Assembly: GCA_015179025.1 (NCBI GenBank)
Contig: WHUX01000006.1
Span: 62,001 to 126,000, forward strand
Source: Terfezia claveryi
Lineage: Eukaryota; Ascomycota; Pezizomycetes; Pezizales; Pezizaceae
Length of the DNA: 64,000 nucleotides
Direction of reading: 5' to 3'
Shown here: positions 1-64,000 of the stretch, one piece after another
How the letters are laid out: each line of letters begins with the position of its first letter
How positions within the stretch are numbered: position 1 is the stretch's first letter
Made by a program: the position numbers and the translations under genes
The notes under the pieces: model-generated
Told to the model about the DNA's origin: nothing
The model's database searches: none
Seen by the model: the letters and a program-made list of their open reading frames with translations, nothing else

Positions 1-3000
1 GGGTCAAAGCCGGTATTTCAAGAACGAAGGTTAAACCTACTGGGAGGAAGGCTAGAAGAACAAAAGGGGTAAATAAAACGAATCCTAGGGAATCAGATGG
101 GAAAAATAAACACTTTCCTATGCACCCTTTCGATATGGAAGCCTACGAAACAGCGGTTCTAGAGGGTGGGAATTCCTGGAGGAAACTGCTGGAAAGTATA
201 ATTCCGCCACCGAAAGCAACAAAAGTCAACACTTCGGGTCGGGGCGTCCAAAGCATCGACCAAGCGGCCAAAAAGGGCGTGAATTTAAAAAAGCAAAAGC
301 GGTTGGAGAAACAAACGGTGGTCAAGGTAGAGAAGCTACAGGAGGGAGAAGGCGGAGTGGCACCTGGTGTTGGCAGCAGAATCTCAGTCCGTGGTGACGG
401 TATGATTGAGCGTACAGTTGGAAAGGGTAGAAAGGTATTAGGGACCAGCCCCATCACCCCAACCTTACCCATTGAGAATAAAAGGTCTTTCGGTACCTGG
501 ATGGGGCGAGCTATGGAGGACAAACATACAAAATTTAGTGATGAAGAACGAGACATAGGGGCTAAGGGTGTAGGGGCAAAGTTGGTAGGGAGCGATAAGC
601 CAGTAGAGGTAAAGAACCCTCTTTCGGAAGATTCGGGGATTCCCAAGTCTCAATGTTTGCAAGCAGAATATTTAACCGATAATCGAGGATTGACAGCAAA
701 TCCAAGCTCACCTTCGTAGCGTTCACCAATCTAGTACTCCGGAATCAGAACTCCCAAAAGCCAATCCTCCTTCTGCTGGGAATTCCGGTCGCCGCTCGAA
801 GCGGCTGCGAAGCAAACTGTCTATCCTTGAGGATTCTCAAAAGACAACATCCCTTGAACCTACACGGCCTGACGCAATCCCACTACCGCAGTCCACAATT
901 CTCCCCAAACAGCAGTCGAAGCTTCTGGGGAGGATTCTTTCCTCTCCGAATATCGATAACTGGTTCAAAAGCAAACCCGAATTCTGGTCAGAGATACTCA
1001 AGAAATGGTATTTACCACAACATGTCAATTGCCTGTCCCACCCGCCATGGGGTAGTGCCGCTACAATTGGGGGCAGGGTCAAAGAAACCATTGCTGCTAA
1101 AATTTTCTCCGTTGAGTACCCACCACCAATCCTTCACGAGAAAAATGCAAAATTAGGAGCAACTCCAATTGATGTCATCGAACTACTTGAAGAGTCGAGG
1201 AAAAATGGCATAGACATTCTTGTAGGCCTTGCTAGGCAAGGTGAATACTCAGCGATCCGGTGGATAGTACGAAGGATACTTCATCCCCACATTGAAGATG
1301 TTCAAGAGCTCGAAGAAGAGGGGGTGGGAGACGTATTGGGGAACTTCAGTTGGGCAAATGAGAATAAACAAAAAAAGACAAATGTTTATGCGGGGGGTGA
1401 ACTCTCAGCTGCCCAGGCAGGTGGCATTGTATTAAATGATTTAGCTTTTGGGTCCAAGCCCGGTACAAAAGGTTACAACCCTGAGCTCTTGAATATTAAG
1501 CTCGCGCGTCAAGGGCTCGGTCTAGTCCTAGGCTCCATTGGTACCATGCTTGTCTACGCAGACCCATCCACATTGACTGCACATTCAAGCACTCCGTTTT
1601 TCTTCTCACATCCCTATTCAACGAAAAAAAAATACAGCACTTCACATCAGACCAAGGCCAAAAAAGCTGGAGGTTACACCGTTCTTCTTCCAATCACTAA
1701 GGAGATTCTTGCATATCTCCATAACTCCTCACTTATCCCTTTGAATCTCTATTCTCCGACTCTCAATCCCAGATTGTTCATCCTCAAGACTCGAATCCTC
1801 ACTGGCCTTGCAGATACAGTTTGGCGACACCAAGAACTGGCTACATCTGAAGTAGCAAAAAGGGGGACGATAGAAGATGGTGCTAGTCGAGCATTTGTTG
1901 TCCCCGATTTAGGCTGGAGGTTACATGGATACTGGCGGGGTGGCTTTGAAACACTCACAGGGGATTATCCACAATGGAGGAAGTTCTGGGAAGTTGCAAG
2001 TTCAGAAGATAAAGTATCTCGAGTGGCCACCGGCGAAGAAGTGTTGAGACTGGAAGAGATGGCCAACCGTGGTGAGCGTGAGGTATTGCTAGAGCTCGTT
2101 CTCCGCGCATGCATCCTTGCGGGTTACGGTCATGCTGGCAGTCTAGTCTTGAGTCATATAATCGCGCAGGGCGGCTGGGGTTGGATCGAGTATGCTGCTA
2201 CATGGCCCGAGGAATATAGATTGGAGGATCTTGCTCTAAGGGAAGAGTTAGAGAACACAGACGGATTACCTGGACAATGGGGAGTTCGAGGCTATGCCGT
2301 TGTGCCTCCTCCCGTGCGAACAATTCCTAAGACTCTACCACAGGAACTGATTACCGATATGGCGGCTGCGATTATTGATAGCACCGCTGAAGGTAAGGGA
2401 CTGCGACAGGTCCTCAGCGATTTGGACCGTTTAGGCACAATTTTTGGCAGAGATAAAGCCGGAATTCCTAACCTCCTCCCAAGAGTTGTCTCTCTGTGGG
2501 AAACGGGATATGCCCCCCCCGAGGAAAATGCCCCCACTGGAGAATTGGTACTTTATTTCATTCAGCGCTGGTCAGGTATAGAGGAGATGTTACCTGGTGG
2601 CGTCGCCCCTGGGGAAGCTAGTGCGGAGCTACAGGTGTGGTACAAAGTATTGCTGAGCTACATTGACCTCGAAAATATTCAGGGAGCGGAGAGGGTTTGG
2701 GGGAAGATGGAGGAACGCCTCAGACTGCTTATTCCACGAAACTATACTCCAAGTGCCTCAAATCACAGTACCGTAACACATTATTTCCACCCTCCATGGG
2801 TATTGGCTTCATACTTGACGTTGCTCAACCGAAACAAGAAAACCAAATTAGGACTGTCCCTATTATCGCCAAAAGAACCTGCACCCTTCCCAGTGATACC
2901 AAAAAAGTACTACCATTTACCGCCTCTGACGCCCCCACTTATTGCTCTGGCGACATTGAGCAAAAATATGAATCTTCTGAACGAAATCCTCTCCGTCCTG

Positions 3001-4044
3001 CCATTTAAAAAGGCATTCGGCGTGCCACATACAACGTTGACGAGTATCCTGAATGCATACCTCCGCATTGGTGATTTCACCTCCTCTCAAGAAGTTATCG
3101 CATATATCAGAGCACAAGGCCTTTCCCTCGACGGGGTCGACGTCGCTGTCCTCATCGAGAATACCCTTCGCCAGGACAGAGAAGAAGGCTATCGATTCGT
3201 TGAGCAGACAGTTGAGAAGGGTTTACAGGATGATTATCTCCAGCACGTTCCACCAAACCTTCGAGTTCGAAGCGAATGGGGAAACTGGCACCTTCCATTC
3301 CGAGCAGCGGCGGGCAAGAGGACACACGATTTCACCATATTTGAAGGGCAATACATCACAATGAAATCCACACCGAAGCCACGCACTGTACCTCCTCCGA
3401 AGATGTCTGTAAGTGGGTGGCTTAGTGTGCTCAATCATGCTATTGAAGACAACGACCGTAGTCGTTCAGAGTGGGCACTCAAGGGCTTAGGCGTTGACCT
3501 GCACAAGCGGAATTCACTGAGTACAAAGGTGTTCAATATCCTGCTGAAAGGAGTAGTTATGCGAAGTGGGGCGAGACAGGCCTGGAATATGGTTATGGAT
3601 CATTGTATCCGTGATCAGCAAAATTTAATCGGTATTGGTGATGAACCTCAAGGCACCTGGGTCCGAAGGACTGGTAAGGGGCGGGAGTGGCAGTGGCTGC
3701 ACGGTGGAAAGGATATGTTTGGAGTTAGAGCAGATGTGATCACGTTTAATACTGTATTGCACGAGGCGCTTAGGGAGAAGGATCTGATAGCAAAACAAGA
3801 TAAGCTGGAATGGCAGAGGTACCGGGAGAATGGGGGGTGGGAATGGGAAGACCCTAAAAACTTACAGGGGTCAGATCTAATAGAGCTGTTAGATGAGGGT
3901 ATGAATGGGGAGCGGATCAATACCAACGCAGAGGAGTTGCAGCTCTGGAAGGAGGGTATGGAAGATAGGCAGAGAAAGAGGCAGGAAATAGAGCAGTTGG
4001 TGAGGCTGTGTAGAGAGCGCTTGGGCTCGATGGGGGGGTTGTGA
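1..4044 (+). CDS. PPR-like protein, probably mitochondrial (5' partial)
   Basis: Large protein, open to the left edge (the frame is open from base 3 without a convincing start). Proposed exons are <1..608 and 697..4044. The first exon closes in frame at 717-719 and the second frame is blocked at 673, so an intron at 609-696 (donor GTAAAG, acceptor ACAG, phase 0) is needed to join them. The N-terminal part is basic and low in complexity. The rest is helical, and the C-terminal region (about 3540-3790) contains PPR-like stretches such as RQAWNMVMDHCIRD and GVRADVITFNTVLHEAL. Pentatricopeptide proteins bind RNA in organelles, and many fungal ones act in mitochondrial RNA processing or translation. 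The exact family was not recognised, and neither the first exon nor a targeting signal is visible. It could also be a general helical-repeat protein. Confidence 0.7.
609..696 (+). other. Predicted intron joining the two reading frames of the left-edge gene
   Basis: 88 nt with GAG|GTAAAG at the donor and GACAG at the acceptor. Phase 0 on both sides. It removes the in-frame stop of each flanking frame. Confidence 0.6.
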
Positions 4045-4572
4045 ACTTTTTTGCTTGTATATAAATTGGACTTTTACACATCGAGTATTACCTGGTGTTG
4101 AGAAGTACTATAGCTTATTCAATGACAATCTTGTTGACGCACACGAAAATATCGTGCGATGTATGACATGGCCGGACGGCGATAGTGGTTTGTATCACTA
4201 TACGATAGGGAGTAGACCCGCACCGCATTGTTCCATTCTCAAATACCATAATGAATGGAGGGAGCAGCGCTCCTTCGCCGCTGTTGGATGTACCTAAAAC
4301 TTGGTTACACGAAGCGCACATACAGAGTAGTGTAACATACACAGCGGTTCCTGGTAAGTGATTCGGAGACTCCAAAGTCAATGAGTTTTGCGGTATAATA
4401 TGCTATGGTTTTGTAAATTTCACACATGTACTCGTAAGTAACCGTACGTATACTCCAATATGCCAAGACAAATCAAAGAGCAATTTCCTTCCGTTTTGGG
4501 TAGTCCCATCCCATTTCGGATGCGAAGAGCCAATGATATACGAGACTACTACTTTGGAGTGTTTTAACGTTT

Positions 4573-4598
4573 ATATATTCTTAGTCTGATATATTCTT
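4573..4598. repeat. Micro-insertion A: AGTCTG between 10-bp direct repeats
   Basis: ATATATTCTT at 4573-4582 and again at 4589-4598, separated only by AGTCTG (4583-4588). The six bases match the terminal bases of the TAGTCT family found elsewhere in the window. It looks like a target-site duplication left around a nearly complete excision. Confidence 0.65.
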
Positions 4599-4609
4599 TG
4601 ATCGAGACT

Positions 4610-4642
4610 ATGATATTCTAGTCTGGTTGGCACATGATATTC
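4610..4642. repeat. Micro-insertion B: 15 bp between 9-bp direct repeats
   Basis: ATGATATTC at 4610-4618 and 4634-4642 brackets TAGTCTGGTTGGCAC (4619-4633). The insert is the first 15 bases of the family consensus shared with 15331, 17527 and 50532. Confidence 0.8.
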
Positions 4643-4673
4643 AGTCTCGATCAGACCCTCGCAGTGATATTCA
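4635..4673. repeat. Micro-insertion C: 21 bp between 9-bp direct repeats, sharing a repeat with B
   Basis: TGATATTCA at 4635-4643 and 4665-4673 brackets 4644-4664. The insert plus the preceding A reads AGTCTC..ATCAGACCCTCG.AG, which matches the reverse complement of the insert at 7029-7053. The left repeat is also the right repeat of insertion B, so the two events are adjacent or nested. Confidence 0.75.
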
Positions 4674-5189
4674 CGAACATATAGCCATTATAATAGCGTG
4701 CGAGTCCCGGTATATACTTCTGACTGATACTGAGAATTCCTCACCTCCGCATCCGCTGGCCTTTATCAGGGTCTTTAGGTACTCAGGCACAATTTCTCGA
4801 ACTCAAGAACTGGTACCAAACTTACAGGCACCAAACGAATTTCGAGCCAGTCCGGAAATGGCTCTACCTGATTGACTAATTCTAATTCTACACTGAATGC
4901 ACCGCTTCTATACGGAAAGCATATATCTCTCCAAGTGAAACATGATCAACTGGGTACTGTATCACCCCTCGATAAGTGCAAGTGAATACAAATTACTAAC
5001 TGTCTTTTAAACAGGGTTGCTTCTCGAGATGTTTTGAGTCATCACGTGGCTCAAAACCAGTCGGGACCAGGCTGCGTCTCAGAATTCGGACAGAAACGGG
5101 CACGAGACTATAGAAACTTTCATACAGCGCCGAATCTATATTGGGAGTGTAGGGTTCATCAGCAGAAAAGAATCTGGCGTCAGGACGCG

Positions 5190-5263
5190 GCCATACCTTA
5201 GTCTCATGCCAAGACCCGGCCCTACTCCGAGCGTCGGGTCTTGGCATGAGACTAGCCATACGT
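5190..5263. mobile_element. 56-bp terminal-inverted-repeat element with 9-bp target duplication
   Basis: Element 5199-5254. Left arm 5199-5218 (TAGTCTCATGCCAAGACCCG) and right arm 5235-5254 are perfect 20-bp inverted repeats around a 16-nt centre. Flanks are GCCATACCT (5190-5198) and GCCATACGT (5255-5263), a 9-bp duplication with one mismatch. The ends TAGTCT...AGACTA and the 9-bp duplication fit a Mutator-like MITE (established feature of that superfamily: 8-11-bp duplications). It is far too short to encode a transposase. Confidence 0.8.
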
Positions 5264-5276
5264 CAGGAGCGTCAGG

Positions 5277-5343
5277 GACCCTGCAGGTACGTCAAAGTGC
5301 ATCCTGAATCCTGACCCTGTAGGTGTGTCAGGGTGTGTCCTGA
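5277..5343. repeat. Diverged 31-bp tandem pair
   Basis: Units 5277-5307 and 5313-5343 both read GACCCTG.AGGT..GTCA..GTG..TCCTGA. 24 of 31 positions agree, and all seven differences are transitions. Confidence 0.6.
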
Positions 5344-5488
5344 GCATGTCGCTGTCTCCGCTGCTTCAGCAAAACCAGTCTACATTTCGATGTCGCAAGC
5401 AAAACAGCCTGGATATTCCCATCCAATTGAGCTTCCAAATGACTCTAGCATTATCTGCTCACGAAAGCATGAATATCAGGCCTGCATA

Positions 5489-5907
5489 GAGGCCGCGAAA
5501 GCATGGAAATAACCAATCTATTGAGGCGGCGAGAGCATGGAAATCACCAATCTATTGAGGCGGCGAAAGCATGGAAATCACCAATATATAGAGGCGGCAA
5601 AAGCATGGAAATCACCAATATATGGAGGCGGCGAAAGCATGGAAATCACCAACATATAGAGGCGGCAAAAGCATGGAAATCACCAACATATAGAGGCGGC
5701 AAAAGCATGGAAATCACCAATATATGGAGGCGGCGAAAGCATGGAAATCACCAATATATGGAGGCAGCGAAAGCATGGAAATCACCAATATCTAGAGGCG
5801 GCGAAAGCATGGAAATCACCAATATATAGAGGCAGCGAAAGCATGGAAATCACAATATATAGAGGCGGCGAAAGCATGGAAATCACCAATATATGGAGGC
5901 AGTATGC
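5489..5907. repeat. 34-bp minisatellite, about 12 copies
   Basis: Unit GAGGCGGCGAAAGCATGG followed by AAATCACCAATATAT. The ATGG core recurs at 5503, 5537, 5571, 5605, 5639, 5673, 5707, 5741, 5775, 5809, 5843 and 5876. The period is 34 bp except for one 33-bp unit that lost a C. Copies differ at a few positions (GGCGGCG, GGCAGCG, GGCGGCA; CTATTG, ATATAG, ATATGG). Because 34 is not a multiple of 3, the open frames across it cycle through all phases and are not taken as a gene. Confidence 0.92.
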
Positions 5908-6118
5908 AGGGGATGCGTTATAACTTTCCCCCAGGCACTGTAACAATGACATGTGAAGTGTAATATAACTGGGGCACAGATGTGATGGAGTAACAGAATT
6001 GATTATCTAATGCCGTACCGTTTTAAGCACCTTTTGTAATACAAACCAACAAACACCTTAATCTACCATTGAAAAACCAGCAAGCACCCTCCCTAAGCCA
6101 TCTATAGACCAACAGAAC

Positions 6119-6801
6119 CTACTTTTTTGGATCGATCTTATGGGCGACAACGGCTGGCCCAGAAACAGGTTGAGGCATTGCATCCGCCAGCTTTTTGTTG
6201 AAAATGTTGTGCTCATCGAGATAAGTTTTCACGAGAAACACCATAACCTAATGGATATCAGCATTGAAATAACTGGTAGTTCACGAGTAATATATTATAC
6301 ATACCAGCGACGCCCCTCCAAGTAGGATACGGACTTGCCAAACAAGTGGCTTTATATCAGCTTTAAGCTCCCCGTAGTTCTTTTCCATGCGCGTTTCCAT
6401 TCTCCCAAATCCTGCTTCCATCCTCGTAGCAAGTTCTCCAAAACTTTTGTTGACATCGCCTTTGAAATCTCCCAAGTCCTACCATCGTTAGTCAAGCTTC
6501 ATCTACTATTGAATATGATACATGCCTTCGTCAAGCCAGCGACACGGTCATCCAGCTTATCGACATAATCCCACTATCCGACCGTTAGTTGAGCCAGTAA
6601 CCCATTACATGTAGAGTGACTTACCATACGATCGTAGTTATTCGGAGCCCACTTTTGTCTGGCTTCTTCCTCTTGCTTCCCCCCTGGTATGAATAAGCCC
6701 TCTTCATTTTCCGACCCGCTGATAAATCCCCTAAACTGAATACGTCGTGGAATACGGTGTATAGCCAGGCGGACCGCCGGTTGTCTAAACAGAGGAAGCA
6801 T
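6119..6801 (-). CDS. Small coiled-coil protein with one membrane segment, probably mitochondrial
   Basis: Four exons on the minus strand: 6801-6625, 6573-6526, 6478-6305, 6247-6119, giving 175 aa. The first 25 residues are basic and lack acidic residues (LFRQPAVRLAIHRIPRRIQF), like a mitochondrial presequence. The middle (about 60-115) is a charged heptad-like region with MDYVDKLDDRVAGL-type and GELATRMEAGFGRMETRM repeats, predicted coiled coil. Residues about 120-142 (VRILLGGASLVMVFLVKTYL) form a single membrane helix. The first two introns meet family-style branch sites (CTAAC); intron 2 (6479-6525) uses a GC donor (AAG|GCATGT). The start is the first Met of the exon that reads into the presequence. 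The exact family was not recognised. Confidence 0.75.
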
Positions 6802-8003
6802 GTTGATTCGGGTAGAAAAAAAGGAACTAGGTGGAGGTCCTTGCAGTAGCGTCCCTTGGCGGTATGGGCGTTCTAATTTTAGCGACAGACCTGTAAGCGC
6901 TATGTAAGCTCTTGGCACGAAGGAAGTTGTATAGGTAGTTGCACAAAGGTGGGGATGTGCCACCCGCGATGTCAATATTGGTCATAGAAATTGCCATGTG
7001 CTGAAGTTAACCACTGTCGCAAATGATCCTCTACGAGGGTCTGATTGAGACTAGCAAATGATCATCTTGCCATTGTTCTTAATTCCAGAGGCAGCCCACT
7101 ATCCAACACACAACAATTTCGTGCGGCTGAGGCCAGAGATGGAGTTGAAATTTCCCCTCAACCTGAACAGGGAATATTAATCTAGGTGGAATTCGCAGGT
7201 TTAACCAGGGATGTACTCCGTAGTGGAACTGAGATATCGAAACTCAGCCAGCCCTAGCTGCTGTCATCTCTTCTATAACATCTTTTGATGCATAGCATTG
7301 TTTGATTCTGACCTATCGGCACTGATGCTGGACAGGTACAAACAGCCAGCTTCAACCGGTTTGCTTTACATCTGTCTTTTCCCCTACCGAGCCCCCTCCT
7401 TCTTCGACTTCGCCTAAAATTACAGTGATCTTGATCTACGACCTGGAAAGTCCATGGTGGTGACGTTCCAGATCTCTTTGGAAACATTTCAATTACCATT
7501 TCTGGGGCGATTCAAATATACCTTCCGGCTACAAGCGTTCCGTGTCAGCTGCTTGCGTTTACTGAACCCTCCAACTGTCGTACAAAACTCAAGCTTTCCG
7601 AGGAGCACCTGGTTTTTTATACCTTTTTGCGCATCGGTATTTGGGAATTGGGCCCCACTACAAGCCAGACTACCCCACTACCATCTTCTATTTTGATACC
7701 GTATCTCTCACATTTGCTGCCCGGGCTTCTTCTGTTTACATTTAGCCAGCGAAGCAAAACCAATCGTTGATTCTTTCGCGGCAACGTACAGCTTTGCTAG
7801 TTGTCTCGTACACCTGTGGACATCTAAAAAAGTACGAGAATACGTTACCAAGAACTCAAAGGTTGAGGGCACTCGAAGGAGAAAAGTGATTACCTTCGGT
7901 GCCTTTTTTTTTTGGATTCTCCACTGTGGGGAGTTCAAGGCACTGGTAAGGCTTTCCTCTAAGGTACGGCAATCGTGGATTTGTTCTTCCTCAATTCACC
8001 ACA
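6802..8003. other. Intergenic between divergent genes
   Basis: It separates the divergent starts at 6801 (-) and 8004 (+), so promoters of both should lie here. It contains micro-insertion E (7019-7063). A pyrimidine run (TTTTTTTTTT, about 7906) lies about 95 bp upstream of the 8004 start. No supported gene. Confidence 0.6.
7019..7063. repeat. Micro-insertion E: 25 bp between perfect 10-bp direct repeats
   Basis: GCAAATGATC at 7019-7028 and 7054-7063 brackets 7029-7053, which begins CTCTACGAGGGTCTG and ends GAGACTA. Its reverse complement starts TAGTCTC and matches insertion C at 4643-4664, so the two belong to one subfamily in opposite orientation. Confidence 0.8.
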
Positions 8004-11000
8004 ATGGGCTCGCAACATCCCTATGACTCTTATGGTCCTACTCGTGGAGAGTCAACTACGTCGTCAAGATATACGTCAGCGAGGACGGCTTCGGCTTCAT
8101 CAACCCAACCTCTTGTAGCACAGACGCAATACTCACAATATGATTACCCCGAGGAACCCGCACCAGCAACCCAAAACTCCGCTACCTTCTACCCATCGAC
8201 GCAAGATGACTACTTCGCTTCTTATGGGGGTAATTGGGGTACGGGGGACCTTGTCTCTACTCCACCGCCCATGTCACCGCAGGAGCAACAGCCCTCGTAT
8301 ACGCAGCCAAGGGGGTTGTACGGTGACAATTCACCGTATTTATCAGGCGCTACCAATCCGCCTAATGCAACCTCAAGCCCATATTTAGAAACTGGTGGGG
8401 TTGGAAGAAGTCCTAGCTCTGGCGGGAATTCCTCACCCTCTGAAAGCCCTGCGATCTATACTCCAAGCATTGGCTCTAGCCCTTTGGCATCATCTCCACC
8501 GAATAGCAACCCAATTGCGCCTCCAACTTCGGCTTCGGCACCAGGATACAGCGTAGATACGTCCTATTTAGGTGCGGGCCAAATAACCTCTGCTGGTAGT
8601 ATACATGAGAGGAAACCATCAGAATTATCAAGGCCTACTGGACGTACTAGCACCATATCAAAGTCAAGAACTCCTAGGTTCCAGAAAGGGAACATGTTGC
8701 CTTTGCATGAGGATGAAGTTTTGGAGACGAAAGAAATACAGAGCCAGCAGCAGCTAGACCCTATGGAATATAACGAGGAGACTGGAGGATGGGTACGGAG
8801 AGCTAGGTCATCAGTTCAAAATAGGAGTGGAAGTATCATGAGGAGTCTCACACGGAAACTTACGACCTACAGGCCAGTAAGTGGGGAAGATCGTGATGCC
8901 AAACGTGCCCGTGCCCTCAAAAAGGATGAGGACGATGCATGGCGCGAGGGCTATGGTAACTAAATCCCTTTGAAGAAATTTGACCTTTGCTAACTATCAT
9001 GATCAGATGGTGTTGATTTCGGTGTGTTTGGCGGCTTTGATTCGGAGATCCCGGAACAGACGGCGGACGCAATGAGGCAACAACATGGAAATACAGATTT
9101 CGCATATACGGCCACAGGAGAGGTGGTGGATCTTTCTTCTCTCCAGGGACTTTACGCAGATGAGGATGAAGTGGATGACGACGGAAAGAGTAGGCGGAGT
9201 ATGTCTAACACATTTTAAGTCAGAGGAAAGGAAATCGTGCTGATATCGATGCAATACAGGTTCCTTTTCCCTCACACGGGCTACCACCGGCTTGAATCCT
9301 AATGAAAAATCTTATTATTTCCCAGAAGGTACTTTTCCACAATGGTTGAAATCTATGGTGACAGGGAGCTGATTTTGTAGATCCTGATACGCCAAACTGG
9401 AAACCAGTGACAATGCGACCTCTCTACTTAACCATACTTCAATTCCTCTCCCTTGCCATCATTGGGTTCTGTGAATTTCTTTACCAATACTCGGTGCACA
9501 GGGGCAAGGTGACTGGATTTGAGCCACATCTCACAAAATTCAAGGACCTGGGGGGGATGCGTCTTATAGACTTTGCTTTATGGAAGTACCTTCCAACCGT
9601 TATCGCTGTCGTTTTTGGTGTGCTGGTCCAGCTCACCGATGCTGAAGTTAAGCGCGTCGAGCCCTACTTTCAACTCGCTCGGAAGCCAAAGGGAGCACTG
9701 GCTGGAGACTCTCTGAATATTGAATATTCGACCTTTTGGGCAGTGCTTTGTCCTTTGAAGGCCATGCGACACAAGCATTGGGCCGTCATGCTTTCATCAA
9801 TTAGTGCTATTCTTGCGTTTGCCGCTGTTCCACCTCTTCAGTCGGTGTTCTTGAATCTGGACATGGGCAAGGCCGGAAAGAGGCCGAACCATGACGAGTG
9901 GAAATTCCTTGTTGTTGATAAGATCTGGACGAGACTTCTTGAAGCAGTGATGCTTATCATTTTGGTTCTCATCGGCGCACTTCAGTGGGTTTTTCTGCGC
10001 CGAAAGACTGGATTGGTGGGAGACCCAAGTGGAATTGCTGGTGTGGCTTCCATGGCAAATAAGGCGCACATTCTGATGGACTTCAGGGGCTTAGACCTGG
10101 CTGGTACGAAAAAGATTCATAAGCAGCTCAGCAAGAGAACATACATCTTACACAAATCTTGCCTTTGGCAAGCGGAGTTTTTGAAGGAGCACGAACGGCC
10201 TACTGAAACAGTCAGAGATCAGAACGCACACCCAGTACTCCTGCGCTTCGAGGGAGGTCTACCATTGATAGGATACCTAGTGTTGGTCATGATTATGCTA
10301 CCGCTCCTAATGGAGAAAGCAGGCTTTCAAAAAATATTATCTAAGTCTAGCTGGTTTCTAACTGTGCTGTCCATCTCTATTAAGATGTTCTGGGAGATTA
10401 TCGACCGGGACCTCCGGATGTTGCAGCCATTCTACCTTTTGTATAGACGACATGCGCACTCTGATGTCCTCACTATGGATTATACGGCGACCATTCCCGG
10501 CTGGATCATTGTGAAAGCACTACAGAATAAGCATTACCTTCTCAGCTACATAGCTACCATAACCCTTCTTAACGAAGTCCTTACTGTTTGTATGGGCTCC
10601 CTTGATCCCGTATCCGGCGACGAGACCCCCCGCTCCCAGAAAATTTCATTGGCTCTTGCAGAAGCCATCATGTTTGGGCAGGTAATCGGAGTTGCTACCG
10701 TACTATACTTTCGACGACATCCATTCCTTCCCCGACAGCCCGGAACTATCTCGAGTGTGTTGGCGTATATTTATGCGAGCCACATGCTGCCGGACTTTGA
10801 TAACATGGAAACCAAATCTACGAACGAAAGACGAAAAATACTCGCCGCAAAGAACAAGACCTATGGATTTGGCTGGTTTAAGGGATTGGTGGATGGCAAA
10901 TGGCATGTGGGTATTGACCAAGAGGAGCTATTGAGATCGTATAAGCACGGAGAGAGATTTCTGGATAGTGTCGTACAGGGCGTCCCTTCTGGATTAGACC

Positions 11001-11008
11001 AGTGGTAG
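8004..11008 (+). CDS. DUF3433-type integral membrane protein
   Basis: Three exons: 8004-8955, 9007-9198, 9381-11008, total 923 aa. Intron 1 (51 nt) has a perfect TGCTAAC branch site. Intron 2 (182 nt; GTATGT...TTGTAG) restores frame but is long, so a missed microexon is possible. The N-terminal third is Ser/Pro/Tyr-rich and disordered. The C-terminal two thirds carries several hydrophobic helices (LYLTILQFLSLAIIGFCEFL; YLPTVIAVVFGVLVQL; WAVMLSSISAILAFAAVPPL; GYLVLVMIMLPLL; AMFGQVIGVATVLYF-like) with the linker IWTRLLEAVMLIILVLIGAL. This layout matches fungal DUF3433 proteins, which are multi-pass membrane proteins of unknown biochemical role. The start is the ATG after CACCACA. Confidence 0.82.
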
Positions 11009-12415
11009 AGGACTCCTTTGGGGAATTTACCGGAATGACCGAAGATGAAAATTCTGGGAGTTTAGTTAGAGCGTTAGAGCTCAAGCTGTTTATTATACCC
11101 TTATTCTACTTTCTTCAAGCGTTGATCAAGTAGAGGTTATTTGAATTTCAGGTCAGGTGCACTAGTCTTGGCTGATTCAGTCTCGCAATATTGGATATAT
11201 GAACCGCTTGAGACGACATAAATCACTGTATATTATGTATTATCGCTTTTATGTACTATGGCTTTTTATAAATTATATTTTCTATTTTGTCTCGCACCAT
11301 AATTGCATATTGGAACATATGATATATGAACCGCTTGGGACCCCAGAAATCACTATATACTCTGTATTATGGCTTTTCTATGTTTCGTTTTCTATTTTAT
11401 TTTCTGCATCACTGCCACAAGAGGCATACTTGTAAGCTTGTTATTTGATATAGATCTCGGAGATGACCGCACGAGAACAGACACGGCCAATATGTGATGT
11501 GGTCCAATCGCAAGTACACCTTGGAGCTTACCTTACATTTGTTGTTCGGTATAGGACGAAAGAAACCACTCCCAATATGGGTATGATTAAGACTAATATA
11601 TGTAGATATCTTGCACTGCAAAAGGCATAGGCAATTTAGAGAAAACTATCATCCTCCGTCTGGTACTAGAAGACAGCAGCCAAAACTTCCGCTACACTAG
11701 GTGTAGGTACAAGTTATATACCACCGGTAAATCCCTCGGTGTGCGCCGCAGTACCAAGACATGGAGTGGAGTCTAGGCCAAAGAATGGGTGGCGAAAACT
11801 GGCGATCCGATGGTGATGCGTACTGAAAGCCCCTTATGAGCTAAACCCTACCAAAAAATTACCTTGTTTTAATTGTTTTAAGTAACGACTGTTCGGGTAA
11901 TCGTTGCTGAGCTTAGTCTCGCCCAATCCTTAGTGGGGCAATTGGCAGTTAAGGTGAGGGGGCGTCGTGCGTATTATACAGACTATGATATTGTTCACTT
12001 GGAGAGCTGGTTCACATATTCCCATAGCTTGTGCCAAATTATGACAGGCTCACTCCCTTGCCTTAATTGCTGGTGTGCGCTGCTGTCTGTGGATTCACGT
12101 CTCACAGGTATGGATATCGACTCGGAGGTGCCTGGTGATACTCGGTTACTAGTGATTTTAGATGCGTAGCAGAATCAGGATAGCAGGCGCTCTTGCCGTG
12201 TTCAAGTCATGGTCTAGCTTTTAAGCCATGGTCCTTCCCTCTGGTTGGTTATATCTCTTGTTAACCGTTCATCACGGTGCTGCCCTCTTCGAATTCATAC
12301 TCAACTCTCTCACTTATCGGATAGCCCCGAGAGAGTACAGAGGTACCCCTCATTCGGTACACAAAACCTAGAAACAGAAATATCAGAGGTCTCCTCTTTC
12401 GCCTATTTACCTAAA
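11009..12415. other. Intergenic between tandem genes
   Basis: It contains an imperfect tandem duplication (11181-11402). No coding region is supported between it and the HET-C start. A CT-rich stretch (about 12389-12414) lies just upstream of the HET-C ATG. Confidence 0.6.
11181..11402. repeat. Imperfect tandem duplication of about 110 bp
   Basis: Copy 1 is 11181-11289 and copy 2 is 11290-11402. Both begin TCTCGCA and share ATATATGAACCGCTTG, AATCACT.TAT and TATGGCTTTT, and end TTTTCTATTTT. Small indels separate the copies, so the duplication is not recent. Confidence 0.75.
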
Positions 12416-14946
12416 ATGCCTTCCTCTACTTTTCCCTCCCCCCTCTTTACCTTCGGGTGTGTACTCTTCCTCATCATTGCGCTCAGCTCCCCCGCCCTTG
12501 CTTTCGGTGCCGGAAACATCGTCAGCGTCTCCCAGGTCGCTGGCAAGAATTGGCGCCATGGTGATATCGAAGACACCCTTCTGGAGCTTTTTATGTCTCA
12601 AGCCGGCCGTGCTAAGTTTGATCGTCTTGCTGTAAAGAGGGTCTACTTTGGAAACTGGCTCCGTGATTATTCCCAGGCCCTCGATGTCGGTGGACTTAAG
12701 CAGCTTCCAAAGGAAACCATCCGTCTTATGCTTTGGGTTCTTAGCTTTGTCACCTTTGGATTTGCTACTGGTGAGTTTGAGGTGACCGAAGAGAGGCTGG
12801 GATGCTACCGCCCAGAGGAGCATATTGATAATCCAAAGGTATGTAACACGTGCTAACTTCGGAGGTTAAGTCACATTGCTAATTAAGGATGGCGGTTTCT
12901 TTATAGGACTATGCGGATAATGAAGATGCACGAAAATACGACTCCCGTCTCCGTGGGCCTGTTGATGAGAGCAAAGAACTTGCCGTCGACGATGATAACG
13001 GCATGAAGGTCTACATTGCATCCGAGAACCGTGGTATCGATACCAGTGCCGGGTTTGTCCGCAAGTGTTTCACCAAGTCCATCGACTTCGGCCGTAAGTT
13101 CGCGCAGAGCGGTAACGACAATGACCTCTTTGAGGCACTCAGGTTACTCGGAACCGGCCTTCACACTCTCGAGGATTTTGCAGCTCACTCAAACTACCTT
13201 GAGCTCACTCTCAAGGAGCTCAATGTCAATGCGTTTCCCCATGTCGGTGGCAACTGCCAGGTCAACATTGGTGGAAAGGAAATTTGGCCCGTCATCACCG
13301 GTACCTTCGGTATGACTGATTTCTTGCACTCCGTTGTCGGTGAGGTTTCGGATAAGATGATCCAGTCAGAAGTACAGAGCCTTGAGGACAAGATCAACAA
13401 TGCTCATTCTGGCGACCATAGCGGGGCTACCTCGAAACTTAGAGAGATTCTTGATATCATTCCCTTTGGCCTGCTCGGGCTTGGAGATAGTGACTTCAGC
13501 AATCAGGCACAGACGATTCAAGAGCAATCTGATGCTAAGGAGATGGAGAGTAAGGGAAATATCTCCAGTAGTAACCAAACAATTGATCAAATTAGGGAGC
13601 GTGCTCTCACTACCGCAAAGGAGATTTATCCTATTCTTGAGTTCCACGATAAGGTTATTAAAGCCATCACCGAGGGTATTGACAAGATTCCTGGTGCCAC
13701 AGAGTTAATGGAGAACTTAGCTGGAGCGATGCAAATTTACATTTTCAGCGTTCTTGCACCCTACATCACGCCTATCCTTGAGCAGGTCAAGGCAGAGCTT
13801 GCTACTGGATCTGAGGGAATTCTCCAGGCAAGTGAGAAGGGTCAATATGTTGTCTTCAATGATGATGATTCCAGCAATCCCACCCACTCTATGCTTTCCA
13901 AAGATCATTTCACCAATATTCTCAATGAGCCCGCAGGCCTCGTTGCCTCTGAGGTTGTGCGATTCGTTGTTCCCCACATTACCGCTGCATGGGATGATGA
14001 CAGTATTGATGCCAATGGCGTGTGTGACGAGGTGCTTCAGGTTCTCCACCACCCTGCGCTGAGGTCAAAGGAGGGTCAGGAGAGGATGTTTGAAGTTGTC
14101 AGGCAATGGTGGGAGGAGAAGAGTGTTAGCGAGCAATCACATTTGGAGGATGCATTGAGCAAAGATGGAGTTAAGGAGGGACGGAACCATGAGGGTGAAG
14201 ACCCATTGGGAGGGCCAGGAAGCAAGAACCACTCACATGCGGGATGCTCCCATGGTCATGGTGGGAGAGATAAGCAGCAGCAGAGGGATGATTATGGAAG
14301 TAGCCAGCGCAGTAATCAGCGGAATGAATATGGCAGTAGCCAGCGCAGTAACCAGCGGGATGAATATGGCAGTAGCCAGCGGAATGAATATGACAGTAGC
14401 CAGCGGGATGAATATGGCAGTGGACGACAGACAAGGGGTTTTCAACAAGAGGAGAACTCCTACCAGCGACGACAGACAGAGCAGCCCTACTCACAACGAG
14501 AAGAGAGGCAGAACGTTGATCTTAGTACCCCTGTTGGAATTGGTGGATTCCTTGGAGGTTTAGTCGCTGGTGCATTCGGTGGGGAATATCGCGACCAGGA
14601 GTCGACATCCAGATCCTTTGGTGGTGAGGAGAGGGGCTCGTACGGAAGGAATGAAGAAAGTTCCTATGAGCAAAATGAGGGCTCATATAGTCGTAATGAG
14701 GACAATTCATATGGTGGTTATGGTGGACAAAGTGAGGAGAGGAGTTTCTATGGGCGTGGTCAACAAGATAGCTATAGTAGTGAGGGTAATAGCCGTGGCG
14801 AACAAGATAGCTATGGCCGTGGTCAACAGGATAGCTACGGTCAAGATAGCTATGGCTCAATAGGCACTGAGGAGGAATATGGATCTTCACGCCGTGGGCA
14901 CGGCGGAAGGAGGAGGAATGAGGAAGAGGAGAGTAGTGGGTGGTAA
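12416..14946 (+). CDS. het-C: HET-C-type heterokaryon incompatibility protein
   Basis: Two exons, 12416-12838 and 12907-14946 (820 aa), with a 68-nt intron (GTATGT...TATAG; branch TGCTAAC), phase 0. Start MPSSTF opens a signal peptide (hydrophobic FGCVLFLIIALSSPALAFG). It is followed by the conserved HET-C core (GNIVSVSQVAGKNWRHGDIE; RVYFGNWLRDYSQALDVGGL; HTLEDFAAHSNYLELTL). The tail from about residue 470 is low complexity: glutamine/serine/tyrosine repeats (YGSSQR and NQRxEYGSSQR units, then SYGRGQQD units) around a short Gly-rich segment (VGIGGFLGGLVAGAFGG). In Neurospora, het-c alleles that differ in a variable region trigger cell death on fusion. Whether this copy has that role cannot be read here. 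The family is found broadly outside allorecognition. Confidence 0.92.
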
Positions 14947-15162
14947 TTGAGAATAGGACTGATTAGGATCTGAAGGTGATTATTGGCTTTCCTCACCCTT
15001 TTTTACTTGTGGCTTTTCTTTGGGGAAGAACCAAGCTTCGAAGCTTTGGTACTTCGAGACTACCTGGAGATTATCCCCACGGTGAATTGGCTGAGGAAAT
15101 AATGAAATAAAAATAGCTCTTTGAATAATGTTAAGTTACCCTGAACGGTATCCTCAACCGTA

Positions 15163-15215
15163 ACCGGAAGTTGCTCTACGAGCGGCTTGTGCCAACTAGA
15201 CTACCGGAAGTTGCT
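15163..15215. repeat. Micro-insertion F: 27 bp between perfect 13-bp direct repeats
   Basis: ACCGGAAGTTGCT at 15163-15175 and 15203-15215 brackets 15176-15202, which starts CTACGAG and ends TGTGCCAACTAGACT. It is the reverse-complement orientation of copies G, H and M. It has the longest flanking duplication seen (the final A of AGACTA is shared with it). Confidence 0.85.
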
Positions 15216-15321
15216 TGACTGTTCACCAGGCCTTGTGTATGACAAACTTCAGAGGCTACTCTAGTCTCCCACTCTACCTCACGCTCTCAACTGGCCAAGA
15301 TTGCTTTTCCTGTGCTCCAAC

Positions 15322-15366
15322 CGGAAAATATAGTCTGGTTGGCACAACACCCTCGTACGGAAAATA
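15322..15366. repeat. Micro-insertion G: 27 bp between perfect 9-bp direct repeats
   Basis: CGGAAAATA at 15322-15330 and 15358-15366 brackets 15331-15357, which begins TAGTCTGGTTGGCACAACAC and ends CCTCGTA. It is one of the longest near-consensus copies. Confidence 0.88.
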
Positions 15367-15932
15367 GAGCTCCCAGTCCCCCTAGTAGTGGACTAGTCTC
15401 AGAACCATAAACTAAGACTAGAAGTCTAGAAGTCGACCTTGGCAGCGGAATGGTTGAAGGCCATTGTGCCAGACTTATCAATTGAGAAACAGAATCCTAG
15501 ATCTAGGATTCCGTTTCCAGACTCAAATTAGAGAACAGGGTGGGCGAGAGGGGCACACAAGTGCTTGTGTCACGCAGAATTAACATATAAATATAGTATA
15601 ATCATACAAGCAATTTGGCCTATAAAACATTTTGAAACGTTGCCTCATTGGCAATATAGGTATGACCAACACTTCAAAACTCAACAGGTGTAAGGTCGGG
15701 GAAAATCTGACTGACATAAGTTCTGGGTTTTTTGGGTGTGAGGCTGGGAAAAATCAATTTAGGTACTTCGTAGGTCCATGGTCTAGAGGGTCGGGGTAAG
15801 GCGTGCAGCATCAGGGGAGATGGCAGATGCAACTCCATTTCCCGAACGGGAGGGTTGTGGTGTTGAGGATAGACTGATATCATTACAATTATTTAGGGGA
15901 CATATAACCTTGACATAAAGTCGAGATTTATA

Positions 15933-15949
15933 CCCCCCCCCCCCCCCCC
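15933..15949. repeat. Poly-C tract, 17 C
   Basis: Uninterrupted run of C between TTATA and GAATGAG. No function is inferred. Confidence 0.9.
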
Positions 15950-17516
15950 GAATGAGCTTCCCTATCCTCAGCCTGGGCTCCCTCAGCTGAAGCTCTCACC
16001 CAGTCTGGACAAGAGATCGTGTCCTGTGCAGTGGATGCCATGGCGGGTAGGTTTTTTATGGTATTCGGCTTTATTGCTCCGAGTGAACTATTCATATCTG
16101 GTCTATATATCTATATATATTACCATTCCTTGTAATTGGCTTATTTATATATATATTGCATGAATAATCTCACAAGGCTGTTGTAACGGCATACAAGTTG
16201 CTGTCCACAAAGCGTTGTCCTGTTGCCCTTTGAGTGTTGCTTGTGCGACGTCGGGAGGGGGTGGTTACAAGTACTTATGCAATAGGTGACAGGTCGATTG
16301 GATCACCTTGAACAGATGCATTACGTCGGCCCGAAGGCCAGATACTTAGATAGTACATGGTGCAGGAGGGCCGTATTAACTAGATTACGTAGCTTCGTAC
16401 AAGTATTTACAAATTAGGTACGGAGTAACCCATGATCAATTGAGTTGTGTCAATGTTTAATAAGTTTATAAGCCAACCAGACTATATAAACGTCATGGGT
16501 TTGACTACTGCATTGGGAAATCATTGGAGAAGGTGACACGGGGTCACGTGCGGTCTTATGGCAAAGCCCATGTGGTAGGCTGGTTTGATGACAGCCGTCG
16601 GGGTAAAAGCCCATGGACTTTCAGTGATCAACAAGCAACGACCGATAAAACCGAAACTTGAAGTAAACAATCAGCTGAAAAGTGGATGTGCTCTGTCGGT
16701 AGCATGACCTTTCCCTTGTTGAGAGTATTCTTTTAACCAGACCACTCATGGCGGTGATTGGATTGTTGAGCAAGAATATGAGTCCGGACGACGTTTCAAA
16801 CTATTCTAGGCAATAAAACCTTGTTTAAAAATAGTAATGCACACTATGCACCACAACATATACCTGATGATACATAAAACGGTCACCACGAGCGAGCACG
16901 GACAATTAGCGGGCACGTTTGGTTGAATGGTGAGGCCTGGCAAAACTTTTAGCGAATGTGCATGGACAGGGGATGTGCATTCCGCACGTGGCGCGACGAT
17001 GCTGCCAAAAATAAATACAGTACCTTTAACAGGCCTTGGCACTTTTCCAAAAATCGTGATATCAGGATTCGTTCGAGAAGGGTCGAGTATCCAAGAAATT
17101 GTGTGATCTGGAGAGAGCTCCTGTTCTCGTCTATCGAACCAGTATCGGGTTCCATGTTAACAGGCACATCGAATTGGTTGTGGGGTAATTTCTAATGCAG
17201 ATAACGATGCTGCTTAGAGAGAGATTGAACAAACCTCGAGAAGGAGAAACGCCCGAACTACCGGCATATTGCCTTGGTCATGCAGTGGTATACGTAACAT
17301 AAATATCGCATGGTAAGTACAGTAAGCGCCGACCAAAAACCTGGCAACCAACTGCACCGCGTTTAGAAAACGTGTGATTGGAAAATTCTGTCGACCTCAT
17401 CTCCATCCGGATGGGCACGGCCGCACGGGGATCGACACTCAGGCGCTCGCGCATTGCCCTAACTGACTATGTACAGTACATAGGACGTCAACGACGGTTG
17501 CGGATGCGAGGCGAAT

Positions 17517-17565
17517 GATCATCCAATAGTCTTGTTGGCACAACACCCTCCATAGGATCATCCAA
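17517..17565. repeat. Micro-insertion H: 29 bp between perfect 10-bp direct repeats
   Basis: GATCATCCAA at 17517-17526 and 17556-17565 brackets 17527-17555, which begins TAGTCTTGTTGGCACAACAC and ends CTCCATAG. Confidence 0.88.
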
Positions 17566-19355
17566 CATCCAACGTCTAGGCAGTTCTATTGTTATGAGCA
17601 GATTAGTGGGTCCTCTGAGAGTAGGTAGTCTATCTCCCTCATGCCAATCGGACTTATAGGGGTCACACTCTGCATCTTGCCGTTGACATTCCGAGTTTAT
17701 CATGATCCGACTTTGCTCTGATGGACATAAGATTTGAGCAGTGTGCCAGTTGGTTGTTTGTCTCACTTGAATTTCTCTACTTCAATGCACCAGGATACTG
17801 TAGAGCTGAAGAACTATATTAATATACAACAACACCAGACAGGTATAGAACGGCAATGCATTGGTAATCGCCGAAAAGTGCTGATTTGGGGGGGGTTTGG
17901 GTATGATATTGGAAGTATTTCAATTGTAAAGGAGAAAGTTCAAACCCGGGAATCAAAGACAGTTATGAAACGTGGCAAGGTACATACGTATGTACCATGT
18001 AGTACATGAACTCAACTTAAAAATATTCTTTAATATCGGAATGCATGCATGCTTGTAATCTTCGGACGTGACCACAACCGTCCGGCTGGCTACTAGTAGT
18101 AATTATGTATCAATATATTTATATTCCCCACCATAATGTACCCTGTGCATATATGCCACAGGGGCTCCTAGGATCCCTGGGCCCAAATGCTTCCAATCCA
18201 GTGCGTCGTTAAAGAGCAGAGGAAGTATCAACCATGAATGGGCCTCAAAGCTCTGCCATGTTTGACGCCAGTTTAAGCGTCTAGCACCTGGTTAAAGAGA
18301 GTGGGCGTTCAGGGTACGCCCACAGTTGAGGGACGGAAGTTCCTGAAACTTGCTTTGTCGGCGGCCGGTGAGCAATTGGCGGGTGGCGTTGCGATCTAGA
18401 TCTCACTACATACCGCTATTCTGTCTTTGAGTACGTACGGGCGCCTCCTCCCGCGGATTCAACTTTACGGTTCCTATTATCTGTCTATTCTCTATCCCGA
18501 ATGCCAAGCCCCCCGCCTCATACCCACAATTAGCAGGATTAGCTGGTGGGCATCGCTCTTAATCAGCTCCAGCCTATACTGGTACCATGTCACAGGATAT
18601 CCTGATGTATACCTTACCGCCCCTCACAGGGCCTGGCGGAAATGCTCTTACGCATCGCCCTTTAAACAGAACCCCTGTTTTACTGGTAATAAGCATGGGT
18701 ATGCCTTAGCAGGGCTGGCTGCGGGCTGGGCCTGGTGATGGTCCCATGCAAGTAATTCGACTATGTACATACCTTGCGCGCAAAGCTGACGATCCTTTAT
18801 TAGATTTCCTGAATCCCCTCCTCTCTCTAGAAGAGAAGCTCCTTCGAGTCCTTCCATTGCTGTATCAGCCTCAGTTGCACTCGCAATTACGAATCCGGCA
18901 CCTCAAAAGACTGACTCTTTCAGGTTGCTTATCGTTGATCTTGAGCTTGCTCAAGCGTACATACTGTACATCTTCGGACGACATAGAGTCAAAAGCCTCG
19001 ACAGGTTGGCTTCCATCTGTGATTGGAATAAGAAAGATTGTTCAGCACTTCGGCGGTTCACTATATCATAAATCAACCCAACTTCTGTCTCTTTGGTTGT
19101 TGGATTTGGTTCTCACAGAGTTGGACTTGAGGGGAACTGGTAAACTGGTACCTTTTATTTTCACTTTACATACAAGTCTTGATCCTGTTTCATCAGTGTC
19201 AGTTTACTCAGATTCCTGCATATTACTGTGGTGGTGGTACGAAATCATCCCTGGTAACCCAGAGGCGCTTTCCAATCTATTCGAGGATACAAACAAAATC
19301 CTGAGGTGGAATATACATCCCGGGCTATTTTGCGTCAAGTCCAAAGGCCATTTTT

Positions 19356-21689
19356 ATGTCGACCTACAACCACACCCGCCTGTATTCTCGAACGTCATCG
19401 AATTTGAACCGGGTACATGCAGTCCCCCGCTCCCGTTCGCCGTCGGTGAACTCGGAGGTGCTTCCTATATCACGAACACCGAGCCCGTATGTTGGAAATA
19501 ATAGCATAAACAATAGCACCAAGCCGCTTCCTATCCTTCCACCCAATCCCGTCCCTACGCCACCACCTGAAATGGGAGTCACCCCGGAAATAACTGCTCA
19601 ACGCACAACAGAATTGCACGAGCGTCTACCGCGAGTACAGCCTGGGGCTCCGGATTCTTCTCCTGCTCCTGCAATATATTCCCCGTCTCAACCGAAAGCC
19701 CCAAATGCATATTATCTAAATCGAAAAATGTCCGAACCGGATGCACCACAGGATGCACATCTAGCCCTTTCAAAACATAAACCGACTGCTTTGAACCTCC
19801 CACCATCAGCAAGCAATCATGGCTTTACTGAGGACCCAAATCGACCGATTTCCCAGCGTCCATTCTCCCAACATTATCCATGGCCTTACGATCCATCCAG
19901 TTACTACAATATGGCGAGATCACCTACAGTGTCTATTCACCCAAAACCAAAAGCATATCCTGTAGGTTGGGAGGAGAATGGAGGGCTCAGCCGTCCGGTT
20001 AGCATGGGAGGTATTGATCTACCAATACCATTAAGCCCAATACCAGTGGTACCGACAATACCAGAACAGTATCGGAAGGAGGCGGCTATTGGCGTTCGCC
20101 CTAAAACGCCAGAGCTCAGAGTAGTATACGATCAAGAAAGAGATGGATTAGGTGGCCAGATCTCGGAGAAAGCTATTCTGAAGCAACAGCAAAAGAGCCA
20201 ACGAACAGAACAGCAACAAAAGCCCGTGACAGCTCAGGCACAAGACTCGAATGAATATATCCCAGAGGCCTCCACGATAGAATCTCTTGCAGAATTATGG
20301 GAATTTGCCGCTCATGGGAAGCTCCTAAGCCATCGAGTGCAGCCAAAAAGGTCAATTCCATCGAACCCCTCAATACCAGAGGGAGTTTATGTCTTGAATA
20401 TGTACAGAGGCGCTCCCCTCAATGTCCAACAGCCAGACCTAGGAGGGTTCACTCCAGAGCACTTTGCATTTGGCCCCACCCCTTCCAACCCTTTCTACAC
20501 AATACAAGCGTTGCCAGATGCACTACACCCCAACAACCCAACGATTTTCAATCCCAATGACCCAGCCACATTTTTCAATGATCTTCTCATTTTACGCCGA
20601 AATCCTGTTACTCATAAAGATACATCAGTACTAACTATGGGCCTCAATCCACATGCCGCAAAATCCCACCGACGGCGCCTCGCTACTGCCGTGAATGGGG
20701 CATCACAGCAGCAGCAGTCACCTACACAAGGTGATGAACTCATTACCCTCATTTACCCCAAACAAGCGGTAATGATGGCAATTGATTCGTCTTCTATTCA
20801 TGTAGATGATAAAACAGGGCGCATTGTTGGTGGCGATGCACAGACAATGGCACGAGAGGCAGTTGAGCGCGCTGCCGAAACCGAATGCTGCAGGCTGAGT
20901 TGGGATGTCACAAGAGATCGCTATTACCTGTATCATCCAGGTATTGGCCATGGCGGGGAGGTGTATCTGGTAATTATAGATGATGGGAATCACACAATGC
21001 CCAAGTTGACTGCGCCAAGCTATGGAGTGGGTTTCGATATACCAGGAACAAAGGGGAGTATTAAACTCATCAACGTTGACACCTCCGAGGCGATCGTCGT
21101 TCTTGATTTCAAGTCTGGACTTCTTTTTGTGAATACTATGGCTACGAGGAAGATCCCCTCTCTATACATCGTTGACGTTGCGGTTTCGACAGTCCTTGCT
21201 GTTGCAATTGTTGAGGGGAGGCGTATCCGGGACCAACAGCAATTCCTATTATCTTCGATGCAATCAAATAGTGGGTTCAGTAACGGGTATTCACACCAAT
21301 CTGATGGCGCATTGCAGGATGTGAAGCGCCTAGGAGGGGGTATCACAGAAGGTGGGTGGAGTGACTCAACCCTCGGGATGTCCTTCACTGACGGGACACA
21401 GGTAAACGAGAAGAGAAATGTCGGTGGAGAAAATGGCAGAGGTGGCACTGGGTATGCGGTGGAGGGGGGAAGTAGTGACCGGGTACTGGATTTGGCGGGG
21501 TTGATTATGAATGGGTTAATAACAATTGTCGCATGGATTGTGGGGATTTTTTGGGCTATTGGATCTGGCATCGGAAAGATTTTCCGAAGCAGAAAGAGGC
21601 CATTTGGGGATCTGGAGTGCGGAATTCCTGGGGCCGTTAATCGTCATAGCAATCAGGGCCAATACGAAGGTCATGGAGGATATCAGTAA
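19356..21689 (+). CDS. Conserved proline-rich fungal protein with C-terminal membrane segment
   Basis: Single exon, 777 aa, starting MSTYNHTRLY. Residues 1-250 are Pro/Ser-rich and probably disordered (LPILPPNPVPTPPPEM; repeated PISxxPS and SPSQPKAP-like stretches). A folded region lies at about 430-620 (ITLIYPKQAVMMAID; HGGEVYLVIIDDG; YGVGFDIPG; AIVVLDFKSGLLFVNT; SLYIVDVAVSTVLAVAIVEG). Near the C-terminus (about 725-755) a hydrophobic helix (LIMNGLITIVAWIVGIFWAI) is followed by a basic cluster (KIFRSRKRP), which suggests a tail anchor with the bulk in the cytosol. Similar proteins occur in many Pezizomycotina without a demonstrated function. I could not name the family with confidence. The gene follows a long spacer, so its promoter lies within 14947-19355. 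Confidence 0.8.
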   Translation: MSTYNHTRLYSRTSSNLNRVHAVPRSRSPSVNSEVLPISRTPSPYVGNNSINNSTKPLPILPPNPVPTPPPEMGVTPEITAQRTTELHERLPRVQPGAPDSSPAPAIYSPSQPKAPNAYYLNRKMSEPDAPQDAHLALSKHKPTALNLPPSASNHGFTEDPNRPISQRPFSQHYPWPYDPSSYYNMARSPTVSIHPKPKAYPVGWEENGGLSRPVSMGGIDLPIPLSPIPVVPTIPEQYRKEAAIGVRPKTPELRVVYDQERDGLGGQISEKAILKQQQKSQRTEQQQKPVTAQAQDSNEYIPEASTIESLAELWEFAAHGKLLSHRVQPKRSIPSNPSIPEGVYVLNMYRGAPLNVQQPDLGGFTPEHFAFGPTPSNPFYTIQALPDALHPNNPTIFNPNDPATFFNDLLILRRNPVTHKDTSVLTMGLNPHAAKSHRRRLATAVNGASQQQQSPTQGDELITLIYPKQAVMMAIDSSSIHVDDKTGRIVGGDAQTMAREAVERAAETECCRLSWDVTRDRYYLYHPGIGHGGEVYLVIIDDGNHTMPKLTAPSYGVGFDIPGTKGSIKLINVDTSEAIVVLDFKSGLLFVNTMATRKIPSLYIVDVAVSTVLAVAIVEGRRIRDQQQFLLSSMQSNSGFSNGYSHQSDGALQDVKRLGGGITEGGWSDSTLGMSFTDGTQVNEKRNVGGENGRGGTGYAVEGGSSDRVLDLAGLIMNGLITIVAWIVGIFWAIGSGIGKIFRSRKRPFGDLECGIPGAVNRHSNQGQYEGHGGYQ

Positions 21690-22424
21690 TTTAGCTTACG
21701 GCAAAGCGAGGATAATGAAATAATGATTCTTGGCTTTTGGGGGACATCCAGGCACGCAAGGGCTCAGTTTCGCGTGGGATGATGTTTCTCCTTTTTTTGT
21801 TCATTCTTCTTTCGATTTTTCTTTATCTTCATATAGGGCTTTTGAGGATTCTTGATTTTTTTTTTTAACCTCTTGTACTTATTACCCACGGTGTCATATG
21901 GGGCTCGGATAGGGCGGTATGCCTTGTCACTCCTTTCTCTTTCTATTTAAGCTCAATCGATACCACCTGCTTCGGGTTACATATTCTGTAAAATACCCAT
22001 GTTGGGAATCTTATGGGAAGATAGAACTATCTCCTAGTTCTCAACATTATATTATTAGCTTTCTCTGGGTTTGGGAAGATAAATCATTACAACCGTGCCG
22101 TATAAATATCAAATCACCAGCCCATTCATCCGCCACTTTATTTACCCCGTATTCAAAAATCGATGCGGGTATGAATATTTGCTGAATAGCAAACTTGAAT
22201 ACATTAATAACGTATTCCCTAACCCTTGCTGTGATGATCTCTAACATACTAGTATTTTGCTAGTTGAGGATAGCGTTACCCTCAACTCCCTTCCCGATAC
22301 TTGGCGCACCCTTATCGTGCACAAGCAAAGTAACTAAGGCCAAATAATAGTTGGTTGGCTCAAATGCTACAATAAAGCAGTACTTGGAAGTAGTTTGTCT
22401 TGCCAGCCTAGTTCATCGCATGCC

Positions 22425-22477
22425 CGGGTTCGAGTAAGCGATCGGGTTCGAGTAAGCGATTGGGTACGAGTACATTG
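22425..22477. repeat. 18-bp tandem repeat, 2 perfect copies plus one degenerate
   Basis: CGGGTTCGAGTAAGCGAT at 22425-22442 and 22443-22460, then a diverged TGGGTACGAGTAC. Confidence 0.85.
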
Positions 22478-22708
22478 TTCGGGGGACAACCTGAGTAGGT
22501 ACTCCCTTAGGAGGGGTGTGTATGACGATTGAGACAACCTATCAGATGTACAGAGAGTAGACTAAACCTCCAATTTTGATTAAAAAAGCCAAGCTTCTGG
22601 TCTCATAAAATGAATATATAAAGATGAATATATAAAGATGAAATTGGCACAATCTAAGTGATCTCTCCATCAATTTACCCAGATATTTTTTTCAGCTGGT
22701 GATATATC

Positions 22709-22734
22709 AAAAAAAAAAAAAAAAAAAAAAAAAA
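22709..22734. repeat. Poly-A tract, 26 A
   Basis: Homopolymer in an AT-rich context. No retroposon body or target duplication could be tied to it. Confidence 0.9.
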
Positions 22735-23595
22735 GAAATAGCATTTGGAGATTTGAATTCAAAACTATTGATTTCTTTTTTAAAAAACCAAATGCCGCCT
22801 ATTTTGCTTTCGGTTGATTTCACGTATAACCCCCCGCACACCTCTAAAGTATGAAAATACAACCTTCTCTAGAAAATAATCCACCATCGTGCTAGGAGGT
22901 CTGCGCCCTCCCGGATATGTGTGATTGGCAGTCGTTCTCTCACCCTATAACTTCCGAGGTTGCAAATCTCATATCAAAAGAGCCTCACAGCTAAACACTC
23001 CCTGATGGTATAGCCTACAGAGGCTATTTAGAAGCAAGGGGTCAGCCATCTGTAGTATGTACATGTGTCCATCCAAGTTTTCCATTCACTGAAAAAGCTG
23101 GCAGCAAGAAAAGCAAGAACAGGGCCCTGTTCTCCCTGCTCTACACTACTACTCGCAGCCCTACTCGCAGCCGCTCGTGAAAAGAGCATGAAATGCAGAG
23201 GTGTGACCAGGGAAGGGAGCCCAGCTTTCGATGAGTGCCGACTGAGGATGTGTCCTATCGTTTTGTTGTCATAATTGCAGAGAAGTAGTGAATCTGCATA
23301 TTACTTACCTACTGATGTCATTATAGAGTGACAGATTGCCATTGTGTACTAAACCCACATTTCAGTGGAACACTAAGGGCGTGAGCAGTTTTTATTGGCG
23401 CCTTACCTGATGCTAGTAATTAAGTAGGCTTGTTTATATGCTATTAAATCCCTAGGTAGACATTGTTAACAGGGAGATCAGGCGTGTGCATGATGATATA
23501 ATGAGAGAAAAACCAGCGATTGAAACCCGAGATGGATGCTATGAAGGTACGTACTACAGAAGCTAGATGCCGTACACTTATATGGGAAGGATAGA

Positions 23596-23627
23596 ACACA
23601 GAGGTAGTCTCGAGACTAACATAAAGG
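23596..23627. repeat. Candidate micro-insertion I: 14-bp palindrome with diverged 9-bp flanks
   Basis: TAGTCTCGAGACTA (23605-23618) is a perfect palindrome made of the two terminal heptamers of the family with no interior. Flanks ACACAGAGG and ACATAAAGG agree at 7 of 9 positions. Confidence 0.4.
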
Positions 23628-23677
23628 CTCATTGCGTGGAGGGATTATTGCCATTGTTAGTAAAAACGTTAACCATG

Positions 23678-24158
23678 TACAGGCAAGGCAAACCTTGCTC
23701 TAACGAACCTCGACATACACTGGCAATACTGAAGAACTTGGCAAGACTGTTTCTGCACGCATAGAAAGTGCCCTTGCTATACTGAAATTAGTACGTATAA
23801 CGACAGTGAAGAGAATCCTCAGGCCAATAAATTCAATTACAGCAAAGCTAAATTGGCTTATAGTAAATGAAGAGGTTAGCTGGCGGAGCAAAATACAGCA
23901 AAGCATTGAGATATATACCCAGCGCATATCTGCTATTTCTCGAAGGCAGTACGTCCAAATCGGTAGTGAGGGGAGGCATATTGCCTGAACTGTTGTTATA
24001 ATGGGCTAAAGTAGGAGTTATACAAATTGAATATTACTCGCACTTCTTCCCCCTATCCCAGCTCACTCCCAGACGGTGATGTGATATCTTGTTATAGCGA
24101 AAACCTGGCTATAGTGAAGAAAATCGGGTCAGATCGTTATAAGTCAGGTTTGCCTGTA
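23678..24158. mobile_element. Tc1/mariner-like (pogo-type) non-autonomous relic
   Basis: The left end at 23678 reads TACAGGCAAGGCAAACC with CTAACGA downstream. The right end, read inward from 24158, is TACAGGCAAACCTGACTTA followed by TAACGA. The ends are imperfect inverted repeats flanked by TA dinucleotides (TA target site typical of Tc1/mariner). The interior is 477 bp with degraded copies of the TATAACG-like subterminal motif and no transposase frame. Classification is by end sequence only. Confidence 0.55.
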
Positions 24159-27100
24159 ACTCAGCCCTGACCTAACCATACCGTGCATAAATCGAATCGA
24201 CCATTGTACAGAAACATCTAAACAACAATGCCCCACATTATTATAAAATTCGAAAGTTGCATGCATTTGTTCAATTTCTGACTGTCTACGACCAAGAACC
24301 CGGGCGAGGGGCGAGGGGGTCATTTAAATTTTCTCGCAACATACTCCGTATTGGTATTGTTAATTAGAGGGCCCACTGCATCACAGTTATGTATAGTGCA
24401 TGTATTGCAAGGATATATGAAGTGATTTTAACCATCGAACTTAGTCCATTTCAGGGTATCCCAGCTTTGCTTATCTCAGTTACCCTGAGCCGAGATGTCC
24501 ACTCGCTCCCCCCTCGCCGGGCATAGTAGCCAGTACCGCTTTTAAAAGTGTCCCCTCCCCCCCTTTGGCCCGAGTGCCTCTGTACTCGGGCCTTGTGTTG
24601 TCTCTTTGGAGAAAAGCCCTAGTCTGGGTCACAGCTGCCTCACCTAGTTTCTATATTGTCCCTTGTAGGAGTTTTTGGTTTTATTCATGTTATTCGAAAT
24701 ATGTAATAGTTGCGGACCAAGTGTTTTCTTTTTTTATTTTTATTATCACGCAACTTTAAAAGCATTGATGAATTCACCAGATCCTCCATTAACCAGAACT
24801 ACCACTTCCTTTAGCTCCAAAGGGCCCGTATCCTGAGTCAGTGTTGGCCCATGGGAACTCCGAGGAAGTCAGTCCTATTGACTTCCGACAATCCGGTTGC
24901 AACTAGTCTTGCACTAGCGCCTACCAGAGCAAGAGCCCTCTACTGTAGACTGTAGTGGTCCGTGTGTTTATTGGGGGTGGCAAATGATTGCTTCGCTACA
25001 TTATAAATCCTATTCCTCACGGTTCCATGTTTAGAAGAGACATCGTACGATTACTTTGTAGATCCTCTGTTTAACTGACTTTATCGATATATCAACCTAG
25101 GACTCAATTCAAATTTACGTTGACATGGGTACCTAATTACCGAAGTGGGGACATGAAGCGAGCAAGTATTACACGGGGGTTGGACATTTGGAGATTAGAA
25201 CAACCGGGGAACTGGGTTTTTCTACACGTGCACTTTTGATAGTTTGATCTCCGAAGCCATGATTTGTCCGAGCTCATCGGCACGAGATCAGGGACCCCAT
25301 ATCAAAACTGGGGTTTCCCAAAATATTTGTTTCGTTTCTAAATGTGCAGGCATTTCATTCAGAGTGACGTTCGAAGCTCGGATCACATCATCATCATCGA
25401 CACCCTAGGCCAGGTCTATCATGAGGACTCATATCATATGTTGAGCTGCTGGAAATCCGTCCTCACGGCCCGGAGCTATGTCTTAACTCGGGTCTAGGCC
25501 GCCACTTGTCCAAACGGCTCGCATAATGCGCCACGGGAAGTTTAGTATGCGATATTGCGAATATATGAATACATGCATAATTGAATATTATTTATGAACG
25601 CATGTTCGAAGTTCAACTCGAACAGTTCCCCACTGGCATGCGCCATATTAAATGTAATTAGCTGTGGAGATGCTGCAAAGGCGACCCTGGGCCAACAGAG
25701 TGGAGGGATCAATTGATAAGACTTGAATATATATAGCTTGCCCCCCTGTAGACCGTGAGGGGAACCAGACAAGTACTAACTGCTCTCTCGTGTTGAAGTT
25801 GTCTTACCATAAGTTCAAGAACTTAAATAATTATTCTTGCGTTATTAAAGTCCATCTGGCAGGGTTGCAGTTGCAATATAAGTTAAAAGCCCCGTGATAT
25901 GGGGTATGGTGCTAACACATGTGCGCCATATCGTTCCAGGTAACGAAATCATGCGCAACACAAATCACTCCTAGGTGTAAGGTGTAACAGTAACGGGATA
26001 CAAAATTAAAGGAGGAGTGATGATGTTTATCAAATTTTCGCCAATCACTACAAACTGCGTGTATACCCGCTTGTTATGTCGACGCCGTGTAAGGCTTAGA
26101 AAATATAGTAGATATATATCACTACGTAAGTACTCCAGCTTTCTATGTCAGCCGCAGACTTACGATTGTCAAAAACTGGACCCTTCAAAATCTCCCCTGG
26201 GACGTGGGTACCCACGGGCTTGGGTTGACAGGAGATTGCAAGCCGGGTAATCCATAATTTCCCAAGGGTAAGGAACATGTCGTCTAGATCCCACACAATT
26301 GCGTGGGGGCCCGATGGCACACTATAGCCACATATTTCCTCTCATTTGAATCTGGTACCAGTAATTGGGATGGTACCGGGGGTCTTTAGCCATTCTTCGT
26401 AAATTTCTCTAAGCCATACTGGTGAAAGGCAATTGCGAGTTCGAATCTCTGATATTCTCATAGTTAACAGCTCACGAGCAGTTTCTGCCCCATCCTACGA
26501 TTTTGGGGGACCAGAAAATTAGAGCTCCGTTGAGAAAAGACATAGGCCCCAGTTGACCTGCAGGTAAATGCAATCCAATAGAGATGCATCGAAGTGTATG
26601 TAATTGGAAAATTGGGTTGACGACGTTAGGCAAGCAGAGTCATGCGATTGAATACGGTAATACATACATCTGCATCCGTAATCTTCTGTCGTCCTCAGGC
26701 GGAGCGCTAGCACTACGGGCCGAAGACAGCCATGGGATACCTTGTTCCATGTTCGGACCGTCCGCCGTGACAGAGGGCATCGAGTACCCCGGCCGCGGGA
26801 TGAATCGAGCTCATCTACTCTAAGCCCTGCCTAAGATACTTCAGTGTCATCCACTTGAGTGAGAACGTGTTTAAGAATTGATCGAGTGAAAACTCTGCCT
26901 TTAGGGGTATTATTTTAGCTCTCAGAACACCACTGCAAGATTCATTTGAAGGGGGAAAACTCTCCTATACCTTACCCATGCCATACAGCTATAGTTCCGC
27001 TAGACAGTTCAAGTTCGGTTTCTTCTTTTTCATGTTAACAACGTTCAAGATCACATTACATTTTGTCGCCAAGAATGATCATGCCTTACTCTATTACATG

Positions 27101-28796
27101 ACCAACTCAGGATCAGAGTGGGGGTACTAACTACATCCTGTCGAAAGAGATCTTGCAAACATGCCCGTTTTTCCATATTTTTCTTTTTTCCAGTACCGGT
27201 ACCCCTCACCGCATATGGAGTCTTCCACTGATTAGGCTAACCTGAATCTCCTTTGGCACTTTATTATGATCAGTAGCAGCTGCAGGCGGTCCCCACAATT
27301 GTGAAAGAGCAATCATGTTGAAGGCAAGGGGTGACCGTAAAAAAGGCTTCCACCCACCTCCCTGCGCGTTCCTCGTGGCCCTCCGTCTTGTAGGTCTTAG
27401 GTCTACATTTGGAGTCCCAAAGGTGCGAAGATGGGGAGTAAATTGGCAATTCCGGCTCCTTAATCGGTATATAGCTCAGCATGTACTGTACATAGGCCCT
27501 CAGATGGTGAACCTTGGATTGTTGACAAATATATCAGGCCGCCAGTACGTGAGGTGGTATTCAGTCAAATAAAACCAGGGTTTGGAAATGATAACTTCTC
27601 GTGACTTAATATATAAAGTACCCCCGCACAAAGGTGTCGTGCAAGGATTTTTAACTTATGGATAGAGTAGGTACATTCTCGTCCATTCTCTTGCTCAAAA
27701 AAGGGGCTTATTTAATTCATAGTTTTTGATGCCATTTGTGAAGTGAGGTCAAGAATTTCAAGCGCCAACTCTAGAAAATATGACTATGACTATGCTGAGG
27801 ATGAAGATGAGGATATGACGAAATGAGAAGACACTCCCCCAAAAAGAGCCCCAAAATTAGTAAGTCAATGAAGTAAAAGGGAACCCCAAAAGCTAAGATA
27901 CTAAGTGATCTCGCAGCAATAGTAACAGAGAAAACGGGTAAAGCTAGAATAGCGAATGAAGGGAGCACTAAAAAGACATTGGTCAAAAATGAACTTAAGA
28001 ACAGGATAAGGAGCTGAAATGACAACTATTGCTGAAGATAAAACCCAATCCTTCTCTGAAAAGAACGTTCGACCATGCACACATAGACTTCCTTTACTGC
28101 GTGTTGTATCATCCGGTGGACATGTATTTGCATTACTCGGCCCTCGACCACCCGTAGCTCAACCCTCGTGAAGCCACTGATGCTATTTCTTCTCATAGGC
28201 ACCTATGATAGCGACAGTGTGATTGAGGACACAAGCCGTATGAGAGACCCCAACCGACGGAAATGCATTTTCCACAGCACGCTACACTGATATTGAACCG
28301 TGTTTCGTAACTGTGCTAAATTGGCTTGCACTCGTGTCCGCCGAAATGCATAGCAGCCCCAGTCCCACTATTCCAAAATATTTGTCCTGCACTTGGACAC
28401 TGCGTGCAAATCCATAGCCTAGCCCTGTTCCAAATTCTTCATGGAGCGTAACAGGCAAATCATCCGCGCATAACAACGCCTTGAAAAGGAAAAGCAATAG
28501 TGGCACAAAACTGCCCTCCTGACGTCCCCCTCTCCTCCAAAGAATGTAACAAGAAAAGCTGACTATATGGAGAAAAGACTAATAAATGGTCAAATAAAAG
28601 GAGAATAGCTATAAAGAGAGGTAAAGGAAAGAGGCTTCCACAAACACCTTACTATAAGAATCAAATACGACAACCCCTACGGCCGAAGGGAAATAGAAGA
28701 GAAACAAAAGGGAAAGAGCTAACCATAGTTAATGTCTATATAATCCTGAACTATCCCCGCCCTCAGTAATCTAGACGAGGTTGAAAGATTCATACA

Positions 28797-29565
28797 CTAT
28801 AGGATGGTACAGAATCTCTTTTTTTGTGGTGGGTGCGTAGCAGCTGGGCGTCCGTTTCCTCCCTCATTCTTGTATGGTAGTGTAGGTCCTGCAGCTCTCC
28901 GTGCCATGGCTTGTCTTTGTCGTCGCAACATTCTTACCACATCGTAGAAGGCCCTCTCCACGTTCACGCAGTTCTTAGCCGAGGCCTCGACGAATTCACA
29001 TCCAAGCTCCCTTGCCAATGCATGCCCCTCCTGTGTTGAAACCTCCCTTTCCGTGACCCTGTCGCTCTTATTCCCTACTAGCATGATTGGAACTTGGTTC
29101 ACTCCACTCGGGCCGGTACTGATAGCTGGCGAGTGTAATGGTGAGTTGGCATATCCTAAGTTTAAAGGTGACCCGGAACTAGATGACTCTTTGACTCGGA
29201 GGATTTGGGAATGGAACCGCGGTATCCGGGTGAATGATGACCGCGAAGAAATGCTGTACACTAACACAAACCCTTCACCGTCTCGAATCCACTGATCCCT
29301 CAGTGCCGTATATTCTTCTTGCCCAGCTGTGTCTAAAACCTCCAACATGCAAGAAGCTCCATCTATTACCACCTGCTTTCGATATGAGTCTTCGATTGTT
29401 GGATCATATGTTTCAACGAAATGATTTAGACAGAGCTTACCCTTATTGTTAGTATATCAATAAACAGTACAGGAAGTCAGAAGATACCTGAATAGTTAGA
29501 GCTGTCTTGCCTACACCACCATCTCCTAACACCACCAACTTGTATAATGTCATTTTGCCCGACAT
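28797..29565 (-). CDS. ras2: Ras family small GTPase, RAS2 type
   Basis: Two exons, 29565-29488 and 29435-28797, with a 52-nt intron (branch TACTAAC), 238 aa. Nucleotide-binding motifs are all present: GDGGVGKT (14-21), effector loop YDPTIEDSY with the switch I Thr at 39, DTAGQEEY (61-68), NKSD (148-151), EASAKN (about 177-182). A Ser/Gly/Pro-rich insert of about 25 residues (about 108-135) between switch II and NKSD is characteristic of fungal RAS2 homologues. The C-terminus KKRFCTIL is a CAAX box (C235) next to basic residues, so it should be prenylated and placed at the plasma membrane. RAS2 proteins control growth polarity and cAMP/MAPK signalling. The exon 1/2 junction falls after ALTIQ. 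The upstream spacer (29566 onward) is long and GA/CT-rich, as often seen for signalling genes. Confidence 0.95.
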
Positions 29566-30842
29566 CTTGACGCTGCTTTCCCTTTCAACTCCTAATGGCA
29601 GTTGTGTGGCTGATTTGGGATTGAAAACTTCGCAATGGCGCGGCTACGTGTGGGATGGACTTCCGGAACGTGGCAAGTTCTGTGGCTTGTAAACAAGTTT
29701 GACGACGCGATACGAGTTGTTGTAAGTTCTTTGTAGAGTGTGAACTTTCGTGTATAATTATTAGCTTATCGACCAGTGAATATAAACTATATCCTGTCGT
29801 CTCGGTTCAGGATTAGTAAAACCCGCACATGATGGTATCTCGGTGAACTAACCTTAAATACTATGCAATGAACATTGACTTCACTCTTTGGAGTAATTGG
29901 AGGGATAATAGATATCTACTTGAGGTCGCTTGGATTAGTGAGAATTGCGGTGAATAGGCAGGCCCACGCAGACCGACACCAGAGTAAGGCGTTTGAGAAC
30001 GCTGAGCAAGTTACCGATAAATGTCGGTAAGGAATGGGAGAAACTAGTTGGAGCAGCGTACCTTCCGATGGACTAGAGTCTGGAACTCCAAGTTCCGAAG
30101 TATTGGTTCGTCTCAGAAGCTAATGCTGATGTTAGACCCATGTCTACTAATATAGGGGGTTGCTGTTGTAAATGACCCACAATCGTACACAGGAATGGCA
30201 GTGCTGCTTTTTCAGATAGTTACCACAGAATTACTTTAGAAGTTGATGGAACAAGAGTCCCTTTAAGATTGACGTTGGACAGGCGAATGTAAAAGGTGCG
30301 TGTGCTTGCCGGTGGAAGCGGTCAAAGGTCGTTGTGTGCTGGGTGCTGGGTTGGCTTGCGGAGATCAAAGCTCTGTTTGTAATAAAGAGCAAATCAAAAC
30401 CGGTGACTGAGTCGCGGAGAAATACAGTGACTGCAAGTTGGTAGAGTTCTTTCCGAGCCGAACTGCTGGAAATTCAAACCACAGAGTGTTGGAGGGTAAA
30501 TTGGGAGTGCTCCCTGATGAGTTGTTGTTGCAGTTCAATGGACGTTCTATTTTCCTAGGCGGAGGGGGTGTGGGTGATTCTCTTTGAGAGTCGAAACGTC
30601 GGGAAATGCGATGACTGCAATACCACACCAGAAGGTGCTTGATGGGGGGACAGCAAGAAGGTTGGATCTCTCTCTGCAAATGGGGTCAAGAGGAGGTCGA
30701 AGGAGAGAGTGGGGGGTAGGGCAGTGGGGATGGGAAGGTCGTTGGGAGGAGGTGAGAGCGTAGAGAGGTGGACGGAAGCAGACGATGTGGAGGGGTGATT
30801 AGAATTCGCTTGCCAGCCGAGCCGCGCAAAGCTGTACTGTGG

Positions 30843-30862
30843 TACCTACCTACCTACCTACC
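30843..30862. repeat. (TACC)5 microsatellite
   Basis: Five perfect TACC units about 1.3 kb upstream of the RAS2 start. Confidence 0.9.
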
Positions 30863-31750
30863 AAATGTTCTAGGGCAAGTCACAGTTGCGTTGTGTAATG
30901 CAACAAGGAATTGAAGCCGAGGGGAGGAACAAAGTAAGCCGAGTGCGCATACGAGTCTACCCAAATTTTTGGGGAACACCAGCTCGGGGCCTGTGGACGA
31001 GGCCTGGCTTGACTTAGCGCGGGCTGAAGCACCGCTTCCAACAGCCTGGCCATGGGAAATGTATGACTGTGCAACTTGGGATTTGGGATCAAGGCTCGTG
31101 CGTGAGGTTTTGTTTTTTTTCCTACTTGTTGGCTGACGGCCGAGGTAATTCACAGGCTCGCGCAGTAGATATCAGTACGTCCCGAATCCAGGATCCATGT
31201 GGAATGGCAGGCGGGTACTGGTCAATTTCCGATCTGTGCCTGCACTGCAGAACTATACCAGCAAGAATAGCATTAGCGACTCGCAACTAGATTTTGTTTC
31301 AGATGTCGAGGGTTTGAACGCCTTCCACGCAGAACGGTTCATTGCCTTCATTATCATAAGGTCTTCCCATCAGCGGGCATCTGACAGAGGCTGGTTAGGG
31401 AGCAAAGAAGTTGAAATGTATCTATTACCCCAGAGTCCAGAGGGAACGGTAAAGGTCGACGCCAGGAAAGATATATCCCGACAATGTTCAATGAGAACTT
31501 GAATATCATGGAGATATGTAGCCTCGTACCCAGGTTAATATATTTGTAGCGTTCGTGACCTCGCAACTCCCCCCATAGACAACAGACTGGTTTGTACGAG
31601 GCTAGGAGATATAGAGATATGGAGATATAGGTGCATTGAATGGATCCAGAGGATATAAAGCTAGGCATTGTTGATGCCAGATATTTTACTCTGTCAATGC
31701 AGAATAGGTTAAGTACTAGAGTTGGTGCTCTTTTTTTTTCTATCCCGAGG

Positions 31751-31770
31751 AATTACCGGTACCGGTAATT
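31751..31770. repeat. Perfect 20-bp palindrome
   Basis: AATTACCGGTACCGGTAATT equals its own reverse complement over 20 bp. It could bind a dimeric factor or be the remains of a hairpin. No partner copy with the same arms was found (27193 has only CAGTACCGGTACC). Confidence 0.85.
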
Positions 31771-32511
31771 GGGATTTTGCTTTTTGTCTCTGGTCATGGG
31801 GTATGTCGTTGCACAAGGCCCGGGAGGATGGAGAGGCCGGCAGAGAGATCTGTGTAGGCCGTGGGCGAATTATTAGTTGAGTGAGCATTCCTGGTGTGGG
31901 TACGCAAGCTGTAATTTGGCATAGATCGATATTGGGTTGCCAGCTCTGTAGTACAAAGTAGGGATCGGCTATCTTCTACAAACTCTTAACGCACGAATCT
32001 AGTGAAAATCAGATTATATATTTAGATGTCTTGACGTTATTACAAAAAAATTCCAGCAAGCCAGCCAGACCAACACATACTGTGATTGTTGACATCTAAG
32101 CCATTTGTACGTCGTATACATTTAAGTATTTTATATACACAGTACATGTTTTCGTCCAAATGCCAGCCTTGAAAAACTGACTAGAACGATGCGTCCTCCC
32201 ATTCGTCGTCCTCTACTTCGAGTCTACAAGCAGACGACTGGGGATCTCCGCACTCTGGGAGAATCAAGGCACGCATTTTGTGGAACCTTCGCATACGTCG
32301 GCCTGCTTTCGAACTATGAATACTCAAGATAAGGGTTGAATTGACGGTAGGGTTGAACAATCAACGACCAGCAACTCAGTTTAAGCATAGGTATCAGTGT
32401 TGGACCCGAGTTTCCAAATGATCGGCACAAAGCCAGCACATATATTACTTATTTCCCCAATTGACTTCAGGCATGACAATCACTCTCAATCTCTGTCCAA
32501 TAGTAGCGCCC

Positions 32512-32540
32512 AGTTTCACCTAACCAGACTAAGTTTCACC
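32512..32540. repeat. Micro-insertion J: 11 bp between perfect 9-bp direct repeats
   Basis: AGTTTCACC at 32512-32520 and 32532-32540 brackets TAACCAGACTA (32521-32531), the terminal end of the family in reverse orientation. Confidence 0.8.
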
Positions 32541-32905
32541 CAGGAATGCAATATCTCAATGTATGCATGACTATCACCTCAGAAGAGCCTGCCTTATATC
32601 TGAACTACTCAACTCCAAGCATTGAGCCTCAGAAAATAAGCGAGACACTGTAAAACTGTCTTGAAGCTGACAAGACTGGATGCGCCGATCAACAAACTGC
32701 TATCTAGGATAGGCAAGAGTGTCGGAGATAAAGGACTAGTTGCAGTCATCCTACCTCTAGTTGGTTGACACCTTCGGCGACTTCGGAAATTGTTCGTTCG
32801 ACGCCGCTAAAAGTCTGGGTTTCTAACCTTCCTGTGTACCTTAATTATCCACTCCTTAGATAATCCGCCGAGGCTATAGATATGTGCATACCACAATGTG
32901 AAGTG

Positions 32906-33145
32906 CGTAAGGATTATGAGATCTTAGGATATATGAACGTAGATATTGGGGATTGATCTGTAAGAGAGATGTATTGCTTGCTTGATCTATATCTCTGCCT
33001 TAAGGGGTTCTAGCAGTCTATATATACATATCTCCTCCGTATTCACACATGCTTGTCATATGTCTTCTTATCCACATGCCTCTATGTCCACATGTTGTTG
33101 ACGTACTCACATGTTTGCACATGCATTGGAAGAGTATTTCCTACA
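32906..33145 (-). repeat. 3' LTR of the copia element
   Basis: 240 bp, identical to 37430-37669 except for two positions (second base G/A; TTAGGATAT vs TTAGAATAT near 32928). The inner end reads ...TTTCCTACA on the plus strand, i.e. TGTAGGAAA in element orientation. Confidence 0.93.
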
Positions 33146-33160
33146 CCCTCCTCTACTCTG
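33146..33160 (-). other. Polypurine tract
   Basis: In element orientation the bases next to the 3' LTR read AGAGTAGAGGAGGG, a purine-rich plus-strand primer site directly abutting TGTAGG. Confidence 0.75.
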
Positions 33161-36100
33161 CCAATCTCATCCACCGGTCTTGCCATTTTTTAATGGAAAC
33201 CATGAGTGTAATCTTGGTAAGAATATCCGCTGGATTTTCCTTGCCTGGGATAGTTGTTATGGCTAATTTTTCTGCTTGTACTTGTTGGCGTAGATAGTGG
33301 TATCGATGTTCAATATGCCTAGTTCGTCTTAAACAGCGAGAGGTATGAGCTAGGTTGAAGGTTCCTTCACTATCTGTTTTTACCGTGGGTTTTAGTGATA
33401 ATCCAAGTTCATCTAGGAGTTGTTGTGCCCAAGCTGCATCTTTGGCTCCTTCACATGCAGCAATATATTCTGCTTCGGTGATTGACAAGGATACAGTATC
33501 CTGACGGCGACTGTACCATCCTACTGGTTGATCACCGAGAGTCATGAGTACTCCTGTTTGGGATCTTGCTTGTTCACCACCGTAGGATGTATCTGCATAT
33601 ATGATGAGGTGTAAATCCATAGGTTTGCATAGAATTAGTCCTAAATGCTTGGTGTTTCTTGAGATATTGCAGAATAGTTAAGGCAGCTCTATAATTTGTT
33701 GTGGAAGGTTTAGATGCTCGCCGTCCTAGAAAGTTGACATGGATAGATATCTCAGGTCTTGTCATTCTGGCAATATAAAGTAGACCTCCTGTAAGTGCTT
33801 GATATTTCTTAGCATCTTCGAAATGGTCATTAGAGTCGCGGTCATTAGAGTCACCGTATACTTCTGGATTAATGGGTAAGGAATTCTTATGTTGCGGTTC
33901 GCCTTGGAGGAGGTATTTTGAGGCCATTGTCTCTATAAGCGCTTTTTGGGTCATTACGACTTCCGTACTTGTGTTGTTCCACTTAAGCTCAATTCCTAGG
34001 AGTTTCTCTGGGTTCCCACGTTTTTCAAGCTCAATTTTTTCCTCGATTTTCTCTTCGAATTCTTTGAGTATTGTCTCGTTAGGTGCAATTCCTATAAGAT
34101 CATCGACATGAGTTCCCAGAATGAAGGAATTATCATGGTTTGTGTAAGTTCCTTCATCTCCAATGCATTGATGGAGTCCTGCAAGGGCTAGGATCTTCTC
34201 TAATGTCTTAAACCACTCATACCCTGCTTGTTTTAGCCCATATAGAGCTTTGTTAAGCTTCCAGTATTCGGTCTCTCCATTTTCATTTATATCCGAAATA
34301 TAGACATCGTGATGTAAAAGAGCCTGCAAGTAGGCGGCTACCACGTCCCACTGCCGAATTCTCCATTTTTTTGTACATGGCCAGTATAAGCAGGATTTTC
34401 AATGTTTCGGATCTTATCATTTGTGCGTAGGTTTTATCGGAATCATAGTTGATCCCGTCCTCCTGAGTAAATCCTCTCCCTACTTTTCTGGCTTTGTATT
34501 TCTCAATACTTCCGTCCAATTTTCGCTTTATTGTATAGACCCATTTGGTGTCTACAATCTTGGTCCCTTCTGGGATATCCTCTTTGGCGATTTTTGTGAA
34601 TACGCCATATTTCTGCAATTGCTCTCTTTCTTTAGTTCGTGCTTTTGCCCATTCATGTGCTTGTGCAGAGGACCTGGTTTGCGCATCTGTAGGATGGTCA
34701 GAGTCTTCAATGACAGCTTTAATCATAGCTTTTTCTGTAATTTTTCGTTGTCTCTTGGACCTTCGTTCTCCAAGTTCTTCTATCCATTCTGCAGCACTCT
34801 TTCGGTGCCTCCCTTGCTGCGGGGTGGAATCTTGAGCATTTTCAAGCTCGCTTTCTTGACTTTCTTGAGCTTTGTCGAGCTCGCTTTTTTGAGCTTTTTC
34901 GAGCTCGCTTTCTTGAGCTTTTTCGAGCTCGCTTTCTTGAGCTTTTTCGAGCTCGCTTTCTTGAGCTTTTTCGAGCTCGTTTTTTTGAGCTTTTTCGAGC
35001 TCGCTTTCTTGAGCTTTTTCGAGTTCGCTTTCTTGAGCTATTATAGGGTTTTTAGCTAATGTATATTTCCCTTTTTCATCAATCGTGATATAGGTGCCGA
35101 ATGTGGTTGTATATCCAGCAATTCGAGCAGTATACCCTCGTGGGGCTAATTTGTCTGAAGCCTTATTTTCGTAGTTGAAGCAAATAACTTTTTGGCCGAA
35201 TGGCCTCAGGTTGCTTCGCTCTTGTAGAGCGTTTTTCTTAAAGAGTACTTCAATTGGTATTCCTCCATTCAGAGCTTTGTGGGGAACTCTGTTTTTTGTG
35301 TACACTGCCCATTGTGCAGCTTTGTCCCAGAGGTTTTTTGGCATTTTTGCTGCTAGCAGAGCCGTTCTACTCATGGTCATGATGGTCCTATTTGTGCGTT
35401 CTGCAACAGCATTTGTCTCGCTGTGTCTTGGTACTGTCTCTTTAAGAGTAATTCCTCTCTGTTGTAGTTCAGTGTTGAGCTTGAGGGTATGGAACTCGCC
35501 CCCCCAGTCTGCTTGTATTTGGACGACTTTATGTTGGTGGCCAGCTTTGTTTTCCAGGGCATTGATAATTCCGATAAGTGCTCCTGCTGCATCGCTTTTT
35601 TGCTTTAGAGATCTAGCTACTATATATCTACTGTAATCATCAGTTACTAGTAGGAGATATCTATATTGGCTGGAAAGGGTTATTGGGTCTATAGGCCCAA
35701 TTAAGTCTGCATGTAATCGTTCCAGTGGTTTGGATGTCCTTATTCCTTGTTCCTTTTTAGCTGCTGGTTTTGTTGCTTTGCTGAGTTGGCATGCGTCGCA
35801 GGCAATTGCTGGTTGGATCATTTTTCCTAGTAGCTGATATTCCGGGAGGGTTTTTAGTGTATTGAAGGAAATATGCCCATATCGCTCATGTAGTGCCATT
35901 AATTTGTTGTAAGCAGCTAATGGTTGTTGGATAGTTGGAGTCATAACCGGCATTTGCTGTTCAGCCGATGTTTGCTGGGCAGCCGGTGTCTGCTGGGTCG
36001 GTGTCTGCTGGGCAGCCGATGTCTGCTGGGCGGCCGGTGTCTATTGGGTGGGCTGAGCGGCCGGTATTTGCTGGGCAATTGATATATGGAATCGGGTCTG

Positions 36101-37387
36101 GTCGGGTATTATCCAGAGTGCACCTTTATTGTCTCTTTCCATATTGTAGAGGATTTTTCCTCCCTTCTTTAGCTTGGCTACTTTACCATGTACTTGTAGG
36201 ATATGTTTATCTGGCATCCTTTCTCCACTGATGATATTGCTGTATGTTGGATCATATAGGCATTCTTTGTAGTATATCGTTCTTCCATTACATTGAAGGG
36301 TCAGTGTACCCATAGTGGTACAGATGGATTCTGATCCATTATGTCCTTTTACCACTAGGTTGAGATTGTCCTGTATTTCCGATAGCCTTCCAAGTTCATT
36401 CGTTGTGTGATGGGATGCAGCCGTATCGTATTGGTATGCTCCTGTTGGCCCACCATCTGTTTTCCCTATTGTTATCTGTACAATAATGGCTTCTTCATCC
36501 TTCTTTCGTTTCTGGCGTTTGGCAGCATTCCCTTGTTCCCTTTTCTTAGTATAACATTCGTTCTCATTGTGATTGAGACCTTGCCATCCCTTACCTATGC
36601 AATAGCTGCAACGTTTATCGTTCAAGGCTATTCTTTGAACCAATGGATTGCTGTTGTTTTCTTTATGTTGGTTTTGGCCTTTTTGCCTAACGGTAATGTA
36701 TTCGTTTATTTTCCGTGCAGTATCGTCGTAGGTTTGTTCTTTTGACCTGACATTTTCTACAGTACTTGCGTAGAATGTAGGTAGTGACATGAGTAGAAAT
36801 TCGGTTTTAACCTGCTCACATCTAGAGAAGGCCAGTAATCCTTTACCAAATCCAGTATCCTTGGTAAGGTCTGCTCGAGCGATAATGCCTGAGAAGGTAT
36901 TCCAGAGTTTTTCGTATGCTGTGATGTGCTCTGAGATCGAGTGTTTTCTATCGTCATAGTGGAGATATACCAAGCTTCTTAATAAAGAATGGAATTCAGT
37001 TGCTGTTCTTCCTTCATAGGCTTGTTTGAGGGTATTCTAGGCGTCTTTGGCTTTTTCCACTGTCGCAATTCGACTACGGACTTGGGGTTCGCTATTTTTT
37101 AGGATGGTAAGAAGAATGTAGTGATTCCCATCCAGCCATTCTTGTGGCTTATCTGGAGGTTTTCGGTATGTTCCTTCGATAATATCCTATGCTCGATGGT
37201 CTCCTAGTTGGATCATTTGGAAATAGAGTTTCATAGTTGTGACCCATTCAGGGTAATTGTCTGATCCATTTAGTTTGGTCGTGAGTGTGGTTATTTTTCG
37301 ATCGGGTGTTGTGTTCGTGCTTTTGGGGGCTTCTGGAGGCCTCATTGAGTCGTTGCCCGACCCTGAGGCTTCTGCAAAGCTTGACAT
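33153..37387 (-). pseudogene. Copia gag-pol polyprotein, disrupted
   Basis: Reads right to left from a likely start at 37387. Gag carries a zinc knuckle (CSYC...HNENEC); protease has the DTAAS active-site motif. Integrase has the HHCC finger (HERYGH...CDAC) and catalytic residues in HADLIG, QADWGGEF and AERTNRT. RT has the DD pair in THVDDL; RNase H has YADTSYGG and TEAEYIAA; the end reads GKENPADILTK. Breaks: TAG at 37187-37189, 37037-37039 and 36041-36043 (all in the gag/protease frame), a one-base shift in a T7 run at 34366-34372 just before the RT DVVAAYLQ block, and a second one-base shift near 33650-33658 before RNase H. Integrase and RT are separated by about eight ESELEKAQ-like repeats. 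Confidence 0.9.
34835..35040 (-). repeat. 24-bp tandem repeat inside the integrase-RT linker
   Basis: About eight copies of a unit encoding ESELEKAQ (plus strand TTCTTGAGCTTTTTCGAGC). In frame (24 bp = 8 codons), so it expands the protein rather than disrupting it. Confidence 0.85.
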
Positions 37388-37417
37388 TGTATGTTGAAGT
37401 AGCGCTTTTGAAGCTCC

Positions 37418-37432
37418 GGGCTCATAACCCAT
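37418..37432 (-). other. Primer-binding site of half-tRNA type (initiator tRNA-Met anticodon arm)
   Basis: Plus strand GGGCTCATAACCC (37418-37430) abuts the 5' LTR. This is the sequence of the initiator tRNA-Met anticodon stem-loop, so the element RNA is complementary to an internal tRNA segment rather than to its CCA end. Priming by a cleaved initiator tRNA is established for Drosophila copia and yeast Ty5. Confidence 0.75.
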
Positions 37433-37669
37433 AAGGATTATGAGATCTTAGAATATATGAACGTAGATATTGGGGATTGATCTGTAAGAGAGATGTATTG
37501 CTTGCTTGATCTATATCTCTGCCTTAAGGGGTTCTAGCAGTCTATATATACATATCTCCTCCGTATTCACACATGCTTGTCATATGTCTTCTTATCCACA
37601 TGCCTCTATGTCCACATGTTGTTGACGTACTCACATGTTTGCACATGCATTGGAAGAGTATTTCCTACA
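37430..37669 (-). repeat. 5' LTR of the copia element
   Basis: 240-bp partner of 32906-33145. The outer end ...TTTCCTACA is followed by the AAGTG duplication. Confidence 0.93.
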
Positions 37670-37671
37670 AA

Positions 37672-37708
37672 GTGATCTCGTAAATGTGAGGTGATCTCGT
37701 AAATGTGA
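37672..37708. repeat. 19-bp tandem repeat at the copia insertion site
   Basis: GTGATCTCGTAAATGTGA occurs at 37672-37689 and 37691-37708. The target duplication AAGTG comes from the edge of this repeat. Confidence 0.85.
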
Positions 37709-39756
37709 AGAAAGATTCACCAGAGAAGTGATTCCGGAGGTGGACATCTAGGAAGATAAATTAGCATCTCCCAACGGCCAGGTACAGTACCTACCGCCTG
37801 GACAAGCAAAGTTAATTTCCAGGAACCAAGGGCCGTGGTCTGCAGATCTGATGTTGTACAACACATTAATCACTCTACTTATAGTTCTCACCTTCTAGAG
37901 TGTGGAAAATTCGTGGGATGCAAAAAGTACAATGACAAAAGGGATCTATTTGCATATCCCCAAAACCTAATAGGAACATCATATCCAGAAATATGTTTTA
38001 TATGTTTCTTAAGCTTCCCTCTATCGTCTCAAGCATGAAATATAGATTGTTACATACACAAAGTAGTTAGGTTTGGCCTTCAGAGTGAAATATGTATTGC
38101 AAGCCTCGTTTGGATACTTAAGGCAAGTGAGATAAGGCAAGTGAGAGAAATCTATGAGTTGAGCGGTTTGTGGGGGAATTACTACAGTCTATATTTTTGT
38201 CATTTATGGACTATTTACTAGTATACTTAGTACTATGTATATACCCATTTTCATTCTGAGTGATGAACCCAGTTTCGTAAACTCATATTACCGATGTGCC
38301 ACCTCATTAAGAAATAGATTTACCCTAGTTTCCCAATGGTGAGGCTGATTCTTGAGCACGAGAACAGAAGTTCCCTAACGTTCACGTATATCTCTTCTTA
38401 TGGTATGCTCAATGGAGTTAGGCTTCGTCAAATGTGTTCTTCTATTAAACATTCAACTGCGGAGTCTATGAGTGAGATACATGCCTTAGAAGAGTCCCAT
38501 CCTATAGATACCTACAGGAACATTTGTAGTCCTATTCTATAGGGACCACCCGACGCAGTATAGGGTTGTGCATCCGCCCATTACGCCTTCTCTATATACA
38601 AGGGCAACAGTTTTACATGGCAGTAGGTAATCTCCTCGTAGATGTACTATTCATTAAGTATAGTAGCATATCTATGCAAGGACCGAGGTAAACAGTAGTA
38701 TGGCTGCTGAAGCTTAGTCAACCCAGCCCAGCTACAACTCTGGAACCTTACTGCCAGTTCCACTGGCGACAAGCACCAACATACCTATGTCAGTTGACTG
38801 CAGGCAAGTGAAATGTTTTTCGATTAGCCCAGTTTTATGATTTGCCCAAGGAGAGGGCAACGGTTGGTAATGAAAATCACCACATGTGAGGAAAGATAGA
38901 GTAAGTGTATATTACCTAAAGCCCTAAAACACAAACTCAGACATTATCGGCGGTATTCAAGATTGGTAGACTTCTTTTCCTCGATAGTTTGACGTTTATA
39001 CTTGCCGAGGCCTTCCTGCAACTGGCTCACATGTGGTGACACAATCAAAACGACTATAGGCCTCTCGGGCCTCCATCATGCAGTTGATGAAAGGTGGCTA
39101 GGTATGAATAATAAGTTTAAAAGTGTTGAAGCCGAATTCCAAAATGTTTATCTGGCACTATTCTCGGTTGTTTGCTTATGAATTCGAAACATAGATCGAC
39201 GTCCAAACTATTTTTGCTCGACAAAGAGGTTGAGGGTAACTCCGGTTTTCTCCGGCCTGCTCTGAAACCACAAACAGATCTCATTGTTGGTTCCAACAAT
39301 ATTAAGAAACGGTCGAAAGTGATCCAGGATGCAGCGCGAACAGATTGAGGATATCTCATGGTCTAGATTACAATGAATTAGTCTCATAAAACGAATATCT
39401 ATTAGACTTTTTGAGGGAAACATGAGTATTTTCTTAGCACTAAGTTAACTTCCAAGGCTATGTATGAAATGAATAACGAGCTAGGTACTGAAAGTTTTGA
39501 AAACTAAAACAAGATATCAAGTTGATGGTATCCCAACTGAATTACCCAAACAAGAAAAACAAGAAGCCTTTTCCATAACTCCTCGGTATCAAAAGTTTTC
39601 TCGATGAAACATTGGATAACTCTCACATCGACTCTGCAGTAATTCTATTGTGAAAAAAGGAGCACCTAGTCTAAATGTTGAGGGGGGAGCCCTCTAGCAT
39701 AGAGATCAAACAGTAGAAGCTCATATGTGACAATTAAAGGAAGAAACGTCAGGCCG
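37675..39756. other. Intergenic between the retrotransposon and the NIPA gene
   Basis: No supported gene. The short frames here have no recognisable domain. A short tandem GGCAAGTGAGA pair lies near 38121-38145. 39600-39756 is the likely 3' UTR side of the NIPA gene. Confidence 0.55.
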
Positions 39757-42587
39757 TTATTTCACCATTCGTATTGTTGAGCCTCCACTGCTATTCCCGC
39801 CGTAGCCACTGCTCCCACCAATCCCAGCGCCTTTTTCATCATCTGCATCATCACTAGTGGTCGCATCTGTTGGTATTCTTCTCACTGTGTGCAGCACATT
39901 GGCTTTTGCTTTCTCATCATCGCTCTCACTATCACTTGGCATGTCCATATACAACGGCAATGATCCTTCTCCGGTGCTGGATTTGTCTCCTTTTACCAGC
40001 CCCAATAATTCCTCCTCCGTTTTCTCGTTCGATGACCTGCTGTCTATCACGGTGAAGCCTTCTTCAGCAAGGGGTTTCGAGGCCTTCCTTAGGCCTAAGG
40101 ATTTTCGTGTAACGCTATGAGTTGATTCAGTACTCTCGTTTCGGCAATGGGCTGATTTGAATATGTTTTGGAAGCTGAATTGTCTACCAGGTTGTTTCCT
40201 TGAATCTGGTCTCAAACCCGACTTCTCTGAGTTAACGCTTACAGAAGAGTCGTGTGGTGTGGGCATTGAAGGAGGGTCATTTCCATGCGCAGATGAAACG
40301 TCAGATGTGTGATAGCCGCTGCCCGAGGAGTTGTAGGCCCAATCGCGATGAAGAGTATAGTTTGGACTTTGTTGAAGAAAATGGAACCGAGATGGTGATG
40401 GTGCACCCAAAAGAGGACTGCCTTTGTTTGGAACACTCGTAGCCGGCCGCTGTACTTCGATCATTGGTGATGGAGGATGATCTGTAATGCCATTATCGGC
40501 GCTATGGCCAGAGTGGGAGGATTTAATGGACCGCTGGCTTCTTGCTTTAGGCACAAAGAGGCTTTTTGTCTTCTGCCATATGCTTTGAAACTCATCAGGG
40601 TTCAGGTCCTGATCTGAGAATCCTCGATAGACACCACCTGGAGCCATTCCTGCATCAACACTCAGGGATCTTCTCCTATTACTGGTCCTCTGGGATGTGT
40701 TGCAGATTATCCCGGGTTCCTCATTAGCACCCTCTTCGATATCTGGTATACGTGCCAAGCCTAGAGGGGGATGGGCTGTGGCTGTTGTATTTCGCCTCCT
40801 AGGCCGACCTTCAGAGCCACCGTTCCAGGTAACCCTTCTCCGTACACCATCCCATTCGAAGTTGTTTTGGATACCAAGGTGTTGGTTTTGCGCATCTTGC
40901 ACTCTATACTCGAATATACGATGTGCCTCCGCCGCCTCTTTTTCTTGTCGCGCAACTGATATCCGACGAATGATTGCAGCAGCTCCTCGTATGGCATCTA
41001 GTGTTGATAGACGTCAGATCCATAAACTTGGGAATATTGATTGCTTAGAAAGTTTCATACCAGCCTTCGGCTCATATTCAGGCTCCTCTTGCTCCGCCAC
41101 TGTCCTAACTTGATCCAGATCCCCTCTGAACACCTCTGCATCTGGCACATTTTTGGCAGATTTTGACAATTGCAGCAGCACTACTCCAGCACAGATCTGT
41201 AAAAATCCCATGACGACACTGCCTCCCCAAGAGCGTGGTGAGATTGAGCTTTTCAGAGCGGAATTAATCAACTCACGTGACTATTGCAGCAGGGCTTCCC
41301 TTAAAACCCCGAAACAAAATTGCTGAAGTGACAATGGTTGAGGATGTGAAGAAAACATAGTAGGTAGGAGTGACGATCGCGGCCTGGACAACATCAGCTT
41401 CTCCCAAGGGACTGCGCCTCTCAGGTATTTTGACTGACATTGAAAATATTGAGTGCTTTCTACCGAAATATTAGCATCCTTAGCTTCATTCCACTGAGTT
41501 AACATATAATCTGTTGAATGCACACTTACATTCAAATACACAATTTCCACTAGAAGCGTGATGACGACAAAAATAATGATAAAATATGTAAACCAGTGAT
41601 TAAACTGGGGAATTCCTTGTGCCTGAGCAATGATCGCTGCACCAATTCCTTGAATGCACGCTACACTTAAACCTCCTATAAGGCTGCAGACGCTCAGATA
41701 CACCAGCATGCTTTGATTTCCCCACCTTGGACCAGCGAAGATCAAAATGCCAATGCAGGCAGCTATAATAGTTCCAGCAAAGGCTAAGAAGCCAGGCGCA
41801 ATGACAAAACCTTGCATATCTTGAATCGTGGAGACTTGTGCCTGTTTGGGTGCATTGACGACAATCACTGTTGAGCCAACAATGCACTCCACACATCCAA
41901 TTTTCCCAATGAAAGAGAGTCGCTCTTTGAGGAATATCGAGGAAAGGATAGCCGTCACGACAACAGACTACATAGTCGATGGTGGTTAGGGCCATATTCA
42001 ATTCATATAGCATAAAACGACCAGCACAAGGTCTTAAAGCAATTTGAAGACCTACTAATGCTCCAAGAGGTGTTACCAGAATAGCCTATATTTCCAAGTG
42101 TCAATGAACTATCACTTCTAATATTGCTTTATTGTGAACAAACCTCGACGAAGAGATAAGCTGCAAAATTACATATCTCTCCTAAAATCACTGGAGATTT
42201 CAACGCCATTAGCTGATATTCTATGAGTGTACTTGGAGATATCCTTAAGCGTACTTAGTGTCATGCCCCCCCACCACCACCAATTCTTCAAGTAACCATA
42301 TCCCTCACCCGCTTCTTTTCCATCCTTCAAGTTCGCCGCCAGAAGCCCTTTCTTCTTCATTACGAAAGATATTCCGATGAAAACCCCAGAACATAGTGCT
42401 AATATGATTCCTAGAGTTTTGTACCTATTATATAGTTAGTAAACGCGGTAGAGGTACGACTGAAAGCAATCAGCTCGACCAACACTGCGGGCTTCTCGTG
42501 CACAGGGTCCGTGACATCGGTTGCGGATGCTGTGGCCGAGGACAGCGTGGACGTTATGGATGACAGAACAGATGTCGTCAATGCCAT
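39757..42587 (-). CDS. NIPA-type magnesium transporter (DUF803 family)
   Basis: Nine exons on the minus strand: 42587-42484, 42424-42255, 42190-42144, 42085-42056, 41967-41530, 41459-41439, 41383-41277, 41218-41061, 40997-39757; total 771 aa. The joined product matches the family throughout: GVFIGISFVMKKKGLL, GYGYLKNWWWWGGMTL, FAAYLFVEAILVTPLGAL, SSIFLKERLSFIGKIGC, FVIAPGFLAFAGTII, CSLIGGLSVACIQGIG, YYVFFTSSTIVTSAILF, GVVLLQLSKSAKNVPDAEVF. About nine membrane helices fill residues 45-360. The remaining C-terminal 400 residues are hydrophilic and Ser-rich, a cytoplasmic tail usual in fungal members. NIPA proteins transport Mg2+ and related cations. Exon 6 is only 21 nt. The first donor (GTTGGT) is weak but gives the conserved PAVYKTLGI junction. 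Confidence 0.9.
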
Positions 42588-44472
42588 ACTGGAGAAAAGT
42601 CGGACTATACCAGTCCAGTAAAAATACTTCACCTAACGCAAGCTAACACAACCAGTCAAGAAACCTTTCGAGATTGGATGAAGTCGATAGTTGATAAGTT
42701 GAAGCTAATGACCGGCTGACCCCAGCAGCGCACACCGACTGCCCGGCCACGGTTTGTCCAATTCAATCTCGGAATAGAATGGATAAAGAAGATAGAAAAT
42801 GACACTGTCGGTCAAGTTGTGCCGGCGTTCAACATATATTTCGATACAGTTGTAATCGACGTTTGTGATCTGTATTAGGACTGAATCGGAGTTCGACTGG
42901 TAACAAAGTTCTCGTGCCTGGTATCAACAGAGAAAGTACTAACGTAACGCCTTTGTATAGCTGGCGAGGCCAAGCCCAACTTTGTAGCTGTTAGCCGTTA
43001 AGGTCTGTGGTCGTTCAAACAAATAGACACAAACTTCGAAACTAGTTTTGGGCAGAAACAACTACGAAAAGTTCCAAAACAAGAGATGGATATAGCAGTT
43101 GGTATCCTGATATGAACAAGCAGACGAAACGACAGACACTCGATTGCCAGAAGAATCAAGATTGAGGGTGCAAAGTGACATATGGGAAAGTGATGAACGA
43201 CTCAAAATGTGTTTGTGATAATATTGGGCCAGTTTCTGTGGAAATTGCCACTCAATTCCCCCTGTCGTAACGTTTCCTCATCAAGCGCCACTGCTGCGTG
43301 TCGCAGATGTTGAGCATTCATTCCTGCTCTCGCCATAGGTATGTATGTATGCACCTCGAGCTTTAAATGTTACACCTGAAAAGGGGGGTGATTTGCACAG
43401 CCTGAGAAGGCACCGTGGCTGCAACCTTGGCACAGGCAACCTTATGAAGCAATTTTTGGTGACAATCCGCTTCTTTCCATTCTATTATTCTCAACACATC
43501 AGCTTGATATATCGATAGACACCTCAGCACCAGCGGCAAGCTCCATTGCAACTGCTGTAGGATCACCAAATGTAATTGACAGCGGCAACTTCTCTACACC
43601 CAAACATATGAGAACGACGGAATTTGATGGGTGGGAAAGCAAAAAGAGCTCATCAATTGCAAGGGTCTATATATCATGTTGACTAAGAGGGCTGCGCTAT
43701 GTTTTGAAGGAATTCCAAGCTGTATGTTCATCGGTAAATAGAAATAACATCATTTACAAGTAGCTGCTACTCGCATATACCCCATATTTTGCTTATGCCC
43801 GCGATCTTCTTTGCATCTGGTGTTGCAGTTCAGTTTCTTTGATCAGCCAGATTCACTCGGAACGCGGAAATCAATATCTATTGCTATTGTGGTCATTATT
43901 TTGTCCTTGAACCTCCATGGATTTGGACGGTTGGCTGCTTGCAAACATCGTACCTAGTCGGTTGTCTGCAGTTTACAAGATACATAAGCATACCTAATAC
44001 CTATTCTGGTCTCATGGAGGGCTCTGGCCAACATCACAAGGCAGTTGTGCGACTAGACCATGACTTAGTCGACATCGTCATGCCAATCTGATCTAAAGAC
44101 TCCGTATATCATCCAGTTCAGACGGTAAGACTGCGGTCAAGTTCGTAATGTGTAGACAAGAAGTACTTGATTCTCCGGCAAAAGACAATAGTATTGTTGG
44201 TATGCAACCGGCTTGGGAGCCCACAGCCTCTAAACTAACGTCACCTTCCACTCCTTGGAAATAACGGACGTTCTGTATCAGAGTCACAACTCAATTCGAG
44301 TCATAAAGCTGCGTAAGTGGAGCCATCAGGAAGTGATTCCAGCTCTTAGCTAATAAATATAGCGGTTACCGAAACTTGACTTAACAGCTGCATAGGGCCG
44401 ACCCCTCAGTTCATCTACCCCCCACCACTTTACTTACACTCGCCAGAGAGTCTTTATAGAACTAGTTACAAG
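42588..44472. other. Divergent promoter region between NIPA gene and fimbrin
   Basis: 1.9 kb between two start codons on opposite strands. No gene is supported. The bases before the fimbrin start are pyrimidine-rich (CATCTACCCCCCACCAC, about 44411). Confidence 0.55.
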
Positions 44473-46664
44473 ATGAATGTTTTCAAGCTATCTCGGAAAT
44501 ATCCACAGTTCAAGCAGGACGAAATTCTCCGTCTCCAGGATGCATTTAACCGCCTGGATGGGGATGACAAAGGATACCTAGACGAAGCTACCGCTATCAA
44601 GGCTGGACAACAACTGGAAAACAAGCCATATGACATTGTTCGAACAGCTCTCAAGAACGTTGAGCTTGATAGTAGCAGAAGAGTTGAGCTGGAAGATTTT
44701 GTGGATGTAGGTTGATTTATTTCCCCTGTTCAGTCAAGTTATGGGCTAATCTGTGGCCATTATACAGCTTATTTCCAAGCTTCGTGTCTCAGATGAGGTC
44801 AGGTCAGCAGCAGCTTCTAAAGGACCGGCACCACCTGTAGCCGGTCATGGGAGACAAGCTTCAGGGCAGATCAAGATGGAAGGGGCTAGGGGGAGTGGCT
44901 CAACGGTCCACACCATTAACGAGGATGAACGTACTGAGTTTACGAGACATATCAACGCTTGTCTTCTTGGGGATGCGGATATTGGGGACAGGCTTCCGTT
45001 TCCCACTGATACATTCCAGATGTTCGACGAGTGTAAAGGTATAGCATTTATCTTGAGCTAATATATTAAAACACCACCAGTCTTCTAACAGTAATCTAGA
45101 TGGCCTGGTCCTTGCCAAACTGATCAATGATTCGGTTCCTGACACTATCGATGAGCGTGTGCTTAACCGCACGTCCGCTCGTACAAAGAAACTTAACCAA
45201 TTCCACATGACAGAGAACAACAACATTGTCATCAATTCTGCTAAGGCCATAGGCTGTTCAGTAGTAAACATTGGCTCACAAGATATTATTGAAGTCAGAG
45301 AACATTTGATTCTTGGTTTGATATGGCAGATCATCAGAAGAGGTCTTCTTAGCAAAATCGACATCAAACTTCACCCCGAACTCTACCGATTATTGGAAGA
45401 CGACGAGACCTTGGAGCAGTTTTTGAGGCTTCCACCAGAACAGATCTTGTTGAGATGGTTCAATTTCCATTTGAAGGCCGCAAACTGGCCTAATCGGTAT
45501 GGTTTTCATTTCAGCCCATAGAACATGACTCTAATAGTATTATAGCGTGACCAATTTTAGCAAAGATGTGTCTGATGCCACCAACTACACTGTACTCCTC
45601 AATCAGCTCGCGCCCGATTTGTGCTCCAGGTCGCCACTTCAGACTCGAGATGTTCATCAACGTGCTGAGGAGGTTCTACAGAATGCAGACAAACTTGGCT
45701 GCCGGAAATTCCTCACTCCAAAATCTCTTGTTGCTGGAAATCCAAAGCTTAATCTAGCGTTCGTTGCACACTTATTCAACACCCATCCTGGTTTGGAACC
45801 GATTACAGGGGAGGAGAAGCTTGAGGTTGAGGATTTCGATGCTGAAGGGGAACGTGAAGCAAGAGTTTTTACCTTATGGCTTAATTCCATTGATGTTCAG
45901 CCCTCAGTATACAATTTATTCGACGATCTTCGAGATGGAAATATCTTGTTGCAAGCCTATGATAAAGTTATCCCTAACTCCGTGAATTGGCGTTTTGTCA
46001 ACAAGGCACCAGTGAATGGCGGTGAGCTTATGCGTTTCAAGGCAGTCGAGAATACAAATTACGCAGTTGAGCTAGGAAAGCAAAATAAGTTCTCCTTGGT
46101 CGGCATTCAAGGCGCGGATATTACCGATGGCCAGAGAACCTTAACATTGGCCATTGTATGGCAGTTAATGAGACGAGATATCACGGAAACGTTGAAAGGT
46201 TTGGCGAAGAAGGTTGGAATGGCAGAGATTACCGACTCTTATATGCTTAAGTGGGCCAATGAGATGGCTAGGAAAGGTGGAAAGAGTGCACAAATTCGAA
46301 GTTTCAAGGATCCTAGCTTGGGGAGTGGCACGTTCTTGTTGGATGTTCTGAATGGGATGAAAAGTACGTTTATCTGCCTAGGCTAACAGCATTATATTGA
46401 CCACCTATCAGGAAATTATGTCGATTACTCCCTTGTCACGCCAGGCATGACAGATGAAGATGCATATCTCAATGCCAAGCTCAGTATATCAATTGCGAGA
46501 AAGATGGGTGCTACTATATGGTCTGTCTTCCATTCCACTTTGTACATGAAGTGGCCTAACTTGAAGATAGGCTTGTACCTGAGGATATCTGTGCCGTGAG
46601 GAGCAGGCTTATAGTCACTTTCGTGGGAAGTTTGATGGCTACGTATGAACAGGCATTGCAATAG
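44473..46664 (+). CDS. Fimbrin (actin-bundling protein)
   Basis: Six exons: 44473-44706, 44768-45038, 45100-45496, 45546-46363, 46412-46520, 46571-46664; 640 aa. Introns are 48-61 nt with clear branch sites. The N-terminal 80 residues form an EF-hand region (loop DGDDKGYLDEAT; a second loop is degenerate). Four calponin-homology domains in two actin-binding pairs follow, recognisable by DGLVLAKLIND, LILGLIWQIIRRGLL, EQILLRWFNFHLKAANWP, EREARVFTLWLNSID, DGNILLQAYDKVIP, TLTLAIVWQLMRRDI and YVDYSLVTPGMTDEDAYLNAKLSISIARKMGATIW. Length and order match Sac6/Fim1. It crosslinks actin filaments at endocytic patches and the hyphal tip collar. Start MNVFKLSRKYPQF is the family's usual beginning. Confidence 0.95.
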
Positions 46665-47763
46665 GTGTTCATTTGGGGAGGGAATCAAATTCAACTCAAT
46701 TATCTACCTTGTTATTAACCGGCCGAGTACATGTAACCTCGAAGCAAGACGTCCCATGGTGGACTTTGATATCTAAAGAGGCATGCTATTCCTCACGAGA
46801 CGCAGACTATTGTAATGCTATACAAAATCGTTATACATGTTCAGCTGGGATCAACCATTCACCTTCAAGTCTATATCACGAGATTAAACCTATAGCTACC
46901 TATTATTGCTTAAGTTTTTCAGGAAACGGTTGTGCCATACATCATCCCCAATAGTGGTCTCAACATAGCCAGACTACCTATTTCAATATACTTTCCCAGC
47001 CGCCTTATTTTCACAAGCTAGATGGTGGATATATCTTCACATAATCTATCTAACTATGTACGACAACATCACGAGCCCCAATCAGGTTTTTCTCAAGTTG
47101 CTCCCTTCACGGTGGTGAATTTTGGCATGGGACACATCAACATCGCCCAAGCTCCTCCATCCCAAAAGTCAGGAGAAGCTCGAGAGCTGGTGCTGGTTCC
47201 AAGGCGGTTTGCCGGCTCATCATTGGGGTGTTTAGTTGTGAGGAGAAGAAGAGAGGAAGGGAAGAGGAAATTTCTATCGTACATATAATATATATAGCAA
47301 GTTCGGGCTTGGCATTGTGTGCTTGGCGAAGCTCATAATAGAAACACGAGTAGGTACCAGTGACTTGTGCCGGAACCGACCCGAAATTGATATCTACAGT
47401 ATGAACTTTTCTAACTCCACAACCACAACATATAAAATGAAAGAGTATATTAATAGACCGAGGCTTGTAGAAAAAGATTTTACTCTTAGAATAAAAAAGA
47501 AAAAAAATTGAAAAAGTTATAAGAGAAACAAAAGGATCAAGAAATATTGTATGAGAGAATCGAGAATATTACGTACAAGTACATGCCAAGAGGTAGGATA
47601 CTAACCTAAAGATTACTAAGCTAGCTTGTGAATATGACTTCTATATACACCTCCTTAAAATCTGCTGTTCCCTATTGACATTCATCTCTATACTGATCAA
47701 CCATGGCATCTACAGAATACATTATTCAAACTATTTCCAGACTATCCGTACATGCTACACAGA

Positions 47764-47818
47764 TATCGGGAATCTAGTCTGGTGCACTACCCCTCGAAGA
47801 GAGCAGACTATCGGGAAT
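47764..47818. repeat. Micro-insertion K: 35 bp with both family ends and 10-bp direct repeats
   Basis: TATCGGGAAT at 47764-47773 and 47809-47818. The insert carries TAGTCTG at its left and CAGACTA at its right (the last two bases shared with the duplication), so both terminal heptamers are retained. Confidence 0.85.
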
Positions 47819-47842
47819 TATCAAGCCAGACTAGGGAATTAT
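47813..47842. repeat. Micro-insertion L: 12 bp between perfect 9-bp direct repeats, inside the right flank of K
   Basis: GGGAATTAT at 47813-47821 and 47834-47842 brackets CAAGCCAGACTA (47822-47833). Its left duplication overlaps the right duplication of K, so two independent events hit the same few bases. Confidence 0.85.
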
Positions 47843-48092
47843 AGTAGGTACCTTTAGATTTGGTGTTCGGGGCTCTAGGTCTTCGGAATCATAAGTAAGT
47901 TGTAGTAAAGGCTCATGCGCTGGCGGACATTTGTGCTGACTCAGCGACTTTACAAAGTACCTAGGTAGAGCAAGCCAGACTAATAACTGTAGGGACCTTC
48001 GATTTCAAGCGGATTAGTGCAATTCATGTAACATACTCCGTAAGTACATTTCATTTTCGCCAATTAAGCCCAATACATTTGCAGTAGAGCCA

Positions 48093-48120
48093 AAAACCTT
48101 CTAATTAAAACCTTCTAATT
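48093..48120. repeat. 14-bp perfect tandem pair
   Basis: AAAACCTTCTAATT twice, ending 19 bp before the SHMT start codon, so it lies in the 5' leader or core promoter. Confidence 0.85.
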
Positions 48121-48139
48121 CCCTGACCAGCGTACCCAA

Positions 48140-49907
48140 ATGCTTGCCCGCCAGATTTTATGGCGCAATTGCGCAGCTCTCGAGAGAGGATTCACGACCA
48201 GCAGCCGTGTCAGATCAGGAACTCTACCGGCGAGTCATCAGGCGGTTTGGATGTTTATACCCAGCACTCTGGGCGAATTGCTAATATGTGTTAGCTACTC
48301 GCTGTCCATGTGGAAGAGGGAGACCCTGAGATGGCACAAATCGTTGAGAAAGTCCGTTACACTATTGGACCGCACTACCATGTATCCCGCAGGAGTAAAG
48401 GCTGATGGTCTCAATCAGGAAAAACTCCGTCAAAAAGAGTTCATAAACCTCATTCCCTCCGAGAATTTCACTTCCCAGTCTGTCCTAGATGTTCTTGGAT
48501 CTCCGATGCAAAACAAGTACTCAGAAGGCTATCCTGGGGCTCGCTATTATGGAGGAAACGTATGGATAGACGAGGCTGAGAGGCTATGTCAAAAAAGAGC
48601 CCTTGAGACCTTCAGGCTCAATCCAGAGGAGTGGGGGGTGAACGTTCAACGTAGAGTTGCTCCTCTTATAATATGGCAAACGTGATGGCTGACGTATTGA
48701 AAGCCTTGTCTGGATCTCCGGCAAACCTATATGCCTATTCAGCTGTCTGCCAGCCACACGACAGAATTATGGGACTAGATTTACCACACGGTGGGCACTT
48801 ATCACATGGGTAAGTCTCTATACCCACAGTTTCATGCACAGGGACCCATTTTCAATCTTCAGGTACCAAACTCCGTCAAAAAAGATTTCCAAGATCTCTG
48901 CCTACTTCGAGACCCTTCCTTACCGCCTTGACCCTAAGACTGGGTACATCGATTATGACAACCTCGAGAAACTTTCGGAGCTTTATCGGCCAAAAGTTAT
49001 TGTTGCTGGAACTAGTGCATACTCCCGTACAATCGACTATCCCCGCATGAGGCAAATTTCCTCTGATTATGGAGCATATTTGTTGAGCGATATGGCACAT
49101 ATCTCTGGACTAGTTGCGGCAGACGTGGTTACTAGCCCATTCCCACACAGTGATATTGTTACTACTACCACTCACAAGACCTTGCGTGGTCCTAGGGGTG
49201 CAATGATCTTCTACCGAAAGGGAGTGAGGAGCGTTAACAAAAAGGGAGAACAGATTATGTATAATCTGGAGAATCCGATTAACGCGTCAGTCTTCCCTGG
49301 GCATCAAGGGGGTCCCCACAATCACACCATTGCCGCCCTGGCTGTTGCACTTAAGCAAGCCAAAACTCGAGAATTTCGGGAATATCAGGAGAATGTTTTG
49401 AAGAATGCAAAGGCCCTGGCGAGGAGGCTTGGTAAAGAAGGACTAGGATATGAAATCGTGAGCGGTGGTACTGATAACCACTTGGTTCTTGTGGATTTAA
49501 AACCTAAAGGCATTGATGGCGCCAGGGTTGAGAGAGTGTTGGAGTTGGTGAATGTAGCTGCCAACAAGAACACTGTTCCCGGTGATATTTCTGCCGTATG
49601 TATCATCTCATCGACTACTGGCATTCTTTGTCTAACAAAATCATAGATGAAACCTGGAGGGCTTCGTATTGGAACGCCAGCTATGACTACCCGAGGGTTC
49701 ACTGAGAAAGATTTCGAAAGAGTTGCTGAGATAGTGGACAGGGCGGTTCACATTGCTAAAATGGTCGATGAACAGACTGGTGGAAAGAAGCTGCTGAAGG
49801 ACTTTTTCCAGACTTTGGGCGAGGGTGAAGGAGTGCCAGAGCTAGCTGCGTTGAGAAATGAGGTTAGAGGGTTTGCAGGAGATTTTGACCTCCCATGGCT
49901 GGATTGA
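48140..49907 (+). CDS. Serine hydroxymethyltransferase, mitochondrial form
   Basis: Six exons: 48140-48244, 48295-48351, 48419-48650, 48704-48809, 48863-49595, 49647-49907; 497 aa. It interconverts serine and glycine with tetrahydrofolate using pyridoxal phosphate. Conserved blocks: [69 protein letters not shown], the PLP-lysine motif [18 protein letters not shown] (Lys in THK), [32 protein letters not shown] and [14 protein letters not shown]. The N-terminus ([10 protein letters not shown]...[12 protein letters not shown]) is a typical mitochondrial presequence. The first exons lie in different frames, so introns 1 and 2 (50 and 67 nt) are needed. Intron 3 uses donor C|GTAGAG and yields the NVQPLSG junction. 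Confidence 0.95.
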
Positions 49908-51213
49908 TTGAGGCAACAATGTGACTGAGATTATTTGACGAATTTTAGACTAGCATCCACACCTTGTACTCTATATATGCACATATCAAAGAGCGCTGCT
50001 TCCCGACTAACGTCACCACATGGCGTTCCCTGTACCTGAAACTATTTAGAACAAATCCGGTAAGTTTGGGTTTGAACGGGTGCTAAGCTTTCTAAACACG
50101 CCCATTGGAATTGGCCCCTGCAGCTGCAAGATGCCTGCAGTGTTCACGTCATACATGAACGCGTCGACTCCCACTGCGATGGAAGACCCGGGCTGTTGAT
50201 GCCGAAACTCGAGAAACACAATGATACCCTCAAAAACAATCCTCTGTTGCTGAAGAGGCATTTTGAATTTTTGTAGCTCTGGAGTTGAGCTTTATTTGTC
50301 TAGAGGATCAAGGCATCTGAGGTGAGGCTTTTGTTTAGTCCAGAGACTTTGAGGCGTCAAGCTCTTACAGATACCACTCCCTTTTGCAACTTTGGTGAGG
50401 AGGAAATGTTTGACTATTCGTACTAGCATTGATGCCCGTCAGATATTTGTTGGTTCTCCTCGGACCAACCAGCCAAGCCACAGTTTACTCGGGCCTCTTT
50501 CCAATGGGATATATAGTGACACTTATTCAATTAGTCTGGTTGGCACAGCACCCTCGGTAGAGGGAGGATATTCAATCTATCGAGTCAATATATGGCCTAA
50601 CCGCCCCGACATTTGTACGATTGTCAGCCCTATGAGTATCGTCACTTCACGGAAATGCTCGTCCTGAGACTGGATCGTACCTATATTGTACGCTGCGCCG
50701 AAAGAAGCGAGGGTTTGAATTTCTGTTGTTGATATCAATCACACTCTAGCTGTGCTTGGGTCTAAACATGGCGACTGTGAGTTGCAAGTCTAGAGAATGG
50801 AAGATGCCTGGGAGATATTCTGAAGATAGACTGAGGCCAAGCCCGACAGACTGTATCGTTATCTAGTCACCATCATAACAGCACCCGGATAATCCTTCAA
50901 TGGCTTGGGCTTCCTTGGGGTGCTTGGGCTTCCTTGGGGTGCTCTCTCCCTTATCTCTCCTGCTTCGCCCACCGTCACACTCTTAGGGCACGAGATTAAC
51001 CCTCTTATAGCTCCCACCTCCCACTTCTTCTCTCTTTCTCTTTTCTCACGCACCGATACACATCCCACTGAAGGATTCTTTACCGACCACCATCAAACCT
51101 CCATTTATTGTACTCTTACTCTACTCTTACTCTCATTCTATATATAGTTTAGTTGGTTTTGCAATCTTATCTTCATTCATTTGGATTGATTCTCACGAGT
51201 CTCGGCCTTCATC
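49908..51213. other. Intergenic between SHMT and the CCCH gene
   Basis: It contains micro-insertion M (50524-50576), a short direct repeat GCTTGGGCTTCCTTGGGGT (about 50905-50945) and a pyrimidine-rich stretch at 51014-51050 (CTCCCACCTCCCACTTC), a likely promoter element of the downstream gene. No gene supported. Confidence 0.55.
50524..50576. repeat. Micro-insertion M: 37 bp between perfect 8-bp direct repeats
   Basis: TATTCAAT at 50524-50531 and 50569-50576 brackets 50532-50568, which begins TAGTCTGGTTGGCACAGCAC. Its right half folds as a small hairpin, CCCTC GGTA GAGGG. It is the longest copy of this subfamily. Confidence 0.88.
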
Positions 51214-53466
51214 ATGGATCAGGTACGTCGCATGCTTATGTGAGAAATGATTCAGCTACTAACTTTTCATCACCGACTTACTGCCAGCCTGGATGTCCTC
51301 CGCTGTCAAGGGAAGGTGCAGGTTTGATAAGGAATTATTGTGAACTCTAGAACCACCTTCAAAGCCTGTATGAGTGTGGGTAATGAGTGATCATCATTTC
51401 TTTCTCGACATTAAGCTCTGTGCATTAAAGTTCGGCTATTTGCTTCTTACTCTCAGTTTGTGTTTCGGTGGTTGGCGGGGATTGAGTGGACGTTGTCCAC
51501 TCCTTTCCTTTCCATTAGTTCACTGAACAGCACTCCTGAAAGAAGATACAAGCAATGAAAAGGTGCCTGCGAAGCCCTCTGCACAGATGCCTATATTGAG
51601 ATCTGATTGAAGATGCCTTGTTCTCATGTTCTACTGGCTTGTGGCTCGATAGACTGTTTGCTGCTTCCTTCATCAAACCTGTATATCCTGTATGACAGGG
51701 AATGACACCAAAGCTGGTAGGTCTTGGTGAGTGCTCTCATAGAACCTAAAACCTACAAGTTTGACATTCGGGGATTTTCCCGGAGGAGTTTCTATTTACG
51801 AGAAACCTCCACGTAAACCCTCGCCACATTCCGAGCTTAGTGCAGATAACCTATTCTTTAATGCACTCGATCAGAAGCGGAACACGCGCACGCATAGCGA
51901 TGGTGAAGTCGATTATAAGGATGAACTAGATCTTGATGATGAGTTCGGAGTTCATAGCGAAGGATTTACAGATACTGATCAAAATGGATTCCCTACACCA
52001 CTGAGTTTCAAATTGCCCGTTTGGCACTTCAAGCAGGCCAGTGGAACGCTCGCCGTATCTCCGCTTGCTAGCAGTGAATCCCATCTCTTTGAGGACAATG
52101 TTGTTGGAAAACAGCTTGGTTCTATTGATGGAAGTCCTTTGGTAAGTAGACCCTAGACCAGCCGATATACAGCTGAGTACTGATTTTGTGTTGTTGAACA
52201 GAGCCAGGCAGCAAATGTTATGCAACCCGTCAATGTTGGATATGCCAATCAGTATAGTCAACAAAAACATGATACTTGTAGAGCAGGAACTGGCTGTGAT
52301 ACTATGAGACGTCATGATTCCAGCTATTGCTCAGACGAAGACCATGGTATCGCCCATTTGCCCTGTGCCAAATGTACTCTCTCATCGGCCTATACCCCGG
52401 CTGCCACCTTGGGTGACATAAAGAAGAATGCCGAAACTCTCGAAAGAAGTCGCATTTCAATCATTACCAGTGACTGTCACCGACACGGCGGGTATTGTGT
52501 TGAGCATCTTGGCGGAGGATCTGGCGAGGCAATTTTCCATAATTACAACGGGAACCATCACCAAGGAGATCAACTCCGTTGCTCAAATAGTCATGCCATG
52601 TATAGCGTTTATCCAATGAGGTATGGTGGTCATTTCCCACTTCCGTGTCTTGACAAGGTACGGCCCAGTTAACCTTAAACAGTTCTCAGAAGACCCCAAC
52701 TGTTCCAGAGAGGAATAGATGTTATCCAGGTCCAAGCATTGCGCCCCAGAAGTCGATGGACATGCAAAATTATATGCATTCTAACCATCGCAATGACATG
52801 TCGTGCTGCAGCCACGTGGAAGGTCATCATCTTGGGTCTGATATGGCTAGCCACCGTCATCACCATGATATAAGGCATAAGAACTGTGGCCCTCGCAGGC
52901 CAGCACCAATTGATATCTGTGGGCCTTTCTGCCGCGAATTGCATGGCGAGGTTTGTCTCCCCCCCTTTCCGTGTGATATGACTGCTAATTAATCAGCAAA
53001 TCTTTCCTAATGACGATCCCCCACCAAGCCATATGATGGGCAAAGGAAAATATAACCCCTTATACAAGACGGAAATGTGCCGTAATTGGAGCGAGATGGG
53101 ACACTGTCGGTATGGTCGCACTTGCCAGTTTGCCCATGGTCGTACCGAATTGCGTCAGGTTCCGCGCCACAACCAGTGGAAAACTAAAACCTGCGGGGCT
53201 TGGTTGAACGGTACGTGTAGCTACGGTCATAGATGTTGCTATGCTCGTGAGTGGCCTGTAGTCACCTTCCGCAAACTAGGTTTGAATGTATCAAGGAGCT
53301 AATCCCGAGAGCTAGACAACACAGTTCCCAAATCGGTTGATATGGAGCCCCAACAATATGGGATGAGTCGCTTCGCTGGTTTCTTTGAAGGCGGGTATGT
53401 TGCACAATCGATCACTCCGCTTGCGATCCATGCTAACAACTATGCAGCTTTAATGCCAATGAATGA
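51214..53466 (+). CDS. TTP/TIS11-type CCCH zinc-finger RNA-binding protein (5' end unresolved)
   Basis: Supported exons: 51743-52141, 52202-52620, 52683-52950, 52997-53246, 53316-53394, 53448-53466. These give 477 aa ending FEGGFNANE. The two fingers lie near the C-terminus: [15 protein letters not shown]..(C)QFAH is a C-x8-C-x5-C-x3-H finger. The second is [13 protein letters not shown]...CCYA followed by a His whose codon is split by the 53247-53315 intron. This fits the TTP family, which binds AU-rich 3' UTR elements and promotes mRNA decay. The long N-terminal region is His/Cys/Ser-rich and unlike other members. The first coding exon is uncertain: ATG at 51214 (MDQ|) has a good donor and acceptor, but no intron of normal size links it in frame to 51743. 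Confidence 0.75.
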
Positions 53467-55393
53467 GGATAACAATTTGCCGTCGGCTGTTGTCGTTCCT
53501 TTTGGGAAATTATCCTCGGATCTTATTCGTTTGGGATTGTATCGAGTTGTAATCGGTATAGTAGGGGGAGCACCTTATTATTCTACCTTTCCTTTTTCCG
53601 ATTTCCTATTTGGTTTCCCCTCTCTTTCGTTTAAGGATGGTATCTCCTCCACTGGCCAACGGCGTTTCTTATTACGTCGTTTTTCTTTTGGTTGGTTGAT
53701 TTGGGTCGATGAAACTTATCTCTTTTTGTTTACGTTCTGGGCATTGGATGGATTTCATGCAGGGTCCTTCCAACTTTCCCTGTCGACACTGACCATTCCT
53801 TACATGTTATTCATGGGCACATTTGTTTCATCCATTTTCTTTTATACGGAGGCTTGTTTAGTGTTTCCTGGGCTATTTTCTACCTGGTTCATAAGAACTT
53901 CTTTCTAGGTAAATGCCCCGAATATTGGCCAGAAAAGACGGCGGAGGTGATCTATCACATTCGACAAACGCCGCAAAATATTTGGGCGAAAGCATGGGCA
54001 CTATTTGTATGTTGGGCATAAGGTAGCTGATATCTGGCAGACTCAATTTCATGATAATTATGAGAAATAACGATTGGGTTTAACCTTTGACTCTAGTCTG
54101 CCATACCGGGAAAACTGGCCTTGTCTGTCTCTTTGCTCTTTCCTTTTTGTGGTAGGAGCGTTACTAGTTGTGGGCGGATTAGCGTCCTTGACTCGAATTT
54201 TGACTTGAGTTATGATTCAGATACAGACAAGGAGTCTTATTCACCAGTTTTCCCGGGTACTCACAGTGATCGTGGGTTCCTGGGGTACCACGTCGTTGAC
54301 GTATTTGTGCATGCTCAGGGTTGCGGCGCCTCTAGACCTGCTTGCGCGATATGTAAGTGTGGCTCGTCGAGCCGCGGCAGGAGTGAAACGGAGACGTGAG
54401 ATAAAGCAAAGCGAGATTGCCTCACTGTAGTCTGGCCTCATTGTGCATGTGGAAGAGCGCCGGCCATCCCAACTCCCATCATCCCCGGTATTTTTTATGC
54501 AGCCAGACGAGGTGTTCTCGTCATCCCCAGCAAAGGGAGACGATAAATGCAAACTATACGGTAGGCCATGTCCTTCTAGCTCAACTACTTTGCTTGCTTT
54601 CTTATGCAGGGATTCCATCTGTCAACTTGGGAACTTTCCATTGGGCAGAACCGAGTTTCATTACGCCCGGGCAAGGGATATCATTTCTCCGGCTGCCAAC
54701 CCAGATTGCCAGACTGCAGATTCTCCCCTAGCATGCCAGTGCCCTTACTATCATATCAATCAGACTATTTTCACATTGCGAGGGGCTCGCGCCAACCAGA
54801 CCACTATCTCACTGCCTGCTAGTGCCAGATCCTAGGCCTAAGTTGTAACCAGTACGGTCTACATATCCGCCTCATCCCACGCTGCGACGGCGTTGAACTA
54901 CTTAAGTACCGAAGCGCAAGTATCCCAGATCCCGAGACTATTCCAGGTCCTTGTGGAAGAGAGGTACTTGTGTGGCTACGTAACTGTATAGGGTTGCTGG
55001 CCACACGATCGAGCAGCAGCAGCGACATTAACATGGCACGTCTTAGGTAGCCAGACAGAGTAGAAGCACAGCAGCACGCCCATGGCCACGCGTTGGCACA
55101 GCTTGGGACAGGGCAGGCTGACTTCATTTCATCAAGTTGGGAAGCACTTACATACCATTCGCGCTCGGGATTTTACCCCACCTCAAGAGGTTTCGTCAAG
55201 GGCACATCCAGCAGTTCGATCTCAGTGCTCAATTCCTCGTACCCCACTATTACTACTTAGTTCTACTTAATTCTCCCCTCCCTTTGTCTTATTTCCTATC
55301 GTTTTCTCTTCCAAGTTACCCATCCCTTTAAGCAACTCGCGAAAATCGCAGCAGGCCCTACCAGTATTCTTCAATCTGTATAATCTCTGTACT
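53467..55393. other. 3' region of the CCCH gene and spacer
   Basis: The open frame continuing to 53908 is ended by the strong intron at 53395-53447 (GTATGT, TGCTAAC, GCAG) and is read as 3' UTR. Micro-insertion O lies at 54419-54443. A CT-rich leader (about 55265-55320) precedes the next gene. No other gene supported. Confidence 0.55.
54419..54443. repeat. Micro-insertion O: 7 bp between 9-bp direct repeats
   Basis: GCCTCACTG (54419-54427) and GCCTCATTG (54435-54443; one mismatch) bracket TAGTCTG, exactly the terminal heptamer of the family. Confidence 0.65.
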
Positions 55394-56506
55394 ATGTCTT
55401 ACTGCGACAGCTGCACCGACCCGTTAGTTTTCACCGCTGGAGACACTGGTATCGTGAACGGTGAGGGGTCTTCAAGAGGTGGTGTGAGGGTTGTGGATGA
55501 CATTGAGCTTATTTGCGGACATCATTTCCACTGGTAAGACTCTCAATCAATATCCTAGCTTTGGTTGAATTGTTCGTTGGAGGGTTTTCTGCGCTTCATG
55601 AATTGCGAGTGGAAAATCATAATGCGAATTATGCCTTCGCCTACAAGGAGCTGAGCTTTAGAGCATGAATAACAAAAGAACATGCAAAATCACTGAGGTC
55701 ATCATCCCGGCACATTGTGTGCAGCACTTTTTTCGTCAATCTCGACCAGTTGTGTTTTATTTTTGTACGCCTTTTCATCCGATTGGATCTTGCATCTACA
55801 TTGCATGAAGAATATTGATCTACATACTTCGCTCTTATGGATCTAGATCTATTCGTTGTTTTCTTTTTAGGACCTTTCACCTATCGAATGCCGAAGTCTT
55901 TCTCCTATTATTTCTGCACTCATTCGGGCTGTTGCATGAAGTACATACTAACATCGGCTATCCACAGGTCCTGTTTCTCCGATGCATACTCAACAGGGAG
56001 AAAAACCACCTGCCCCAAATGTGACAAAACCATAATTGACCCTTCAACAAACACACTCCTGGTAACCCTGCGAAACAACGCGCTTGGAGAACAAAATCGT
56101 TTTGATTTGGGAACAAGACTCGAAGAGGAAGAGGACAATGGCTCGAAACCAGAGTCAAGGAGAGTGCGCGATTTCTTGGAAACTTGCGCCGCTGGTAAGG
56201 CTTAACCCCCGAATGCTTCTCCCGTCTGTCTATCCGCATATCTGACCATGTATGCATCTAGGTGATGAGGCTAGCATTCTCAGTATGTTAGAGGACGATC
56301 CATCATTGCTTGCTTCTCAGGATTTCGAAACAGCACAGACATGTCTCCACTGGGCCGTACGACATGGCCGCTATGATGCAGCCATCCTCCTACTAGCAGA
56401 AGGTGCCGACCGAAATGCAATGGACAACAACGGAAAGACATTCATCGATCTCGCACGACAATTAGGGGCCCCAGAAGATATCCTATTCAAGCTGGGCAGC
56501 AGCTAA
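55394..56506 (+). CDS. RING-like zinc-binding and ankyrin-repeat protein
   Basis: Three exons: 55394-55533, 55968-56194, 56262-56506; 203 aa. The N-terminus has MSYCDSC, CGHHFHWSCF and CPKCDKTI in RING order (C-x2-C ... C-x-H-x2-H-x2-C ... C-x2-C). The CGHHFHW/SCF junction is created by splicing. The C-terminus has an ankyrin-type pair (TCLHWAVRHGRYDAAILLLAEGADRNAMDNNGKTFIDLA in segments). RING plus ankyrin suggests an E3 ubiquitin ligase or a zinc-stabilised scaffold. Intron 1 is 434 nt, far longer than the others in the window, though it ends with a clear TACTAAC branch and CCACAG acceptor. An undetected exon inside it is possible. Confidence 0.8.
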
Positions 56507-57071
56507 ACATTGATAAACGACAGTTACACCCTAAACTTACTTAAATAATAAGGTGGAGTGGGTTGCTTGTGTGGCAATGAGAGCTTTGTGTTTGACACAA
56601 CCATTTGATGAATATTTTATGATATCAAGTATGTGGATGGAGTTGATTGGCAGAGTTTGTTTGTATGGGTTCTGTATTACTATAGTTTCGGGGTTTAGAA
56701 TACCGCTTTCAGACTATCTCTTTCCCTCTATCAAGCTCAAAAGGCTCCTGCTTTTGTGAATGAGTACGTGAGCATTGGTATCGATTTCTTCCCTTGATCA
56801 TATCCGATGTATTTTTTATTATGTGGCTGCTAGATCGGTCTTGGGCAGCGCTCAGTGACATCATCAAAGTTTCATCGGGAAGTGGGGTGTTTTTTTTTTT
56901 TCCCTCTTTGGCTCATCGGCTGTTTCATTGGATTCCGGGGTATTGTACGAGACGTGGGGCTTTTTTGTAGGCTTCTGTACTGCGATTGGCCTGAGTAAGA
57001 TATTCTGGGGACGGTGGCATTGAACGACATTGCATAATATTCACGCACGCTACATATACACTTGTCATATA

Positions 57072-57111
57072 CTTGCACAGTAGTCTGGTTGACACAAAGA
57101 GGCTTGCACAA
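57072..57111. repeat. Micro-insertion N: 22 bp between 8-9-bp direct repeats
   Basis: CTTGCACAG (57072-57080) and CTTGCACAA (57103-57111) bracket TAGTCTGGTTGACACAAAGA plus GG (57081-57102). It diverges from the consensus after ACACA. Confidence 0.8.
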
Positions 57112-57521
57112 TACTTCTCACGGCCAGTACTAACAGAGTATCCCCTTGACAACTTATGAACTGTGAGATGCGTTCACTGTGCAGCGTTCTTGAACCCTGA
57201 ACCCTGCCATGTGACAGGTACCATCCTGAGACCCCAAAATGTGACTTTACATCATTCTTGCATTACAAGGTAACAGAATGGACAAGAAGCACGGGTGTCC
57301 TGGTATGAGAATATTTGGATATAGTCTTGATATTCTGGTGCATGGCCAACTACAGGCGTTCAGACCTTGCTAGTACTTACGCTCTGCAAATGTAGTGCAG
57401 ATACTCAATCTAGCTGTACATGTTAGGTACAACCAATAGTAGGTTACTCCTGGTGTATATATTAATTCCCGGTGGGCAATTGCCCAATGGAATGCGGGGT
57501 GAGAAGTAGAGCGGTGCTCCT

Positions 57522-57546
57522 GAGATTTCTGAGATTTCTGAGATTT
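57522..57546. repeat. 9-bp tandem repeat, nearly 3 copies
   Basis: GAGATTTCT at 57522-57530 and 57531-57539, then GAGATTT. Confidence 0.85.
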
Positions 57547-58162
57547 GCAAGAGCCGGTGGAGCGCAGTGCAGCAGCGTTGACACGGCGGTCGAGATCGTA
57601 ACGTAATCAGACTATCGCGATCCGAAGGCATACAGCCAGTCAGTAGTTTCGAAACAGCAAGTACCAGGCCGAGCGTAATGCTCTGCTATATATTATATAC
57701 TTTACGTATCATACGATGTCTGAAATGCGTTGTACCTGAATTGTACTGTGGAGTTGCTGAACATATGGAAGATAGATTACTGCAGAGGTAGATTTCGAAA
57801 TTGAAAGCCGTATTGGTCGGCTCAGATAGGGTTCTTGCTCTCGTGTTTTGCTCGCGATAGGATTGACGGATGTCGTCGCCGATCTTGGCAGGGTTGATCT
57901 TATCGATAAGGCCTCTTTGCCGAGGGGTGTTTTTTTCCCAGTTCATGTTGCGGTCGTTTTACATATATGACATGATCACATACTTGCTGGATGCTACAGG
58001 GTTATCCAGCAAAATGCACTGATCTCTCATTAAAATCCGATACACCAGGAACAACCCGGTACAAGAAGCCTGCTTGCGTTAATTTCGATATTCTGATACT
58101 TTGCGCCTTCTGCCAGCAACAACTTGTTCATGCCCTACAGGCAGATTGCAGGAAACTGGAAT

Positions 58163-58903
58163 ATGCCCCCCAGGGCCTCGAGCTCCTCCAAACCGTCAGG
58201 TCGGCACCTGAATGCCAGCACAACAGGTCCCTCCTCCCCCACATCAAAGCTCCCTGTAAATTGGACCCCTGAGATAACCTACCTCACGCAACCGTTCTAT
58301 TCCCGCTTGCTTGATAACATCACCTTACACCACCTGCGTCCAAAGCCCATAATCAAGGGGCACAATGACACCAGCCATCCATCGGGCCCTTGCCCGAGCG
58401 TGAAGATCAAGAAGATAACTGACATGGGGCACCCCGCATTTGCGCAGTGTGGGTTATTCGCGAACCAAAATCTACAGCCAGGGCAGTGGGTATTGGATTA
58501 CCTTGGATACGTTCACCCCGCAGCCGAGACGGATCCAGATAGTGATTACGACCTGAGTCTCGATAGGGAGCTGCAGGGCGGGGTCGGGATTGATGCAAGA
58601 AGAATGGGCAATGAGGCTAGATTTATCAACGATTATCGTGGAATTCCAGAGCGGATGAAGAGGATTGATGGGACGGGAAAGAGGGGGAAACCTGGGCCCA
58701 ATGTGTTGTTCTCGGAGAGGGTGGGGGAAAGAACTGGGGAGCGGAGGATATGTATTGTGGTAGGGAAGGAGAAGATAAAAAAAGGAGAGGAGCTGTGTGT
58801 CAGCTATGGCAAGGGGTTCTGGAAAGCGCGGGGGATAGGATTTAGCACAACACCGCCGGAAGAAGGTGATGACCCGCGGCTTCACATTAATCATGGAGAA
58901 TGA
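58163..58903 (+). CDS. SET-domain protein (putative lysine methyltransferase)
   Basis: Single exon, 246 aa from the chosen ATG (MPPRASSSSK). An in-frame ATG at 58130 would add 11 residues. The first 90 residues are Ser/Pro-rich. The SET fold covers about residues 100-235: AQCGLFANQNLQPGQWVLDYLGYV, GIDARRMGNEARFINDYRG (pseudoknot, with NDYRG instead of NHSC) and GEELCVSYGKGFW (the catalytic-Tyr motif). There is no pre-SET or post-SET cysteine cluster, so it is a short SET protein. Members methylate histone or non-histone lysines; the target cannot be read here. The FINDYRG variant is common in small fungal SET proteins. Confidence 0.85.
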   Translation: MPPRASSSSKPSGRHLNASTTGPSSPTSKLPVNWTPEITYLTQPFYSRLLDNITLHHLRPKPIIKGHNDTSHPSGPCPSVKIKKITDMGHPAFAQCGLFANQNLQPGQWVLDYLGYVHPAAETDPDSDYDLSLDRELQGGVGIDARRMGNEARFINDYRGIPERMKRIDGTGKRGKPGPNVLFSERVGERTGERRICIVVGKEKIKKGEELCVSYGKGFWKARGIGFSTTPPEEGDDPRLHINHGE

Positions 58904-59207
58904 GATACGCGTTCTTTCTACAACAGAATATGTTTTACGGTCTCCGTGAGTCACCTAGATTCACCAAGCTGGAGAGAGACCAAGAGGCCGGAACGCGCAA
59001 ATCTTCGCGCGTTGAAGGAGGCTTAAAAGGAACATGTCTTGGCTAACAGCTGTCGTCATGAGTGCGTCCACATCTCTCAAAGGCATAATTATTGAACCTC
59101 CCTGATTCTACAAATTTATATATTCGAATACCTGCAGCACAAACCCAACATAGTTGGTGCAGAACCACAAGGAGCGATCAATTGGCCCAAAGGAAACGAT
59201 CGAAGAC
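58904..59207. other. Short spacer between tandem genes
   Basis: 304 bp between the SET gene stop and the next start. It must contain the terminator of one and the promoter of the other. No distinct element was seen. Confidence 0.5.
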
Positions 59208-61172
59208 ATGGAGCCGTCAGGAGGGTCACCCGAGCCTGGGCTCAGGCCTATGGCACAACGGAAGTACGATATACTTGTCGTTGGAGCAACTGGGTAGGTT
59301 CTATGATTTTCATTTTATCTGCGTGAAATGTTGTTTTCGTGTGGAATGCACATAAACTCTCTTGCACTTGTTTTTACTTCCAGCCCGGCTGTGGATTCAT
59401 TCGTCCTTTTTAATCTAGCGTAAACCAATCTCAATATTCACATTTGCTAACCAACCACTTATGGGCCCTTTCAGTGTCACCGGTGGACTTATTACCAAAC
59501 ATCTATCAACAAATGCCCCTAAGATTAAGTGGGCTGTTTCGGGCAGATCGGAGGAAAAGCTGAACAAGCTGATCGACAAGCTGCCGGCAGTTCCTGACAT
59601 TAACAAGCCAGATATCCTGGTTCTTGATGTGTTGAATGATCCAGAGTCTAAAATAAGGTCGGTGCTTGATGACACTAGAGTGGTCATAGATGTCGTCGGG
59701 CCATACAGTTATTGGGGAGAAAAGGTCCTCAAGCCATGTGTGGACGCAGGGACGGCGTGGGTTGATCTGAATGGTGAAGTACCTTGGTAAGTTCCAGAAA
59801 TGGTACAATGCCCAATTAGGTTAGTGAAAGCCTAATATCGAGAACAGGGCTAAGGAGATGGAGGTTAAATACCAAGCACTTGCAGAAAAGACGAAAGCAG
59901 TTGTCAGTATACTAATACGATACCTTTATTCATGAGCGGATTGTTAACTCATTTGTTCAGATTGTCCCCTGCTGTGGATATGACTGTGTCCCCTCTGATA
60001 TGGGTGTTTACCTTCTCTCCCGATTTACCGGGGGTGCATTGGGGAAAGTTGATGCTGTTGTAGAAGAAGCTGTGTATAGACCCCAACTCTTATCCAGATT
60101 AGTGATACTGATGCTGTTGTAGGGGATCGGCTTCTTTTGGAACCCTATCGTCTTTTTTGGCTCCTTATTACACATACCCCCCAGAGAAGATACTCAAACC
60201 GAATGGCTATATCGGCGATCCATACTTCCTATACCCACAAGACGGTGAATCTCTGGGAACTCTCCCTGAACAGCAGACAGGGGTAAAGTTCAGACGGGCA
60301 AATTCTAGTTTTGTATATCATGCCCCATTGAGACATACAGGACATGATTGCCCGAAACGAAGGGGCGGGTATCTTATCACCCCGACGCCCTTTGAGGCTA
60401 TCAACCGGCCAGTAGTGATGCGCAGCTACGGTCTCCGGTCATCAGTAGATGGGCACGGAACAAGGACTCACGATAGCTATGGGCTAAGCTTCAGATATCG
60501 AGAATGGTTGTTGTTGCCAGCAGGTCCACTTAGAGGGGGTTTGAGCATACTTGCAGCTTATATAATGGGAAGTTTCTTCCCATACTGCTTATCTTTCTCA
60601 CCTGTGCGGGGGATGTTTAAGTTTGTCATCGACAAATTATTTGGACCTGGTTATGGGCCTTCCCCGGAACTGCAGGAAAGGGGCGGGTTCAGGTGGCGGT
60701 TTATAGGAGAAGCACTTGACCACGAACCGAAGAATGAATGGGCGGTACTACAAATGGAGGGCAGGAAAGATGTTGGATATGGCTGGACCAGCATCATCTT
60801 GTCGGAGACCGCTCTATATTTGGTGGACAAGCTAAGAAATTCTGACGGGATTGTTTCCCCTCCTAAAAATGCTTATGGAGGAGAGACCCCTGATGTTGTA
60901 AGGAGGGTAGTTGAAGAATTTGCGGAGAGGGAGGGTGATGATGATGTAGTATTTCGAAGAAATGACTCAGAGCAAAGGCGAGGTGGATTCTGGACGAGTG
61001 TGAGTGTCAATCCAGAGCTATGTTAGAGAATACCTAATATTGACTGAGTGACATACAGGCATGTTTAGGCATGGGTTTGGCCCATAGGCTACTTGGCAGT
61101 GGTTACTTAGATATCGAGATGAGATGGGTCAAGGATGAGGAGGTTCCTGATGAGGACAAGAAGACTGTCTGA
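59208..61172 (+). CDS. Saccharopine dehydrogenase-like oxidoreductase
   Basis: Six exons: 59208-59293, 59475-59786, 59848-59902, 59961-60073, 60123-60999, 61059-61172; 518 aa. N-terminal Rossmann motif KYDILVVGATGVTGGLITKHL (GxxGxxG completed across intron 1), then WAVSGRSEEKL, VVIDVVGPYSYWGE, AGTAWVDLNGEVPW and IVPCCGYDCVPSDMGVYLL, all standard in this family. The C-terminal exon supplies the FWTSACLGMGLAHRLL block. Several fungal and mycobacterial members are trans-acting enoyl reductases or uncharacterised membrane-associated reductases, not true lysine-pathway saccharopine reductases. A hydrophobic stretch (GGLSILAAYIMGSFFPYCLSF) suggests membrane contact, as in human SCCPDH. Intron 1 (181 nt) is long but has a perfect TGCTAAC branch. 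Confidence 0.88.
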
Positions 61173-64000
61173 TGAGTGGAAAGGCCAATCCAATATTGCC
61201 AGGCTTTCTTTCGTCAAAGCTCTACACATAAGCCCATTTCATGCCTTGAAGCCAGTTTCTGGTATTTGTAGGGACGTTATTTGCTGCATGTTAACTGCGC
61301 CTGCCCAATGGATAATTTTATGATTTTCCCGCTTATATCCTTTCTTACATTTCCTTCTACCACACTACACCCAGTACTTGTATCAAAAATTGCTTCGAAA
61401 TATATATATAAACTCTTATGGAAGGAATTCGACGGTGGTAGCTTACCATATTCGCCTGGTACTTACATTGCTATAGCGGTTATCCACCCCAGAGAAAAGA
61501 ACCAATTACATGTGCACATTGGAACGTGCTACGCCATGAAGTCTAGGGTTCAAATTTGAATTGAGTTAAATCATGCATATTATTCGGAAAATGTATAATT
61601 GTGTAAGTGGGCCCATATCATCTCAACAACCCATATATACTAGAATCCTTGATATTCGAGCTGGGTCTCCTATTTACTAGTTGTAATTTCATTTTGCACC
61701 CACAGTTGATGTCTAGTTAACCTGTCATGAGATAGATGTAGCCCTACGCAGGGAAAGGGCCAACTTAGAGATACTCAAATCACTACCTCCAGAAAAGTCA
61801 TCTTGTGAGGCAGCCTTGCTTCTCTCCGCTTAACAGGAAACAGTTGTAATAGTTATTCGGATGCATGTCTTACCATCACCTCTTCAAACAAGTCCTACCT
61901 GCAATTTCATCTCATTTGCTTTCTTGAGGTCACCAATGTGTCGACAAATTCTGCACTATACATACCACACAGTTGAAGTTGAGTGGGTGATATGTTATTC
62001 ATGTGCTCATGGATGGTGATTCTACTGGGTTATCGTATGAAGGGAAGGGTAATGACGTCAACATGAAGATTGGCTATCGGTTGGCTGTTACGAGATTTAA
62101 CTCAAAACAGTAGTATATTTGGTCTTGGCAGTAAAGTGCCAAGCCGACTACACTAGACCGGAATAAGTGGACATATTATTCGCTCGGCAATCGCCCCGAT
62201 CTCATCTCATCTTGAGCTACAACAGTCACCCGATAAATATAGGGGTATATTTTCACATGTGTACTGGTGCCTCGTGATAACAAGACTATTATTATGTGAG
62301 TAGAATGTGATGTAGTTGTACCTAGGTTTCTCGATGGCATTTGTTTGATTTGCTAATATAACCAGGTTTCTATTACTCGAAGATTCTCTTTTCGACATGG
62401 GGAACCGAGCTTGTGATAGGTACTTCTCCCGGGAGTCATGTTGAACTGTAATACTTGTCAATCACAGCAAGGCTTCCTGTGTCTCATATAATATCCATGT
62501 GAAGTCACTCTTGTTTTCTGGATAAAACCTGTTTTCATGGCATAACATTCCTTTACCCAAGGGGTTCGGTGGAAATCGATCGTATATACAGTTATCTCAA
62601 GATCACCTCAATGATCAGCATTAATAGTGGTTCCTTGCTGGTGTGTTTCAGAGCATCACCCAAGCCAACGTTAGTTTGAATATTCCAATGTTGAAGGAGC
62701 GGTATATCCCGGACACCACGCATCCCCTTCCATGGAGGTAGCATAGGAATGTTAATTCGGGCTCCTAGGGATCGCTGAAAGCTGTGGTGATCATTGTGGC
62801 AAGCTAGGGGCAAGATCAGATGTTTATTTTGAGTAACCCATATCGTTCGCCTTTCCAGGGCCCAGCTTCTATCCGGAAGGAAAGAAGAAACATCCCAGTC
62901 ATTTGATGATATTATGGGATAAACGACTGAAGTCCCACAGGGAGAAGGATTTGGTAGATACAGCTTAAAGGGCAGCTGAGCCTTAGGTGAGGAATGAATA
63001 CATATACCGATTTAGGAAAATTAGGGGACGAGGACGAGACTGTATGAATGCCAGAGCTTAGGTATTGAGCATTGCAGCGGGGCCGTCTTGGTTACTGGGA
63101 GATGTACAGTAGAGTACAGGCCAGAAATTAAGGGACGGGGAGGGTGGGCGTATTGTGGTCGGTAATATAGCAGGGAAATTTCAAAGTAGGTACGGTACTC
63201 ATATAGAGAGAAGCATATCCAAACATTTAATGAAGTACGGAATACTGCCGATGCATATACATTGGCAGAAAATTTCTTACCCTGTATAATGATGCCACTT
63301 GTGCATCCATACGTTTGGGCGTCTTGTGCAAGAGGGAACGAAGTAGGCTACTGAGGCATGTGGGGCCGATGGCCCATGCATGAGCCACAGCCCTTCGTCC
63401 CAAATGCTATCATGTGCGTGACGACCATGAGCGCGGGATCCGACGACCCTTGCCGATCACGACCGTACGCCCAATTAGGTATCCACGTTCCATTCTGTGT
63501 CATATTGATCTACTGCAGCTATTGACCTGGTGAACAGATATATATATGGTATCGAAGCGTTTTCCAACTATGGTATCCTCCTCGGTACGAGACGCCCGCA
63601 ATCTACTCAGCGTCTGCTACCTTTGACATATCTGCAACTCCCGCCACCTTTATCCAAGTAAGTCTGTTTTTGACGATATCACCCCTCAGTGCCCTTACAC
63701 TACTCTGAAACGCAAAATCCAAGCTGACGTTGCTAGGAACTGTACAAGTACGCGAGGTGCTATTGAACCGCATCAAGTCCACCCCTCGTACTAGCCCCAC
63801 GGCTCAGTGGGATTCAACAAAATCCCCCTCCTTCCTGGAGGACCGCTTGTACATTCCTTTTCAGGCAATTCAGGCGAAGCTCATAGGATCTCCAAACGAA
63901 ATAAAAGGATCTGAGCCCTCTTGTTCGTTTTGTTCGTTTTGTCGAATGTGTGGTTTGACTGCAGGACGCAAGTGCATATGCAGAACTAACACAACTGCTG
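61173..64000. other. Right-edge intergenic region
   Basis: No supported gene over 2.8 kb. The last 450 bases have short open stretches with a possible donor at 63656 (CAA|GTAAGT), but no domain or reliable exon could be shown. A gene running off the right edge cannot be excluded. Confidence 0.5.

Follow-up and report, generated by a model that had tools for sequence, protein, structure and literature searches.

How do segments of DNA as short as 7 bp, each starting with TAGTCT, come to lie between two copies of a target sequence? That question is raised by a 64,000-nucleotide stretch of the genome of the fungus Terfezia claveryi, the whole of which is here termed the window, and in which a sequence-only reading had listed 14 such sites. 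All 14 were found again on re-reading, i.e., as a short insert between direct repeats in each case. These repeats are perfect at 11 sites and carry one mismatch at three (5190, 54419, and 57072), just as had been claimed. A further in-window case (7653-7681), with a perfect 9-bp repeat, was absent from that list. Inserts are described as ‘one-ended’ or ‘two-ended’ depending on whether the TAGTCT end is found at one border or, inverted, at both (Table 1). The inserts at 4610 and 4635 have one direct repeat in common.

Table 1. TAGTCT inserts of the window, with positions counted from its first nucleotide.
Site	Insert	Strand	Form	Duplication
4573-4597	4582-4588	+	7 bp, one-ended, TAGTCTG	9 bp, ATATATTCT
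4610-4642	4619-4633	+	15 bp, one-ended	9 bp, ATGATATTC
4635-4673		+	second insert at the 4610 target, TAGTCTCGATCAGACC family, without the first T of TAGTCT	
5190-5263	5199-5254	.	56 bp, two-ended, TAGTCTCATGCC family	GCCATAC(C/G)T, 8/9 identical
7019-7063	7029-7053	-	one-ended, TAGTCTCAATCAGACC family	
7653-7681	7662-7672	-	11 bp, one-ended, TAGTCTGGCTT	GTAGTGGGG, minus strand
15163-15215	~15176-15203	-	one-ended, TAGTCTAGTTGGCACAAGCCGCTCGTAG	13-bp repeat
15322-15366	15331-15357	+	27 bp, one-ended	CGGAAAATA
17517-17565	17527-17555	+	29 bp, one-ended	GATCATCCAA
32512-32540	32521-32531	-	11 bp, one-ended, TAGTCTGGTTA	AGTTTCACC
47764-47818	47774-47808	+	one-ended, one additional base ahead of TAGTCT	
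47813-47842	47822-47833	-	12 bp, one-ended, TAGTCTGGCTTG	GGGAATTAT
50524-50576	50532-50568	+	37 bp, one-ended	8 bp, TATTCAAT
54419-54443	54428-54434	+	7 bp, one-ended, TAGTCTG	one mismatch
57072-57111	57081-57102	+	22 bp, one-ended	one mismatch

Abundance of the inserts and their insert-free sites

That repeats beside a common end exceed what chance would supply had been argued previously, and this holds upon counting. Within the window, a flanking repeat is present within 80 bp at 12 of 51 TAGTCT sites vs. 120 of 6,326 sites (1.9%) for 200 random hexamers. Among 20 further 10-kb stretches, which were picked around core matches and thus are a biased sample, the equivalent counts are 49 of 179 vs. 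290 of 19,914 (1.5%). Some random hexamers score highly, i.e., GAGCTC (12/40), ATCACC (10/56), and ATATAT (13/144) in the window along with GGAGGA (14/235) in the 20 stretches, and these I take, as a group rather than case by case, to be tandem or simple repeats. With a scan that presumes no motif, TAGTCT leads all hexamers at the left and the right edge of the inserts in the 20 stretches (8 and 20 of 174 pairs), though not in the window by itself (2 and 3 of 43 pairs). Over window and stretches together, 33 of 217 exact direct-repeat pairs possess TAGTCT no more than 3 nt from an edge. The genome-wide search for the core, TAGTCTGGTTGGCACAAC, that had been suggested returned, at up to two mismatches, 3,260 matches in the 72.6-Mb genome vs. 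a single match for the reversed control. Chance as the source of repeat-flanked TAGTCT inserts is ruled out by these core counts in combination with the random-hexamer and motif-free scans.

Mobility had been proposed as well, though only as an inference. Paralogous sites without the insert can be seen directly, aligned within this same genome, for seven inserts, the shortest of which is 10 bp and another just 12 bp, and these therefore are true insertions with target duplication. Mobility thus is supported, as judged within one genome. Aligned empty paralogues exist for the two-ended copy at locus L022. An all-against-all BLAST of the window and loci L009-L049 provided no convincing empty site among the 12 gaps listed.

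Duplication, target, and the single polar end

The earlier description of a fixed end, a variable length, and a 9-10-bp duplication is correct, with 9 bp the commonest length; the longer duplications (10, 13) I read as 9 bp plus identity of adjoining bases. Given TAGTCTGG-anchored inserts, with repeats of at least 8 bp admitted and two-ended copies counted from both sides, the duplication is 9 bp in 25 of 42, 8 bp in 2, and longer in 15. Perfect one-ended cases, with repeats of at least 9 bp admitted, have exactly 9 bp in 27 of 38. Twenty two-ended loci were examined, including two mutually duplicate pairs and with L058 repeating L021. At 11 of these the duplication is flush, perfect, and 9 bp long exactly, and at two it has a single mismatch, such copies being 25-56 bp long. 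The other seven lack a flush duplication; at three of them (L050, L051 as a duplicate of it, and L063) a copy of 9-10 bp is visible by eye a few bases away. In all, 25 of 69 strict copies are without a short duplication at up to one mismatch.

The target is dyad-symmetric about the centre of these 9 bp. At a half-width of 7, and with random positions of the same DNA as reference, this symmetry is seen over all sites (n = 66, p ~0.0007), with two-ended sites (n = 17, p = 0.025), and with one-ended sites (n = 49, p = 0.001-0.002), the last also at half-widths of 5, 9, and 12 (p = 0.009, 0.002, and 0.002). Target information content is above random at half-width 7 (p = 0.04) and not at half-widths 5, 9, and 12 (p = 0.22, 0.13, and 0.10). 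Target conservation, that is, is weak, and the symmetry of the target is as for a transposase or integrase.

Two-ended forms are scarce. Both exact 15-mer arms are present at 50 places vs. the 3,260 core matches (at up to two mismatches), and strict two-ended copies hold ~3% of ends. An extended-arm pattern has 35 matches, 30 of which represent both strands of 15 two-ended sites and five of which are others; breaks inside the second arm thus are rare. The single end is strictly polar: in the main sub-family CTCGTAG is found 247 times vs. 3 for CTCTACG, with one of those three a listed two-ended site, and a 264-kb sample displays the same direction (CTCCACAG, 7 vs. 1; CTCCTTTG, 2 vs. 0). Because two-ended copies are so few and the end so polar, most copies are unlike self-contained two-ended elements. 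A mobile sequence well below the size of any MITE, as had been suggested previously, is consequently not supported in the form proposed.

The length of one-ended inserts is limited in the DNA examined. Forty-eight of 49 are 7-37 bp long, with clusters at 10-15 and at 24-37, and the 49th (46 bp) is a misclassified two-ended copy. With the search extended to 120 bp, three longer matches (94, 104, and 110 bp) came with repeats of just 7-8 bp, and I take these to be chance. The inner break lies at 22-27 bp in five inserts of the TAGTCTCGATC family, at 26-36 bp in 17 of 23 inserts of the TAGTCTGGTTGG family, and at 35-37 bp in three inserts of the TAGTCTCATGCC family; it tracks a CTC(GTAG) motif more than distance. 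One insert has its first letters doubled (TAGTCTAGTCTGG, at 7852 of L024, minus strand), and a 3-nt TAG insert is found in three of eight repeat pairs with a gap of 3. By eye, both arms of many two-ended copies share sub-family letters while some copies mix sub-families. An identical 40-bp two-ended sequence occurs at two unrelated loci, L056 and L057, with different duplications, and hence this two-ended sequence could have moved as a unit. As a side observation, two papers contain the string TAGTCTGGTTGG, one dealing with zebrafish endothelium and the other with intestinal Hunk/Mak-v.

Proposed excision tags and competing explanations

The sequence-only reading had left a choice between a mobile sequence and excision remnants. 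The latter is preferred here, with a cut geometry added and with about an even chance of being correct: the inserts may be ‘excision tags’ of one or more TAGTCT-ended DNA transposons with P-element-like geometry. Such a transposon, or several related ones, would insert so as to generate a 9-bp target duplication. At excision its transposase would cut the 3'-ending strand right at the border of the element and the 5'-ending strand ~22-37 nt inside of the element, beside a CCTC(GTAG)-type motif, leaving each donor flank with a 3' single-stranded tail that starts with TAGTCT. As these two tails would have the same sequence, they would not be complementary. Repair would then trim one tail to the recessed 5' end, i.e., to the exact duplication border, with the other tail, whole or shortened, ligated to that recessed end. 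The product would be duplication, TAGTCT... (~7-37 bp), and duplication again. Were both tails instead retained and annealed via self-complementary stretches, then a short palindromic two-ended scar would result, as may account for the rare palindromes. What the sequences themselves show is a polar constant end, a duplication of mostly 9 bp, a symmetric target preference, a length limit in the DNA examined, few two-ended forms, and sites lacking the insert; the motif-linked inner break and the sub-family letters shared by both arms of many two-ended copies also favour the model. Which enzyme acts, where it cuts, and in what sequence the steps follow I infer; the terminal repeat of an intact element is predicted to be TAGTCTGGTTGGCACAANNCNCTCGTAG. 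For an intact long element, an exact 9-bp repeat was sought up to 6 kb onward of the 25 strict copies lacking a short duplication (264 kb), and found for none. Bare 9-bp duplications are to be expected with excision tags, as both tails should sometimes be lost, and such tandem duplications are in no clear excess (9, vs. 14 for a unit of 8 and 2 for a unit of 10). Also weighing against the model are the 8-bp duplication of P elements, the two-ended loci and strict copies that lack a duplication, the 40-bp sequence common to L056 and L057, those two-ended copies with mixed sub-families, and the weakness of the target preference, and from the 20 MULE loci no transposase could be linked to the TAGTCT ends.

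An alternative that is tentative, yet to be taken seriously, is that a eukaryotic enzyme system directly writes one-ended polar tags into 9-bp staggered breaks at symmetric targets, with no larger element involved; the tags then would be of 3 to ~37 nt, starting with TAG and mostly with TAGTCT. The main rival, though unlikely, is the target-primed copying of a short RNA. Here, where a target is broken with a 9-nt stagger, its 3' end would prime reverse transcription of an RNA ending AGACUA-3'. Either a short RNA or an early halt of the enzyme would keep the copy short, and two-ended forms would stem from priming at both target ends. The constant end, variable opposite end, duplication, and strict polarity all fit this, as do the doubled first letters of the L024 insert and possibly the 3-nt TAG inserts. 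Against it are the symmetric target, a duplication centred on 9 bp where those of retroposons are mostly variable in length, the limit of ~37 bp to one-ended inserts in the sample, and the absence of an A-rich tail. Nor does RNA-sense folding of nine family units surpass that of mononucleotide shuffles (z from -1.53 to +0.97), and within the window Rfam provides no match at gathering scores, hence no known RNA family there. One-ended transposition is known for some bacterial Tn3-type transposons, its signature being just such a constant end, variable end, and duplication. An equivalent here, with only the TAGTCT end joined to a 9-bp staggered target and end joining sealing the inner end, would suit the insert-free sites of 10- and 12-bp inserts. 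By itself it nonetheless leaves the ~37-bp limit and the motif-linked break unexplained, and I consider it doubtful.

Less probable again is that a palindromic micro-MITE of ~50 bp inserts as a complete unit, with random loss of one arm afterwards. Two-ended copies that have a 9-bp duplication do occur, the copy at L022 has its empty paralogues, and the 40-bp sequence is present at two loci with differing duplications. Random arm loss nevertheless predicts equal loop orientations, and what was counted is 247 vs. 3, such that random palindrome halves are disfavoured by the strict polarity of the single end. Few breaks lie within the second arm, moreover, and the 50 strict two-ended places stand against 3,260 core matches. 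A perfect 51-bp palindrome, tried as a master sequence, has a single match, which carries three mismatches. Abortive gap repair, established for some transposons, would start from a precise excision, after which each flank copies a short part of the element off a sister template before the ends are joined. The duplication would thereby be retained and partial element ends left behind. The longer remnants that it predicts were not found, i.e., one-ended inserts of more than ~37 bp in the sample, its two-sided remnants make up only ~3% of ends, and the many bare duplications to be expected are in no clear excess; it is highly improbable.

Relation to known elements and meaning

P elements duplicate 8 bp of target, whereas the duplication here is mostly 9 bp, with a mode of 9 in one- and two-ended copies alike. 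P-element breaks possess 3' tails of 17 nt that are not complementary to each other and on which classical end joining acts poorly, and the microhomologies used in repair often sit within those tails (PMC2895639). The likeness of the excision tags proposed here to Drosophila P-element footprints would consist of long 3' terminal-repeat donor tails and microhomology repair (PMC2895639). The tail proposed here would be longer, ~22-37 nt vs. 17 nt, and there are thousands of tags in one genome. Maize Mu has a 9-bp target duplication (PMC2774946), and the duplications of the inserts agree with those of MULEs generally, i.e., 8-11 bp and mostly 9 bp. The MULE Muta1 differs from the inserts in that, given a duplication of 8 or 9 bp, its excision is reported to be mostly precise (PMC5225508). 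MULE genes exist in this genome, as 21 PF10551 matches at 20 loci. TAGTCT-terminal repeats were not seen at those loci in flanks of ~1.5 kb, which are short, and their long inverted repeats start otherwise. At L035 and L046, TAGTCTGGTTGGAGAG is present inside of the long inverted repeats, facing outward.

As with MITEs, inverted ends and a duplication are found in the rare two-ended copies, yet these are very short (25-56 bp among those whose 9-bp duplication is flush or carries one mismatch). Two terminal inverted repeats within a duplication characterize a minority of the inserts and not the bulk (50 vs. 3,260). With 5'-truncated SINE and LINE insertions the inserts share one constant end, a variable opposite end, and a duplication. 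They differ in their symmetric target, 9-bp-centred duplication, ~37-bp limit, and lack of a tail: in place of an asymmetric nick site with duplications of variable length there is a weakly dyad-symmetric target and a mode of 9. Aspergillus fumigatus SINEs, for example, have duplications of 4-14 bp (PMC5063351). Viral contigs gave no exact 24-mer match, and no description of such inserts was found among titles and abstract openings of the open-access literature.

This genome thus holds thousands of scraps with a common start, many of ~7-37 letters, each with a copy of a 9-letter target on either side, and inserts this small would easily be mistaken for ordinary small indels. The tiny one-sided inserts look like the marks of a mobile element whose cut falls unusually deep within its own end. 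If instead they are direct insertions, then there is a new route by which chromosomes acquire tiny sequences. If they are excision tags, then the genome is a readable record of thousands of former transposon residence sites, with the tags revealing both the position of the cut inside the terminal repeat and the outcome of repair, something which normally would require biochemistry.

Abundance of TAGTCT-ended inserts

The window, which lies within contig C556 of a 72.6 Mb, 794-contig assembly, was studied together with twenty 10-kb stretches (264 kb in total), plus 3-kb search-match loci and small stretches. Those twenty stretches were picked around core matches and thus are a biased sample. 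Among named organisms, the two best relatives of the window's SET-domain protein come from Kalaharituber pfeilii, at 60% identity, and Peziza echinospora, at 55%; environmental sequences reach 98%. The genome is that of a fungus and, judged from this one protein, probably of a member of the Pezizales near the Pezizaceae. A Copia-like retrotransposon, named by eye from open frames, lies at window 32908-37669 (minus strand), with a 24-bp tandem array within an open frame; its two 238-bp direct repeats are identical, and it is therefore perhaps recent.

The sequence-only reading had described fourteen short window inserts as bracketed by direct repeats, and these are present at all fourteen; 11 of the repeat pairs are perfect, and a single mismatch occurs in each of the other 3. 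That such repeats exceed chance also holds: 12 of 51 TAGTCT sites in the window and 49 of 179 in the biased stretches have them, as against 1.9% and 1.5%, respectively, of the sites of 200 random hexamers. A few random hexamers score high as well, e.g., GAGCTC (12/40), and are taken to be tandem or simple repeats. The core said to be shared by most of the inserts, TAGTCTGGTTGGCACAAC, has genome-wide, at up to 2 mismatches, 1,624 plus 1,636 matches, versus 1 for the reversed control. In a motif-free scan for inserts between exact 9-14-bp direct repeats, TAGTCT was the top hexamer at both edges across 20 stretches, was not so in the window alone, and lay within 3 nt of an edge in 33 of 217 repeat pairs. 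Several families share TAGTCT and then diverge, i.e., TAGTCTGGTTGGCACAA, TAGTCTCGATCAGACC, TAGTCTCATGCCAAGACC, TAGTCTCGTGCCCAGACC, TAGTCTGGTTGCACTACC, and TAGTCTGGCTTGCAC.

Target duplications and insert-free paralogues

Among TAGTCTGG-anchored inserts the duplication is 9 bp in 25 of 42 and 8 bp in 2 (at least 8 bp admitted), and in perfect one-ended cases, i.e., with TAGTCT at one side only, it is exactly 9 bp in 27 of 38 (at least 9 bp admitted). At 20 two-ended loci, duplicates included, where TAGTCT ends are found inverted at both sides, 11 duplications are perfect, flush, and exactly 9 bp, 2 have one mismatch, and 7 loci lack a flush duplication, with a copy sitting a few bases away in three of those. 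Target letters are weakly conserved. The target profile is mirror-symmetric about the 9-bp centre, with correlations, as judged against random positions in the same DNA, of 0.58 for one-ended (n=49, p 0.001), 0.43 for two-ended (n=17, p 0.025), and 0.69 for all sites (n=66, p 0.0007). A profile of this kind marks a transposase or integrase complex that is itself symmetric; seen in both classes, it suggests a single enzyme behind them.

For 47 of the 48 sites, the two flanks were joined and used as a genome query for insert-free sites. For seven inserts, paralogous sites could be aligned, each with at least one relative without the insert; TAGTCT segments are, that is, insertions. Of the mobility previously inferred, it is thus insertion that stands, at those seven, with all comparisons paralogous and none allelic.

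Inserts with aligned insert-free paralogues (L, loci outside the window in the same genome)
Position	Insert	Length (bp)	Insert-free relatives	Remarks
L022 4519	two-ended copy	54	L078, L079	single target copy; 52 match rows at site
L025 3675	insert	31	L080, L081	target one G shorter; 8 match rows
L025 156	insert of another family	35	L082	also L083, with two altered target letters; 5 match rows
L010 5869	insert	34	stretch near L010 5344; L075	
L011 7123	insert	12	L077	
L016 4762	TAGTCTGGTT	10	L076	
L028 832	insert	17	L084	79% alike, target altered

Five further copies aligned to L010 5869 (L070-L074) have partial duplications or different tiny inserts. In copies of a single host repeat (L073, L074, and L010 5869), different inserts lie at a shared 9-bp target, no more than 1 bp apart (AACAAGACTA, AATGAGACTA, and, on the opposite strand, the 34-bp TAGTCTGG insert), which is a hotspot or one site used repeatedly. 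By their length, search matches would be compatible with empty sites for a further two of the two-ended copies (L054, L064).

Polarity and length

Strict two-ended copies number 50 genome-wide, a few being adjacent separate inserts, versus 3,260 core matches; this is about 3% of ends, approximately so since the strict and core patterns are not equally long and tolerate different numbers of mismatches. Were one-ended copies random halves of palindromes, both loop orientations would be expected, yet exact copies genome-wide are 247 for ...CTCGTAG versus 3 for ...CTCTACG, one of the latter a listed two-ended site, which disfavours that possibility. Other loop types agree in polarity (7 to 1 and 2 to 0 in the 264 kb). 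Partial second arms are rare, with 30 of 35 extended-pattern matches being both strands of 15 known two-ended sites. Arms of two-ended copies, by eye, have matching sub-family letters in many cases and mixed sub-families in some.

One-ended inserts are 7-37 bp long in 48 of 49 cases in a scan reaching about 60 bp, the 46-bp exception being a misclassed two-ended copy; a scan to 120 bp added three longer matches only, with 7-8-bp repeats. Most lengths fall into two groups, 10-15 and 24-37 bp. Where the inner break lies tracks the CTC(GTAG) motif more than distance, as seen with few inserts per family. As TAG is present in 3 of 8 direct-repeat pairs with a 3-nt gap, the series may reach down to 3 nt.

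Three loci are of separate note. An insert at L024 7852 (minus strand) repeats its initial letters (TAGTCTAGTCTGGTTGG), a pattern consistent with slippage at the constant end. L019 7289-7356 is a 34-bp tandem duplication containing TAGTCTGGTTGAACCTCTCA plus its 14-bp flank. At L020 3173-3330, TAGCCTCGTA ends border a two-ended stretch of 158 bp, which has a 9-bp duplication (ACCATACAC) and two TAGTCTGG inserts inside and is possibly a longer relative.

Possible origins: excision or RNA copying

The inserts may be scars left upon excision by a long staggered cut, a reading for and against which we would place about equal weight. It is favoured because it accounts for an exact TAGTCT border, an exact duplication border, and an inner end that is variable and bounded. 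Such a cut would leave donor flanks with 3' tails of terminal-repeat sequence; one tail, trimmed or untrimmed, would then be ligated to the opposite flank's recessed 5' end, i.e., the exact duplication border, giving a one-ended scar, and two tails annealing together would give palindromic scars. The element, its enzyme, and the former presence of a full element at every site are assumed. P-element breaks have a like geometry: their 3' tails are 17 nt long and non-complementary, classical end joining handles them poorly, and repair often uses microhomologies within the tails (excerpt of PMC2895639). The inserts differ from P elements by their mostly 9-bp duplication. That duplication should not by itself be taken as the sign of a Mutator-like element (MULE), since excision of the MULE Muta1 is mostly precise given 8- or 9-bp duplications (excerpt of PMC5225508).

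Counting against excision is an identical 40-bp two-ended sequence that is found at two loci, unrelated to each other, where the flanking duplications differ. No intact long element was found: of the 25 strict copies that lack a short repeat, none has an exact 9-bp repeat as far as 6 kb on, within the DNA covered. Bare 9-bp duplications show no clear excess. Repetitive subterminal arrays occur at several of the inspected MULE loci (L030-L049), and in-frame stops at several; these loci tie no transposase to TAGTCT ends, and two (L035, L046) have TAGTCTGGTTGGAGAG within long inverted repeats, at both ends, pointing outward. The main rival, in which target ends prime the copying of a short RNA, explains polarity and one-endedness equally well. 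Target symmetry, the 9-bp duplication mode, the length limit, the lack of significant folding, and the absence of an Rfam match within the window all weaken it, and we consider it improbable.

Excision scars as such are a known kind. Among the titles and abstract openings listed by searches of open-access text, no description was found of a genome with thousands of long, single, polar, P-like scars with a 9-bp duplication. Contigs C424, C615, and C408 (15-25 kb) have insert and near flanks in common with C434, C773, and C3, respectively, a pattern expected of haplotypes that were retained or of recent duplications, and these pairs (L050/L051, L054/L055, L021/L058) could yield allelic presence/absence data.
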